Assembly: GCA_029891345.1 (NCBI GenBank) | Contig: CM057009.1 | Span: 228,523,120-228,587,119 of the forward strand | DNA length: 64,000 nt | Reading direction: 5' to 3' | From: Dryococelus australis | Lineage: Eukaryota; Arthropoda; Insecta; Phasmatodea; Phasmatidae | Part shown: one piece after another, positions 1 through 64,000 of the stretch | How positions within the stretch are numbered: position 1 is the first letter of the stretch | How the letters are laid out: each line of letters starts with the position of its first letter | The notes under the pieces: generated by a model | What the model was told of the DNA's origin: nothing | The model's input: only the letters and a program-made list of their open reading frames with translations | The model's database searches: none | Made by a program: the position numbers and the translations under genes

Positions 1-880
1 TTGCTCAGAAACTTCTGTTAAGGTAAATTAACATCAGAACCAACCATAAATACAATAAATTTTTTTTATGCTGATTTGGCGTTATTCCATGTTCACTGGA
101 AAAAAAATGTACACAAATATTTTATTTAGTTGGACACAGATTTTTAATAACCATTTCAGGAATGCTATTATTTGTGTTTCCTATATTTGCTCTTATGTAA
201 TTAATCAGCCATTATGCAAACAAGCACTGTACTAAGACATTATTTTCCGACATCATAAGAAATTGACATCTCATAATTTATTCACCATAACCAAAGAAGC
301 ATCAGTCACATGGCCACATATGAACCTTGATATTGGCAGTGTACCTATTTTGTAAAGACATGCAGCTGGAAAACTTGACATTAGTTTATTAATATAGCAA
401 ACATGTAAGATATAGCTAATAATATTATTTTGCAGAGTACCTATAGGTATTTAATATGTGGAATAGCTTTTAAATAGTGCATATCTAAATTGGCGGAAGC
501 TTCATTTTCTTGGTAATAAGAACTGATGTACGTACACTAACTAACAAAAATATGTAATCCTTTAATTACCTAGTTTTAAAATCAATGAATTTCGAAATAA
601 TCCACTAAAATAAATTCATTATACTTCATGTGCACCAAAACAATATACGAAAAATCGCACATCTGAATATATTTTAAAAAATGTGACATTCCATGTATTC
701 AGATACATGTTCATCTTCGTTTCATAATTACCGCAGAGGTAATTAGTCATGAAGTAATATGTTGGTGCTCAAGTGACTGTGGAATAGAGCAATTCTTAGG
801 CCCGATGCATAAGCAAATGTACGAAGATCTTACAATTATTTAAAAGAATGAAAGTTCTGAAGTAGTAGGATTTGAGGAAG
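1..880. other. AT-rich non-coding stretch
   Basis: No open frame of useful length, no RNA gene and no recognisable repeat was seen on either strand. Confidence 0.5.
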
Positions 881-1400
881 TTTGGTGCAAAGGCGTGGGC
901 CGCCGGACCGTCGGAGCTGTTCATACTATGTCATTCCAGTCCTCCGGCGGCCGTATTGTCCACCATGTTATATTTCGGTGACCTTAACCTCGATCTTGCG
1001 ATGGTGCTGCAGCGCCGTCGCGGTTAGTGCTACATTTTGCCATTTTTTAGTGCCATTTTGCCATTTATTTACTGTTCTTTTCGCGCCTCTCAGAATCCGA
1101 TTCCCTTTTCCTTCCGCTCCCCCTTGCCTAGCTCATTTCCCGGTGCGTCATACATTAAATTGTAGTGAAGTTCAATAGATCAGCTGGGTTGTAAGCGGTG
1201 GCCTTCAATTCTACAGCTGCGACTCGAAGCATTTACATCGAGCTCTCCTTCGAACACACCATCAGCATGGAAATATACGTCATTTAGAAATTATAATATT
1301 TGCATAGCACACGAGTAATTTTCTATTTATATTTTGTAATTAATCTAATTCAGTGTAAAACCTTCAGTGTGATCAGGTGGAATACGGGAAGACACGGTGA
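880..1400 (+). other. GC-richer island upstream of the gag remnant
   Basis: This block is clearly richer in G and C than the sequence on either side. It holds a 98-codon frame (882-1178) with no similarity I recognise. A good splice-donor-like string (ACGGTGAGTC) lies near 1394. It could be a host promoter/first exon or the leader/LTR of the gag-bearing element downstream. I found no matching second LTR, so neither reading is settled. Confidence 0.25.
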
Positions 1401-2650
1401 GTCGTTGACAGTTTGATATTATTCAAGCTTTAGTTTTTGTGTTGCGATGTAGTTGGCTTTTTAATATAATATCGTGCACGACTTATAGCGTTCCTTATTC
1501 TGTGTTTGCTATCCTGTGATAATATTACGATTTTTAATAGAAATATGGTTTCAACATCGCCGTTCGTGTTTGTCTGTTGTAAATGCGTAGTTTACTTGTA
1601 CTATCGTTGTCCCATTTGGCTGGCCAGGCCGACGAGCTTTGTTAGTTATTGCCTGTCCACACCTAGCCGCGCCGCCTTTGGTAGAAAATGTTTTAATTAT
1701 CTGGGTATTTTTACAGCCAAGCGATTGGAACGGCCCACCGAAATTTTTGGGTGATGCCTGGTTTAGCAATGTATTTTTGATAGTAATTTTATTCTACTTT
1801 TTAATTTGTCTTTTAATTGCACCGCGCTTTGATGGGCCTAGTATGGCTGTGGATGTTTACAGTAATTATTCAATGTTAGTGAAACATAAAGGCGCAGTTG
1901 GTCTTGTAGTTGAATATTGCGTGGCTGGATTTTTTATACAAATGTATGTGCATAAAAATACCTTTGACGTTGGAACTCACGTGCGTAGCAAATATAGTAA
2001 GTTGGTGTAGATGGTTCTTAGTATCGGTGGTTGCCGAAATTTAAAAAAAATCACTGATTTCCACTTTGAAAGAAAAATACGCATTTCACTTAAATATAAA
2101 GTACCTGTTTGTGTCACTTAAACAGTTGGCATCGTTTTTGCATGACGTCAAAGAAGGTCTATTGTGATTACTCTGTCGAGAATTTTAATAGTAATAGCAA
2201 GATTGTATGCTTCAGAATTTACCAGGTTTTACTGATTTTGAATTGATTTTGTTACAGTTGATTGCCAATTCACTCTATCATGTTACGACGATTTTGAGTG
2301 GCAATTTATTACGGTACTTTTATACAAGAGTTTTTTCTAGTCAGTGTTGAAATATATTTTTTGTGGCATAATAATTTTACAGATATTTTTATATTATTTG
2401 TGCAATATTTAAATAATCTCTCATCAGTATTATGTGATCATACGTGCTCTCTTGTACAATATATTGGGCAACTGTAATAAATGATTGAAAACTGAACCTT
2501 GTACGTCATTTTGTACAATTGTACTGACAATTCTGTTTAATTAATCTCCGTTACTTTCTGCTATTGCAATCATATTTATATTTGTTTGATTAATTTTCAA
2601 CTCTACGATGAGCTTCAACGTCAGCTTTGTGTATACGTTGTCGAGATAGG
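1400..2650. other. Unassigned stretch between GC island and gag remnant
   Basis: A 123-codon frame at 1639-2010 (+) has a hydrophobic middle segment but no family I recognise, and overlapping frames on both strands are similarly long. The rest is AT-rich. If the gag remnant at 2650 belonged to a complete element, its leader would lie here, but no primer-binding site was identified with confidence. Confidence 0.3.
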
Positions 2651-3590
2651 CTTTGCAAGATTTGGAATTTGTTTTTGCAGAAACTTTAAATGTGGCACAA
2701 CTTCGCAGGCTGTATGCTCAACGCCTCCAGCAGGATTCCGTTGCAGTAACGTCCACCTCGCTTCAGCAATCTGACCCGGTGAGCCAACCATCCTTTTCCA
2801 CAAACAAACATTTTATGTTATCTTTAAACCGGATAAATTCCCTTACCACTCTCGAACCAGTTTCCATTCTCACCATTTTCGTCACGGTTGTTAAGGTGGC
2901 TAGTTTATATCTCTGCCCTGAAGACTTTCTCCTTCGATCTCTTTCCGTTAAAGTAGAAGGCCTTGTTTTACATTTACTTGACAAGGAACTGCAGTCGCTT
3001 CCCGGTGGAATTTTGGCTGGGTTTCATGTTCTGTGTTTGGCACACATTTTTCCCTCCCCGCATGAAGAGGCAATATGAAATGAACATAATGTATCGCATA
3101 CAAAACCCCAATGCATCTGTTTGTGAGTTTGTCGAATCAATTTGTGCTTTTCGTGATGCCATGTGTTTAGCTTTAACTGGATCTGATTTAGTTAATATCA
3201 TATTTTATAATCTGGCTCCCTTTGTAATATGGTATTGTATGACGCTATATCCCCCATGGAATTTAACCGAACTACGCCAGATTGCTGTTGATGCTCAGGG
3301 CATAGTGACGGCCACGTATAGATACAAGACTTATTTTCCCCGCCAGAATACTTGTACGGTAGAGCGCGAGTAGTTTGCCCCGGACAGGTGATGTACTTTC
3401 AAAGCCACAGGAGGCGCGAATGGCACTGTCTGGTCGTGCACTGTGCTAATTGCACATATGTTGGACACATGGCGGCTAAATGCAAACAGATAAAACATAA
3501 TTTAGTGGAACGAAAATGTTTCCGTTGTGGTGAGCCGGTACATGTCCGTCGTCTTTGCACGTGGACCAGAAACAACTTGTGACTGGACAG
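2650..3590 (+). pseudogene. gag: Decayed gag of a Ty3/gypsy-like LTR retroelement
   Basis: Capsid/nucleocapsid polyprotein remnant that would have packaged element RNA in cytoplasmic particles. The reading moves through three frames: an N-terminal part with LRRLYAQRLQQ near 2715-2750, a capsid part about 2820-3350 (for example YRIQNPNASVCEFVES and LTELRQIAVDAQGIVTA), then a nucleocapsid with two CCHC zinc knuckles, CANCTYVGHMAAKC (3442-3483) and CFRCGEPVHVRRLC (3517-3558). Both knuckles keep C-x2-C-x4-H-x4-C spacing. Frameshifts near 2960 and 3350 show it is dead. The protease remnant follows directly, the usual gag-pol order. The family assignment within LTR elements is inference; a Ty1/copia or Pao origin is less likely because of the protease form. 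Confidence 0.75.
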
Positions 3591-3599
3591 GGATATGGA

Positions 3600-4014
3600 T
3601 GTGCCAGTCGCGAGAATAAAATAAATGCACACAATGTTATCAAGTGTATTGTTACTGTTAACTGTTGCGGTAGCAATTTTTCCACCTCGATGGACACCGG
3701 GGCGATGCATTGCATCATCAGTCAAGCCTTTCTTAATCGCCCTATAAATTTTAAATTTTGGTCAAAGGGGCACATGCATGTTATGACAGAATATTCTTTG
3801 TGTGCTCAGTGGCGACATGGTAAGGTTCAATGTTGTGGTTCATCTCCACTTTAAAATAGGCCAACTATCCTGGACTGATTCAGTTTGGGTGTTCTATTTT
3901 CTTTCACAAGATATTATTTTGGGCTTGGAGTTTTTAGGCTCGTTCGCAATCACTTGTCTCGGGGGTCATTATCCTAACTTCCTTTCCATGTGCGGTGCCT
4001 ACCTACATATGTAG
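3600..4014 (+). pseudogene. Retroelement aspartic protease remnant
   Basis: The catalytic-site motif DTGA begins at 3693 and the second conserved block ILGLEFL lies at about 3916-3936, in a frame shifted relative to the first. This is the normal spacing of a retropepsin-like protease that cleaves Gag-Pol. It follows the zinc-knuckle gag directly. No reverse transcriptase or integrase follows: similarity stops at about 4014, so this copy is 3'-truncated after the protease. The frameshift between the two blocks confirms a pseudogene. Confidence 0.7.
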
Positions 4015-4367
4015 CTGCACTCTTCACATGTCACAACAGGTGCCCCTGACTTGCGGTCAGTGGTGCATGCGTGCACTCTTACAAGGCCAGGTGATTTAAT
4101 TTTAATACAACATTAAAAAACACTGAATAAAGTAAAATATTAAAAAAAAATTGTTTCCATTAATTTTTAAAGTAGTTATATTCGTATATTTTTTCAAAGT
4201 CCTGCCTGGAATGCATTTTACAATAATTTCTTATATACCTTCTCGTGTATGAAAAATTACATCTTTAAATTCGTATATAAATATACACACTGGCGATTCG
4301 TGGCAATCTAGCAGGCGATGAAGGAATTATGTAGATGGTGGTGTTCAACAAATGTGAGATACAAGAG

Positions 4368-4790
4368 ATAGATGAAGAGAGAAAGACAAGAGGGAATGAA
4401 AGAGAGAATGAATAAAAAATGGGAGGACTCAGAGAAAACCTATGGAATGATAGAGAGACAATGAGAAAGGAAAGAGATGAATTGAGATACAGAAGACAGT
4501 GGAAAGAGAGATAGCGAATGTGAGCAATTGGGAAACAAGAGAGAAAGCGAAAAAGAGAGAAAGAGGAAATAAAGAGAGAAGAGAGAGAATGAGAGAAAAG
4601 AAAGAGATAAATGAGAGAGACAAGTGAGAAAGGAAAGAGAGAAGGCTAATATTATTAGTTGGAAAATAAGAGAGAATGATAGAGAAATTTAGAGAAATAT
4701 ATAAAGAGAGAGAAGGACAGAGAAAAATAGAGAGAAAGAGAGAAAAAATTGCATTGAGTGAGGGACAACACGAAATGATAGAGCATGAAA
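4368..4790. repeat. GA-rich simple-sequence tract
   Basis: About 420 bp of purine-rich (GAGA/AAGAGAGA) low-complexity sequence on the + strand. The long minus-strand frame through it is composed of Ser, Leu, Phe and Ile from TCTC/TTTC codons and is a composition artefact, not a gene. Confidence 0.85.
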
Positions 4791-4799
4791 AAACGAGAC

Positions 4800-6410
4800 A
4801 GAATGATGATACATCACGATCGTATGCACCTTGAAAAGACGAGTCCGGATGATATATAACACTCAATACTTACGCCATGAAATTTATTTAATGTGAAAAT
4901 ATATTTAAATTTTAAAAATAATATTTAAAATTATTTTATTTAATCGGCTTCTCAGATACCGCATTGTTTGGTCTGGAAGGCATAGGAAGAAACCCAGAAC
5001 TTAAAAATAGCTTGAAGAAATTCTTTCGGTGGCTTGGAGTGGTTTCTAATTTTCTTAAGGAAAAATTGGAAATTTTTAAGGGAAAACGGGAAATTTTAAG
5101 GACTTTTTGGGCTAAGACATGCGATTTATTGAAAAATAAGTGGGATTCTAAGAGATAATCCAGGAATTCCTACATTGCCTCCTCGATCCACCAATCCACA
5201 GCCTGAAGCCTGTGTGCTCACTTTCCCATATCCCTACTAGTAGTAAGTTTTGCGGGGAAAAAATTATATATAGTAAGAAGATGCTAACGTAAAGGTACAC
5301 CCACCACAAGTACAAAATCATTTTAAAAAATTTACATTCGGCAAACAAAATTACTGTACTTACATACATTCACATGCACTCGATTCTTTAAGCGATAAAT
5401 CTGATCCGCGGTACGAAATATCCCGCCCTTGCCTACCTACAGGGACACATCAAACTGCTATGTGACTTCAGCCGAATGAAAAGTGACATGCAAACATGTT
5501 TATGTATATGTGCGGCCGATCTTACAAAATGTGTCGATAGTATTCACTCTTTATGAAATACGCTAACTAAAACACTGATATATTCCTAGCTGCAAGTCTA
5601 CAATGCAGATTTTTAACACAATACGAATTCCAGCAATGACATGCGCATACAGCTCTTATTCACACCCTCCGACTTCGTCGAGACATATAAGGAAAGTCTT
5701 CACAAGTGCGAAAAAAATTAAGGCATATTTCAGCCATAGCATTACGGAGGCCATGAGATTCTAAAGTAATGTTAATCCCTTTCAAGTACTAGAAAATTAT
5801 ATTTTTTTACAAAAGTTTTAAGGAAATTAATGCTTTATTTTTTGTATATAAAATCAAATGTGAACTTATTTTTTTTTATTAATTCCACTAAACTGAACAT
5901 TATTTGTGATGTTGTCAAACTAATAAATAAGAAAAATGTTACATTATGCACTTGCCCATACGGCAAACACACACACAAAAGAGTCCGAAATATCCCAATG
6001 TGCAGGCGAGACAGATAGGTGCATTTAAAAACTATTAAGACAAAAGCGTACTTAAACAAGTGGATACGAGTACGAATAGAGAAGTAAACTAGAAACACGT
6101 GCAAGTTTCTTAAAAAGATTGATTCTGACACACCTGGTGTCCTGGTGCGGAGCTGAGACTCCGGGGCCGCCATCTTGGATTTCGTCACGAGAAAATAATT
6201 TCCCTTTTTGATCGAAAAACTGATTAATTTCAATAAAATAATTTCCTTTTTTTGGCAGCCATATTCACAGCCAGTATGGCGGCGACCATTTTGTTATCAC
6301 GTAATCAGGTGGTGGCCATTTTGGTGGCCAGTACATTACGAAACATATAATGTTTTCAGTCTGAATACTCCCATCTTATGTATTTTTCTGGATGTGTCTA
6401 TCCTACCGAA
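4800..6410. other. Non-coding stretch
   Basis: Short frames (such as 4964-5158 and 5148-5369) have no recognisable similarity. AT-rich with poly-A/T runs. No RNA gene or structured repeat was recognised. Confidence 0.45.
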
Positions 6411-6735
6411 TGACTTTACTTCACACTCTTGCATTCCACCCTGCCTCCTGGCCCCGAAACCCACACACCAGCCTCGATACCTGCCACAATGCCAGTCTCT
6501 CTTGCATTACAGTCGATTTATTCAATGATCCATGAATGTGGAGTCGAATCCTTGGGTGTGGGGCCAGGAGCTGTGGAGTCACCCTCACCACATAAGTTCA
6601 TGCTCTTGTATTCTGGTCAATTTCCACCTATGACCCATCAATGTGGTGTTGACTCATTGGGTGTGGGTTCAGTAGGTGTGATGTCACCCTCATCTCAGAA
6701 ATTCACACTCTTGCACTATTCTGGTTTGTATTCTC
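6410..6735 (+). repeat. Tandem repeat, about 105 bp unit, 2-3 copies
   Basis: The blocks starting at 6531 (CATGAATGTGGAGTCGA) and 6636 (CATCAATGTGGTGTTGA) align along their length. They share GGGTGTGGG, GTCACCCTCA and TTCTGGT landmarks. A partial third copy precedes them. The plus-strand frame through it simply reads the repeat. Confidence 0.75.
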
Positions 6736-6849
6736 TGGTTGCATCCAACCTTATTTCTTTCCTACTGAATGTGTGCACTTCCACTTATGCATTCCCTGTG
6801 GAGAGGAGACACTTTTCCAAGGTGCCCTGTCAGCCTCAGGTAAAGTATG

Positions 6850-8210
6850 TAGTAAGCACACATATAAGTATAGTTGACTGTAATTTCCGAACTGTTTGAG
6901 ATATAGTGGCCAAGATCATAACATAGGCATCACTACAGACAGCAAAAAAGAGTGATGGTTCAAGTTTAACCTAGCCTACTTGTAAGAATAGTTGGCTGTA
7001 ATTTCTTAACCGTTTGAGATATAGTTGTCAAATTCATAACATAGTCATCACTCCCTACGACAAGAAGGGCTGTAGGGCTATGTGTACCCTATGTCTCTGT
7101 ATAAGCATAGTTGGCTGTAATTTCTTATCCATTTAAGATATAGTTATATAATTCATAACATAGGCATTACCCATGACGACGAGATGTTCGCAGGGTCGGG
7201 TAGAACCTGTGTCTACTTATAAGAATAGTTTTATGTTATTTCCGATTCATTTAAGAACCAGTTGTTAAATTCAGAACATAGGCATGACCCACAACAAGGA
7301 TAAGTGTAGCAGGGCCAGTTTTAACTTATGTCTACTTATATGCATAGTTGGTTGTAATTTCCGAATTGTTTAAGATGAAAAATTCATAACATAGTCATCA
7401 GCCACAACAACGAGAAGGGTCGCAGGGTCAAGTGTAATTTATGTCTACTTACATGTATAGTTGGCTGTAATTTCCGAACTGTTTGAGATAAAACTATAAA
7501 AATTGTAATGTAGACATCGCTCCACACAAAGGAAAGGATCGAGAGGTCAAGTATTTCCTAAGCATTCTTGTAAGCATGCTTGTTTGTAATTTCCGCATCA
7601 TTTGAAATAAAACTACCAAAATCATAACATAGGCATCACCACAGACAATGAAAAGAAACTAGTGGTCAATTATGACCTAAGTGTACACATAAGTATTGCT
7701 GGCTGTAATTCCTGAACCATTAAAAATTACAAATAGCAAATTTATAATATAGATATCTCCCCAGAAACCGAAAAGGTTCGAGGGTCAAGTATTATCAAGA
7801 CACACTTATAAGTATAGGAGAGACTAATTTCCGAACCATTTAAGATATAGCTGTCAAATTCATAAAATTTGCATCATCCCCGACAACAAGAAGGGTTGCT
7901 GGGTCAAGTGTGTCAAAAGTTCACTTATAAACATAGTAAGTTGTTATTTTAGATGAGTATATTATATAGCCACAAATTCATAAGAAAGGTATCACCCCCA
8001 ATTTTGAAAAGAGTCATGCTGCCAAGTATGTCCTAAGCATACCTTAAAGCATATTTGACTGTAATTTCCTAACTGGCTAAGATATAGCCATAAAATTCAG
8101 AATATAGGCATCCCCCTAACAACGAAAAAGGTTGTGGTGTCAAGTATATCCTAGGTGCACATACAAGCATAGTGAGCTATAATTTCCGAACAGATTTATA
8201 TACAACTCAA
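6850..8210. repeat. Satellite-like array, about 118 bp unit, about 12 copies
   Basis: The landmark GGCTGTAATTTCCGAAC followed by TTTGAGATATAG recurs in diverged form near 6880, 6989, 7116, 7235, 7352, 7466, 7587, 7705, 7828, 7943, 8060 and 8180. Each unit also carries AATTCATAACATAGGCATC and AGGGTCAAGT. Mean spacing is about 118 bp. Copies differ by substitutions and small indels, so the array is old. No open frame runs through it. Confidence 0.9.
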
Positions 8211-8219
8211 AAAAATTAC

Positions 8220-9030
8220 AGGAAACAAGAGGGGGTACCATTCAGATTACCCTTGCTTTACCAGTCGCACACATTGGCCATACGATCTCCATTGCATTAT
8301 AAGTGTTAGCAGATTAAAATCATATGCATTGTCCTATGCATGCGACAGACATTGGGAAAAATAAATAATAGCATGCACCTAAACACACTAACAATACGTG
8401 TCATAGTGAGCTGACGAGGATGTTTCCTTCTGGATCTGCAAATTAAGTCCTAGATGCACAGTTAGGAGATGAAATAAAGCAAATGCTGGTATTGGCCTGT
8501 GCACTTACCAGACTCATCATCGTGAGCCAGCGAGGTTTACCCTTCCAGACGCGCCTAAGCCAATGATATCCTCGACAGACAGTGCGTGCAGTGAGTAGAA
8601 ACTCGCATGGGCCCCCACCAGACATCGCGAATCAGCGATGTTTCTTTCATCTATGCTAATAACACCAGCAGTGAAGATGCTCATACTACCACCTGACTGC
8701 AGAAGGGGCTAGCATACTCGCAGGATTCCCTTCATCTGGAATCCCGGCAGGGATTCGAATTCTCATGCACTGGTATTTCACCTGGCGAGGTGTCGAGTCT
8801 CATGCTCTCATTCCAACTTAGTTGCCCCAATCCTGAGATACTTTCACCTGGTCTCTGTGATGATGAGTCTCAAGCTCTTCACAAACGTGACATGGAGCGA
8901 GCATGCCAACGCACACTAGGCTAGAGTCGCACTGCACATGTGTGAAGTATGCTCTGAGCATAGTTGGCTGCCGGACCAGTCGGCCAACAGCGCATGTCTC
9001 GGCAAGTCGAAGGTGATGTCAAAGAACACT
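8220..9030. other. Unassigned stretch
   Basis: Mixed composition, no coding signal. A string GGGATTCGAATTC near 8753 faintly resembles a degenerate tRNA B box in reverse, but no partner A box was found. Confidence 0.35.
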
Positions 9031-9032
9031 AG

Positions 9033-9080
<48 letters not shown>
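9031..9080 (+). repeat. (GA)n microsatellite
   Basis: About 24 uninterrupted GA dinucleotides. Frames through it on both strands (RERERE / SLSLSL) are artefacts. Confidence 0.95.
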
Positions 9081-10960
9081 TATGCGTCAGGTCTCCAGGG
9101 TGGTAGACCGGTCGAGTCACACATTGTAATGGACACAGAGAAATAGAAGTGAGTGGCGAGCGAGGACAAAAGCAGCTGCTGTTTTAATAATAAGCATCTG
9201 TTTGTAAAATATGGAAACAACAGGGGATCTACATTTAAGGCCTGCGGGGTAACGAGCAGGGTCCTAACACAGCGAACTGCCGATGGGAAAAGATGCACGC
9301 ACCTTGACAGGGGTTCCGGCTGCGGTAGCCGCTAAGGTGATCAGCCTTTGGCAACAGCATTAAGATGAAGAAATTCCCATAGGTTTCATAAAGGCTTTAT
9401 GTAGCCAGTTGTACTTGGCTTGAATTATTAACTAAATTATAAATACATAATAGTTTTAACTATATAGTAAATTATGCATAGAGCCCCCTCGATCGATAGA
9501 ATCAATTAATTAATGTAATTCAAATTTTAAAAAATATTGTATGACATAATATAAACACTGTACATTGACATAGTATATTATTAGGTGTATATTCATCTGA
9601 GTATGCTTCCCCCACTTAACTCGTATGGCCCCCCTGTAGGATCATAATATTGGTAGAGGCGCTAGTCTTTCCTAAACTCTCAGGAACCAGGTAAAATATT
9701 TAAAGTAAAAGCATAACATCACTGGAAGTTAGGGCTTAAATAACTTTTGCATAACCCCACAACATAAAATTATGATAAATTCGTAGATTTTGCAAGTTGT
9801 TAACTTGATTGGTAATAAAACTGGTTATGAGGGATAAATTATAGGCCTATACCAGCTCCCAGCAAACTAAAATTGAGTAACCTACAAATAGTAAAAATAA
9901 ATTGCAAATATAAATAACTAATTTCTTAAACACATCCAAAAATTGTAACCAATTAACATTAGTATTGTGATGTAAAGCAGCATGAGGATATAAATCTGAA
10001 AAGGTGTTAGGCAAAGAATTAAACAATTTAAAATAAATATGAAATATAAGATACATCGCGTATCTCCGAGTTTAATAACTCATGTAATAGTCCAAAATAA
10101 ATACTCAGATATTTTAAAAGTTTATTTAATAAACATGAGTTTGCAATTCTTGACATAAAATTAAGATTTAAAGGAATTAAAAATAATTCAAGTGTCTTGA
10201 AGAGATAGAATCAGATATACAATTTTTACAATACAGGAATGTATAAATAAAATATATCATTTTCTCATTAAATTAAATTGTAAAATGTGTATGAGGCTCA
10301 AATTTATCATTCATGTCAGTAGAGAAGAATTATAATTAAGGAAATTCTTTCTGTTAAGATATTTTCTACAGTTATCCAATTATAAGGTGTACTGGGGAAT
10401 AAAATTTTCTGTACCAGGTATGAGGCATGAGGCCTCAAGGTCACAGCCAGACGCGACCCACTTGCATGTTGACGTTTGCGGTAACAACAACCATCCATTC
10501 CCCTTCACGAGAAATCAGTTACTTCCGAATGGGTGCCTGCCTCTAGCTTAAGAAATGTATGTTTAAATGCATTCACCTGTGTAAACACTGCACTGCCTTC
10601 ACTGCTGTCTGTAACATTGGTTTACAAAGTTTCACACATTTAATGCTTCTATATTATGAATATGGGACGAGATGGAATTAAGCGACGAGAGATGGGCGAT
10701 TTTAATGAAATATCAAGGGTATCAATAAAATGGGAACTAGTGGTGCTGACACACCCATTTCACCTAGGTAGAGCGAATCCATAAGATGCCCATGTTAATT
10801 ACGTCATTCACGTAATTTACCCAGGAGGTCACCCACATGATTCTCACGAGAGTAGCGGGGATGTAGGGAACTGGTGGCGTAGTCACCAGTCCAGAGTCAC
10901 CCACTGTGTTGTTTTGCACACGAGTGCAGGACTCTAGGCTCTGTCTGGGTTATGCCCCGA
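9080..10960. other. Non-coding stretch
   Basis: Only short frames with no recognisable similarity. Strongly AT-rich from about 9400 to 10,300. No RNA gene or repeat was recognised. Confidence 0.45.
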
Positions 10961-10967
10961 GAGAAGA

Positions 10968-11125
10968 GAGATAATTTGGAGCCTATTTATTCCACTGTCT
11001 TGTCGGGGTGTCTCCAAGCAATAGTAACTTGTAAGAGATGAGAGATGAGAGATATATTTGAGAGCCTACATTCTCCACTGTCTTGTCGATGGGTCTCCAG
11101 GAAGCAAGAGTGATTGCAGAGAGGC
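10968..11125 (+). repeat. Tandem duplication, about 75 bp unit
   Basis: Two adjacent diverged copies share GAGATA, GAGCCTA, CCACTGTCTTGTCG and GGTCTCCA in the same order, each followed by an AGCAA-like string. Confidence 0.65.
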
Positions 11126-11129
11126 GAAA

Positions 11130-12240
11130 TGCTTCTGTGGTGGGCCTAGTATGTGACACAGCTACACATTACTAAGGATTTCACTTGGGTTCATTCCATG
11201 TTACACAGTATGTATTAAAAAGGTTTTTTTTTTTTACCGTGGGTATTGCATGCACACAGTAAATCGCAAATGTACCACAGGGGCACATTGCAAAATTCCA
11301 ACCCCCTGAAGCTAAAATAATTGAGTATAAATCCCCCGATTTCACTATTAAAGTGTGTGGCAGCAAGTGTTGTGAGAATCTAAGAATAATATACAAGCAG
11401 GAGAAGTATTTTATTTGTTGTTTTAAGAATGTTTTCATTATAGAAAGGGCAAATTTAGATTATTTGTGATTGTAAGCATTGCACGTATTTAGTATACACA
11501 TTAAATTATGAAAAGACAGTGAAAAATTAAGTACACTTTGATAACAACAAAATGTTATAATGTGTTTATTAATTTAAAAAAAATTATTAAATGAAATTCA
11601 CACAATTTATAAACAGCATATAGGAAGCAAATATTGTGTAAAGGAACTGCAGTAATAGCTGTAACCTTAGAATAAAAATAAATAATTTTATTTTATAATA
11701 TAAATAATGAAGGGACACTTGTATTAAAGTTCTAACCAAAATAAGCCACATAAATAAAAATTAGGAATGTCATCAACACACAATCCTCATAAATGTTTAT
11801 TTGTACAATAAACCTTAGAAATAAATACATATAAATAAGAAGTAGATGTATATATCTAAAGTAAACCTATTTCTTCAGGATACTAATATGTTTTTGAAAG
11901 TGTTTCGAAACGCATTACACAATAACTTGAACAGGACAATGCAATGTGTCCTGATGTCGCGTCCCACGTCACACGGTTCTGTGGAGGGGGACGGTAGGCT
12001 GTGGTACAGAGTCATCGGGGTTCAAAACACCAAAGGGTAAGGCCCCCATGAACTTACATATCCTCTAATAACTCCCATGCACACAGCTGAACGACAATTC
12101 AGTGGATCGATTGCGACAAGTGGAGATTACCAGGGTTAGCAGAGAAACACATGGGCGGTCGGCCCACCTCGGCGATCTTAAACTTGCTTATCACAAATAC
12201 AAATCGAATAATCTACAACCACGATCGGAAGCTTCTAGAC
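11130..12240. other. Non-coding stretch beyond the 3' end of the gypsy element
   Basis: AT-rich. If the adjacent minus-strand retroelement kept a 3' LTR it would lie here. I compared the block by eye with the 16.7-18.0 kb flank and saw no convincing direct repeat. Confidence 0.35.
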
Positions 12241-13260
12241 ATGTATAAAACACAAAATTTTCTTAGGCTTATGAAACCTTTTCAAATGAGAGATGTGTGC
12301 TCTCGTTACATATTTACCAGAACTAGGGTCAGCAAGACTGACAGTGACTGGCATTAGAAAATGTTGGCTCTGGCAAGGTCCAGTCCAACGGAATAAAAGC
12401 TGAGAATCATTTTCTTTACTGTCCTGCTGACAGGGCGAGCTTTACATAGAACGAAGTCATCAAGATGAAATGGATTGTCAATCCTACTTGTGTCATATCT
12501 AACACAGCTCCTAAAACGAGCTCTCTAAAGATTTAATAGCTACTGCCTAAACCTGACAAATGTCCTTTGGATCATCCGCAACAAATCATCGAAACACCAC
12601 AAATTAGACAAAGGATTATTGGGTAGATAGTTTAATACTTGATTAAACTCAGTTTTCTTATGCGACTCATGTTTAGCAAAATTAAATGCCATTTGCAACC
12701 AAGGGAGATTCCTGTCCCAACTCGAATGATTTGTCACATGAAAGACTATACGGGCCGAACGAATGAGCCGGTTGAAATGCTCCACATGCGAAAGAGGCGG
12801 TTTGTATGGAGACAACATGATGCAGCGAATGCCATAAGAAAAACTCATTTCACGAAAAATCCCTTAAGTGAATTGTGAACTATTAACAGATAGAATAGAT
12901 TTGGGCATTCAAAATTTTTAGAAAAAACGGGCTTGCAAGGCACGAACAGTTGATGCTGCATCAGCTTTTCTCATAGGGATGAGCCATACGAATTTCGAAA
13001 AGGCCTTAACACAAACTAATAACATATTGTTACCAGACTTGGTTCTAGGAAATAGGCCGACAAAGTAAGTAATTTTTTTTTCATTTGCTTCTCAGCCACT
13101 TCTAACAACAGGAGAACCTAATGAGTTTTTTTTAGCATGTTTACTAAAAGCACACTACTTACAATATTTGACATGTTCTGCAATTTTGGCATCTATGCCT
13201 ATCCAGATGAAATGTTTTATAATAGTATGTATGGGTTTACAGAATCCTAAATGTGCACCA
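12240..13260 (-). pseudogene. Retroelement integrase remnant
   Basis: Integrase would insert element cDNA into the genome. Reading 3'-ward on the minus strand: a zinc-binding region remnant ending near 13,140 (KHFIWIGIDAKIAEHVK), a catalytic-core region 13,060-12,540 with NMLLVCVKAFSKFVWLIP and the conserved SPYKPPLSHVEHFNRL, then a C-terminal stretch with PSSGKYVTRAHIS-like residues near 12,300. By family position the first Asp (around 13,060) reads Tyr and the second (in SVNSSQFT, about 12,880) reads Asn. The Glu in HVEHFNR is retained. Residue assignments are by analogy with the DDE core. Several stops and frame changes make it inactive. Confidence 0.75.
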
Positions 13261-13399
13261 AGGGGCGATGAGTGGAGATACTAAAAAATCATGGGTTTGA
13301 GGTGGCACTGCAACACAGCATGTTTTGCATTATTATGAGATCAACAGCACGCCATGCCTTTTGATAGAAAATAGGGGTTTTCTTCAAAACCTAATTTCA

Positions 13400-13990
13400 A
13401 TTTTGAGATGATTTCTTTTAAATCCTGATCCTTTTTTTTTTATGTTCCTTAATATCGGTAAAAGCCAAAGGGAAATCCACCAAGATATTACAATTTGGAA
13501 GAACTGTGGATTCATTACAAAATTTTGTATCCTCAAAAATACAAGAGAGAGTATCAGCAATTATAGTTTGTGATCCCTTAATATGTTGCACTCTGAATTT
13601 CAAAGAAGCAATCCTAATGACACCACAGGCAATTTTCCCCAATTGTGGTGGGTGAATCAAAAGCCACGACAATGCTTGACTGTCAGTTTCCAATAGGGAT
13701 TCTGCATATTCCAAATATTGCCTAAATTTGTCAATGCCAAAACAACCGCTAAAATTTCTAACTCATAAATGGATTACTTTTTCTCCTGGGGTGTAAGTGT
13801 ACAAGAAGCGAAAGAAATTGGTTGCCTAATGGCATGAAATTCGTGACACAAGACCGCTCCCACAGCCAAAGTGGAAGTGTCCGTCTGCAGAAGGAACTCC
13901 TTCGAAAAGTCAGGCATCCGAAGAACAGGGAGGTTCATAATTTGATTTTTGAATGTATCGAAAGCTTGCTGTTGTTCTTCTCCTCATACA
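13400..13990 (-). pseudogene. Retroelement RNase H remnant
   Basis: RNase H removes element RNA from RNA/DNA hybrids. One stretch carries FLLQTDTSTLAVGAVLC near 13,890, the usual start of the gypsy RNase H fold with its first catalytic Asp in QTD. A frame-shifted continuation has LLETDSQALSWLL (about 13,690-13,650) and VQHIKGSQTIIADTLS (about 13,590-13,540), matching the standard DH..AL.WL and ..G..N..AD.LSR blocks. Stops and a frameshift separate the two halves. Confidence 0.75.
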
Positions 13991-14089
13991 ATTCGTATTG
14001 ATTTCTTATGCAAGCGATTAAGTGGGGCTGCAATATCAGCTAGGTTGGGAATAAACTTGCCAAATAACTGGAACATACCAACAAAACGA

Positions 14090-14870
14090 GCAATGCCCTA
14101 AACACCCAGAGATGGCGAAAAAATTCGAATACATCTAGTTCGCTCAGGTTCAATGGAAACACCTCGCACCGAAATTCTATGACTCAGAAAATAAATCTCC
14201 TGAGCAGCAAACTTAGGGTTAACAATCAGACCTGCCCTTTGCAAACGAACTAGAACTTCTGTCAAACGCTCTGCAGATACAAATTTCACACTGTGAAAAA
14301 ACTTGTCCAACAGATGCGTAAGAACTTGGGCACCAGTCGCCAATCCAAAAAGTATGTGGGTGAACTGATAAAGATTGCAAGGTACACAAAAACATGTTAT
14401 GAGTTTGGGAATTTTCTGATAGTGGAATTTGGTAATAAGCAGCATTGAGTTCAACAGTGGTGAAAAATTTTGCCTTACTAAACCAATTAAATTCCGAATG
14501 GAGGTCCGGATGTGGGACAGACTCTATTAATTTTTTTTGTTTACCTCATGGTAATCAGTAATCATTCTATGTTTATTATCTGGCTTTGGAATCAAAATGG
14601 CTGGACTCACATATTGGCATGTGGAGGGTTTAATTACTCCCTTATTCATTAACTCCTCGACCCATTCTCTCAAAATATCTATTTTGGTAGGGGCTAGCCT
14701 ATAAGGGTGACTAGTGACAGACTCCTTGCCTACCAAATTTATGTAATATTCTAATAGGCCAGTAAGACCTAACTCAGACGTAAATGCTTTGGGAAATTTA
14801 TTACAAAGGTTTCGAATAGCAACACATTGCTGTGTTTCCAAATGGACGAAAGGGTCCACAGACAATATAA
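14090..14870 (-). pseudogene. Reverse transcriptase remnant lacking the YxDD segment
   Basis: RT copies element RNA to DNA. The fingers region keeps ILREWVEELMNKGVIKPS, PAILIPKPDNKHRMITDY (about 14,610-14,560). A frame-shifted part follows with HILFGLATGAQVLTHLLDKF and, directly after a short join, LTEVLVRLQRAGLIVNPKF and IYFLSHRI. In other gypsy RTs about 25-30 residues including the catalytic YxDD box lie between the block ending HSVKF and the block starting LTEVL. Here that interval (near 14,280) is missing, so the active site is deleted. Flanking domains are in normal order. Confidence 0.8.
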
Positions 14871-14939
14871 GCTCAGTACTAACCTCTGACGAGAGGTATT
14901 GACTTTGGTCACAATTAGCAAAAACCTATTCTTCCAGCA

Positions 14940-15255
14940 GGGGGAAAATAAAAATAAAAATGTGCCGTGCTTGCATTTATAAAATGAACCCAGTGGAAGC
15001 CATAAAATCAGCTCCCAAAATATAAGGTAAACAAAATTCTCGGAAAATAAACATCAATGCATACAAGAAAAATGTTAAAATTTTGAACTTAAGCTTAACA
15101 GAACACAAAATTGGTAATGCCTCACTAGAAGCTGTATAACACTGGATTTCAGAAGGTTCAACAGTTTTCACTAGCTTGAACTCTTTCAATGGCTTAAAAA
15201 TTTCTCCTGAAATAAAATGTGCAGATCCAGAATCCACCAAAGCCTTAACTGACAA
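14940..15255 (-). pseudogene. Retroelement aspartic protease remnant
   Basis: The frame contains VDSGSAHFI near the start (catalytic DSG at about 15,234) and YILGADFMASTG at the end (about 15,015-14,980), the two signature blocks of retropepsins in correct spacing. The intervening sequence keeps one open frame for about 90 codons. It lies between the zinc-knuckle region of gag and RT. This is the best preserved domain of this element. Confidence 0.8.
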
Positions 15256-15469
15256 AGGAACTTAATTGACTTCAACACGGGGGGTGGCCAATTGGGGAAC
15301 ATTGGGAAAATTAACTTGAAATGTGTTATACTGAGTTTTAGTGTCACAACTTCCATAAAGGCCGAAATGAAGTTGGAAAGAGTTTCCTATGTTAATAGAG
15401 CTTATCATGTGAGCATTGAGCTGCGAATTGGCGCAGTTGCCAACTTCGCAGAAGGAAAGCTCACTTTTC

Positions 15470-16640
15470 GTCGTCCCTGGACTTGTTTTTGCTAATAGCT
15501 TTGGGCAATTAGAGATCAGATGACCAGTTGCTTTGCAATAAAAATGCTAGTGTGTCACTTTCATAAGCATTTGGGGCACTTATTTTATCACTCTTTGCCT
15601 TAGTTATTTTCTCTGTGCTCACAACACTAGTTTCTGGACAGTGTGGCTTACTTTTCTTGTCAAGAGTAGGACTGGGTTTCTTCCAGTTCCTGTCTTCGGC
15701 AGACCATTTTTCTCTTTGTTAGTCAGCATACGCAATGTTCTGCGAGTAAATACAAATACGTTCCAGCTCAGAAAATGAGTTAGGTTTTTCCGAGAAAACG
15801 AAGCTCAAACGCTCCTGAGGTTCCAAAATTTCTAAAATGTTATTTACTATCTCGCTTTTAGGCAAATTCAAAAGCAGAATGATAGCAGATTTCTTAGTGC
15901 TGCTAACATACACTTATAAGCTTTCATTATACTCTTGGAGCCTATTGAACATACATGACTACAACTGGGTGAGTAAACTTGGTGGAATACAACAGTAAAG
16001 TATGTCAGCATGATACTAATAAAAACTGAGACGATCAGAGATAGCATGTCTGGTTTTTTCACTGAGAGGAGCTTGTGTGAAAGGGTAGATAAGTTCTAAA
16101 AGCTGAGGTTCAGTGACTGTGTTACTCTTGTGCAATTTTATGATGATTTTCAAAATCTCAAAAAACTTATGTACATATAATAGGGAAATAGGGAAATTAT
16201 ACAAGAAATGCTGTAATAGGAGGGTAATTTTGCCAAAAGTATGTGATGCCTGGGGTTGGTTGGTTAGTGTTACTGAAGATCCCATGAGTGAGGTGGTGGC
16301 AAAAACAGACTGGATGAGAGTGGGAGATGATGTGATGGGGATTTGTGCTGAGGTAGAGGGAAAAGCGACATGTGAAAGAGGTTGGGAAATGGAGGGTAAA
16401 CAGACTAATCTTTTTAGGACTGGGGGGGGGGGGTGAAATGGTGGTGGCAGTACTGCAGCTAAGGTCAGTAAGCTGTTCACTAACAGTGGCAACATCAAGA
16501 TAGTGGGAAGATTATAGCAACTCGCCTGTTTCTAAATTACACACACCTGCAAATAAGGATTGCGCCTGTGCAACAACATTCCTTAACGTTTGGAGCTGAG
16601 CTTCTGAAAGGTGGTCTAAACACTATGGGATCAAATATTT
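15470..16640 (-). pseudogene. gag: Retroelement gag remnant
   Basis: Several minus-strand frames join into a gag-like protein. An N-terminal part (16,640-16,440) reads into a Pro-rich segment (16,440-16,380, over a C/G homopolymer). A capsid-like part spans 16,150-15,720 and ends with SFSELERICIYSQNIAYAD, a C-terminal capsid pattern common in insect gypsy gags. Near 15,520 is FYCKATGHLISNCPK, the right part of a CCHC zinc knuckle whose first Cys is lost. At least three frameshifts and stops. Its place upstream of the protease supports the call. Confidence 0.65.
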
Positions 16641-17990
16641 TACCCTATTAATTAGGTGAGTAATCCTGCTTTTAAAACGGGGGTATTTCGCAGGACCGGA
16701 TCTGCATCAAAGTTTTCTGCAGTTTCATGAAGGGAAATTATTTTGGTGGCACAGACACAATACTATATCCATTACCAATTATTATATCAGTAAAATACTC
16801 AACATCAGTGTTGAGTGCCCCACGAAAATATATACAATTACCAGTTAACTTTATTAACTTCGTGTTCTGGGTTACCAGACTACAAGTTAGTTTTGTTTAT
16901 TTTACTCAGTCTAATTATTGAATGTTATTTACATTTGGGTTGTTTCTTAACATGAATTTGTACAAGGTTGACATGATTTCACTAATAATATGTTACATAA
17001 CAATTGCGTTTTTAAATTGGAACAAAAATCAATAATTAGCTCATGCTAACAAGGGTTTTTGTGCCTGCGCCCTAATGTAGTAATCGGTCGCTATTGCTTG
17101 CGTGTTGGTTTGATAGGAAGGGGAATGTAATGTTCGACTCCACTTTGGTATTATTTTTACACTCACTAAAAACGAAATGTTCTTTATAACCTGGCGTCGA
17201 ACACATAGAGTGAGGATTCGGGTGAGAGCTCTCTTAAAAAGCAACAGTGGGCAATGGTGCCATAAGTTTATAGTAGACTTATTTTGAACAGTGACTGAAG
17301 TAAAACATGTTACTTAATTGAGTATATCAATTGATTTCAGTTTTGCTGTTGTTGGTTAACTTTACGTAATTACATAAAATAATTTGCAATGTCCTTTACA
17401 TTTTGCACTATGTTGAATTTGTGCATGGTTAATATATAAAATAATTCCTTATTTACAGGTATTGATATATTTATTCCTTGGGGCCCCATCCTTACTGCTA
17501 TGGCGAGAATCGCCACGCAGCTGTAATTCAAAGGTACCTCGGCCATGGGAGTGCTCATGTGCTGCTCTCTATACATTCGCTGTCGCGGCAAGCGTGTCTG
17601 TGGTTGCGACATGATAGCTCTTCTGACTTTACCCACTAGGTAGCACTTAGTGTCGCAATGTCCGCCGTGCTACAAAAATACGCGCCTTGCCTATATTTGA
17701 GAGCTGTGGTATTAAACCACTGGTTTTATATACATATTTATTTATGTGGCACACAAAAAAGACACATAATTCTGCATTTACGAGTGTATTTTCACATGAC
17801 ATTTTAGCGTGCTTTGCGTCTTGAATTGCCTTAACACACTTTGCGAAGTGCCTGTGTGCCCATGCTTTGCGTTTGGTATTTTTTTTCTTAATACTTGTGC
17901 TTATTCCGCTGTAAGAGTAACCGCGCTTTTCGATTAGCCACTTGGAGGAAGCTAATTTGTCTACTGAGTTAACTGCCCATGTGACAACTG
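16640..17990. other. Unassigned stretch between gag and env remnants
   Basis: No coding similarity seen. It may contain LTR sequence of either flanking retroelement (5' LTR of the gag-pol element, 3' LTR of the env-bearing one), but no terminal direct repeats were recognised. Confidence 0.3.
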
Positions 17991-17997
17991 TCTCATT

Positions 17998-19250
17998 TCA
18001 TGGTTGTGCCGCTATGGCTATATTATTAATAAGAATAGCGAATTTGATCAACTTATAAATACCTGCAAATGATATTGTCAGAATTATGATGATGGAACAG
18101 CTGATGTAATTGTAATGTTCCTGTGACAGAGAACAGTTGCGGCTAGTGAATTGCAGACCGTGATTCCGTGTACTGTATAGTAGGTAGATCCGCATGCGTT
18201 ATCTGCTACTTATCATTAATTGTGTAGTTTACTGAGTAAAAGGAAATATCCTCACTTACTTTTAACTGCTGAGCTTCAAAGTTCAAATTTTTCAACCATT
18301 GTACCGTCAATATTGAGTGCATCTTTCCTGTCTTAGGGCTTTTAATGTCACAAATGTGGATGGCTTTAATGATTGTTATTTTATTATATGTAATTTAACA
18401 GCCACGTGGTACGGTAAGTTCTTTGGTTCCAACCTTAGGGTTGGGAATAACTTTACTGAGTGTTTTTTTGTGCATCTAAGTATATGCTCACCAGGTGCGT
18501 TTGTTATGACATAATGATGGGGTTCGGTCACATGGACGTAGAGTGCATTTCCTGGCTCGCATTTGAATTTACAATGTTCAAATAGACTGTGCAAATCTAT
18601 GAGATATATTGCGACTTTCAGGCTATTTGTTTGCGGATTGTTCACGACTTGTTTAGAGAGGAAATAAATACCCTGGTTTTGCTCTGTGGCATCGTAAATT
18701 TCCCTCATTTCCTGTGTGTGGAAGTCAGTAGCCATAATGTTTGACTGTGTTTGATTATGAAATTTGTTTGTGTCGTTTGTATACATGAAAAACTTCCATG
18801 TACTTTTTATATATTTTTCAAAGGGACCTGTATTTTAATTAACATTTCAGTAGGGGACAGCATGCATTCTGTTAGTGGTGATGTATATAACTTTAATATC
18901 AGGTTCGTTGGAATACTTAATTCTAAGCCAAGTGCGTAAATTTGGTCTTGTAAATTAAGGAGGTTGGCTTTTAATATTGCTTTAGGCACCGCTTGGAGTG
19001 GAAGGAATTTTTATTGGCATTGCAGTATGAATGTACTTAGTATTACTTCATTGACAATATTTATTATTTCTAGCATCATACTGGTGAGTATTTGAGCTTG
19101 AATTTGCACTGACTCTAATTCTTTAGTGTGTGTATACAATTGGTGTGACATTGCCCCTATATTGTGACTGAGGTCATTTACCTTGTTCTTGACCTGATCT
19201 GTTATTTCTGATATACTATGAATACTGATATCAAGGTTATTATAGGATGT
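17998..19250 (-). pseudogene. env: Envelope (baculovirus-F/errantivirus-type) fusion protein remnant
   Basis: Membrane-fusion glycoprotein remnant of the type carried by insect errantiviruses and related to baculovirus F. On the minus strand a helical region (ISEITDQVKNKVNDLSHNIG, about 19,200-19,140) is followed by LESVQIQAQILTSMMLEI. Then come LIKIQVPLKNI (about 18,840), a Cys-bearing segment ending in a 136-codon open frame (18,376-18,786), and finally YNYISCSIIIILTISFAGIY near 18,110-18,050, which looks like the C-terminal transmembrane anchor. In-frame stops near 19,017 and 18,807 plus frameshifts show it is dead. The assignment is by pattern only. It adjoins, and apparently truncates, the Polinton capsid gene at about 19,255. 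Confidence 0.55.
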
Positions 19251-19254
19251 AATA

Positions 19255-19583
19255 ACTGATTTAACATGATATTCATTATCAATACCAGTAATTTATAAAT
19301 AATTTGGTTCACTTGAGGATCTTAACAAATTATTTATCTTTGTTGAAGTTAAACCTGGGTTATCAACAGCCTCAATAATATGTTCATGTTGTGAGATTTC
19401 TACTCAAGATAACTGGAAATGAAAAAAAGTTGGCATAAACATCAATATTATCAAATTTTGCCTAACCTAAATTGCTCAAAAACATAAGCATCAATTACAT
19501 TATTGTAAACATTAAATTCCCCTTAGTTTGATCAGTTGGAGGAGAAGTTTGTCTTTCAAAACTCTCGATATTTTATAACACAT
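19255..19583 (-). pseudogene. Major capsid protein, N-terminal fragment (left arm)
   Basis: A methionine codon at 19,583 is followed by a frame-shifted FERQTSPPTDQTKGN and then EISQHEHIIEAVDNP and ITGIDNEYHVKSV. The same landmarks occur in the right arm (SYPPTDQTRGN from 37,680; a matching EIS..H block near 37,905). Similarity to the right-arm capsid stops at about 19,255, where envelope-like sequence takes over on the same strand. This is therefore the 5' end of the capsid gene, cut off by, or recombined with, another element. Confidence 0.6.
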
Positions 19584-19739
19584 TTATAATTTAAAAAATT
19601 AATATATAAAAAAATATTCATGAGAGGAAATTTTCAAGGTTGAATTACTCTTTGAAAAATTCAGAAATTTTAAAAAGAATCATAAAATATCATTAAGCAG
19701 ATTATGAAAAAAGAAGAAAAAGATCTACCTTTAATTCAC

Positions 19740-20600
19740 GAATTACGAAATATTGGTAAAAAGAGATAAAATAAGTGAAGAAAATCAAAATTTAAAAACA
19801 ACGCTAGTTACACTTGCAGCAAAAAATTTAGATTATCCACCTACTTCTGAAGAAACATCATTTGAAAGAGAATAATTGACCAAAGATAGGTCTGCAAATT
19901 TGGGTATAAATCCACTGAAAGAATAAACTATTAATCTTGGAAAATATATTTATGGAGATATTAATAACAATAAAAAAATACAGTTTACGAGGAGGACATG
20001 ATTTTTGTATTTGTGATACACAAGTAAATGCAGATGGTGATATTCTATTTGTCGAAGATAATGAATATGAATTAAGAGAAGAACTTTCCAATTTATAACA
20101 AAAAATAGCGCAGAAGAACCTGAAGTTAATTACAATAATAATGATCTTAACAATTACACATAAATTGTTTTATTAACCACTGATATAATTCAAAAATATA
20201 TTCATAATAAGAAAATGTATAATCCAAGTTCAAGTATTGGTTGGAAGTATAATAATATAATTAGACCAATTTATGAAAAATATACTAAAGATTCAAACTT
20301 AAGTTCAATACCAAACACTCCTAGATCTGAAGGAGGTATAAAAAATACAATAATTATCCAAAAGAATATGTCTGGATGGATGATGTTAGCAAATTGGATG
20401 ATAGATTATTAGTTATTCATGGTGAAGGAAATGCTGGTAATAACAATTATAACAATAAAAAGTGAGCATAATGAATATGTTGAACAATAAATTTTCTCAT
20501 TTTGTTATTTATAATCCAAAAGTAATTCCATATCTTATAAGAGATATTAATGTATTTCTTCATTATATTTGTAATTCTGAACATCATATATAAGGTATAA
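19740..20600 (+). pseudogene. Conserved Polinton/adintovirus gene of unknown role (left arm)
   Basis: The pieces follow each other over three frames: a charged helical N-terminal region (LRNIGKK, ISEENQNLK), INLGKYIYGD (about 19,930), DNEYELREELSNL (20,057-20,094), a 65-codon frame (20,215-20,412) with SSIGWKYNNIIRPIYEKYTK, then EYVWMDDVSKLDDRLLVIHG and NNKFSHFVIYNPKVIPYLIR. Proteins with this layout sit next to the PLA2 and capsid genes in related elements, and I know of no assigned function. The right arm carries the same gene at 36,520-37,260. It is disrupted by stops and frameshifts, with PLA2 immediately downstream. Confidence 0.6.
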
Positions 20601-20905
20601 TAAATTGGGCATTCAATAATTTACTTTTGCCTGAAATGCATTTTCCATGGTATAATTATTGTGACCCATATACAAAATTGAATAAAAGATTGGAAAGAGG
20701 CGACACAGGAATAAATAAATTATATGAAGCATGTAAATATCACAATATTGATTATAGAGATTATAAATATATTTAATCTAGGCATGAAGCTGATAAAATT
20801 TTACAAAAAGGAGCAAAAGGAATTATGTTAGATAAAAATACTCCAATCGGTGAAGTATTGCTTCTGCAACTGTTGCTTCAACTATGTTTAAAAAAAAATA
20901 GGATG
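20600..20905 (+). pseudogene. Phospholipase A2-like virion protein (left arm)
   Basis: PLA2-like domain related to that of parvovirus VP1, found in this group of elements and thought to breach endosomal membranes. Seen: LPEMHFPWYNYCDPYTKL (the calcium-loop region, about 20,635-20,690), then RGDTGINKLYEACKYHNIDY (about 20,698-20,757) and SRHEADKILQK. In the family the loop is Gly-rich and the active site is a His-Asp pair. Here the loop Gly positions read Asp and Tyr, and the pair reads His-Asn. One stop interrupts the frame near 20,776. The right-arm copy (36,211-36,500) keeps the His-Asp pair. Confidence 0.75.
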
Positions 20906-21119
20906 GGTTTTAAAATTGATTATTTACTTATATTGTTTACTTATAAATGAAGTTAACAAATATAACAGTTGATATACCCATTGGTCAAATAAAAGATTTG
21001 GGTATAGATAATTTTTAACAAAGGAACAACTTGAGAGAAAAAGTAAAATATTAAGTTAAGGCAAAGGATTCAAATTAATCTTGTCAATACCAACAATCAT
21101 AAATGTACTAAAATAAAAA

Positions 21120-21700
21120 TCTGGAAGCAGTTTATATCATGGAGTTTTTGTACGATTTTAATTTTAGTTTTAGCTGCACTCTGGCTTTAGCTGGTGGAGC
21201 TAGCTCAATTTACAAATCTGTTGATCAAACAAGAAAAAAATTAAAAAGAATTAAAAGAATAACAGAGACACAATTTAGAAATGGAAAATAAAGCAGGAAG
21301 TGGTTAAGTTGCAAAAAGGAGAGGGAGACCAAAAAAAATTAATATATCCCCATTATCTAATATTGATATTGAAAAATATGTAAAAAGTATTAAATATAAA
21401 AAATTTCGTTAGTGTTTATATTATTGATGAATTACCAAAAAGTATGCACAAATATGAATGTGCTTTGGTTAATTTTGACATTTCATTAAATCCTGATATT
21501 CATTGGGTGTGCTACTTTAAAGAAAATAACTATGTTTACTATTTTGATTTATTAGAAGGTATTATTCCTACTAATTCGACTACTAACTTCATAAATAGAA
21601 ATGTTTATTACAATCTCAATAGAATTCAGAGTTTTAATTAAGTTTTTAGTGGACATTTATTTTTAATTGTGTTATTCATTTTTTAAGAGAGGTTTTAAGT
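21120..21700 (+). pseudogene. pX-like segment plus adenain-like cysteine protease (left arm)
   Basis: The protease would mature virion proteins. An N-terminal membrane/basic segment (ALAGGASSIYKSVDQTRKK, RHNLEMENKAGSG, then basic KRRGRPKK) runs into LSNIDIEKYVKSIKYKKF and a 65-codon open frame (21,444-21,641) with HKYECALVNFDISLNP, IHWVCYF and YVYYFDLLEG. These carry the expected catalytic His (in HWVCYF) and acidic residue (in YYFD). The block where the catalytic Cys is expected (VFSGHLFLIVL, about 21,645) has Ser and Phe at the two usual Cys positions. At least two frame changes upstream of 21,444. Confidence 0.75.
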
Positions 21701-21730
21701 TTCATGATATAATATATTTGTTATTAAATA

Positions 21731-22060
21731 ATGGATGTATTTAAGGAATCATTAATCAAAATTTTAAATAAAAACTCTGACAGTAATTTTAATGAATTAA
21801 AAACATATGTAGATTCGAAATACTATGCAATTGTTTCTGCTTTACGAGATCAAATTAGTAAAGTTTTTGTCAATTCCAAAGCTTATGTTTCTGTTAAAGA
21901 TGTTAGAACTAATAATACAACTGACTCCATGGATGGAAAAGATGCAGTCAATAAAAGATTTTTTGATAAAGAAAAATCTGATAAATTACAAAATTTAAAC
22001 CAATCAGTTTTGAATTGTTGTGGAACACTTGTTAATACTAAAGTTGAAAACTGTAAATAA
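21731..22060 (+). CDS. Fibre-like coiled-coil protein (left arm)
   Basis: An uninterrupted 109-codon frame with its own ATG. The protein is hydrophilic and helical in character, with a repeat-like element (TYVDSKYYAIVSALRDQISK) matching the much longer repeat region of the right-arm gene, and a C-terminal KLQNLNQSVLNCCGTLV that recurs several times there. Its place directly after the protease matches the right arm. I infer a fibre/tail-type trimeric coiled coil; no receptor-binding domain is visible. It is one of the few unbroken frames of the element, though probably shortened relative to its homologue. Confidence 0.45.
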   Translation: MDVFKESLIKILNKNSDSNFNELKTYVDSKYYAIVSALRDQISKVFVNSKAYVSVKDVRTNNTTDSMDGKDAVNKRFFDKEKSDKLQNLNQSVLNCCGTLVNTKVENCK

Positions 22061-22345
22061 AAAGAGTATCATATAGTTTATTTACCTAAAAGTGGGATAC
22101 AAAAATAAGATTTTTCACTTATAAAATAATAAAATTTTCTGTGTTTTTTTATAGGTTGCACATGTTTATAACATAATTACAGTTAATCTCAATTTACCTG
22201 ATGATACTGTGACTGTTATCTATGATTAAAAATGGATTACACTAAGCCCTTTGAGGTTAATATAAGTGGCAATTTATCTTTTAAAATAAGCGAAAATAAA
22301 ATTGTTAGTTATGATAATGGATTGGTGACCACAATATGAATATTC
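22061..22345 (+). pseudogene. Small conserved gene, unknown function (left arm)
   Basis: VYNIITVNLNLPDD (about 22,166-22,207) is followed, after a stop and frame change, by an ATG-initiated 36-codon frame (22,231-22,339) with YTKPFEVNISGNLSFKISEN and ending in LVTTI. The right arm has the same string of motifs at 34,030-34,210. Conservation of both halves and of position suggests a real gene or the 3' end of the fibre gene. Confidence 0.4.
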
Positions 22346-22382
22346 ATAAAATATAATGATTGAATATTTTTTACTATTGAAA

Positions 22383-22490
22383 TGCAGAATACTTGGTGCT
22401 TGAAGTGTAAGAAGGTTACTAAAAAAATGATATGCAAAACTTTAATGTTCAATATTTAATTCAAATAAATCAACAATGTGCAATTTAAGA
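22383..22490 (+). pseudogene. Small zinc-ribbon protein (left arm)
   Basis: ATG followed by TWCLKCKKVTKKM, the first Cys pair of a short zinc-ribbon type (similar to DUF5679-like proteins that accompany integrase in these elements). Frameshifts follow, and only one Cys of the second pair (STMCNLRE) is visible. The right-arm counterpart is at 33,870-33,996. Nucleic-acid binding is inferred. Confidence 0.5.
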
Positions 22491-23160
22491 GAAGTCATAA
22501 TAAATTATTTATATAAACCTGCATGAAATTTTTTTCCAAAAACAAAAGTAATTTTGTATGGTATTGATGATTTATGGCAAATTGATCTTGTTGAGTTGGA
22601 TATTGGTAACAATGGGCCCTAATTTTATAATAAAATACTTAAACAACTTATGCAAAAATGTAACATGAATCATTATTCTACATTCACTTAAATTAAAGCC
22701 AGTATTGCAAAGATATATAATCGCACAATGAAGCACAAAATGTGAAAGAAATATGCTTTGCATGCATTTACAAATGGGTAAATATATTAAAGGATTTAGT
22801 TAATGAATACAATACCAAACATGGAACCATTAGTATGAAACCAATTGAAGTCAATAAAAAATGAAAAAAAAATCATATTTAACATATATGATTACTGAAT
22901 CAAAATACAATGTTGGTGATAATGTCCACATAAGCAAAACGAAACAAATTTTTGAAAAGAGTTATACAGCTTATTGGATAACAGAATTATTTACCATTTC
23001 GAGTTTTTAAATCATAATGTACCAATTTACAAACTGAAATATGTCATGGAAGAAAAAATAAAGGGTAATTTTTATGAATATGAAATTATGCAAACCATCT
23101 ATCCAAATGAACATTTGCATAGAAATTCTTAAAAATAAAAGGTGATAAAATTAGGTAAAA
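22490..23160 (+). pseudogene. Retroviral-type integrase, internally deleted (left arm)
   Basis: Integrase of the Polinton type (rve/DDE core). The start reads YLYKPA then FPKTKVILYGIDDLWQIDLVEL (about 22,506-22,600), containing the usual first catalytic Asp. After ELD the sequence jumps to NNGP.FYNKILKQLMQKCN, skipping some 50-60 residues present in relatives, so the second Asp region is at best partial. Next are SIAKIYNRTMKHKM, LVNEYNTKHGTISMKPIEVN (about 22,797-22,856) and a C-terminal chromodomain-like part (YNVGDNVHISKTKQIFEKSY). The catalytic Glu position (SIVE in relatives) reads Lys here. Multiple stops. Confidence 0.75.
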
Positions 23161-23279
23161 TGACTAGTTTTTGATAACACGCATAACACTTGGATTAATA
23201 AAACAGATGATTTGAGAATTGAAATATTTTTCTTAAGGGTGTAACAGCTTGCACACCCTTAATTATATGTAATTATAAT

Positions 23280-24745
23280 TTTTCAATTGTTATGAGTAAT
23301 TGGTTTTTACTATCCTTCCAATTTAATAATAGTTTTGTTTCATTCCAAGATTTTTTGTATTACTGGTAATGCCTCACTCTGATCTGCCTAATAATTCTTT
23401 ACATGATATTTAAATTTGTTTTCAGCAGTGAAGAAATATAATACTTTAAAAAGTTTTGTTTGTGGATTATATAATTATTCATCGTTTCTTTAATACACTG
23501 GTTCTAGAATAACTGCTTCTAAAGTATATATTTCTGCCAGATGATTTTTAGTTAATTAATTAATGCAAACAAATGGCTCATTTATGTTTTTAATTGTCAT
23601 TTCTACAATTTCAAGTAAATAAGTTTAATGTAAAACATATATTACCATGTTTTTTAATAATAAAAAACATTCAATTTCTTATGAAATAACTTTTTTATTT
23701 TGCATACATCATGAACTTTCTCATGAAAACAAATATAAAAAATTATCTTGTTCATTATGAGAAGAATTGAAATTCACATTTCTAGCATTTAAGTATCTGT
23801 TGTAGAAACTTTAAAATTGTTAATTGAAGTATATCGATCAGATGTTACAATATATATATATAACCATTAGTTGTTTTCTGTTTAACTTTGTCTATAAAAA
23901 TTTTCATATGCATGTTAAAATGTTCTATTTTTTATTTTATAAGGCAAATTGTACATATTTAAGTTTTTCTTCTTTGGCTTGAATAGGAAGTTGTTCAGAT
24001 TTATATTTTATAATTTTTATTTGCTGGCCTTTCAACTCAGTGTTCTTTTATATGTAATTTATAAGAGCCACATTTTTTAGTTGTTGGAAGAACTTTAGTA
24101 GCCCATTTCTAAAATGATTTAGGTAATTTTGTCTTCACCATCTAAGTATAGATCTTGGATTAATAAAACAGATTTTTGTGAATTTAAATATTTTAAATAA
24201 AGAAATAGAAAATTGATATTACATTTTTTTTAGAATTTTCATTTTGTTCGTTATCTGAAAGATTTTTAGTTAAGTTAAATAAAGAAAGGCAGTTTTTTCT
24301 TTATTTCAGTACCATTATCACTTGGTTTTTTTCTAAGAATTATCTTACTATAATGTTTTTGTTATGAAAAGTAGCATAGCATTCAATTATTATTTCTATA
24401 ATTTCTTCATTATTCAATTCATTTAAAAGTACTTTATTCGCTGCTTCTTCATTAACAATTTTTTAGTTATTTTATTTCTTGAATTATTTTTAATGTTGTG
24501 ATATTTTGCTGAGGTTACTGAATATTATTAAGACCAACCTGTCAATTTTGGACTTGTTTAATGTTTCTATTTGGCACTTATAATCATCTGTAACATGTTT
24601 ATAAGCTTTATGTATTTGTTTGTATTCAAATATTTCTATAGCTTATTCAGCTCTAAATCATGGTTCATTGTTATTGTCTAATACAGCAGTAATATTTTTA
24701 TAATTAAGAATAAAATTATTTACATAAAAAATTTAGTTCATTCTA
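23280..24745 (-). pseudogene. bro: BRO-N plus T5orf172 (GIY-YIG) protein, left arm only
   Basis: On the minus strand a BRO-N-type DNA-binding domain begins near 24,680 (LDNNNEP.FRAE.AIEIFEYKQIHKAY), continues to about 24,520, and is resumed near 24,130 by SF.KWATKVLPTTKKCGSYKL, the usual end of the domain. A Lys/Gln-rich linker (QQIKIIKYKSEQLPIQAKEE) leads to NGYIYI (about 23,865) and, after frameshifts, TSDRYTSINNFKV and NARNVNFNSSHN. This is the T5orf172/MUG113 form of the GIY-YIG nuclease fold. A further tail extends to about 23,300 (TIKNINEPFVCIN, IYTLEAVILEPVY). BRO proteins are accessory regulators in insect DNA viruses. No counterpart lies in the right arm between integrase and ATPase. 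Many stops and frameshifts. Confidence 0.6.
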
Positions 24746-25010
24746 TATTATCTTCAAATTTTACTTTATAATTACACAGTGGCTTGGTCATTTTGTAAGT
24801 AGTCATAATTTATATACAAAAAAATATTTAATAGGTTGTAAGAAGGCTAATCATTTCAAATGTAACAAGGTTTAACATAGATTAAATGTGTTAAATGTTC
24901 GTTTATCATTCGTTCATTTATCATTTGTTCGTCATTTGTTCATTCAACACACACTTTACTTATAGTGAGGTTAATTTTGAAAAAAATACATAATGTTTAC
25001 GGGCTGCTTC
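24745..25010. repeat. AT-rich stretch with short TTCGTCATTTG-like repeats
   Basis: Around 24,896-24,950 the string CATTTGTTCGTTTATCATTCG-like recurs three or four times with small changes. It marks the edge between the viral arm and a block of non-viral composition. Confidence 0.45.
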
Positions 25011-25925
25011 ACCATGTTAGGGACCTCCAGGTTTAGGGGTTATTACACCTTGCCAGTGACCTGTTATATATTTTACCATCCTTGATATTGACACCAGCAA
25101 AACTCAATTTTGAGAATGCCCGACATCACCACCAAATGGCCTCTCCTTTTAAATTTTTGTTGTGAAATTGGAAGTTTTTATAATTTTTTTAATTCTTCTA
25201 CCCCCTCTCATATTGACATTGGCACCTTACACCATATGAGACACCCCAGCTATAGATATGTAATATTACATTTGTGTTATAGAGAGCATTTTTACTGGGG
25301 CTTCGGGGGTAGTAATTAAGAGCATCAACTGCTCATATTTTATATGAGCATGAGCAAGGTTTTTGGCTCAAACTTTGAAGAATTTGATGATAATCAAATA
25401 GTGTAAATATGGGTGCCTCATATTCATATTATTAAATTATCTGCTCATACCAGGGATCGAACCCATTACCTTCGCATTTGAAATCAAACACCTTGTAAAT
25501 GAGCCATGTTGACAGGATGATTGCAGAATTAAGTGGCAAGCTACAGCTAGTTTAAAGCTTCTTTAACACAAGTCACTCACTAAGTGTGTCACAACTACTG
25601 TGCCGAGCTAGCCCAAGGTAGACAAGTGAAGTAATTTTCAGCTCGAGACCAGCTTGAGAGTGTCTTGGCAAGTGTGTCGCAACTGTGTAGTCCATAGCAC
25701 TGTGAAGGTCGATAAGTTATTATCGAGATTCGTGCCAAGTTTTCACTCTGAGGCATGATGACGGCAGCACTATTCGATAAACTTTCATCCTGTTGCCCTT
25801 TAGAGGCCAGCACAGTAAGAGAATATTATATATGTCTCTACTAGGTTGCAGCATGTTTGCTGAAGGAGATAAAATGATTCTCACACAATAAGTGCAACTT
25901 TTCAGTTACACTTCTTATTGAGATG
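25010..25925. mobile_element. Non-viral insertion with tRNA-derived SINE remnant
   Basis: This block is less AT-rich than the element around it and has no viral coding signal. It splits the left arm between the BRO gene and the ATPase, and nothing equivalent lies in the right arm. On the minus strand GGTTCGATCCC (25,453-25,463 complement) is a good tRNA B box, preceded by A-box-like sequence (TGGCTCATTTACAAGGTG, about 25,490-25,507), the arrangement of a tRNA-derived SINE. Exact ends and target duplication were not resolved. Confidence 0.5.
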
Positions 25926-25929
25926 AAGT

Positions 25930-26468
25930 AACTTTTTATCTAAAGTGATAAAACCATAGTCTTTGCCCCAGAATTTCGAAGAAATCTCTTTAAATTTCTC
26001 ATGTCATATCTCCACCATCAAAACCATTATATGTGTTTCAAATTGGTTTCATCTTGTCTAAATATATACAAAAAATTGTACTATCTCTTACTAATTGCTT
26101 GGGCACTTTTGAATAAGTCTGTGCCAAATAAAATACATCAACATTTTAATGTATTCCCATAGTAAAGTACTTGTGGATAACATATTGATTTTCAAAGTTG
26201 ACACAATCAAAAATTACTATAGATATATTGTTTTACACATTGGTCTAGTGGAATCATTTCGCCATTGCTATTTAAAAAATAAGCCATATTTTTATTAAAC
26301 TTGTTGGATACTACATCTAAGTAATTTTGTAAATGAATATATTTTGATTGATTAAAACTTTTTGAGTAAACATACAATTTATAGAAATTTAACCAGCAAT
26401 TATCATTATAAAAAAATCATCATATTGCTTTCTCTACATCCGCTGTGTCCAACTATAACTGCTCTCAT
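25930..26468 (-). pseudogene. A32-type packaging ATPase (left arm)
   Basis: FtsK/HerA-type ATPase that would translocate genome DNA into capsids. The start codon at 26,468 opens MRAVIVGHSGCRESNMM, a Walker A region in which the Gly-Lys expected before Ser reads Arg-Glu. Then come WLNFYKLYVYSKSFNQSKY (about 26,390-26,330) and NSNGEMIPLDQC. Walker B is not clearly visible. The C-terminal part has FLYIFRQDETNLKHI (about 26,070-26,025), a signature of this family. Stops and frameshifts are frequent. The right-arm copy at 32,174 keeps an intact Walker A. Confidence 0.7.
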
Positions 26469-26679
26469 ATTGTCAAGCAAAAGGTCGCCATTATTTTATT
26501 TTAAGCATTTTTTTCGTAAATTAAAACACCAATACCTCCATCAAATTTCTCATTAATTACTATAATTTTTTTACTAAATGGATAATATAGTGTTAAAGTT
26601 GACAAATAATACTTTTATACTAAAAAAGCAGCTTCACTATGATATAATTTATCTACATAAATCAATTGAATGAGTCAGT

Positions 26680-27270
26680 TTTCTTATGGAATTTGTGGCC
26701 CCTAATAAAGACTATAACACTAAAATAACAGTTGAAAACTTCAGTGATAAGAATGAAGTTATAACTGTTCCTAGAGGACAGTAAAATGTCAAGTCTTTAA
26801 AAGAAGCTCTAGATTCAAACGATAAATTTTCTGCAACTAACATTGAATTGACAGAAGCAATGTTAAAAGAAGAATATCAGTTAAAATAAAGTTAGATATT
26901 AAATTTGACAATCGACTATGTGATATTCTTGGTTCTGAAAGAAATGTGCTTAGTAAAAGAGACAAAGTTGTTATAGGCAGTAAATGACCTAATTTTGGAC
27001 CATTTAAAACAATAAATGTTCACTGTAATTTGGCATATGCTACGTTTATAAAATGTTATGGGACTAGTCACTTATTTAAATGCTAGTTTTCTACTAAAAA
27101 CTATGCTTGGTTTTAGAGATTATTGTCCAAGAAACAGCATATACAATTGTTTCGAAAATAAATAATGAGTAGTTTAATTATATTGTTTTGGATTAGGGAT
27201 AAAAATGGTAAACTGATTGATTTTGATGGTTCTGATATCCATTAAGTTTTCGAAATTTAAGACATTTAAA
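26680..27270 (+). pseudogene. Minor-capsid (penton-like) protein (left arm)
   Basis: The blocks are in order: KITVENFSDKNEVITVPRGQ (about 26,716-26,780), NVKSLKEALDSNDKFSATNI, KLDIKFDNRLCDILG (about 26,895-26,940), FGPFKTINVHCNLAYATFIK (about 26,995-27,055) and, near the end, IRDKNGKLIDFDGSD (27,196-27,236). The same sequence of blocks recurs in opposite orientation at 30,957-31,610. In related elements the gene with the final RD..G.LIDF.G pattern is a virion structural protein often called penton/minor capsid; that role is inferred. Frameshifts and stops interrupt it. Confidence 0.55.
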
Positions 27271-27324
27271 TCCAAATTTCTGTAATTATAGTGGTCGGCA
27301 CACAACCCACAGAATGATTTGTCA

Positions 27325-27332
27325 ATCTGTAA

Positions 27333-27363
<31 letters not shown>

Positions 27364-27480
27364 GTGCATTATATAAATAAATATATATACATGTATATAT
27401 GCATAATTGATATATAAAAATATAAAATTATATTTTTATATCCTTTTGCTAGTATATCTATAATATCATGTTTTTCATTC
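27325..27480. repeat. (TA)n microsatellite and AT-rich spacer
   Basis: An uninterrupted TA tract at about 27,337-27,363 is followed by further ATATAT-rich sequence. It separates the 3' ends of the minor-capsid and PolB genes in the left arm; the right arm has no equivalent tract. Confidence 0.85.
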
Positions 27481-29222
27481 CAAATCACACATTTTTCCTA
27501 TTTAAAATTAAATTATTTTGCCATAAACTTGTTGACCAAAATTTTGTTTTTCTTTTCTCTTGTTTTTTTTATAAAGTCGTTTTTCTTAGATTATTGTACT
27601 AATTCATCCATCGATTTAATGTTCAATTCTAAAGCATTTTCGTGAATATGTGTGAGGCCATTAATTTTTGTAACTCATACACCCAAAATGTTCCATAACC
27701 ATAACTTTTTGGACCAGTACTTATCCATTCGACACCAATATTATTATTTTTCAAATTCGCCCATCCATTCGCTAAGCAAACAACATGTTTTAACAGTACT
27801 TTTACCATCATCAATGTAAACCACACTGTCTGTATCATAATATACAACTTTATAACCTAATCTAACTAACATTTCATGTAAACTTAATCTAGCATTTGAA
27901 GTGGTAAAATCTGTTATAAATATATTTGTTACTGTGCTATCTTCTACATAATTATCATTGTATTTATATGACACTTCAATAATTTTTTCATTGATGTCAA
28001 CAACATTATTTACTTCTATTTTTTCATTTAATAACAATTTGTACCAACGAGTTGATCAGTAATATATTATGTTTGTGTCAAATTTTACCCAAAGTGAATT
28101 TAAACAAATTTTTACAACAATACAGTTTCCTGGATTTTGTTCAATAGCTTCAAAGTTTAAATCGTTTTATTTTTTTTTTAATAACTCGAATATATTTTTC
28201 TTTTGATTTTTAATTGTCTTCCCAAGGACTATTTTCCAATTCTATTTTCATAAATGTTTTGACGAAGCCTCTAAACATTTTATTACTTTTTTGCTCCAAA
28301 TGCCATATTTAACTTATTTGAAGTAATTTGTAACCTTTTTCAATAGCCTTATTTAGTTCTAATGTAGTCCATGTACCATTTATTGCTCGTTCTTCGTCAC
28401 TATGATTGCAGTCTCCTTATTTCTCTAAAGCTCATTTTGAACATAAAATATACAATAGCTTTTCTTCTTTAATTGGATGTACTGGATGATATAAATTTCT
28501 TGGTGGTAAAACTTTACATTTGACTAATACAAACCAATTTTCGTTGTAATTTTTAGGGTTAAATATTTTAGTTGAATGACCAACTGGGTAATAATCATAA
28601 AACATCACTTTTCGATATAATTGACATATATCTATATATCCTAACATTTTTCCTGAGACTTTCAATTGGTTCTACCACATCTCTAGGTTCTATTTGAAAG
28701 TCCACATTTTTTTTTACTTTGTAAACATTTTGTCATTTGATTGTTTGTTTCAGTAAGATAATCGTCCATACTTTCATTGTTACAATTGTTTATTGTGTCA
28801 GGTGAGAAAGAATCAGGAAGCAGCCATTATAGTGATATAATGTTTTAATTTTGTTATCATAACCATCAACTTTTGCTCCACAATAATAACTTCTCCACTA
28901 TTTATTGCATGTCGAACATTTGGAAATGTAGTTAACCACGAAATTGATTCTTTACTAAGCATTTCGTTTTAATCATCTTTATGTACTGCAATAGTATTCA
29001 TAAGAAAAGTTGATCTATAATATGCTATACAAACACCTGCGATTGTTATGTACCAAATGGACCTATATTAGCAATTTCTTGAATGTTTCTCTAAATTTAA
29101 GACATCCTTGTCTTAAAATATCAACATCAGAATCACAATATTCAGCAAGTCATCCTTGTATTAAAATATCAACACCAGAATCACAATATTCAGCAAGTTC
29201 CTATTTGAAATTTGTTTCTTGA
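27480..29222 (-). pseudogene. Protein-primed DNA polymerase B, 3' part (left arm)
   Basis: Family B polymerase that would replicate the element. The minus-strand reading begins at the arm junction with ELAEYCDSGVDIL, an exonuclease III-type motif, duplicated in tandem (48 bp units). It continues through GKMLGYIDICQLYRKVMFYD (about 28,655-28,595, palm motif A, where the usual SLYP reads QLYR) and VKCKVLPPRNLYHPVHPIKE, to YYDTDSVVYIDDGKST (about 27,850-27,800), an intact motif C. The end is near 27,480. Everything N-terminal to exo III is missing. Open stretches (28,432-28,665; 27,744-28,037) alternate with frameshifts. Confidence 0.85.
29103..29198. repeat. 48 bp direct tandem duplication at the arm junction
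   Basis: Units 29,103-29,150 and 29,151-29,198 differ at only two positions or so. Read on the minus strand each encodes the PolB stretch around LAEYCDSxVDIL, so the exonuclease III motif of the left-arm polymerase is duplicated in frame. The duplication is far better conserved than the two arms are to each other, so it is younger. Confidence 0.85.
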
Positions 29223-30900
29223 AATAGCACGTAGAGATCCTTTTCAATACATAACAATATCAAGTGCTTGTAGGTTTGAATTGGAAAATATTACTCCTGT
29301 ACTTAAAGAACAGAAAAAAGAAATTGCTAGTAAAGTTGTTAACTGGTGGAGAAGTAACTATTTGTGTAGACAAAGTTAACGGTTATGACGATAAAACTAA
29401 AACTGTATATCAATATAACAGTTGTTTTTTTGTCACAGTTGTCTCGATTGTTATTCTTCAGACACAATAAATAAATACAACAGTCGAACTACAATTTCAA
29501 GACGAAATGGTTACAAAGTAAGTGAAATGTGGACTTGCTAATGGAAAAATCGTTTTTCTACAAAAAAGAATGTAGAAAAAACTATAAATGTCATAGAACC
29601 ATTACAACCTCGAGATGCATTTTTTGGAAGCAGTACAAATCCTTCAAAACCGAAGTTTCAGGGAAAAAATTAACTCATATAGATATATGTGGGATGTTAC
29701 CAACAGTAATGTTTTGTGATTATTAACTCATTGGGCAGCCAATTAAAATATTTAAACCTAAAAATTATGATACAAATAGGTTTGGATTAATCAAATCTAA
29801 AGTTTTAACACAACGAAATATATATCATGCAGTGCTCCCAATTAAGAAAGAAAAACTACCGTTTACTTTATGTTTAAAATATGTTGATGAGCAAAAAGGA
29901 TGATGTAATCGCAATGATGAAGAAAGAGCATTAAATGTAATATGGACAAAAGAATTAAATGTAGCTATCGAAAAAGGTTATAAAATATTTCAAATTCATG
30001 AAGTTTGGAATTTCAGCCAAAGAAGTATTAATGTGTTTAGAAATAACATAAAAACATTTATGAAATTAAAATTGCAAAATAGTACTTGAGAGGATATTAT
30101 AAATCTAAAGAAGAGTATATTAGTGTTATTAAAAAAGAACTAGATATCGATTTGTCCATTGAAAATATTTCTAAAAAATCCCGGGAAACATGCTGTTACC
30201 AAAATCTATTTAAATTCCCTTTGGGGCAAGTGTTGTCAAATACAAAATTTGTCAAATACACAGTTGGTTTATAATGCTCAACAATGATCTTACATTTTAT
30301 TGAATGATGAGAGGTGACTAATGTGGTTCACATTAATGACAAAATAATTTATGTGTCATGGTACCACAACAATAATTATGTAGAAGATAATAATGTAGCA
30401 AATATAATTGTAGCAACATTCACAACTTCAAATACAAGATTAAAATTATATGAAATGCTCAATAAATTTAAAAAAATTAGTATATTATAATACAGATAGT
30501 GTAGTTTTCATTGACAATGGTAAAAATACAGTTAAAATAGGTTGCATGCATGGTGAATGGACAGATGGATTTGGAAGAAATTATTATAATATCGAACGGA
30601 TTAGTACTGGTCCAAAATGTTACGGTTATGAAACTTTTTTGGATAAACAAGTTACAAAAATTAAAGGATTCACTTTAAATTATGAAAATGATTTGAAGTT
30701 GAATATGAAATCGATGGATCAATTAGTACAAAAAATTAAGAAATATGTGGTTATAAATACATGATTACAAGAGACAAGAAAACAAAAAATCTGGTGAATA
30801 AGTTTATGGCAGAAGAATTTAAGTTTGGCTATGGCAAACGTATGAATTTGAATGAAAATATGATATTATATATACGTTACCATTTGGATATTAAACAAAT
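29205..30900 (+). pseudogene. Protein-primed DNA polymerase B, 3' part (right arm)
   Basis: Mirror copy of the left-arm gene. The first recognisable residues are NLFLEIARRDPFQYITISSA (29,212-29,270), a few residues downstream of where the left-arm copy begins. Later blocks are VNGYDDKTKTVYQYNS (about 29,370), GKKLTHIDICGMLPTVMFCD (palm motif A region, about 29,663-29,722), AIEKGYKIFQIHEVWNF and, after frameshifts, YYNTDSVVFIDNGKNTVKIG (30,482-30,541). In the last block the motif C Asp-Thr-Asp reads Asn-Thr-Asp. A 104-codon frame (30,450-30,764) continues to SMDQLVQKIKKYVV. The N-terminal half of the gene is absent. Confidence 0.85.
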
Positions 30901-30956
30901 TGTCCTATATTTATGTATAATTTGTTTTATATATGTGTAATTTTAGGTATAATTCA

Positions 30957-31610
30957 TTATATGTATAATTTTATACTTTCTAATATGTCTTTAATTTCCA
31001 AAACAATGACATTAACAGCACCATCAAAATCAATAACATTTCCATTTTTGTCTCCAATTACCAAAATAAAATTATTTAAATGTTCGTTATTAAATCTATA
31101 AAATATTTGATATGAAGATTTACAAAAAAATATAATCTCTGAATCGAAACATTGTTTTTGGTTGTAAACTGGTGATTTTAAATGTTCTAAATGATTATAT
31201 TCATCGCATTTTATGAACATACAATATGCCAAGTTACAGAGAACATTGATTTTTTATTGGTCCAATATTAGGTAATTTAGTACCTATAACAATTTTTTTT
31301 CAACAATCATATTGCTCTCAAAACCAACAATATTATATATTCGTTCATCAAATTTAATATCTAACTTTCTTTTAACCAGTATGTCTGATCTTAGTCAGTG
31401 TTATTAGTAGAGAATGGTTCAATTGAACTTATAGTTACCTTGAATGATTCAATAGTGTATTGTCCTCTAGGTATATTTATACATATATTATTATCAATCA
31501 ATATTATTGTATTGTTGTTTATATTACATGTTATATTTTGTACGAAAAATAATCAATGCAATCGATTTGTCTTTATGAATGATATCATAATGAAGTTTCT
31601 TATTTAGTAT
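30957..31610 (-). pseudogene. Minor-capsid (penton-like) protein (right arm)
   Basis: Counterpart of the gene at 26,680-27,270. On the minus strand: INIPRGQYTIESFKV (about 31,475-31,430), KLDIKFDERIYNIVG (about 31,370-31,325), a 91-codon open frame (30,957-31,232) with FYRFNNEHLNNFI and GDKNGNVIDFDGAVNVIVLE. Blocks are in the same order as in the left arm. Stops and frame changes lie between 31,232 and 31,420. A virion role is inferred from related elements. Confidence 0.55.
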
Positions 31611-31639
31611 GGGAGTATTATTTGTTAACTTAAATACTT

Positions 31640-32110
31640 TATTTTCTATTTAAACAATTATCTTATTAAATGGGAAAAAAAATTTTATTAAATAAAAAAA
31701 ATCATCTTATTAAAAGAAAAATTATCTCTTTAAATGAAAAAGTATCTTATAAGATACAAATGTTATCTTATTAAATAACACAAAATATTTCATAAAATAT
31801 AAAAATCATCTTATTAAATGAAAAAATTATCTCTTTAAATGAAAAAAGTATCCTATAAGATACAAACGTTATCATATAACATAACACAAAATTTTATATC
31901 AATTAAAAAAATTGTCCTATTAAATGAAATAAATGTTACTATGAAAAAATTTATTTTATTAAATGAAGAAATTATCTTACTAAATGAAAAAAAATATCTT
32001 ATTAAATGAAAAAAATTAACTTCTTAAATGAAAAATTATCTTATTTTATACTAAAAACTCTCTTTATTAAGTAAAGAAAATTTTTCAAATGAAAAAAGTT
32101 GATTGAGTTG
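31640..32110. repeat. AT-rich tandem repeat array with palindromes (right arm only)
   Basis: The string ATCTTATTAAATGAAAAA recurs about ten times at irregular 20-40 bp spacing. A higher-order duplication pairs about 31,700-31,795 with 31,803-31,900. Each half holds a palindrome: GTATCTTATAAGATAC (31,742-31,757, perfect) and a one-mismatch version (31,848-31,863). The equivalent gap of the left arm (between ATPase and minor capsid, about 26,470-26,680) lacks the array. Confidence 0.8.
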
Positions 32111-32173
32111 TTGGTGTTTAGGTTTCTGAAGAAAAACCTAGAAATTAAAAATTGAGATATATTGCCTGACAGT

Positions 32174-32745
32174 ATGAGGACCATAGTATTGGGCCCAAGT
32201 AGCTGTGGAAAAACAAATTTGATTTAAAATTTGTAAGGATTATAAAATTTTAATAAATTGTATGTTTGCTCAAAAAGTTTAAATCAACCTAAATATATTC
32301 TGTTACAAAATTATATTGATAAGTTATCCAAAATCTAAAAGTTAAAGAAAAATTGGATACTTTTTTAATAATATTGGTTAAATGATTCCCTTAGCTCAGT
32401 GTGAAAAGGATTCTCTTGCTATATTTGACAATGTTATTGTAGACAAACAAGATATACTACATTATTATTTCACTAGAGGAAGACGTAATATTAAGATGTA
32501 TTTTATTTAGCACAATATTTTTCAAAAATTCTTAAGAAATTGATAAAAGATAGTACAATTTTTTTTGTATATTTAAAAAAGTTGATACTAACTTAAATCA
32601 TATTTCTTATGATTTTGTTGGTGGAGATATGTCTTATGAAAAATTTAAGGAAATATGTGCAAATAGTTGCAATTAAGAATATGGTTTTATAACGTTAGAT
32701 TTGAGTAGAAAAAGTAAAGATGGGAATTATAGAAATTAAAAAAAA
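32174..32745 (+). pseudogene. A32-type packaging ATPase (right arm)
   Basis: The start codon opens MRTIVLGPSSCGKTNLI, an intact Walker A (GPSSCGKT). It is followed, with frameshifts, by NKLYVCSKSLNQPKYILLQN (about 32,252-32,310), DVFYLAQYFSKILKKLIKD (about 32,490-32,550), a stretch resembling the DET/DTNL..I block, then GGDMSYEKFKEIC (about 32,622-32,660). The last blocks are characteristic of the Polinton/adintovirus ATPase. The Walker B region (about 32,430) reads IFDNVIVDKQD-like residues. It is opposite in orientation to the flanking integrase and minor-capsid genes, as in the left arm. Pseudogene by frameshifts. Confidence 0.75.
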
Positions 32746-33055
32746 AATTTATAAATTAAAATTTTTTTTTGCAAATCAAAGACTTTACTATTTTTAAAAA
32801 ATATTAGCAAAATGCTCTTTCTATTTTAATATTAGATGAATGTATATAAATAATGTTAAAATGAATGACGACTCTATGCTATGAACATTAAAACAAACAC
32901 TAAACATATTTTATGAATACTTAAAACAATGTTACATTTGAAATAAATATTAACAGAAAAATATTAAAACTAAATAATATTAAAATTTACAAAACATCCG
33001 TTATATTCTTCAAAAGGTTACGAGAATCATCAAAACCTAACCATATAAAAAATAT
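32745..33055. other. AT-rich spacer between ATPase and integrase (right arm)
   Basis: About 300 bp of AT-rich sequence with no frame. In the left arm the corresponding interval is about 2.8 kb and holds the BRO-T5orf172 gene and a SINE-bearing insertion. Confidence 0.6.
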
Positions 33056-33059
33056 TTTA

Positions 33060-33835
33060 TCACGTTTCGTTTTTAAGACTTATTCAACCCAATATTCATC
33101 GGGATGGTTAGTTTTCATTATTTCATATTCATAAACACTACCATTTTTATTTCTTCTTCATATATATATACATATATAGGTAGGTACATCTTAATTTAAA
33201 ACATAAATAATAGTAAATCGTTATGTTGTCCATTTAGAAGTAATTTCAGAAAGTCATTTAATTTTGCTAACGTGGACAACATCACCAACTTTGTATTTCG
33301 GTTTAGTAAACAAATGTTTGACATAAATTATTTTCACTTTTATTATTAACTTCAATTGGTTTCATACCGATAGGTCTATGTTTTATATTGTTATATTCTT
33401 CCCTAAATCTTATAATATATTTATCCATTTATAATTGTCATTCAAAACATCTATCTTCCACATTAATTTTTCATTGTGCGATTGAATTTGTCTACAATAC
33501 TACCTTTTAGTTCACTGAATGTAGAATAATGATTGATGTTATATTTTTGCATAAAATCTTCAAATATTTTATTATAAAATTAAGAACCATTATCAGTTTG
33601 TATATTAGGTTTTTTTTTATCAATATATATTCTAAACCATTTAGTTAATTTTTAGCTGTTTTATCTTTTACAGGCACAGCAAATGCATATTTTAAGAAAT
33701 ACATCAATAATTGTCATAATATACTGTTATATTACCAGTATCCATCTCAAGAACATCAATTAGCCATCCACATGAAATTACTTTTCTTCTTGGAAAATTC
33801 TTTTTTGCTGGTTTATATAATTAATTTTTTATTCC
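33060..33835 (-). pseudogene. Retroviral-type integrase (right arm)
   Basis: The minus-strand reading, with frameshifts, gives LYKPAKKNFPRRKVISC (about 33,820-33,770), FLKYAFAVPVKDKTAKN (about 33,695-33,645), NIQTDNGS.FYNKIFE (about 33,608-33,563, second catalytic Asp intact), YNINHYSTFSELKGSIVDKF (Glu of the catalytic triad reads Asp at about 33,490), EEYNNIKHRPIGMKPIEVNN (about 33,405-33,350) and a C-terminal part near 33,300-33,100. The segment deleted in the left arm is present here, so the two arms were damaged independently. Confidence 0.75.
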
Positions 33836-33864
33836 TTATCTTACATTGGGAAACATTTTTTTTT

Positions 33865-33996
33865 AATGTTGATTTATTAGAATTACGCATTGAACATGTA
33901 CTTTTCAGAACTAATAGTCTATTTTTCGTATCTTAATTTTTTATATTTTAATTTTTTAGTAACTTTCTTACACTGCAAGCACTAAGTGTTCTTCAT
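33865..33996 (-). pseudogene. Small zinc-ribbon protein (right arm)
   Basis: ATG at 33,996, then CLQCKKVTKKLKYKKLRYEK and, after a frame change, LVLKSTCSMRNSNKSTLKK. The first Cys pair is kept. The second keeps one Cys, and the other reads Arg. It sits just upstream of integrase on the same strand, as in the left arm. Confidence 0.55.
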
Positions 33997-34024
33997 TTAA
34001 TAGTAAAAAATATAGCTATTGTTT

Positions 34025-34210
34025 ACATTTCACTAATATTCCTATTGTAGTAATCAATCTTTCATTATATTCAGATATTAATTTTTTAAAATATGAAAAC
34101 CAAACTTTAATCTCTGTTAACATCAAAAGGCTTACTGTATTCTATTTATTTAGCTTCCTTAATATCAGTCCAATTATCATGAGGTAAATTGAAATTACCA
34201 GTTATTATTT
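34025..34210 (-). pseudogene. Small conserved gene, unknown function (right arm)
   Basis: DVYKIITGNFNLPHDNW, then after a stop EYSKPFDVNRD and a tail with ISEYNERLITTI. It matches the left-arm gene at 22,061-22,345 block for block. Function unknown. Confidence 0.4.
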
Positions 34211-34289
34211 TATAAACATCCATCAAAATAGAAAAGAAAATTAAAATATATATGCGAAAAATATTAGTTTTTTTTTAATTCCACTTTGC

Positions 34290-35430
34290 AGGTATATAAA
34301 ATATATGAGATATTTATGCACTGCATTTTTCAGCTGTTGAGTTAACATTTGTATCACAATAAATCAAAACTGATTTGTTTAAACTTTGTAACTTATCAGC
34401 TATTTCTTTATGAAAAACATATTTGCATTTTCCGTTTTCGTTTTAACAAGTATATCACAATAACTCAGAACTGATTGATTCAAATTTTGTAAATTATTAG
34501 TTATTCCTTATTCGAAAACTTCATTGTTTTTTTTCGAATTAACTCGCGTATTAGAATAATTCAAAACTCATTGATGTAAATTTTGCAATTTAACAGCAAT
34601 GTATTTATTAAAAAGTATTTTATTGATCGTGTCTTTTCCATCTATAGAATCTGCCATATTATCAATTATACGATTTTCAATAGAAACATATTCTTTTGTA
34701 TAAACTAAAACATTACTTATTTCATCTTGTAAAGTAGAAACAATTTTATTGTATTTTGAATCTACATTTTTTTATCAGTAATAATAATATTGTATTTAGT
34801 ATGTATGACTTTTTACAAATCAGAAACAATATTATCGAATTTTGAATTTACATGGTTTCTTTAAACATAAGTTGAAACAATAGTATCGAATCTTGAATTT
34901 ACATCATTTTTTAAAGCATAAGCTGAAACAACAGTATCGAATCTTGAATTTTCATGTGTCTTTTCTTCTTTTTTAGCATAAGCAGAATCAATAAATGAAG
35001 TAATAGATAAAATAGTTTTCTCTCATTAATATACATCTATTTTTAAAGCATAATCTGAAACACTACTATTGTAACTGGAATCTACATCATAAGCAATAGT
35101 TTTGTATCTTGAATTTACATATTTTTTTAATTAGAAGCAATAGTTGTATGTCTTGAATTTAAATCTTTTTTTTAAATTAGAGGCAACAGATTTGTATCTT
35201 GAATATACATATTTTTTTTTTTTTATCAGAAGCAATAGTTTTGTATCTTAAATCTACATCTTTTTTCAAAGAATAAACATTACTTTTGTATGTATAATCT
35301 ACATCTATTTTTAAAGCAAAGCATTAGTATCAAAATTTTTTAATTTCAAAATTTTATTAATGGTTTACGAAATATATCCGTAACTTAATAACGAATAATG
35401 TTTGTTTCTTTTTAATCCGAAGTCTCTCGA
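34290..35430 (-). pseudogene. Fibre-like coiled-coil repeat protein (right arm)
   Basis: The minus strand encodes, in changing frames, many copies of a short unit built around DSRYKTxASDxKK (seen as DLRYKTIASDKKKYV, YSRYKSVASNLKK, and others) with a nucleotide period near 55-60 bp between about 34,700 and 35,330. Downstream (34,300-34,560) are two or three copies of a block resembling LNQSVLxYCDxxV. I infer a repetitive fibre/coiled-coil virion protein. The left-arm counterpart is a 109-codon unbroken frame with only one or two units, so repeat number differs greatly between arms. Poly-T runs cause many frame changes. Confidence 0.5.
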
Positions 35431-35444
35431 AAAAAGATATAAAA

Positions 35445-35995
35445 CAATTAAACATAGGTGTCCCCAGAAAACTGAATTGAAATTCTGAATTCGATTATCA
35501 TTTTAATAAACATTTCTCTTTTTGAAGTAATTAAAAAATTTACTGGGAATATTACCTCCAAATGAATCAAAATAGTAAACATAATTATTTTCATTAAAAT
35601 AACAATCACAGTGAGTACCTGGATTTGTTGAAATGTCAAAATTAACCACATTACATTAATTTTTGAGCATTCTTTTTGATAATTCATCAATCATATAAAC
35701 ATTTCTGAAATATTTGATTTTCAGTATTTTTACATATTTTCCAATATCAACATTATATAATGGAAATAAACTCAATTTATTTACCTGCCTTTTTTTTGTA
35801 ACAAAACCCCTTCCTGATTTATTTTCCATTGCTAAATTATGGTATTTTGTTTTTCTATTCCTATTTTTATTTTTTTTAGTTTGGACAACAGAATTATAAA
35901 AAACATAAGCTCCTCCAGCTAAAGCTCCAAGTGCAGCTAAAACTGTAGTAACAAATGGTAAAAAACCATAATGATGTAAACCATTTCCAGATTTT
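35445..35995 (-). pseudogene. pX-like segment fused to adenain-like protease (right arm)
   Basis: One minus-strand frame is open for about 110 codons from 35,995. It has a hydrophobic Gly/Ala segment (HHYGFLPFVTTVLAALGALA, likely membrane-active), a basic linker (TKKNKNRNRKTKYHNLAMEN), then PLYNVDIGKYVKILKIKYF and YMIDELSKRMLKN before a stop at about 35,663. The protease core follows in the same frame (NVVNFDISTNPGTH) and then YVYYFDSFGG and SVFWGHLC. The catalytic His and Asp regions are kept. In the Cys block the first usual Cys reads Trp and the second is present. Related elements also fuse these two parts, which supports one polyprotein. Confidence 0.75.
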
Positions 35996-36004
35996 TCTTT
36001 TAGG

Positions 36005-36205
36005 AATTTTTTTATTATTTATTTTGGCAATTTTAGTTAGAAAACTTTTCCTTCTTTCAAATTTCTATTTTTCTCTCAATTTAGTCTTTTGCTAAACGTT
36101 TATATATAACCAAATATATTAGTTAATGAATATGTATATCGAAAGTTATATTTATTATCTTCATTTATAAACAAAACATATTATTAACTGATAAATATTA
36201 TTAAT
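36005..36205. other. AT-rich spacer between pX/protease and PLA2
   Basis: No conserved residues were recognised. It matches the position of a similar spacer in the left arm (20,905-21,120). Confidence 0.5.
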
Positions 36206-36210
36206 CCAAC

Positions 36211-36500
36211 CTATTTTTTTGTAAACATAGTTGTAGCAACAGATGCAGAAGCAATTGTTTCACCAAATTGAGTATTTTTATCTAACGTAATTTCTGTTGC
36301 TTCTTTTTGTAGAATTTCGTCAGCTCCATGTCTAGATTCTAAATCTTTATGAGCTCTATAAGCAATATCATGGTATTTGCAAGCTTCATCTAATTTATTT
36401 ATTCCATTGTCTCCTTTTCCTAACTTTGGTTTAATTTTGTAAGTGGTACACAATAATTATAGCCTGCAAATGCATTTCTGGTAAATTAAAATTTTTAAAG
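36211..36500 (-). pseudogene. Phospholipase A2-like virion protein (right arm)
   Basis: An 80-codon open frame (36,211-36,453) contains GKGDNGINKLDEACKYHDIA, including the His-Asp catalytic pair, then SRHGADEILQK and TIASASVATTMFTKK at the end. The upstream calcium-loop region (LPEMH, then GYNYCVPLTKLNQ, about 36,500-36,430) is split from it by small frameshifts, and the loop Gly positions are not kept. It is better preserved than the left-arm copy. Its place between the unknown gene and pX/protease is the same in both arms. Confidence 0.8.
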
Positions 36501-36519
36501 TCCAAATTATTATTCGTTG

Positions 36520-37260
36520 ACCATGATGTTCTGAATTCCAAAATTAATGTGGTATTACCTTTAAAACTTTTATAATATATGGAATAATTTTTCGATTATT
36601 AACAACAAATTCAGAAAACTTATTGTCCATCATATGCATTATACTTACTTTTTCATTGTAATAATTGTTATTTCCAACATTTTCTTCAACATGAATAACG
36701 AATAACCTAATAATCAATTTTCTAACATAGTCCATCCAAACATATTCTTCTGGTAAAATATTGTATTTTTTTATATCCAGTTCTAGGAGTTCTTTGAGAA
36801 ATCATTCTTTCAGATGTATTTGGCACTGATCTTGAATTCAAATTTTTTATATATTTATGATAATGTTATCATTTTTATTATATTTGTGTATTTCCAACTT
36901 TTATTCGATATTACTTTTGTTTTCGGATTACATTCTTGATATACAGCATTTGGGTCTATAATAATATCATTGTAATTTTCAGAGTCATTATTAGCGTATT
37001 TATCAAATTTCTTTCTTTTCTTTACAATTTAGAATATACTTCCGTTAATTTATATTCTTTATCATTAGCAAATATTTTATCATCATCTATCGTTACATGC
37101 TCATCTGCTCGTAAGTCATAATTTGCGTCGCTAACATTTATTCTTTTGGAAATTTCTTTTCGGAGATATATAATACAATCTTTTATGTGCACAGTTCCCG
37201 TTTGTTTTTCCAAATTCGGAGATCTATGTTCTCGAAATAATTATCTTTCTAATTATGTTT
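36520..37260 (-). pseudogene. Conserved Polinton/adintovirus gene of unknown role (right arm)
   Basis: The pieces in order on the minus strand: a 63-codon frame (37,022-37,213) ending DDKIFANDKEYKLTEVYSKL, then frame-shifted residues, and a 63-codon frame (36,544-36,735) starting MDYVRKLIIRLFVIHVEENV and running through NNYYNEKVSIMHMMDNKFSE. Each block has its partner in the left-arm gene at 19,740-20,600. No function is known to me; a virion or assembly role is likely from context only. Confidence 0.55.
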
Positions 37261-37477
37261 CTTCTTGTGTTGGTGGATAATCTAAATTTTTGCTGCTACT
37301 GGAACTAACATCGTTATTAAATTTTTATTTTTTTCATTTACGTGTTCTACTTTTTTTTACCAATATTTCTTCGTTCATCAATTAAAGGTAGTTCTTTCTT
37401 CTTATTTTTCATACTCTGCTTCGTGATTCTTTTTATAATTTCTATATCTTGCAATGTGCCATTTAACTCGAGAAAAC

Positions 37478-37491
37478 ACACACACACACAC

Positions 37492-37576
<85 letters not shown>
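37478..37576. repeat. (CA)n/(TA)n compound microsatellite
   Basis: A CA run (about 37,479-37,495) is followed by about 38 TA dinucleotides (37,500-37,576). Frames on both strands (YIYIYI) are artefacts. A shorter TA tract at 37,661-37,675 lies on the other side of the small inverted repeat described below. Confidence 0.95.
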
Positions 37577-37577
<1 letters not shown>

Positions 37578-37711
37578 ATTTCCTCTAGTCTGATCTATTG
37601 GAGGATAAGATTGTCTTTCAAATCTACCAATACCATTGTAACTCATTTATAAGAAAAAATTATATATATATATATATCTTATCCTCCAACAGATCAGACT
37701 AGGGGAAATTC
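37575..37711. repeat. Inverted repeat at the capsid gene start
   Basis: ATTTCCTCTAGTCTGATC...GGATAAG at 37,577-37,609 is nearly the reverse complement of CTTATCC...GATCAGACTAGG...AAAT at 37,677-37,708 (about 32 bp arms, about 67 bp loop). On the minus strand the left arm encodes RFERQSYPPIDQTRGN after an ATG at 37,646. On the plus strand the right arm encodes SYPPTDQTRGN. The 5' end of the capsid gene is therefore present in both orientations. Confidence 0.75.
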
Positions 37712-38690
37712 AAATATTTACAATTATGGAATTTTATTTGGTATTCCTATAGGTGATAGCTTTTATTTTACAAATGGCACTTATCTTTTTGAAGAATATA
37801 GATTACTAAAAAGAGATAAAGTTGGATATGAGTAAAATGTAAAAAATTTAGATAATATTGGTATTTGTTCTAACATTCTTCCTATTCAGTTTTCTAAAGT
37901 TTAAATCTCAAAACATGCAGTATTATTGAAGCTATTGATAAACCAGCAATAACATAAACAACAATGAATATTTTATTAAGATTACCAAGCCAACAGAATT
38001 ATTTAGACTACTGGTGTTGATATTAAATATCGAGTAAAATCTGTTCATTGCGATAAAACAAATGAAGCAACTTATCGACTGAGATATGTTTGGTTTTATT
38101 TGAGATATGTATGAAATTTACTGGAAAGGTGGTTATAATTATTATTTTTTTCGTTATTCATCTGGTAACAATTATTTATTAAGATAATGTAGTTTAAATA
38201 ATTGATGCCGATCCAGGTAAAATTGTTACTCAAAATATGTGGCCTATTGTTGATTACGAATCTGACACAGCCATTGTAATTTAAGAAAAAACATACAAAA
38301 ATCCTAAATCGCATATTAGATTTAATTACTGGCAATTTTTAGAAAAAGAAGTTCCTGTTGGATCAACTGCTTTTAACTTTGATATAAGACATCAACTAAA
38401 TAATTTACAATTTGACATTCCTGATTTTGTAATTGTAGGTTTTCAAACTAATGGAAAGAAATCGTCCTGAACAGTATGTGCACGCTTCTATGTTTGATCA
38501 CCGTAATGTAAGAAATATTTATGTTAAAAATGGAAGAAATGAAATTTTTCCAAAAGAAAATTGGGTTCTAGATATTAAAAATGGCCTTTGTAATAAAAGG
38601 TTTCTTCCTTATAATGATTTTAGGAATTCAAAATCAAAACTGTATATTATATACAGAAGTAATGAACTTATTGTAAACCAAATGTAAACT
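37678..38690 (+). pseudogene. Major capsid protein (double-jelly-roll type) (right arm)
   Basis: Hexon-like capsid protein. It starts within SYPPTDQTRGN and continues with GILFGIPIGDSFYFTNGTYL (about 37,733-37,792), a block aligning with the left-arm fragment near 37,905, then TTGVDIKYRVKSVHCDKTNE and EATYRLRYVWF. The C-terminal jelly roll is clearest: FDIRHQLNNLQFDIPDFVIV GFQTN in one frame (38,378-38,452) and, shifted, a 78-codon frame (38,451-38,687) with SMFDHRNVRNIYVKNGRNEI and NWVLDIKNG. The FDH..VRN pattern is typical of capsid C-termini in this group. The first methionine lies on the other strand because of the local inversion. Confidence 0.7.
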
Positions 38691-38960
38691 TTCATGTGAT
38701 ATCAAATATTAATATTTTTTTTGACGAAGGCGATTATATGTATTGATTGTATTTATAGAAAAACAATCGTAGATAAAGAAAAACAAACATAAAATAAGTG
38801 TTTATTTTAATAAAGCTATTGAAGCAGGAATAATTTGTAATGCTGTTTTAATTAGCTAAAGGAATCTAACTTCTGATTATTTTAAAGAAAGATTTACTGA
38901 AGATATAAAAAAAATTTTAAATAGTAAATGGAGTAACCAAATTGTTTAGATAGTTTTAAA
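38690..38960 (+). pseudogene. Fragment downstream of the capsid gene, unknown
   Basis: Within AT-rich sequence one frame reads KISVYFNKAIEAGIICNAVL and, after a stop, SDYFKERFTEDIKKILNSKW (about 38,792-38,930). The spacing and residue use look coding. It may be the end of the capsid reading or a separate gene. Not identified. Confidence 0.3.
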
Positions 38961-38964
38961 CAAA

Positions 38965-39890
38965 GTTTAAGATGTATAGTGAAATGGTTTAATATTTTAA
39001 AACTTTTGTATATTTTTAGATGTTTAGTTGATTTGTTTTATCGAATAAAAATAATTTTCTTAAATCTAAATGAATTTTTATCATACATATTATTCTTTTC
39101 AGCTTAAATATTCTTGATTTTGGCTTAAAATGCTTGATTTAAATTACATACTTGGCTTAAATTTGCTTACTTTGTCTAAAATTAAGACTATTTAATTTTT
39201 TTTTAATTATGAAGGTAACCTCGCGTAAAATTAAAAGCGATTTTTCATGCCACATTTCCAAGCTTGAAAAACCAAATATTTACATCGAATATTAAGGGAA
39301 AAACCTTGAAAATTAAGGAAAAATCTTAAAAATTAAGGAAAATATGCGTTTTATCGACCATATATTCTTATATTGAAAGAGCTGAAAATATACGAAAAAC
39401 CTTGTTTTAGAGGCTTTTTTAAAACATTTTTGGAGCAGTTTTGAGGCTAATTTTAGGCTTCAAAAAACATGTAAGAACAGGGTAAAATCCTTGAAAAGAC
39501 CTTGAAAATTAAGGAAATTTAAGGCAAAAATTAAATTGTCTTCAACCTACAAATATACTACTGTGGTCTCGCGTCCAGCAGTTAACCGTATATTTTCAGT
39601 TTGTGTCGAACACCTGCTGTGGCCGGAGCACTGGCAAGAGCGAGTAGACCTCTCAGACATGTTGATTTTTTGTTCATATTAAACTACATTTCACATTCAT
39701 ATAGAACATTCGATTCGTACAGTTATTAAATGGAAAATAAGAACTTCCGCCTCGACGAAACCTGGTAACGTACATATTGTCCAAAAATAGCACAATTGCC
39801 GAAATCTCTGGAAAACAAGAAACACACTAAATTACAACCACAATACACCACAAGTGTATATTGTCCCTAAAACCCACCTTAAGGGGGATA
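38965..39890. other. AT-rich stretch with GAAAATTAAGGAAAA motifs
   Basis: From 39,230 to 39,530 the strings CTTGAAAATTAAGGAAA and AATTAAGGAAAAT recur five or six times irregularly. No coding signal. This is where a terminal inverted repeat of the element would be expected; none was recognised. Confidence 0.4.
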
Positions 39891-40945
39891 AATGTACACT
39901 GTCGACAGTCTCTGTAAGTATGCAGTAAGTATTTGTGGTTGAATTAATGTAGTAAGCAATGAGTATATTTGTGTGCACCACATGGCTACGCTGCGACTCA
40001 CTAAACCTTGGTTTTCAGCAGAGTGGCGTTCGCTCTCCGGCCGCTTCGCGCCCTCCAGGCCTCACCGGCTGGTAAATATCTTAGCTGGAGTTCATACTTT
40101 GGGGTGGTAGTGAGATGAGTTAGAACATGAGAGTCAACTTGTTCACTGCCGTTGGTATATATGTGAATTGCAATATCCCATTGTGTTATATAATGTAGAC
40201 ATCAGAAATTTTCTAAGTTCAAATTTTCTTATCTGATGTGACGTCAGTTGCATCGGGATTTTCCAATGAGAGGTCAAATGAAAATATGTGTTCTTATGGA
40301 GAAAGATCAAGTTGTTTTATCGCGGCGGTGAACAAGTAAAAGTAGCGATCGGAGTGAGCTATTTGGACACCATTTGGGGAGCTATTGGATTGATTAAGCA
40401 GGAACTGCTTCGCAATTCACATTAGTACCAACAGCATGGCTGAAGCCAACTATTGGATCTTAAATCAAATCCAGTTACACACGCATGACACCTCAAGTGT
40501 GGCATACTCCTAGTGAGTTCCCTTCGGAAACTGGGGATTACTGTAAATGTGTTCGTGAGGTATGGTTGAATTAGTGGAGGTTGGTTATGTCCTGTATTTC
40601 ATCAGGATTACGGGGCTAATGTATGGCCCCTATGAGGTTTCGTTTATTCCATAACGATGACGGGCTAAAGCCCTAACCCCAAAGTATTTGAGGAAATGAG
40701 TTAATACTTTGGGGTGGTGGTGAGATGAGATAGGACCTTAGCGTCAACTTGTTCAGTGCCGTTGGTATATATGTTGATATAAATGTTCACTGTCGATAGT
40801 CACAGTAAGTATTTTTGGTTGAATCAATGTAGTATGCTATAAGTATGTTTGTGTGTGCCACATGGCTCGCTGGGACTCATTATACCTTTGTTTGTAGCAG
40901 AGTGACTCTCTCCAGCTGGTAAATATTGAAGCTGGTATAAAGATA
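39890..40945 (+). repeat. Dispersed direct repeats, two blocks each present twice
   Basis: Block 1 (CTGTCGACAGTC..TGTAAGTA through CCAGCTGGTAAATAT) occurs at about 39,897-40,080 and 40,786-40,930. Block 2 (ACTTTGGGGTGGTAGTGAGA through CCGTTGGTATATATG) occurs at about 40,097-40,163 and 40,708-40,775. Order is 1-2 then 2-1, all in the same orientation. This could be an old unit with long direct repeats or a partial tandem duplication. No coding region lies inside. Confidence 0.65.
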
Positions 40946-42460
40946 AGAGCTCAGAATCCAAATGTAACTTGAGAAAATTAGCACCATATATTATATTACA
41001 CACTGTAATCTGATCTCCTTCAAGTCTATTAAATCACTGGCCAGTGGTTCTGAAGACATATCTGTATATATTCTCTTATCAGAGTTGCAAAGTTGCTGGG
41101 TACAGAGAACATAGTTTAAGCGATAAGCTGTCAACACACATTATCTCATATGAGGTTATCAAAGTTCACATATTACGAAGTCCAAGTGTCTTATAACTCC
41201 CTAAAATATACGGCTGCAATGGTCGATATGGGGCATCGGGATGTATTATTTAATGATACTCCCTGTATATGGTAAACCCCTTTATTATACATTATATCCC
41301 ATATGATCACATACATATATAATAACATATTAAGTACATATAATATCAAGGATTTTAAACCAAATCAACTAGCCGCCGCTAGTCGATGCGGAAGGGCGGG
41401 GTCAGACACCACACTATCGGAGGATTGCTGAGTGTTCACACACAACGCATTTGTAAGAGCAGGACCCGGCCGCGATATGCTTAATGCGTGTGATATTTGG
41501 AATTTTTTACTACAATTTTTCTATTAATTATTAATATTTTGAACGTGTGATTATGATATGAGTAGGTTAGATTTTTTCTAGGGAAAAGTGCTAAGACGGT
41601 ACAATGCATTTTAATACATTATTAATTAATTATTATGAACATATGATTATGTCATGATTGAGTTAAATATTTTCTAGTGAATACGCGACAATTGGGGTAA
41701 GTTTTTTGTGTGCGATTAAGTGATTTCACTTTTTGGGCATTTAATTAATTTCTTTGTCCTTGGTTACAATTAAATTTTAAACGTTTTGTATGATCGTTCT
41801 GGATATTTGTGACACACTTTATACGATAGTAAAATAACGTTATAACGTAAAATCCCCGTCGTGTCCCGTTAATGGAGTTTGCAGAAGAATTGTTGTGCTT
41901 ATTTCAAAGTTTACTTAGTTTGCCGGACCCACATATTCCGTTGTCCTCGGAACATTCCCTTGGTAGTTAATTGATAGCAATTATAATTCCGTGTTTGACT
42001 TTTGTGTTTTAGAAACTGATATGTGTCCTCGGTTGCTTGCTTGCGATGTAAACAGGAGTTATTGAAAACAGGACGCACGATGGTGCTCTCGTAACATCCT
42101 CCCCAGAGTGATGAAAAGAGCTGTCCCCGGTTCTGAAGAGATGCCAAAGTTAGTCATTAGATGTTGTAGAAATATAAAAGAATACTGGCGGTATGATTAT
42201 GAAAGACTGTCAGTTGACAGAATATATTCTGAAGTTGTAGATAAGTAAATATAGTGAAGAGCATTGATAAACTTGAAGAGTGGGTCCGAAATGTTTGTGT
42301 TGTTGAGTGTTGTAGGAAAGTTGTGCCAAGTAGCGGCAAGCGTCTGTGTGTGTTCCAATTCATGTTCCATTCGGGTAAGTGAACTAACACACGGGGCTGA
42401 CTGTGGCATGTGCTTCACACGGAGGCTAGTCGTTGTCCTTGTTGGCATTGTTACGTGATC
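40945..42460. other. Unassigned stretch
   Basis: Several overlapping short frames on both strands (41,911-42,147; 42,157-42,544) with no recognisable family. A somewhat GC-richer patch lies near 41,370-41,480. Nothing else supported. Confidence 0.35.
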
Positions 42461-42464
42461 GTGG

Positions 42465-42810
42465 GGAGTCAGCAAGCATGATATATTAAAAACTACTACT
42501 ATACTGGATGTAGGTACCCTCGTCCTTGACCCCATGACTTTCAATTACCTTGAAAACAAAATCTCGAGAAGAAATACATAAAAATCAATAAGCATATTAC
42601 AACTAACTACTACTACCATTTTGAATGCAGGTGACATTAAACTTGACCCTATGACCTTTAAAACCAAAACTAGAAATAAAATACATAAGTCAGCAATCAT
42701 ATTAGAATTCTAACTACTACCACCGTATTAGATACAGACAACAGTGACCTTGGCCCCATAACCTTGAATGACCTTGAAAACAAAAACTCGTGAAAAAATG
42801 CATGCCTTAG
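42465..42810. repeat. Tandem repeat, about 110-118 bp unit, 3 copies
   Basis: Landmarks AACTACTACTA, GACCTT..CCCCATGACC and CCTTGAAAACAAAA recur in order starting near 42,470, 42,585 and 42,690, with ATACATAA between copies. Confidence 0.7.
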
Positions 42811-43860
42811 AATTCTTGTATGAATAGTTGTATGCCATTTTCAATCCACTGAAATTATCGCGGCCAAATGTATGTCTTAGGTGCAACTTATGACCTCGAA
42901 CCAGGCGATTTGGCCATTATACCTTATGTATACTGGTAGGCACAATTACATGCAATTTTTTATTTGGTGGATTTATTGCTGTAATATTCATATGTAGCAA
43001 TCGTGATATCGAACAAGGTGATATATATGAACGACAATACCATAAGCCTTCATTATTCTTTGGATAAACCTGTTACTGATGCCAGAATTGTTGACAACCC
43101 TCTTATCTGCTTTGTTGATCGCATGTGTCAACACTCATGCCTATTTAATATCGCGATCACAACACATTCTCATACTTTTTTACTACTTCCCTTTCACTTC
43201 TATAAATAGCCTTTTCATATATTCCCAAACATTCACTGACATATTTTGTAAACGAAATCTGCAGTTAAATATGCATGTGATGGGGTAATGTTTCCAGATC
43301 AGATGCTACAAAGCCAGAGCTACACAATTTGTTGTTTCACCTCTCCCCAACAAATCCCCGCACCCGCGTTCATACTAGTGCCAAATCGTCTGGCGCAGAC
43401 AGTAGCTTGCTTCTTGAACGCTGACCCGGGCCTGGTTGAGCAAGCGTATACATGTCTGCTTCGTAACTAGGCCAAACAATCATATAGGGCATTTGGAAAG
43501 CTTACAGTCATTCTCGTACAAATATCCCGGTAACCGAGCGTGCAGTGTCGTCTCTTTCCGAAATATTTTCCGTGCCGAAATTTTTGAGATAATGTACCTG
43601 TGTTATGTTCAGCTCATGATCGCATGGCAAAGTAAAATTTTCGGCTATTCTTTTATACTGGTTTCATCAGATGCATAGTTTTTATTCCTGTTAGTCAAAT
43701 ATTCTTATAAGTGAGCGCTTTTGGCAGACACAGCCGTTTAAAACGTAGCGCTAATATTAATATACGTAAAAACACTTGGCTTTAGCATGTTAGTAGGCCT
43801 ACACACTTGCTGTTACGTCATTGCGCATGTAAGACATATCAAATATGATCCGATAGTGAA
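42810..43860. other. Unassigned stretch
   Basis: Short overlapping plus-strand frames (43,003-43,209, 43,079-43,288, 43,436-43,678) show no family resemblance. No repeat or RNA gene was recognised. Confidence 0.35.
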
Positions 43861-44170
43861 CGTTAAGCATTCCTGGGGCCACCATAGCGAACCGGGTTCG
43901 ACTCCTGGCGAGGTCACCCCCGAATTTTCGCATTTGGGAATCGTGCATGACGATGCCACTGGTCGATGGGTTTTCTCACTGATCTCCCATTTCCCCACCT
44001 TGAATTTGGGCGCTGCTCCATACTCATCTCGCTTTACTCTCAAGGGCTCTCTAGACCTCGGTTTTAAGAGCAGCCCAAATCTGTTCTCTCACTCATTAAG
44101 CATTCCGCCTACCAGGACGTATTTTGTCCGTAAGGGCGAGACGCTGAGGACGACCCAGGCACACGCATGA
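43860..44170 (+). mobile_element. tRNA-derived SINE copy
   Basis: A Pol III B box GGTTCGACTCC (43,895-43,905) stands in a tRNA-like head. A body with TTTTCGCATTTGGGAATCGT and GATCTCCCATTTCCCC follows. The same head and body strings occur at 50,340-50,500 on the opposite strand and partly at 58,430-58,560, so this is a family. The 127-codon frame through it is not a gene. Ends not resolved. Confidence 0.65.
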
Positions 44171-45360
44171 CATGCGTAATCGTCTCTGTGTGCAAGATAC
44201 TGAACAAGTGTGCAGCGTTTCCTTGAGAAACCTACCTCTTAGATAACTTAAAAATCATTCCTATTTCATAAAATATTTGAAATATTTTCTTATTATCATA
44301 CAATAAAGTAAAAATATATTTAGCTTATAGTTTCTTGTCGTGCATTTACATCGAGGTCCTTTATTCGTAAACTGAGCTTTCGCCCAAGTACTACAACGGT
44401 AATGCGAATACCTGTTTACATTTGGACAGCTTCGTTTGGTATGATCGATGTGAATGTGAACTGAACCAGGCTTTAGTGTGAAATCATTCAACGGACACCT
44501 TGGAAAATGCTTGAAGTAACGAGTATAGATAACCATGAGGCTGGTATTTTCCGCTCACTGTAGCGCCCGTCCGTGTCCAGCCAATTACTGAAGGACGAGG
44601 GAGCTCAATAGGGCCACGGTGTCTGGCGCGAGCAGTAGTGTGAGCTGCAAGCAGTGGGAACCTCACACAACCAGGCGGTCTATGGCGCAGTTGAATGGGG
44701 AAACCACCTGCCTACCTGTTCGTTTTGTCTCGGCACTAGGCACGCCTTGTAAAAAAAATGCCTGCTTGGCTTCTTTACTCAAGCAAATTCCAGCTTTAGA
44801 ATTAAAATCGACTTCATTTTTTGTTCGTGAATATTATCTTTCGAATGCAAAGTTAGGGTGGAAACATGTTGAGATTGTTTTTAATACTGTATTTATTCGT
44901 AGTTACACGTATTCGATTAGATGAACACAAATATAGTTTGACTAAATGTAATACACTGCAAATACATGACATTATTTCCTATATAAATTTTCATGTCATA
45001 TGTTTTCTCTTTCGTATTTTTGTTATTTGTTTTTATTTGCTTACCAAACATTTAATTGTAGGGCTGGAAGTATTAACACTGACAAGGGAGCTGGAGCATC
45101 TGTGTTACAGACCATAATATGAACTGAAACTGGGTATTTGCGAGTTTCATACGAAAAAAGTCTGCCACAAAGTAACTTTCCTTTCTGCGATCTGTCATTT
45201 AAATTTGAATTGACCAGTTTCTAGTAATGTCTGGCCCAATGCTATTACAATATATTAGAAGAACCTCGTTTATTGTGTTCTGCTGTAAATATTGTTTTTT
45301 TCTCACTCTTGGTCCAGTTCCTCCAGAATATTCTCAGTTGGGTTCAGGTCAGGTGAGAGT
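44170..45360. other. Unassigned stretch with a signal-peptide-like frame
   Basis: A plus-strand frame at 44,866-45,117 begins MLRLFLILYLFVVTRIRLDE, which looks like a signal peptide, and continues KYSLTKCNTLQIHD, weakly like a unit of the Cys-rich gene downstream. It may be the 5' part of that gene. Otherwise nothing recognised. Confidence 0.25.
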
Positions 45361-45362
45361 GA

Positions 45363-46091
45363 TTGGGTATTGTATGGCGTATGGGGTGTGTTGTAGACGA
45401 TCAATATCGCAGTATGACTGTGTTTAGTGTGATGTTGCAAATAGAAGTCGTCGGTTCGGCCAGTTTTCTGCACGTTCTTATCGATTTTCTGTTGCAGAAT
45501 ATCTTCGTAGAAACAATTATCTATAATATTATCAACGAAGAATATTCTCCTTCAACGAGAAACTGCCATGCATCCCTATACGATGATATCACTAGCTGCA
45601 TGATCGACACTAAGTTAACTATTTTCCAGACCCCTTTCTGTATCCAGCTCTGCAATGGGGAAGAATGCTGGAATTTCTCACCAACAAGTGCAGAATATAA
45701 GTATGAAGAACGAGACTTGTGCGATGAAGATAACAGTCAGGTGATTAATATGCGACCTGATAGTGAAATGCAATGTCATCCAAATGAACTAAGGGTTCGT
45801 GTTCAAGGTGAATAAATATCGAAATACCCAGGGTATAAACAAACAAATTATATATTAAGGAGGGAATTCTATGACAGTCCAACAATGTGGACAGAGACCT
45901 GCAATAATAAGGAACATGTCACTCAAATTCAAGGGAATTACCGACTTCATTGCCGCACTTTGTGGAATGTGGAAGTGCAAGTTATGACTAAGAAATACTT
46001 GTGCCTGCAAATTTCACTTAACCAAGATGTCGTTGGGAAAATAGTAAATTCAAGATGGTGATGGAACGTGTGTGACTAAAACACAGAGTGA

Positions 46092-46144
<53 letters not shown>

Positions 46145-48150
46145 GAAGAACCAGATGACGGAATAACAGTTACGATGGTGAATTTCGAGCCGGTAGGTAG
46201 GTACGCAAGTATTACTCTGGGATATAGGAGATTATAATTTCGAGCATAAGATAATATCTCATTACATATTCAAATGCAAAATGGAGAAGAGCATTGGCAT
46301 TTTTCTTTAATTAATCCGAAATATACTTAAAAAGATTTGGATGTTTGTTATATACACCATTGTGCTTGGTATAATTTACGTCCTTAGAGTGAGTTGCCCT
46401 AGAGTGTTAACGAACTAGCATGTGAAGCTCAAGCCAAATACATCATGAAATGTATTTCATTCCAAAAAATTAAATTCATAATGCAAAAGGACTTTTGCCA
46501 TATTCCTATAGCGTGGAGAGAAAAATGTGCCCACAAAGAACACGTTCCTCCAATAGATAACCAAGAATTAATGTCCCCCTGTGGTATGTGATAATGCAAA
46601 TTTTCCTATTCAAGAATTTCTCATTCAAGTAATTGGTGGAGTGCTCACATCTAATCCTGTTAACTGGTGGAGCGCTCATGTCTAATTAGCAAATGATAAA
46701 TCTTAACATATTAATGACAGACTATATAAAGGCATGTGTGAGATAATAAACTGTAATTTCTTTAAACCTTTCAATGGGGTGTTACAATTTGAAGTGTGCA
46801 ACGATATTGAACATTGGTGGTAACCTTCGATGCCAGTCTCGGTACCAGATTCGGTGAAGGCCTGGCACACAACGATTGTGCTGTGAGGTATCATAGCCCT
46901 GGAATGAATTTATATGTACATTAGAAGACCTGACGTTAGCTAGCCTTAGCAAAGAGATAGTAGAAGAATGGGGAAATGAAGTAATCGCCTATCAACTTAC
47001 CCTTACCAGACCTCATTCTGGAACTACTATCGACTGGAAGGAAACCTGTGACAGAGATATTCACATCTTCATTTTCGAACAAAGGAGTATAGCATTTCCA
47101 ACTATGTGTAATATTTATGGGCGTGAAGTGGCTAATTAAGAATGACGTTCCAGCCGAATGCCAAGTACTCGTTTATTGAACATTGTTTGTATTCTGTAAG
47201 GTATGAAGTGTCGTATTCACATTTCATGTATAAGGAAATGTGTGTTTCTGATGTTCATTTTAAATGTTTGTATTGGAATGGCTATATGTTAAAACATAAT
47301 AAACGCTGTAGTTTAATTAAATGTAATATTTCAAAGTGTCCTGAAAATCAATGTAGACCGTACATGAGAGAGTTACAATGTATCTTTAATAGTGAAGGTG
47401 AACATTTTGTGACATCCTATTGTAGGAAAAGCAAGAAATTGAAATATATTATTTACAGTGTAGAGAATACTAACTCATTTCGGTATTTCGAAGAATGCAA
47501 CAATGGTTTCACTCAATAATAATCAGTTTGGTTACTTATTGGTTAGTGGGAGTGTATCGTCAAAATGTTATGTTCATCGATCTGGGAAATTAGGAAAATT
47601 AAACTTTAATGTGCAGTCACTGTTCAATCTGAAATGGTAGATGGGGTAGTAAAAATCAATATCATACGTTGTCCTCAGTAGAGTACTGGATCACATAATA
47701 TCAACATGTTTTTCCACCCTGGAAATCATTATGTCAGTGTAAAACCAGGACAGTCTAATGTGTCTTATTTGTTTTGGTCTAATAGCCTTATGAGGGAGTT
47801 TACGGAGACATGTGATTCCTTGCTTCATTTCAGAGTGGTATATTTCCTGTTAGGTGAAAAAAAGTCATGAATTGATTCAATGTGTTGACATGACAAAGTG
47901 TCCTTTATTATATATGACTGCATCTACTCCTCTGCCCACTAGTGTGGAAGCTGTCCACTCCCACTATATACCCAGATATAGTTGAAAGTGTTCTTCTACA
48001 TTCGCCTGACTGTAAATATGTCTGTATTCTAATTTATCCTGAGCGAAAAAAACCATTACGTAAAAAATGTCCCCTCCATGAAATTACTCTTCACGGGCAG
48101 GACATAGGCCCTATACTAAATAAAGGTATGAAATCTGTTTCTTAGCAAGT
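45363..48150 (+). pseudogene. Cysteine-rich protein with weak internal repeats, unidentified
   Basis: A 150-codon frame (45,363-45,815) is followed by open stretches in shifting frames to 48,150. Related blocks recur. IQLCNGEECWNFSPTSAEYK (about 45,645) resembles IQMQNGEEHWHFSLINPKYT (46,269) and LQFEVCNDIEHWW (about 46,780). MWTETCNNKEHV (about 45,885) resembles AWREKCAHKEHV (about 46,512) and DWKETCDRDIH. In the 3' half, SLIKCNISKCPENQ and GEHFVTSYCRKSKKLKYIIY (in the 125-codon frame 47,142-47,519) resemble KINIIRCPQ and GNHYVSVKPGQSNVSYLFW (about 47,665-47,780). The architecture suggests an extracellular or surface protein of repeated domains. I do not recognise the family; host gene or viral glycoprotein are both possible. 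An AT microsatellite (46,097-46,142) interrupts it. Confidence 0.4.
46097..46142. repeat. (AT)n microsatellite
   Basis: About 23 uninterrupted AT dinucleotides lying between two repeat blocks of the Cys-rich gene. Confidence 0.95.
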
Positions 48151-49600
48151 TGGCAAACAGCTTATAACTGAATTGGTTAACACCCTAAACTTTTGTTCAA
48201 ATTTAATATCTTATTGGTTGTTAAAAAATTTTTATTATGGATGTTTTAAGACATCCTGTATAAAATTTGTGTAACTTGTGATCTAACCTGTATATTTTGT
48301 CATTTATATGGTGTTAATTCCTCAGTGATTGATTCATAATCTTTTTTTTTTGTGAAGTGTATTTTGTAAAATAAATATGTTTTAAAAACGAACCATATTA
48401 TGTCTTCTTGTATCTTTACCAAATTGCTTTAAAAGGTGTCCGTAACAGTGTAAGATGTTAATAAGCTCAAACATATACTTAGCACACAATGTTTTCTGCC
48501 AAAAATCTTTCTATCAGTTTCTAATCAATTTCATGATTTTACAGAAAAGGATAACTTCAGGACAATTTTCACAACATTTAAGTGAAATACAACAAGATTT
48601 ATTATACAACAAACAACTCTTTTAACTTATATTCATGTTTTTATGTGTAATTTCGTTAATCAAGATAAAATGTCATTTTAAAATATTACATTTTTGCGGG
48701 AGTTTAGAATTATTTCCGTCTACCTTAAAAAAGGCAAGTTATTGTATCTACAAAGAACATGAATGTAATATGTTTTAATGAAGAAACTACATTTTTGGTA
48801 GGGTTTGGCTGAAGTAAAAAATATGCCTTTCCTTATACCAATGATATTTTTAAAACGATTATCAGATGAGAAGTCATGCGATCTTTATGTACATCAAAGT
48901 TTCTCAGTCTGTGACACGTCAGACAACAGTATGGGCGGCATGGAAGAGCAATTTTAAATAATAATAATTATCTACATTAAATTAATTCTTTTTGAAGACA
49001 GAAGTTGAAGCTAATATGCTACACATTAAGTTGGTTACCCTAAATGTTCACCTTATGCCTGAATACACGACATACTACACCAGAGGTAGTCTTTCGGATC
49101 TGCTGTCAACATTGGAAATATACTTGTTGCATGTTGCACCCTCACATTTATGTCAGCTGCAATCATTACTACTGCACCAGAAATCACAATAACTCGGTAA
49201 ACAGACAATGTAATCCAATTAACTTTTCTTCATAATAAGAAGTCTCACAACCAAATGCGTTATATTCAACAATCTTCCTATCGCTACATATAGGCCTACT
49301 AGCCATTAACATCACTAGATTTAGTAGGGTAAGTTCGCAACGTAAGTATACTAACAATTCCAAGATACTTCGTACAGTTACAGCTATTATTTTGATATGC
49401 CCAAATAGTCAAAATATACTCACAGCATTCATTCAATTAAACATTGCCAGTGAAGGAGTAAACGAAAGGTAATGGTATGGATTAAAATCTCGTCGAGAGG
49501 GAGAGCTCTGAGCTGCATAAACTGGGAGGCACCAGCCATGAACTTGTTTATGGAAAGAAACCATGAATTCACTTGGTGTGATTTCTAAAATCCCTGAAAA
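48150..49600. other. Non-coding stretch
   Basis: AT-rich. Overlapping short frames at 48,992-49,235 have no recognisable similarity. Nothing else supported. Confidence 0.45.
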
Positions 49601-49604
49601 TTTT

Positions 49605-49692
49605 AACTTAGATAGGCTGGACCGAGAATCGAAACCGGGTCATCCTGAATGCGAGTCCAGTATTTTGCCACTGCGCCACATCGCTCGGTAAT
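49605..49692 (-). mobile_element. tRNA-derived SINE head
   Basis: The minus strand reads like a tRNA gene: A-box-like TGTGGCGCAGTGG (about 49,685-49,673) and B-box-like GGTTTCGATTC (about 49,640-49,628) with the usual spacing and a discriminator end GGTCCAGCC. The same type of head occurs at 56,860-56,925. The altered B box and lack of a clean acceptor stem argue against a functional tRNA. Confidence 0.65.
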
Positions 49693-49694
49693 GA

Positions 49695-50320
49695 AGTAAA
49701 CATCGCCAGATATATAGAGTAGTAAAACAGACATACGTATGAACTTAATATTGCAATTTCATACACAATTTTCATATTGTTAGAAATTGTACCACAGTCA
49801 AAAAATAATAAAAATTCATATTTATTATTGCCCCCAGTTATATCATAAATAAGCAGCATGTTTAAAATTAAAATTCCTTGACAATACGGATATAAAAAGT
49901 ATTACCATTTGGCAATAAAAAATTTAAAAATATCATATTCATCTTGAATTCAAATAATGTGTTTAATTCACGCTGTAAAATAAATCTTTCAAACAAATGT
50001 GTAAACATGCAATTTCGTGCAAACTTAGGTTCGTAATTGCAGCATAAGCGAATCCTTAAAACACATTTGCAGCCACTCGTGATGCGATTTAGACGTGACT
50101 TTTGTATAAATTTAGGCAGTCACTGTGAGATTAAATTACACGACATGTTAAGATTCTAGAATCTATTGACTCAATTTACACAACCAATGCTGTAGTTAAA
50201 CAATTATTAGCTTTTGTAGCACAAAAATACGCAACGGCGAAAAAAAAAAAAAAGAATCGATAATATTTCTAATAGAAGCTAACATTTTTTGATTCCACAC
50301 CCAAAAGTATATTAATCTTA
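49695..50320. other. Non-coding stretch
   Basis: AT-rich, no frame with recognisable similarity. Confidence 0.45.
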
Positions 50321-50329
50321 AGAACCGAT

Positions 50330-50700
50330 GAGAGCGAATGACGTGAACATCAGCAGCGTCGGAATGCAAGCATGGGGGAAATGGGAGAACCCCGAGAAAG
50401 TAAGCGCCACCGTGTGGCACGATTACCACTTGTGAAAATCCGGGATTGCATTGATGGGAGGCGACCTGCCTAGCCGCTACAACACTGCGGCCTCGAATGG
50501 GGAGTGTGCCTGTAGCGACAGACTGAAGTAGATATGGGATCCGTAGGCGAATGTTTAACCCGAGTTTGATTAGGAATGGATAACTAACATGGAGAAGCGG
50601 TGGAATGCGAGAAGGGTGAAATGGGGTTTCCCCTAGAGAACCCACCAGCAAACGGTGATATTCGCAGCGTTTCCTTCGCATTAAATACTCGGATTTCACC
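50330..50700 (-). mobile_element. tRNA-derived SINE copy
   Basis: The minus strand contains TGTTGTAGCGGCTAGGCAGG (A-box region, about 50,487-50,468) and CAATCCCGGATTTTCACAAG, then GGGGTTCTCCCATTTCCCCC (about 50,398-50,379), the same body as the copy at 43,860. The 189-codon minus frame spanning it is a by-product of a low-stop SINE sequence. Confidence 0.55.
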
Positions 50701-52990
50701 ATTCTATGCCAAAGTGGTTCATTTTCGTACATAACAAAAACTGTACATAAAGACGAATTTTTCATTATGTTGTTTCAAGAGGACACTACAGAAAAATCGT
50801 GAAAATACACCGAAATGGACAGAGTGATTTTGCACACGTAGAGCTGTAAAATTTTAGATACACATACAGGCCGTGTGATTAAAAAATATCACACCTGTAG
50901 CGCTAAAATTACATAAGCCATCGCGTATTATTTTACTAATGTTGTGGATATTCACAACTTCATGTTCTTGAGTAAAAACTAAGTAAGCTTCTTTAACTCA
51001 ACCTCATAATTACGAGTGTAAATATTTATAAACACTAGAGGGTAAAAAATATTAACTATATATATACATTTTTTAAGGTGTGCTTACGAAGTAAAACACA
51101 ACATAATTTTTACACAAAATATATTGAACAAATAATAAAATATACATAACCAAACAAAAAATTCCTGACTCCTGCGCCAGCTCTCTTCTTTGAATACTAC
51201 TCCACACCAGTATATTATTCCTTCAAATTTCACACAGGTTTTAAACTGATTTTCTAAAACAACCAAATTCCGGAAGAACAAAATATCTTTAGTTAGGCAT
51301 AACAAAAAATGTCCAGAAAATGGTTTTTACAGTTGATTAAAAATATATTTTTTTCATTTGCTTCTAAACAATAATTGCATTATAGCAAAATTGGCATTTT
51401 ATGTCACAACCTGTTACTATTCTGTCCAGTTTAGAAGTGCAGTTGGTAAAATCTAAATTATGAAGATTCAGAGAATTTTATTTAGAAATATGTTTAGGCT
51501 CCTTGCAAACAAAAGAAATATAATAATATTAAGTAACGGTTTGTGCATCCAGTTGGACCACAAAACTAGTTAACCTTCACAATTAGTTTGTTAAAACCCG
51601 CACACGCTATAAATATACTTGCAATAAGCAAGTAAGAAAACATATCAATAAAATAAACAACGGAATTTAACTTTCAAATCATAAGCATTGTACTCCATCC
51701 CCTCGTATTCATTCCACCAATACTCCACCTTCATCCTGTTTCATCTGACCCATTCTACGACTGCTTTGCTCCAGTTAGTGCCAGTCTCCTCTCATCCCAT
51801 GCTGTGAGCCTGTCTCAGGTGGGAATCACGTGTGGATTTTCGTTTATACGCGAAATATTAAATGTATTATTGATTTATAACGATCGTGGACGGACACATT
51901 TTAGCAGAAGCTACGCAGAAAAAAATATATTTATAAGTAAATTTGTGGATACGCACATAACTCTTCAGTTAGTAATATACTGCAAACATAATTATTAATA
52001 GAGATACTTTATTGTGGCCGCAGACATTAAAATTTCAAAGCAGCGAATTGTAAACACTGTGTAAATTAGTCACATGGCAATGTTTATATTTATATTAACA
52101 TGTGGCGGCAGCATACATATTGACTGAAAAGACCAATTAAGTAGGGCCTTGAATAACCGATACACAGTTCATGGTGTTTTCAATAAACGTTTATGTGCCG
52201 TGCGATCGTGAACATATGCAGAACATACAATCTCTGTGATCTTACGCCTTACATCGAGGGCTTAATGTACAACCACATGTATGACGACCGTTACAAGGAG
52301 TCAGAGTGAAGAAATAAACAAATTTTTATAAAGATGGTAAACAAGGTACAGTAAACTTTTAAACTTAGATCCCAACAAAGACGCTTTGTCGTCAAGAGTG
52401 TCTAAAATGACGGTTACAAGGAATAAAAGCGTGCCAATACAATACATGTACATATATACAAAGCCCTAAGTCCTCATTGAGTATTACGCCTTAACAACGT
52501 ATTTCAATATTCACACGTCCTCGTAACATATACTTGGGATGCACACACATTTTATAAAAAATATTTCCTTAACATTTTTGGAATATATAGCAACGAAATA
52601 ATCTACATCACAATAATGTATTTAATTTTAATTTTTTTTTAAATTTTTCCTTGGAGTCCTCGCAAGGAATGTAAGAGGCTAAATTCGTCACAGAATACCT
52701 TAAACCTACATACCCATACACATACACGCACATGTACACCAACACGCACAGGTACACATACATATACATGCACACACTTTTCTCTTTCGTCTATATTTGC
52801 TGTTGTTTCATGTGTCTATAGTTTTTGTTTTCTTTTTTGTTCCAGACCCTGTCACTGTTTACTGTCGCTGGTGGTATAGGTGAGTAGATGAAAATTACTA
52901 TGGCCCAATTCCCTGTGTGTAAGCAACGTCGCATTAGCTAGTACTCAGATAACTCTTCTATTTCGTCGTACGAATCCTATTCACATTCAG
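50700..52990. other. Non-coding stretch
   Basis: AT-rich with a short CA/TA-rich patch (52,715-52,775). No coding similarity or RNA gene recognised. Confidence 0.45.
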
Positions 52991-52999
52991 AGTCAGGTT

Positions 53000-55880
53000 C
53001 GACGACGTCCGGTGTATCGTCTTCGTCTGACTTGGCCTAAAACCTTCTGCATACTGCATACGGATTACATATTTTATTCACGCGGATATCCAATGATAAA
53101 ACTGCAACTGAAGCAGACTTTACTTTTTCAAAGATGCGAAACCCCTGTCTTGGTGATTAGTGATAAGGCACCCAAGCCTTTCAAAATGTACGTCTCTGTA
53201 GTGGCTAGGTTTTATAAGATCGCAGTAGGTGAGGAAAATATTACAAAGACATTTTATTGTTGCATTAAAGCCATTCCCGTCATACATTCGTCCAATGTCG
53301 GCGAAATTTATGAGGAACATATCATTTGTTAGCTAACTACCCAACTTGGCGAGTTTAGTAGAAGGGGCAGCAGCTGGAGAATGAAACAGATTTTGCAAAT
53401 GGACGCACACATTTCGCAATACAGGCCATTCACCATCAGTGCCTCTCACACAAAACTACCTAAATTCATTGTCAATAGGAAGGCTTGCATTAATTTTCAG
53501 TGCCAGGAATGCTGCAGTAGTAAATTTATTTCCTGCCACAGTTAATGCCAGTCAATCCATATCGTATACAGTACCTTACCGGGTTCTGAATACACAGGGA
53601 TTGTTGACTCCAGCAGTGTTGAATGAAATCAAACATTTCGAAGAGTTCAATAAAATTTCTAACTAAGTCTACTCTGTATTAGACAAATAAAGGAATATTG
53701 TAGATAAAATATTTGATAATGCCAATGAATAGTTAGTTGTACCAATACACATTTATATTGTGCGTCATGAGTAAAATGTAAACATGTTAGCCATTAAGGC
53801 CAATGGTAGTATTGCTAACCCATATTTTGTAATGATTAAAGTTATGTCAAGACTGCTTCCCAGTCAGTTGAGTAAGGAACAACTCCAAACAAATGTTTGT
53901 GACTGTTGCACTCAATACTTTAGAACTGAGGAGTAACTCACTAAACATATTGAATTATGTCAACAGTCCGATTCTGTGCAATGTACTTTCACGACTGAGG
54001 ACAAAAGGTACCTCGAATTTAAGAATTTTTCCAATTAGCAAAGAATTGGTTTTGTGGCATACTGTGATATTGAAGCCTATCTGAAACCCACGTCCACTTG
54101 CTTTCCACAAAACTAGAGAAGCAACAAAACAACGATTAACAAACATGAACCATATGCTTGTAGCGTTTTGCTCGCGTGTGCTTACTAGTTTAACACAGTA
54201 CCCGACTTTGCGGGTGAAGATTGCATGTACAGGATGGTTGCTAAATGAGTTTAATTGAAAAAGAAATGGGTTTCAGACATATAGGACGTAACTGTTCCCA
54301 TGAAGCCATTAACCATAGACGACAGAGCTAAGCTAATGGCCCAAACAAGTTGTTATATTTGTAATAAGCCGCTCGGCCAAGTTTTTAGGAACTACCATGA
54401 TAATTTGATGGGCACAGTGCGAGGCTGTGCACATAATGAATGTAATTTATTGTTCAGACTAAACTGTATTTCATTATCTGCAAAACTACGATGCCAACTT
54501 TCTTATAATGGAATTGGCTGAAAGACATGTCACAAAACCTTATGTAACTGTGGTAATTGAAAATGTGGGTAATATACCGGTGATTTGGAATGTCCTTGGA
54601 AATCACTGCCAAACTTATTCCCTTTGAGGTAAATTTCCAGTATATGCAATTATGCGTTATTGATTCTTTAATTTTATAAGCACGTCTCTGGAGATATTTG
54701 GAGGCGATTTGGATTCTACCTTGTTGAGTATCACCCAATCACAGTTTGCAGACAATGGACATTTAGGTTTGGCTTAAAAGAATGGAGTGTTTTATTGTGA
54801 CTTTGTTAATTCTATGGAGAGTATAACTGTACCTCACTCCTGCCCAAGGATTAATTTCATAATCTAATGAAAGGCGAAGTCGTTATCGATGCAGACTACT
54901 CTCATGCCCAATACGAACGGAATGCATTCCAATGTAAAAATTTGTTAGAATATGCAATCCTGTTTTTACGTGTGGACATGTCTTTATGGGGTGACGTTTT
55001 TTGAGAGTTTCAAGACTATGTGATAAGCTGAATACGGTCTATACCTCACCATGTACATCACAGCTTCCTCTCCCTCATGGGATGCTCTTTTATTTAAAAA
55101 AAAAAGGTGTGCGGCTGGACCTGTCAATGGACACAGATATGTACATTTTTGTGGAAGATGGGATCAGGGGTAGCGTTAGCCAGGTTTCCAAAAGGCACGC
55201 AGAAGCCAAAAATATTTACATGTGAGATATTTTCGACCCCAGTGTGGCAGACAAATATATTTGTTACTTTGATTTTAATGGCATTTGCAGCCAAAACCAT
55301 GAAATTCAAGCTGCCTATTGGGAATTTTGAGTGAATTGAACCGAGCATGTTTTCGACATGGAATTTCGCCAATGCAGAAAATTATGTAGAGAAGTTTTTT
55401 TCGCGGAAGTGGATTTGTCTTTTCTGGATGAGTGTAAAGATGTCCTAACTGATCTAATTCTTTCCCCAATATCTGGAATTCCTCCGAACGGCACAACTGA
55501 GAAATTTCTTTAACTTTCATGCTGCGAAAGAATAATTTTATTCACAGTGAAACACTGAAGCACTATTTGAAGTATGAAGCCAAACTCGACAGTGCTCGCT
55601 GCGTTCTGTGCTTTCAGCGGGATGCGTATATGGCTACGTATAACAATTTCAACATTCAGAAAAGTGCTCAGTCTGCGAACACTTTCTAGAAATTATTTTT
55701 TAAACTCACGAACAATTCAGTTTATGATAAAACACTAAAGAATGTCTGCCGGGAAAGGGACATATGTGTCATATCGCGATATGACGATTTATGAGGCTGC
55801 AGAATTGATTGTGCGACCTACATTCAGGGTGCGGCAAATCCTCGACATTGCCTCTATCTGTCAGTCAACTGTTTTAACTA
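53000..55880 (+). pseudogene. Protein-primed DNA polymerase B, second lineage
   Basis: Nearly full-length decayed polymerase of the Polinton/adintovirus group. In order: an N-terminal 106-codon frame (53,012-53,332); LPKFIVNRKACINFQCQ (about 53,453); EIKHFEEFNKIS (about 53,620); a C2HC-type finger, VCDCCTQYFRTEE.LTKHIEL (53,898-53,960); exonuclease I FVAYCDIEAYLKP (54,051-54,089); a zinc/HNH-like block CYICNKPLG..GCAHNECNL (54,351-54,455); FGGDLDSTLLSITQSQF (about 54,700); VEDGIRGSVSQVSKRHAEAK (55,154-55,210); palm motif A CYFDFNG (55,263-55,283); motif B KLFFKLTNNSVYDKTLKNV (55,690-55,746, Gly of NSxYG reads Asp); and RPTFRVRQILDIASICQ (end about 55,867). Motif C (DTDS) and the C-terminus are missing. 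About ten frame changes. Confidence 0.85.
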
Positions 55881-55884
55881 GCAC

Positions 55885-56640
55885 AAATTAACCAACAGTC
55901 AGCCACCATCATCTGTCAACCATCACCAGCTCTGCCATGGCATGTCAACCAACACCAACATCTGTACACCAACATGTAAACCAGCATGTAACTTCAACAT
56001 CTGCTGTGTTGGTCTATCCACCACCACTGCCAGTGAACGATCACCAATATCTCTAAACGAACATGTAATTTCAATGCGGTCTTAGAAAGGTTCTGCTTGC
56101 GAGAAAACATCTTCAGGTATGCTTCCTCTACAAGCTTCTTAAGTTTTACTACTTTGTCTTCAACTGCACAGCCAGTTTTCCTGTTTCGTCACAAGTTTAT
56201 GTGATTAATCTACTCCAACTGCCAGATTAGTGTTACTGATTCGTGAGGTCAGTGATTTGTTATTCAACTGTCATGTTTAACCTCACGCCAATGCTGAAGG
56301 GTTTAAAAGGATTCTTCCATCAAAGACAAAGAAATGTAAATAGAAGACATAAATTGATTGCGAAGATAGCGTGTGTGTGTGTAAATAATGTGTAAATATT
56401 ATGGTTGATGGATAATGTGTAATTAGTATGGTTGATGGAAAATAGATAGTGTTTAATACTGATTGTGTTTTTTTTTTTACGTTGCCTTATTTTCAACAGT
56501 GTGAGTTACACCTATTAATATTCAATAACTCGTTAACCATGTATTGAATATAATTAATAAGTATAAACGCTAACACAAAACAGTTGATCGAAGTGAGCGA
56601 CTAATACGCTTTGATGATCTCAGTTGAGATCTCTCTGGCT
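55885..56640 (+). other. CA-rich low-complexity block and AT-rich spacer after PolB
   Basis: From 55,890 to 56,060 the sequence is built of ACCAACA/CATCTG/TCAACCA-like strings recurring irregularly. Near 56,275 one frame reads FNLTPMLKGLKGFFHQRQRN, which faintly resembles part of a PolB exonuclease domain, but the match is too short to call. The rest is AT-rich. Confidence 0.35.
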
Positions 56641-56689
56641 TCGTGAGAAGACATATTTGTGTAATGAAATGGTGATAGTGTGAGGTAGG

Positions 56690-56930
56690 TAGGTAATTGG
56701 GCTTAATGGCTCGTAGACAGCGAGGTCATTATGGACGGCGAAAGGTGCGCATGGAGGAGAGATTGGGGAAGGAATCGGCCATGTCTTTGTTAGAGCAGCA
56801 TTCGCCTGGAGTGATATCTGAAAACCATGGAAAACTGAAATCAGGATGGCCCAACCAGGTATCGAACCTGGGTCCTGCCGAATGCGAGCCCAGTGTGTTA
56901 CCACTGTACCACCTCTCTCGGTTTGGTAAT
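56690..56930 (-). mobile_element. tRNA-derived SINE, well preserved
   Basis: On the minus strand a tRNA-like head starts near 56,922 with CCGAGAGAGGTGGTACAGTG (A box GTGGTACAGTGGT) and has a perfect B box GGTTCGATACC (complement of 56,858-56,868). The two box positions match a Pol III type 2 promoter. A conserved body follows (CATCCTGATTTCAGTTTTCC, TCACTCCAGGCGAATGCTG) down to about 56,690. The overlapping frames on both strands (up to 105 codons) are not genes. Confidence 0.75.
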
Positions 56931-57179
56931 TGTGCAATAAGTAGTGGGCAAGTGTATACTTGGTAAATAATTATTGTGAAGTTATGCAAGTGCATACATG
57001 CATCAGTACACAATTACATCATATACATTTTCCAAATGCATTTACACATCATTAACCGAATTGCAGCAGTCAATATCCGCGAGTGCATCAAGTTAGTCGA
57101 GCAGGAGACACCGACCAGGTAACATCGACAGAGAAGCACATGTAAGAAAGTGCATTTCCTGGAGATTCCGAAATTTTCA

Positions 57180-57800
57180 AAAAAAATCTAAATTTTCTAA
57201 AATTACCCTGTCTTTGACTTTAACCTGGAATTCACAGCAATTTCCAAAATCCAACACGTAATAAGGGCCTTGTCGAGAAATCGAACTCAACCAAATATTT
57301 CCCAAAAAAAAAAAAAATGTTATAATTTCCAAAATTATCCCTGCCTGAGAATCGAAATCAAATTGAAAACAAAAATTATTATAAAATTCCAAAATTGGAA
57401 AGTAATAGAAAACCAAGTCCTTAGAATATGAATTGCCCTCAACGGAATCGAACTCAAAACAAAAGTTTCCCAGGTCCAACATAAATAAATAAAAGTTTCC
57501 TACCTGGGAGTCAAACACAAACTTTCGAAAAAAAAAAATTATTAATTACACTGTCTGGGAATCGAACCCGGTAGTCTAAAATTAATATTTCCAAGAATTG
57601 GACTCGCAGGGAATCGAACTCAAATTTTCCAAAATGAAAATGAAAATTTCTCTTTCCGGTAATCGAACCTGGTAACCTAAAAATAAAATTTCCAAGAATT
57701 TCGTTCACCGGGAATCGAACCGGAAGTGAATGTGACAAAAATTTATATTTCCACGAATTGCACTCACCGTACATCGAACCAGAAATGAAGTGCACTGGAA
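57180..57800. repeat. Degenerate array of B-box-like GGGAATCGAACC repeats
   Basis: Nine diverged units carry a GAATCGAACC core near 57,270, 57,348, 57,444, 57,508, 57,559, 57,610, 57,660, 57,711 and 57,773, each followed by a purine-rich AAATTTTCC/AATATTTCC tail. Spacing shortens from about 80 to about 52-60 bp. The core is the reverse complement of the tRNA B box consensus. Matches are perfect at 57,558-57,568 and 57,711-57,721. Minus-strand frames through it are artefacts. Confidence 0.75.
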
Positions 57801-58430
57801 GTGCAACCAGAAGTGCATGTACAAAAAACTGCAACCAGAAGTGTATCGTGAGAATTGGGTCATCGCATGTGCTTATTTTAGCAGGTATAAAGTGCATTCA
57901 TATGTAGGTCAAATTCTGAAAGTATGTCAAAAGTGCAGTCAAAGTAGGTCACCAGTTCATAAGTGCATCTCAAATTAGGTCAATGTCAAAAGGCCGGTCT
58001 ATCTCGTACTGATGCGCTCATTCTACTTGCTTGCTGACATGCTTGAGTGCTATCAGCCCTTTCTGATGCCACAAAGATATGAAATTTCGTATTATGCAAA
58101 CACATAAGAAATACATTCACGAAAAAAAATGTTTAACAAATACTTTTTATGCACATGAGGTTTATTTCTCAAACAAATTAGAAAATATATGGCTGCAGGA
58201 GATTTTACTGAGGTCTGGAAACCTACTGTATTATGTGAAATTATGGAGATTAGAACACATTAGTGTTCCCCATCAGAAACCGCAACCCAGGCTCATTTTG
58301 CTATGAAGCCCTCTTCCACTATGTCGCATAAGAGGTGCACCGCAGAGGCTAAAGTCCTCGTTTACCATCGTGAGTATGTGCACATCATACTTTACTATTT
58401 ACACTAATTTTCGCACAGGACGTCCACAAT
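57800..58430. other. Unassigned stretch
   Basis: AAGTGCA-rich strings (57,790-57,970) follow the array. A 75-codon plus frame at 58,079-58,306 is unrecognised. Confidence 0.35.
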
Positions 58431-58600
58431 TTTTCTTTCGGCCTCTTCGCCGCAACACGACGAGAAATGTTCGATTCCCATCAGGGTCACTCCTAGATTT
58501 TTGCACTTTCCTCCCTCACAAACATTCCTTAAGAGTATTCCTACCTATTCCTAAAAATATTCCTTCGTTAGTTTGTTCGTTTGTCAAACAAAACTCAGCT
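58430..58600 (+). mobile_element. SINE fragment
   Basis: GTTCGATTCCCATCAGGGTC followed by ACTCCTAGATTTTTGCA aligns with the B-box and early body of the SINE at 43,860. The A box and the tail are missing or diverged. The 115-codon frame over it is not considered a gene. Confidence 0.4.
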
Positions 58601-59425
58601 GAATTAAACAGCGCAAGAACGACAATTCTTTACATTAAACAATATTACCCATATTGCATTTCCTCACACAACGTTTACTTAAAACAGACCCTTGATTTCG
58701 ATTTTATACACCGCTAAAATAAAAAATTATTTCAGAAAAGCAGTAGTGTAAGGTTCAAGAAATTAAGCAAATAAAATTGTTATCCTACTATTTTAATATA
58801 ACCAATCTTTGCAGTTCTTTGATGTTTCCAGATAATAGATAATACACAATAGTTTGATTCGATGTAGTCCATATCCTTAAGTTAATACAATTAACACATG
58901 CAGGTAATGAATTTATTCTATACATAAATATGCATATTCCTGTCTTATATTCAATTATATAATCTATACAAAATTAGATATAATCATGTCTTATGTATAC
59001 TTATATATTCTATAAATATATATGTGTATTACAATCATATATATGATCATACTTGTGTGTGTTCTTCTGGAGGATACAAGTACTTCTAGGTTTTCTCAGA
59101 GTGCTCCCATACTGCAAAGATGAATTCCGAATGCGAAGGCCTGCAGGCCTTCCTTTGACCTAGACAATAATGGAACTGTAACCTGCATTATCGCTAACTG
59201 GTTGTCACCAGTGCTGATTCTGCAATTTAATTTTGACCAAATCATAAATATATCCGTTCTATACATTTTTCTTTTAGTATCATTCTAGACTTGGAACAGT
59301 ACAGACGTAAAATGCCAATGATGCATCTACTTTTTCGCTTATGCGGTAAAGCATTTACATCTCTGCGCAGCATGTGACGAGATAAAATAACGACCTGCAA
59401 GGCGAAAACTTCAAGAAGGTAATTT
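58600..59425. other. Non-coding stretch before the ATPase gene
   Basis: AT-rich. The string GGTTTTCTCAGAGTGCTC at about 59,090 recurs at about 61,107, each followed by an AGGCC..GCCT block, so diverged direct repeats flank the ATPase gene. Confidence 0.4.
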
Positions 59426-60890
59426 CAGTGCATTTTCTGCAGAAGCAGTTTACACGGAGTGATATTTTGAAAATTCATTCTAAAACATGTAGAGCTCGTT
59501 CTCTGTTACTACAATCAGCACCACATGTACCGCAATTAGCACCGCACACACCGCAATCAGCACCACATGCACCAAAATCAGCACTGCATGTACTGCAATT
59601 AGCACCACATGCAGCGAAATCAGCACTGCATGCACAACAATGAGCACCACACATACCACAATCAGCAACGCATGCACCACAACCAGCATCACATGCACCG
59701 CACTCATCGCAAGATAGTATTGGTAACATATATATTATCAAGCAAAATGTTACTTTACCCATACACATTCATACCGAAGGTGATGATATTTTTCCCGAAA
59801 CGCAACATGGAAGCCTATTTCCGAATACAGCGACATGCTTCCTACTGAGCCTGCTGGAAGAACCGAACGGCCTTTGGTTCGATAATGTGTATCTATATTC
59901 AAAATCTCTCCAGCAACCGAAATACTAGCGTTTGGCACGAGTACTACTGCATGTGGAAAGCTTGAGTTGTTTCCCATGCTACGGTAATGAACTCGTCGTA
60001 ACTCTATGCGAAGCACTGTTAAACTCGATATTTGTCTTCGACGACATTGCCTGCGAGAAACAAACTGGCATTAAAGAATTCTTTAGCATGGGACCACATA
60101 TGTAGGTGGACTGCATATACCTCGGCCAGACTTATTTGTGCATACCCAAACAGATTCTTCGCTACAATGCAAATATGACGGTGCTGTTTCACATGGACAA
60201 TATGAATTTATGTCATTATTACGACGACCATGTTAATACGGGCATGACACTTTCATATTCCTAAGATATTTATTCCTTTTGCTGGAAAGAGATCTGTGGA
60301 TTTTTGACGATTGTTAAGGACTGTCCACTACATAAAGGAAGGTACAGCCATGGATTCGATCATTTCATCGCTGTATGCCGAGAGGGTTAGTCTACTGGGA
60401 ATCAGCAAGTAATGACATCAATATCTGCGGCTACACCGATGGGTACTATTTCCGCAGAAGATTATGACAAGACAGTTAATGCCAAAGACGGAACTATTGA
60501 GTCGGATTGTACGGAACATACACCTGCAAGATGTTCGAATGAACGCGACGAACTTCAAAATAAACGACTCTCAGCTCTAAATACTGATGAACATACAACT
60601 TATGCTATAAGGAAAAGTAAACTTGATATTGAGGATGAAGCATGAAGTGAAGACGATCATTAAGATAACATTTATAATTATGACGACAGTGATAGTATTG
60701 AAGAAAATTATTATTCACTCAATGTTTCCACACATTTCGCCAACGAGTTCTCTTCAACAAGAGGTATGAAGAAACCCGAAGATGCCGAAAATACTGACTA
60801 TGTGTTTACCGAAGACACGAATGAACTTGTATACGACTCGAAATTTTCATCCATAAGCAAAGAGGTGGGGATTACTCGAACATGAAAGAG
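59410..60890 (+). pseudogene. Zinc finger - heptapeptide repeat - A32 packaging ATPase
   Basis: From 59,428 to about 60,885 one reading frame carries every block below, broken by in-frame stops (59,641; near 59,926, 60,103, 60,262, 60,388, 60,643) but apparently no frameshift. First a C2HC finger (KQFTRSDILKIHSKTC; its CxxC is one base out of frame at about 59,428). Then about nine SAPHAPQ-like heptapeptides (59,508-59,705). Next the ATPase: LLEEPNGLWFDNVYLYSKSL (59,850), Walker B SIFVFDDIACEKQ (60,025-60,063), VDCIYLGQTYLCIPKQ, MTVLFHMDNMNLCHYYDDHV (about 60,175), FCWKEICGFLTIVKDCPL and YSHGFDHFIAV (about 60,345). The Walker A Gly/Lys residues are not visible (NTATCFLLSLL). Last is an acidic Asp/Glu-rich tail. 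The ATPase blocks are those of adintovirus/Polinton packaging ATPases. Confidence 0.7.
59508..59707 (+). repeat. 21 bp minisatellite inside the ATPase frame
   Basis: Units like AATCAGCACCACATGCACCGC repeat about nine times without length change, so the frame is kept and SAPHAPQ heptapeptides result. The minus-strand frames (97 and 75 codons) are shadows of the repeat. Confidence 0.85.
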
Positions 60891-60959
60891 GTGATTACGA
60901 TCGTTATAAATCTTAATGATCGGGGATTTAACAGATGATATGATGAGCATCTTTCATCT

Positions 60960-63900
60960 GAAATTGAAATTGTAATTGTTATATAAAGTACAGGTATATA
61001 TAATTATATATACACCTAATTACATACATATGTAGGGATTTATACAAGAAAAGAATATGCATTTTTGTATATTACATTTATTCTTCTGGGGCGAATGAAG
61101 CATGGGTTTTCTCAGAGTGCTCTAAATAGCCATACAGGAGGCCGGAGAGCCTAACGTCTTTCATTTTAGTATGATTTTATTATTGGGGTTATCGTTGGAA
61201 GATTGTTCAGATCATCGTTCCTCGCTTAGTGAGCTCTGAGTGGTACGCCTTCTCCGGAAGTGTTCTTATCACTATCATCAGAAGTTGACATATAGAAGCA
61301 CATGTCATGAATGGTCATTTTTCCCCGCTTAGTGAGCTTGGACTAGTACCCTCACCTACTGATGAAATATTTAAGAAGGATTTAATTTTAATATTTTTCA
61401 CAGGAGTGTTAGATAGGAATGTTCTTATAGTATGAGTGATGGGTATTGATCAGTTCACTAATCTGTTCATATTGTGTTTCAGTAATGGTATTCGAAATGA
61501 ATGGTTCGATGTTTATTCTATCTTGTTTGTATAGTATGTACGTTTTGCTGTTAATTTTTGATGGTAATGTCCAGACAATGTGACCAATATATACTCTATG
61601 TAAACAGTAATTGTTCTCGTTCGTGCATTCTTGTATCAGCTAATGAACTGCTGCGGGATCTGTGTTGTTAAGTTGGCTATTTTATTGATGGCTTTGGAAG
61701 AAAATAGCACGCAGAACTAAAATATGTCATTAAAAATCTTACTTATACTTACAACATTTATGATTTAAATTATGTTTTTAAAGTAATATTATTATTTTTT
61801 GGCTATTAGTGACTGGACTTTAAAAACATGTTTAGCATTTACGACAGAGTATGTCGACATGTACGAACAGTAAACGTTTCCAGCCAATTGCTAGCCATGT
61901 TTGTGTTTCCAGTTTCCAGCCTGGTGAATGGCCGTTGGCGTGTACATTTTTCTCATCGTGTTTATCATACGAATATCTTGTTGCTGTTGTAGGAATATTG
62001 AATCGGTAGTTAATAATTTTTTTATTTGTTTTTTTTTTTTTTCAAGCATAGTTGGTTTGAAGGTACAATTGCAGTGCGTTTTCTTGAATAAAATGTAACA
62101 GTATCGGCACGTGTTCATTGCGTCCCTTCCATCATTTTCCTTACAGCCTTCGACAGTGAAGTGACACGAATATAATTTACGTATCTAAGTTTAAGTTTGC
62201 TTGTATCAGGAAAAGTGCGCAGTGCTGATTTTTCAGAATTATTCTGCAAATAAATTATTTAATTCTAATGGCCAACAAACGCGAATTTAGTGAAGTAAAC
62301 TTGGCAAGGATTGCTATCAAAAACGTGTTCAGAGGTTGCAAATGAAAAAAAAAAACAGTAAGTTTGCATATTATCGAAATTTGTAGGTAAATTGTTAACA
62401 CAATTATTGAAATACACGTGGTCTGAAAAGCCGTAATTTCCACACTTTTGTAGTAAGTTAATAATATTAGTTTATTTGTCTTTATCGTAAACTCAACGAG
62501 TGTAATGTTAACTTCTGTCAAAGTGCGTGCGTGTATATATTGCTGCATCTGTGCGAATACGAACAGCGATCTATGTATCGCGTTTCGCTTTTTTCATTAA
62601 AGTTAAAATCTTCCAATTTAAATAATTTTAATGTTATTTTCATGCAAGCAAGATTTTCCATTGGTCCATCCAAACAATATGCAACTTAAAATACCACACA
62701 CTCGTAAGAACATCAAAATAATGCCGTCGTCTCACGAAAGACGTAAAACTAAAGCTCCCTTATTAGTTTCCTTTTTCCCTCGAAATAAACAGAACCCCAA
62801 CCAATTTAACTCTGTAGTACGAAAAAATTAACAGGGTGGGATGCTAACGTAGCTGTAATATCCTACATTAATTACTGGACGGAAGTAAGCTACCGTCAGA
62901 TTTTCTGTGCTTGTCATTACAAGGAACATGAGGAAAGAGGAAAATATATGGTAGTGTGCATTGGACTGAAAACATTTGATTACAAACGTCATTTTCTTCA
63001 GTGACAAAACAGCTGCGTTGGATGGATACATTGTGGCTGTGATACATTTCTGGAACTGTCAAAATTTACCCCACTTACATGAAATGGACAATACGGGACT
63101 TGCGAATGTATGATATAGTTTGTGTAAATGACTTGCATATGTGTGTGTGGGTTTTGGAGTTATTTTGGAACATTTTTGATAACTTTAAGTCATTTAGATT
63201 ATTAGGAGCAAACTTAGGTGGAGCAGGTCCGTTAAATAGGATATTTCGGCTTCTTTGTCAGTGAATTTGTCTGTTGTGCTAATACGTGTAATGTTATGTC
63301 AGAGTAATATGCCGGGCTATATCATAGGAAAGCATATATGATACCTCTGTTGTCCTGTTTGGTATGATGGAAAGTGATTGGTATAGCCGATATGATAAAA
63401 TTGAATGGAATGTAATTAGTTTTCAGGTTTTTAGGGTTATTACTAATAAGAATATTTAGTTTGGAAGAATATGAAGAAAATTTGATGTTTGGACTGTTTT
63501 TTAGACGTAAGTTTGATAAGATATTAAAAATAATATGTTATTTTAAACATTTTCAGAGTGGATATTTGGAGGTTTAAGCTATATAGATAGATAATATGTA
63601 CTTAATTATGATTAGGTGTTTGGGTAGTGCTGGTCAAAATATTTAATTACAATTTTTGTGTTATGTTTCTGTAAATGAACCAACTATCTCTCGGGGTGTG
63701 GAAAAAAAAAATCCATCAATTACAATACATTGTTGATTTTAAAGTAAAGTTTAAAACTGAATGAAGTGTAGCAATTAAGATATTTCTATCATAAGTATTT
63801 CTTACACTTAGCAAATGTTCTCTACAAATTGGATTATCTCGGACATGTATAGGTAAGGATTGGCAGAATGATCGAACCCATATCCTTCCGAATACGGATA

Positions 63901-64000
63901 TTTGCCTTATTTTGCATAAATAGTTTTTAGGTTACATTATAATAAATTAAATTATGCAGGAATAGTTTTTAAATATGATATTTTCAACCCTTGTATGTTA
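60960..64000. other. Non-coding stretch to the window end
   Basis: Contains the second GGTTTTCTCAGAGTGCTC copy (about 61,107) and a roughly 110 bp duplication with CGCTTAGTGAGCT (about 61,226 and 61,337). Near 63,865-63,900 a reversed B-box-like GATCGAACCCATATCCTTCC marks a possible SINE fragment. Short frames elsewhere have no recognisable similarity. Confidence 0.4.

Follow-up and report, generated by a model that had tools for sequence, protein, structure and literature searches.

Two decayed Maverick/Polinton copies of different subfamilies joined head to head in the genome of Dryococelus australis

One stretch of the Dryococelus australis genome carries the same series of virus-like genes twice, in mirror order and on opposite strands, and the question is how such an arrangement came about. 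The sequence-only reading of the window (the whole stretch of 64,000 nucleotides that was analysed) had placed it at 19255..38960. It was described as a Polinton-type element in which every gene recognised in the left arm has a mirrored partner, and was tentatively attributed either to a fold-back or template switch during replication of a protein-primed linear genome or to an ancestral palindromic form.

The window was aligned with its own reverse complement, and the mirror arrangement was clearly visible. Positions 19254-28904 mirror 38045-29340 in pieces, inverted and collinear, with 68-82% DNA identity, a series far beyond chance. The minus-strand self-comparison gave 19639-21823 against 37467-35288 (72.4%, E 0.0), 22611-23231 against 33591-32973 (73.7%) and 27411-28661 against 30919-29653 (72.5%, E 0.0), and a smaller seed added 19254-19459 against 38045-37843 (74.9%) and 28827-28904 against 29418-29340 (78.5%). 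With an identity of about 72% in its long alignments, the mirror pair cannot be a palindrome that is recent or perfect. The proposed left edge is about right, since the left arm ends at 19254, but the right arm continues beyond 38960 up to a terminal inverted repeat (TIR) at 39535-39562. The features are as follows.

19254..29207, plus strand: left arm, a decayed Maverick/Polinton copy of subfamily A with structural genes on the plus and PolB on the minus strand; gone are both TIRs (outer and PolB-side), the N-terminal part of PolB and the greater part of the capsid gene.
20594..20773, plus strand: PLA2 domain piece of the left arm (PF08398, 1.2e-5, above cut-off).
23231..25938, no strand given: 2.7 kb block in the left arm, also largely present in sister copies C3, C4 and C10; the right arm and the C1 copy lack it.
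27411..29205, minus strand: PolB remnant of the left arm (PF03175, 0.0079, below cut-off, in one window piece).
29103..29198, no strand given: left-arm PolB sequence of 48 bp, duplicated in tandem and ending a few bases from the join.
29207..29211, no strand given: junction, a 5-bp microhomology GAAAT common to the subfamily A non-coding and the subfamily B coding strand.
29207..39562, minus strand: right arm, a decayed copy of subfamily B in opposite orientation, with PolB on the plus strand, PLA2 to integrase on the minus and capsid on the plus; its PolB lacks the N-terminal part, and of its two TIRs the capsid-side one is kept and the PolB-side one lost.
29207..30920, plus strand: PolB remnant of the right arm, aligned with PolB of the sister copies.
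36214..36456, minus strand: PLA2 domain piece of the right arm (PF08398, 7.7e-8, above cut-off).
37682..39050 (approximate), plus strand: major capsid gene remnant of the right arm, presumed from sequence motifs, without a profile match.
39535..39562, minus strand: TIR end of the right arm, with 3 mismatches to the 28-base terminus motif of the family and ending ACTACT; GTGGTC directly after it is a possible target duplication whose partner is lost.

The claim that every gene is paired stands as far as the collinear series goes, but it needs correction at two places. The left capsid gene is a stub of about 300 bp, since the arm ends at 19254, and the 2.7 kb block has no partner, its place in the right arm being taken by about 270 bp (32700-32973). 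A sister ORF in the region of this block showed a weak T5orf172 (GIY-YIG-like) match, below cut-off.

Both arms are broken by stops, and only two ORFs of at least 100 aa (109 and 104 aa, start codon required) lie inside them. Among the gene names proposed earlier, PLA2 (in both arms) and PolB are backed by profiles. One of the four window PolB pieces matched PF03175, below cut-off, and three gave no match; the right arm's own PolB pieces that were tried yielded no profile match. In the profile search, pieces of two sister copies matched PF03175 above cut-off (2.7e-7 and 9.2e-8). PHROGs matched the PolB pieces to DNA polymerase and one of them to an endonuclease as well, and the PDB search returned weak PLA2 matches only. 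The integrase naming draws on sub-threshold matches in the C3 copy, where two pieces, slightly overlapping and in different frames, fit successive parts of PF00665 (0.0048 and 0.067, both below cut-off). Capsid, minor capsid, ATPase and protease gave no convincing profile match among the pieces tried, and these putative names come from sequence motifs. A search of IMG/VR for viral relatives gave one contig with a 41% segment for one query and none for a second query.

The host genome (3.4 Gb) was searched for the 28-base terminus motif, allowing up to 3 mismatches, and gave 301 forward and 306 reverse matches, 607 in all, against 0 for the control. A copy on C10 (94013881-94031175) has a TIR at both ends, 17.3 kb apart; it begins AGTAGT and ends ACTACC, its right end has 4 mismatches to the motif, and AGTAAA flanks it on both sides as a 6-bp target duplication (one copy checked). 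Since this copy has two TIRs and a target duplication, the normal unit of the family appears to be a 17.3 kb monomer, with the proviso that 5,000 bases of the copy (94014106-94019105) read N. The C3 copy (95797539-95812261), which is without N, runs in a single orientation over about 14.7 kb and has only one TIR, a poor one. The TIR ends, the 6-bp duplication and the PolB and PLA2 profiles identify the family as Maverick/Polinton, the integrase match being weak. The proposed element type was correct.

Adintoviruses have a gene set of PLA2-like domain, PolB, integrase and capsid type, and the likeness of the present family to them would be one of gene set, the copies here being decayed and chromosomal. 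Vertebrate Mavericks, as described in PMC8097293, have an (AGT)2//(ACT)2 end motif and a 6-bp target duplication. The end motif, the duplication, the unit of about 17 kb and a PolB opposite to most other genes are the same in the family here, whereas PLA2 is present here and is not in the core gene list of section 7 of that paper. The pair in the window differs from those elements in consisting of two incomplete copies of different subfamilies fused head to head.

Rearranged copies were also seen elsewhere in the genome. The C4 copy (C4:255994205-256009191) has an inverted PolB block at its usual place. In the C1 copy (C1:48066672-48076394) it is the structural block, between PolB and the capsid gene, that is inverted; this copy, in which the 2.7 kb block is missing, also breaks off within PolB. 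Block inversion was thus present in two of the four copies viewed with both modules and long flanks (C3, C10, C4, C1), a count that gives no rate, as C1 was chosen because it already looked rearranged and part of C10 is unseen. The positions in C3 that match the C4 and C1 inversion breakpoints showed only weak, mostly AT-rich inverted-repeat matches. The inverted gene block sets C4 and C1 apart from the vertebrate Mavericks likened to this family, and module orientation does vary among vertebrate Mavericks, according to section 7 of PMC8097293.

The relationship of the two arms was determined from two trees, whose rows are best matches to one or other arm, so that row numbers are not subfamily frequencies. 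The right-arm PolB query gave 828 first-look candidates, of which 40 were scored. Thirty PolB rows were extracted, L003, L004, L007 and L008 having been skipped as the same copies as longer loci; L005 and L006 were dropped as too short, which left 28 rows, the two arms and 26 other copies of the host genome. Support was 98/98 and 100/100 for placing the left arm in clade A, and 100/99 for placing the right arm in clade B; forcing the arms as sisters cost 266 log units (p-AU 5.7e-39). The second tree covered the PLA2-protease region in 11 rows. For it, eight stretches next to PolB copies of the subfamily B type were taken from the distance at which the region should lie; five held the region in the expected order, three (L046, L049, L050) gave no match, and a short C10 piece was left out of the tree. 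It gave the same A/B split (arms as sisters, p-AU 2.6e-63). The arms therefore belong to two different subfamilies of one Maverick/Polinton family.

Identity values agree with the trees. In PolB the arms are 0.74 identical to each other, against 0.827 for the left arm with A (10 rows), 0.811 for the right arm with B (11 rows) and a mean of 0.787 between A and B, the five rows outside both subfamilies being omitted. In all eight PolB stretches (200 columns with data) each arm is nearer to its own subfamily mean than to the other arm. Gene conversion between the arms, which should leave stretches where this order is reversed, was rejected for PolB on this ground. In one of the eight, columns 1400-1600, the right arm is slightly nearer A than B (0.846 vs 0.833). 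Mismatches between the arms are spread almost evenly over codon positions (132/120/157, p 0.073), as counted in 10 hand-picked ungapped blocks out of 56 with frames from ORFs or the best-scoring translation. Most of the change thus looks like decay after insertion and mostly neutral, and the slight third-position excess is expected if the lineages diverged before insertion.

These results bear directly on the proposal of one genome folded back, with arms identical at birth and decayed since. Such an origin would give the mirror order, a junction within one gene and near-uniform codon-position mismatches, but both trees reject the arms as sisters and refute it, short of a later replacement of one entire arm by a different lineage. 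Arm-arm identity in PolB also lies below the A-B mean, and none of the eight stretches brings the arms nearer to each other than to their own subfamilies; we give this origin next to no chance. The idea of an ancestral palindromic form did not find support either, the arms lying in different subfamilies, the junction occurring once and the sister copy being a 17.3 kb unit.

The junction does lie inside PolB at about 29.2 kb, as had been proposed, at GAAAT (29207-29211). On alignment the left arm tracks clade A as far as coding-strand ATTTC, while clade B is tracked by the right arm from TTT.GAAATTTG onwards. The breakpoints are 67 bp apart along the PolB coding strand, in one clade A and one clade B copy. 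GAAAT sits in an imperfect short inverted repeat, ATTTCAAAA / TTTAGAAAT (8/9), with its halves 67 bp apart. The genome was searched for further copies of this junction. With up to 3 mismatches allowed, the junction motif has a single occurrence, the window itself (control 0); a second copy of equal age could exceed this threshold. A junction-crossing query gave 689 first-look candidates, of which 40 were scored, and apart from the window no scored place (39 in all) spans the join. The lost PolB N-terminal part had no match outside the arms when the whole window was compared with 11 stretches of four copies, and on this ground we rejected the reading that the left copy had inserted itself into the right one.

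We also considered that the assembler may have joined two unlinked copies. A family with 607 TIR-end matches offers ample material for such an error. Most misjoins, however, arise from long near-identical overlaps, and here the join is at 5 bp between inverted sequences about 74% alike; the window also contains no N, and a scaffold gap at the junction is thereby excluded. An artefact is very unlikely.

The best reading, to which we give a probability of roughly 0.6, is that two separate insertions of different lineages were fused by a microhomology join, the arms being most likely a rearranged pair of ordinary insertions since they are of different lineages. One member of subfamily A and one of subfamily B would have inserted in opposite orientations, polymerase end towards polymerase end. 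A later chromosomal rearrangement, a deletion or an inversion, would then have joined both inside PolB at the 5-bp shared sequence, removing both PolB N-terminal ends, both polymerase-side TIRs and the intervening DNA. Both trees, the eight PolB stretches, the near-even codon mismatches and the single occurrence of the GAAAT junction argue for this reading, as do the rearranged C4 and C1 copies.

That the join came after insertion is suggested by the tandem duplication beside it, which covers what we take to be the exonuclease motif region. Its 48-bp units show 2 differences over 48 sites. End branches of 0.10-0.12 would lead one to expect more (P 0.006-0.001; for 0.08-0.12, P 0.023-0.001), and the low count fits a late event if the duplication arose with the join. 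For a branch of 0.05, however, P is 0.16, and this value and the assumed link between duplication and join weaken the argument.

Several observations speak against the fusion of two insertions. The breakpoints are only 67 bp apart, and unguided joining would seldom bring them so close; pairing of the inverted copies, then more similar, may have done so. Few head-to-head neighbours are expected by chance, 0.03-0.25 within 10 kb and 0.3-2.5 within 100 kb (300-828 copies, crude formula), and among 75 other placed PolB copies only one pair lies within 200 kb, on the same strand. The columns in which the right arm is nearer A also count against it. Unguided end joining of two family members with accidental symmetry can point to hundreds of candidate copies and to the other rearranged copies in the genome, but the spacing of 67 bp in family coordinates makes so plain a coincidence quite improbable.

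The arms have similar end branches (0.12/0.12 in the PolB tree, 0.098/0.13 in the structural-region tree), which a single joint insertion would equally give, as in a heterodimer formed during virus replication. A growing subfamily A strand would have switched, at short inverted PolB homology, onto the opposite strand of a subfamily B genome replicating alongside it, and the resulting head-to-head molecule, bounded on both sides by a capsid-side TIR, would have been integrated as a unit. This explains the near-symmetric breakpoints better than two fused insertions do, and the GAAAT inverted repeat with halves 67 bp apart is what a snap-back or strand switch would need; the capsid-side TIR is also kept on the right arm. 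Yet the left outer end is truncated at 19254 with its TIR gone, no joint target duplication provides a positive mark, neither the genome search at up to 3 mismatches nor the 39 other scored places gave a second junction copy, and the young tandem duplication suggests a later event. We consider this origin doubtful.

Head-to-head palindromic joining in a protein-primed linear virus is known from adenovirus symmetric recombinants, and other snap-back defective genomes are of this kind; these repeat one genome, whereas the arms here are two lineages. A literature search by titles and abstract openings gave no inverted or palindromic Polinton pair among the matches listed, and the sole head-to-head passage in PMC12721341 concerns gene order.

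What looks in raw sequence like a striking mirror image can thus be a pair of lineages of a single high-copy element, and such a pair can be told from a true fold-back by setting it beside sister copies from its own genome. It is unlikely, in our estimate, that two Maverick lineages met in one cell and left a strand-switched chimera in the germline, a fossil of co-infection and template switching. Maverick virions had not been observed, according to the abstract of PMC8097293. A heterodimer, if true, would show directly that strands can switch between Mavericks replicating together.

Two sister copies of this Maverick/Polinton family in the same genome carry a gene block inverted in place. In the copy at G000:C4:255994205-256009191 (L018, L019) this is the block of the type B DNA polymerase gene (PolB), and in that at G000:C1:48066672-48076394 (L037, L053) it is the structural block, which lies between PolB and the capsid gene. 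The breakpoints of both inversions look intergenic, and at the matching positions of the C3 copy only weak inverted repeats were found.

The left arm contains a 2.7 kb block (23231-25938) that the C3, C4 and C10 copies largely share and that neither the right arm nor the C1 copy has. An ORF of this block in a sister copy, L016:2229-2660 (-), gave a weak, below cut-off match to T5orf172 (GIY-YIG-like), and is perhaps a mobile endonuclease gene.

In the right arm, an inverted repeat (37578-37733) lies between the start of the putative capsid gene and its divergent neighbour, and the two genes begin with much the same coding sequence, for the similar peptides PPTDQTRGN and PPIDQTRGN. Open frames of 152 and 93 aa at 18376-19292 (-) adjoin the left arm at 19254; the former had only one weak match, below cut-off, and both may be envelope-like. 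Elsewhere, 6838-8217 holds an array of diverged tandem repeats spaced ~118 bp apart.

Within PolB of the G000:C3:69927 copy, a minisatellite of 60-bp period has expanded (L006:659-1388), and open frames run through it. Another sister-copy PolB piece, L038:2550-3095 (-), matched an endonuclease family (phrog_13076, 9.3e-5) as well as a polymerase, as if an endonuclease domain lay inside PolB.
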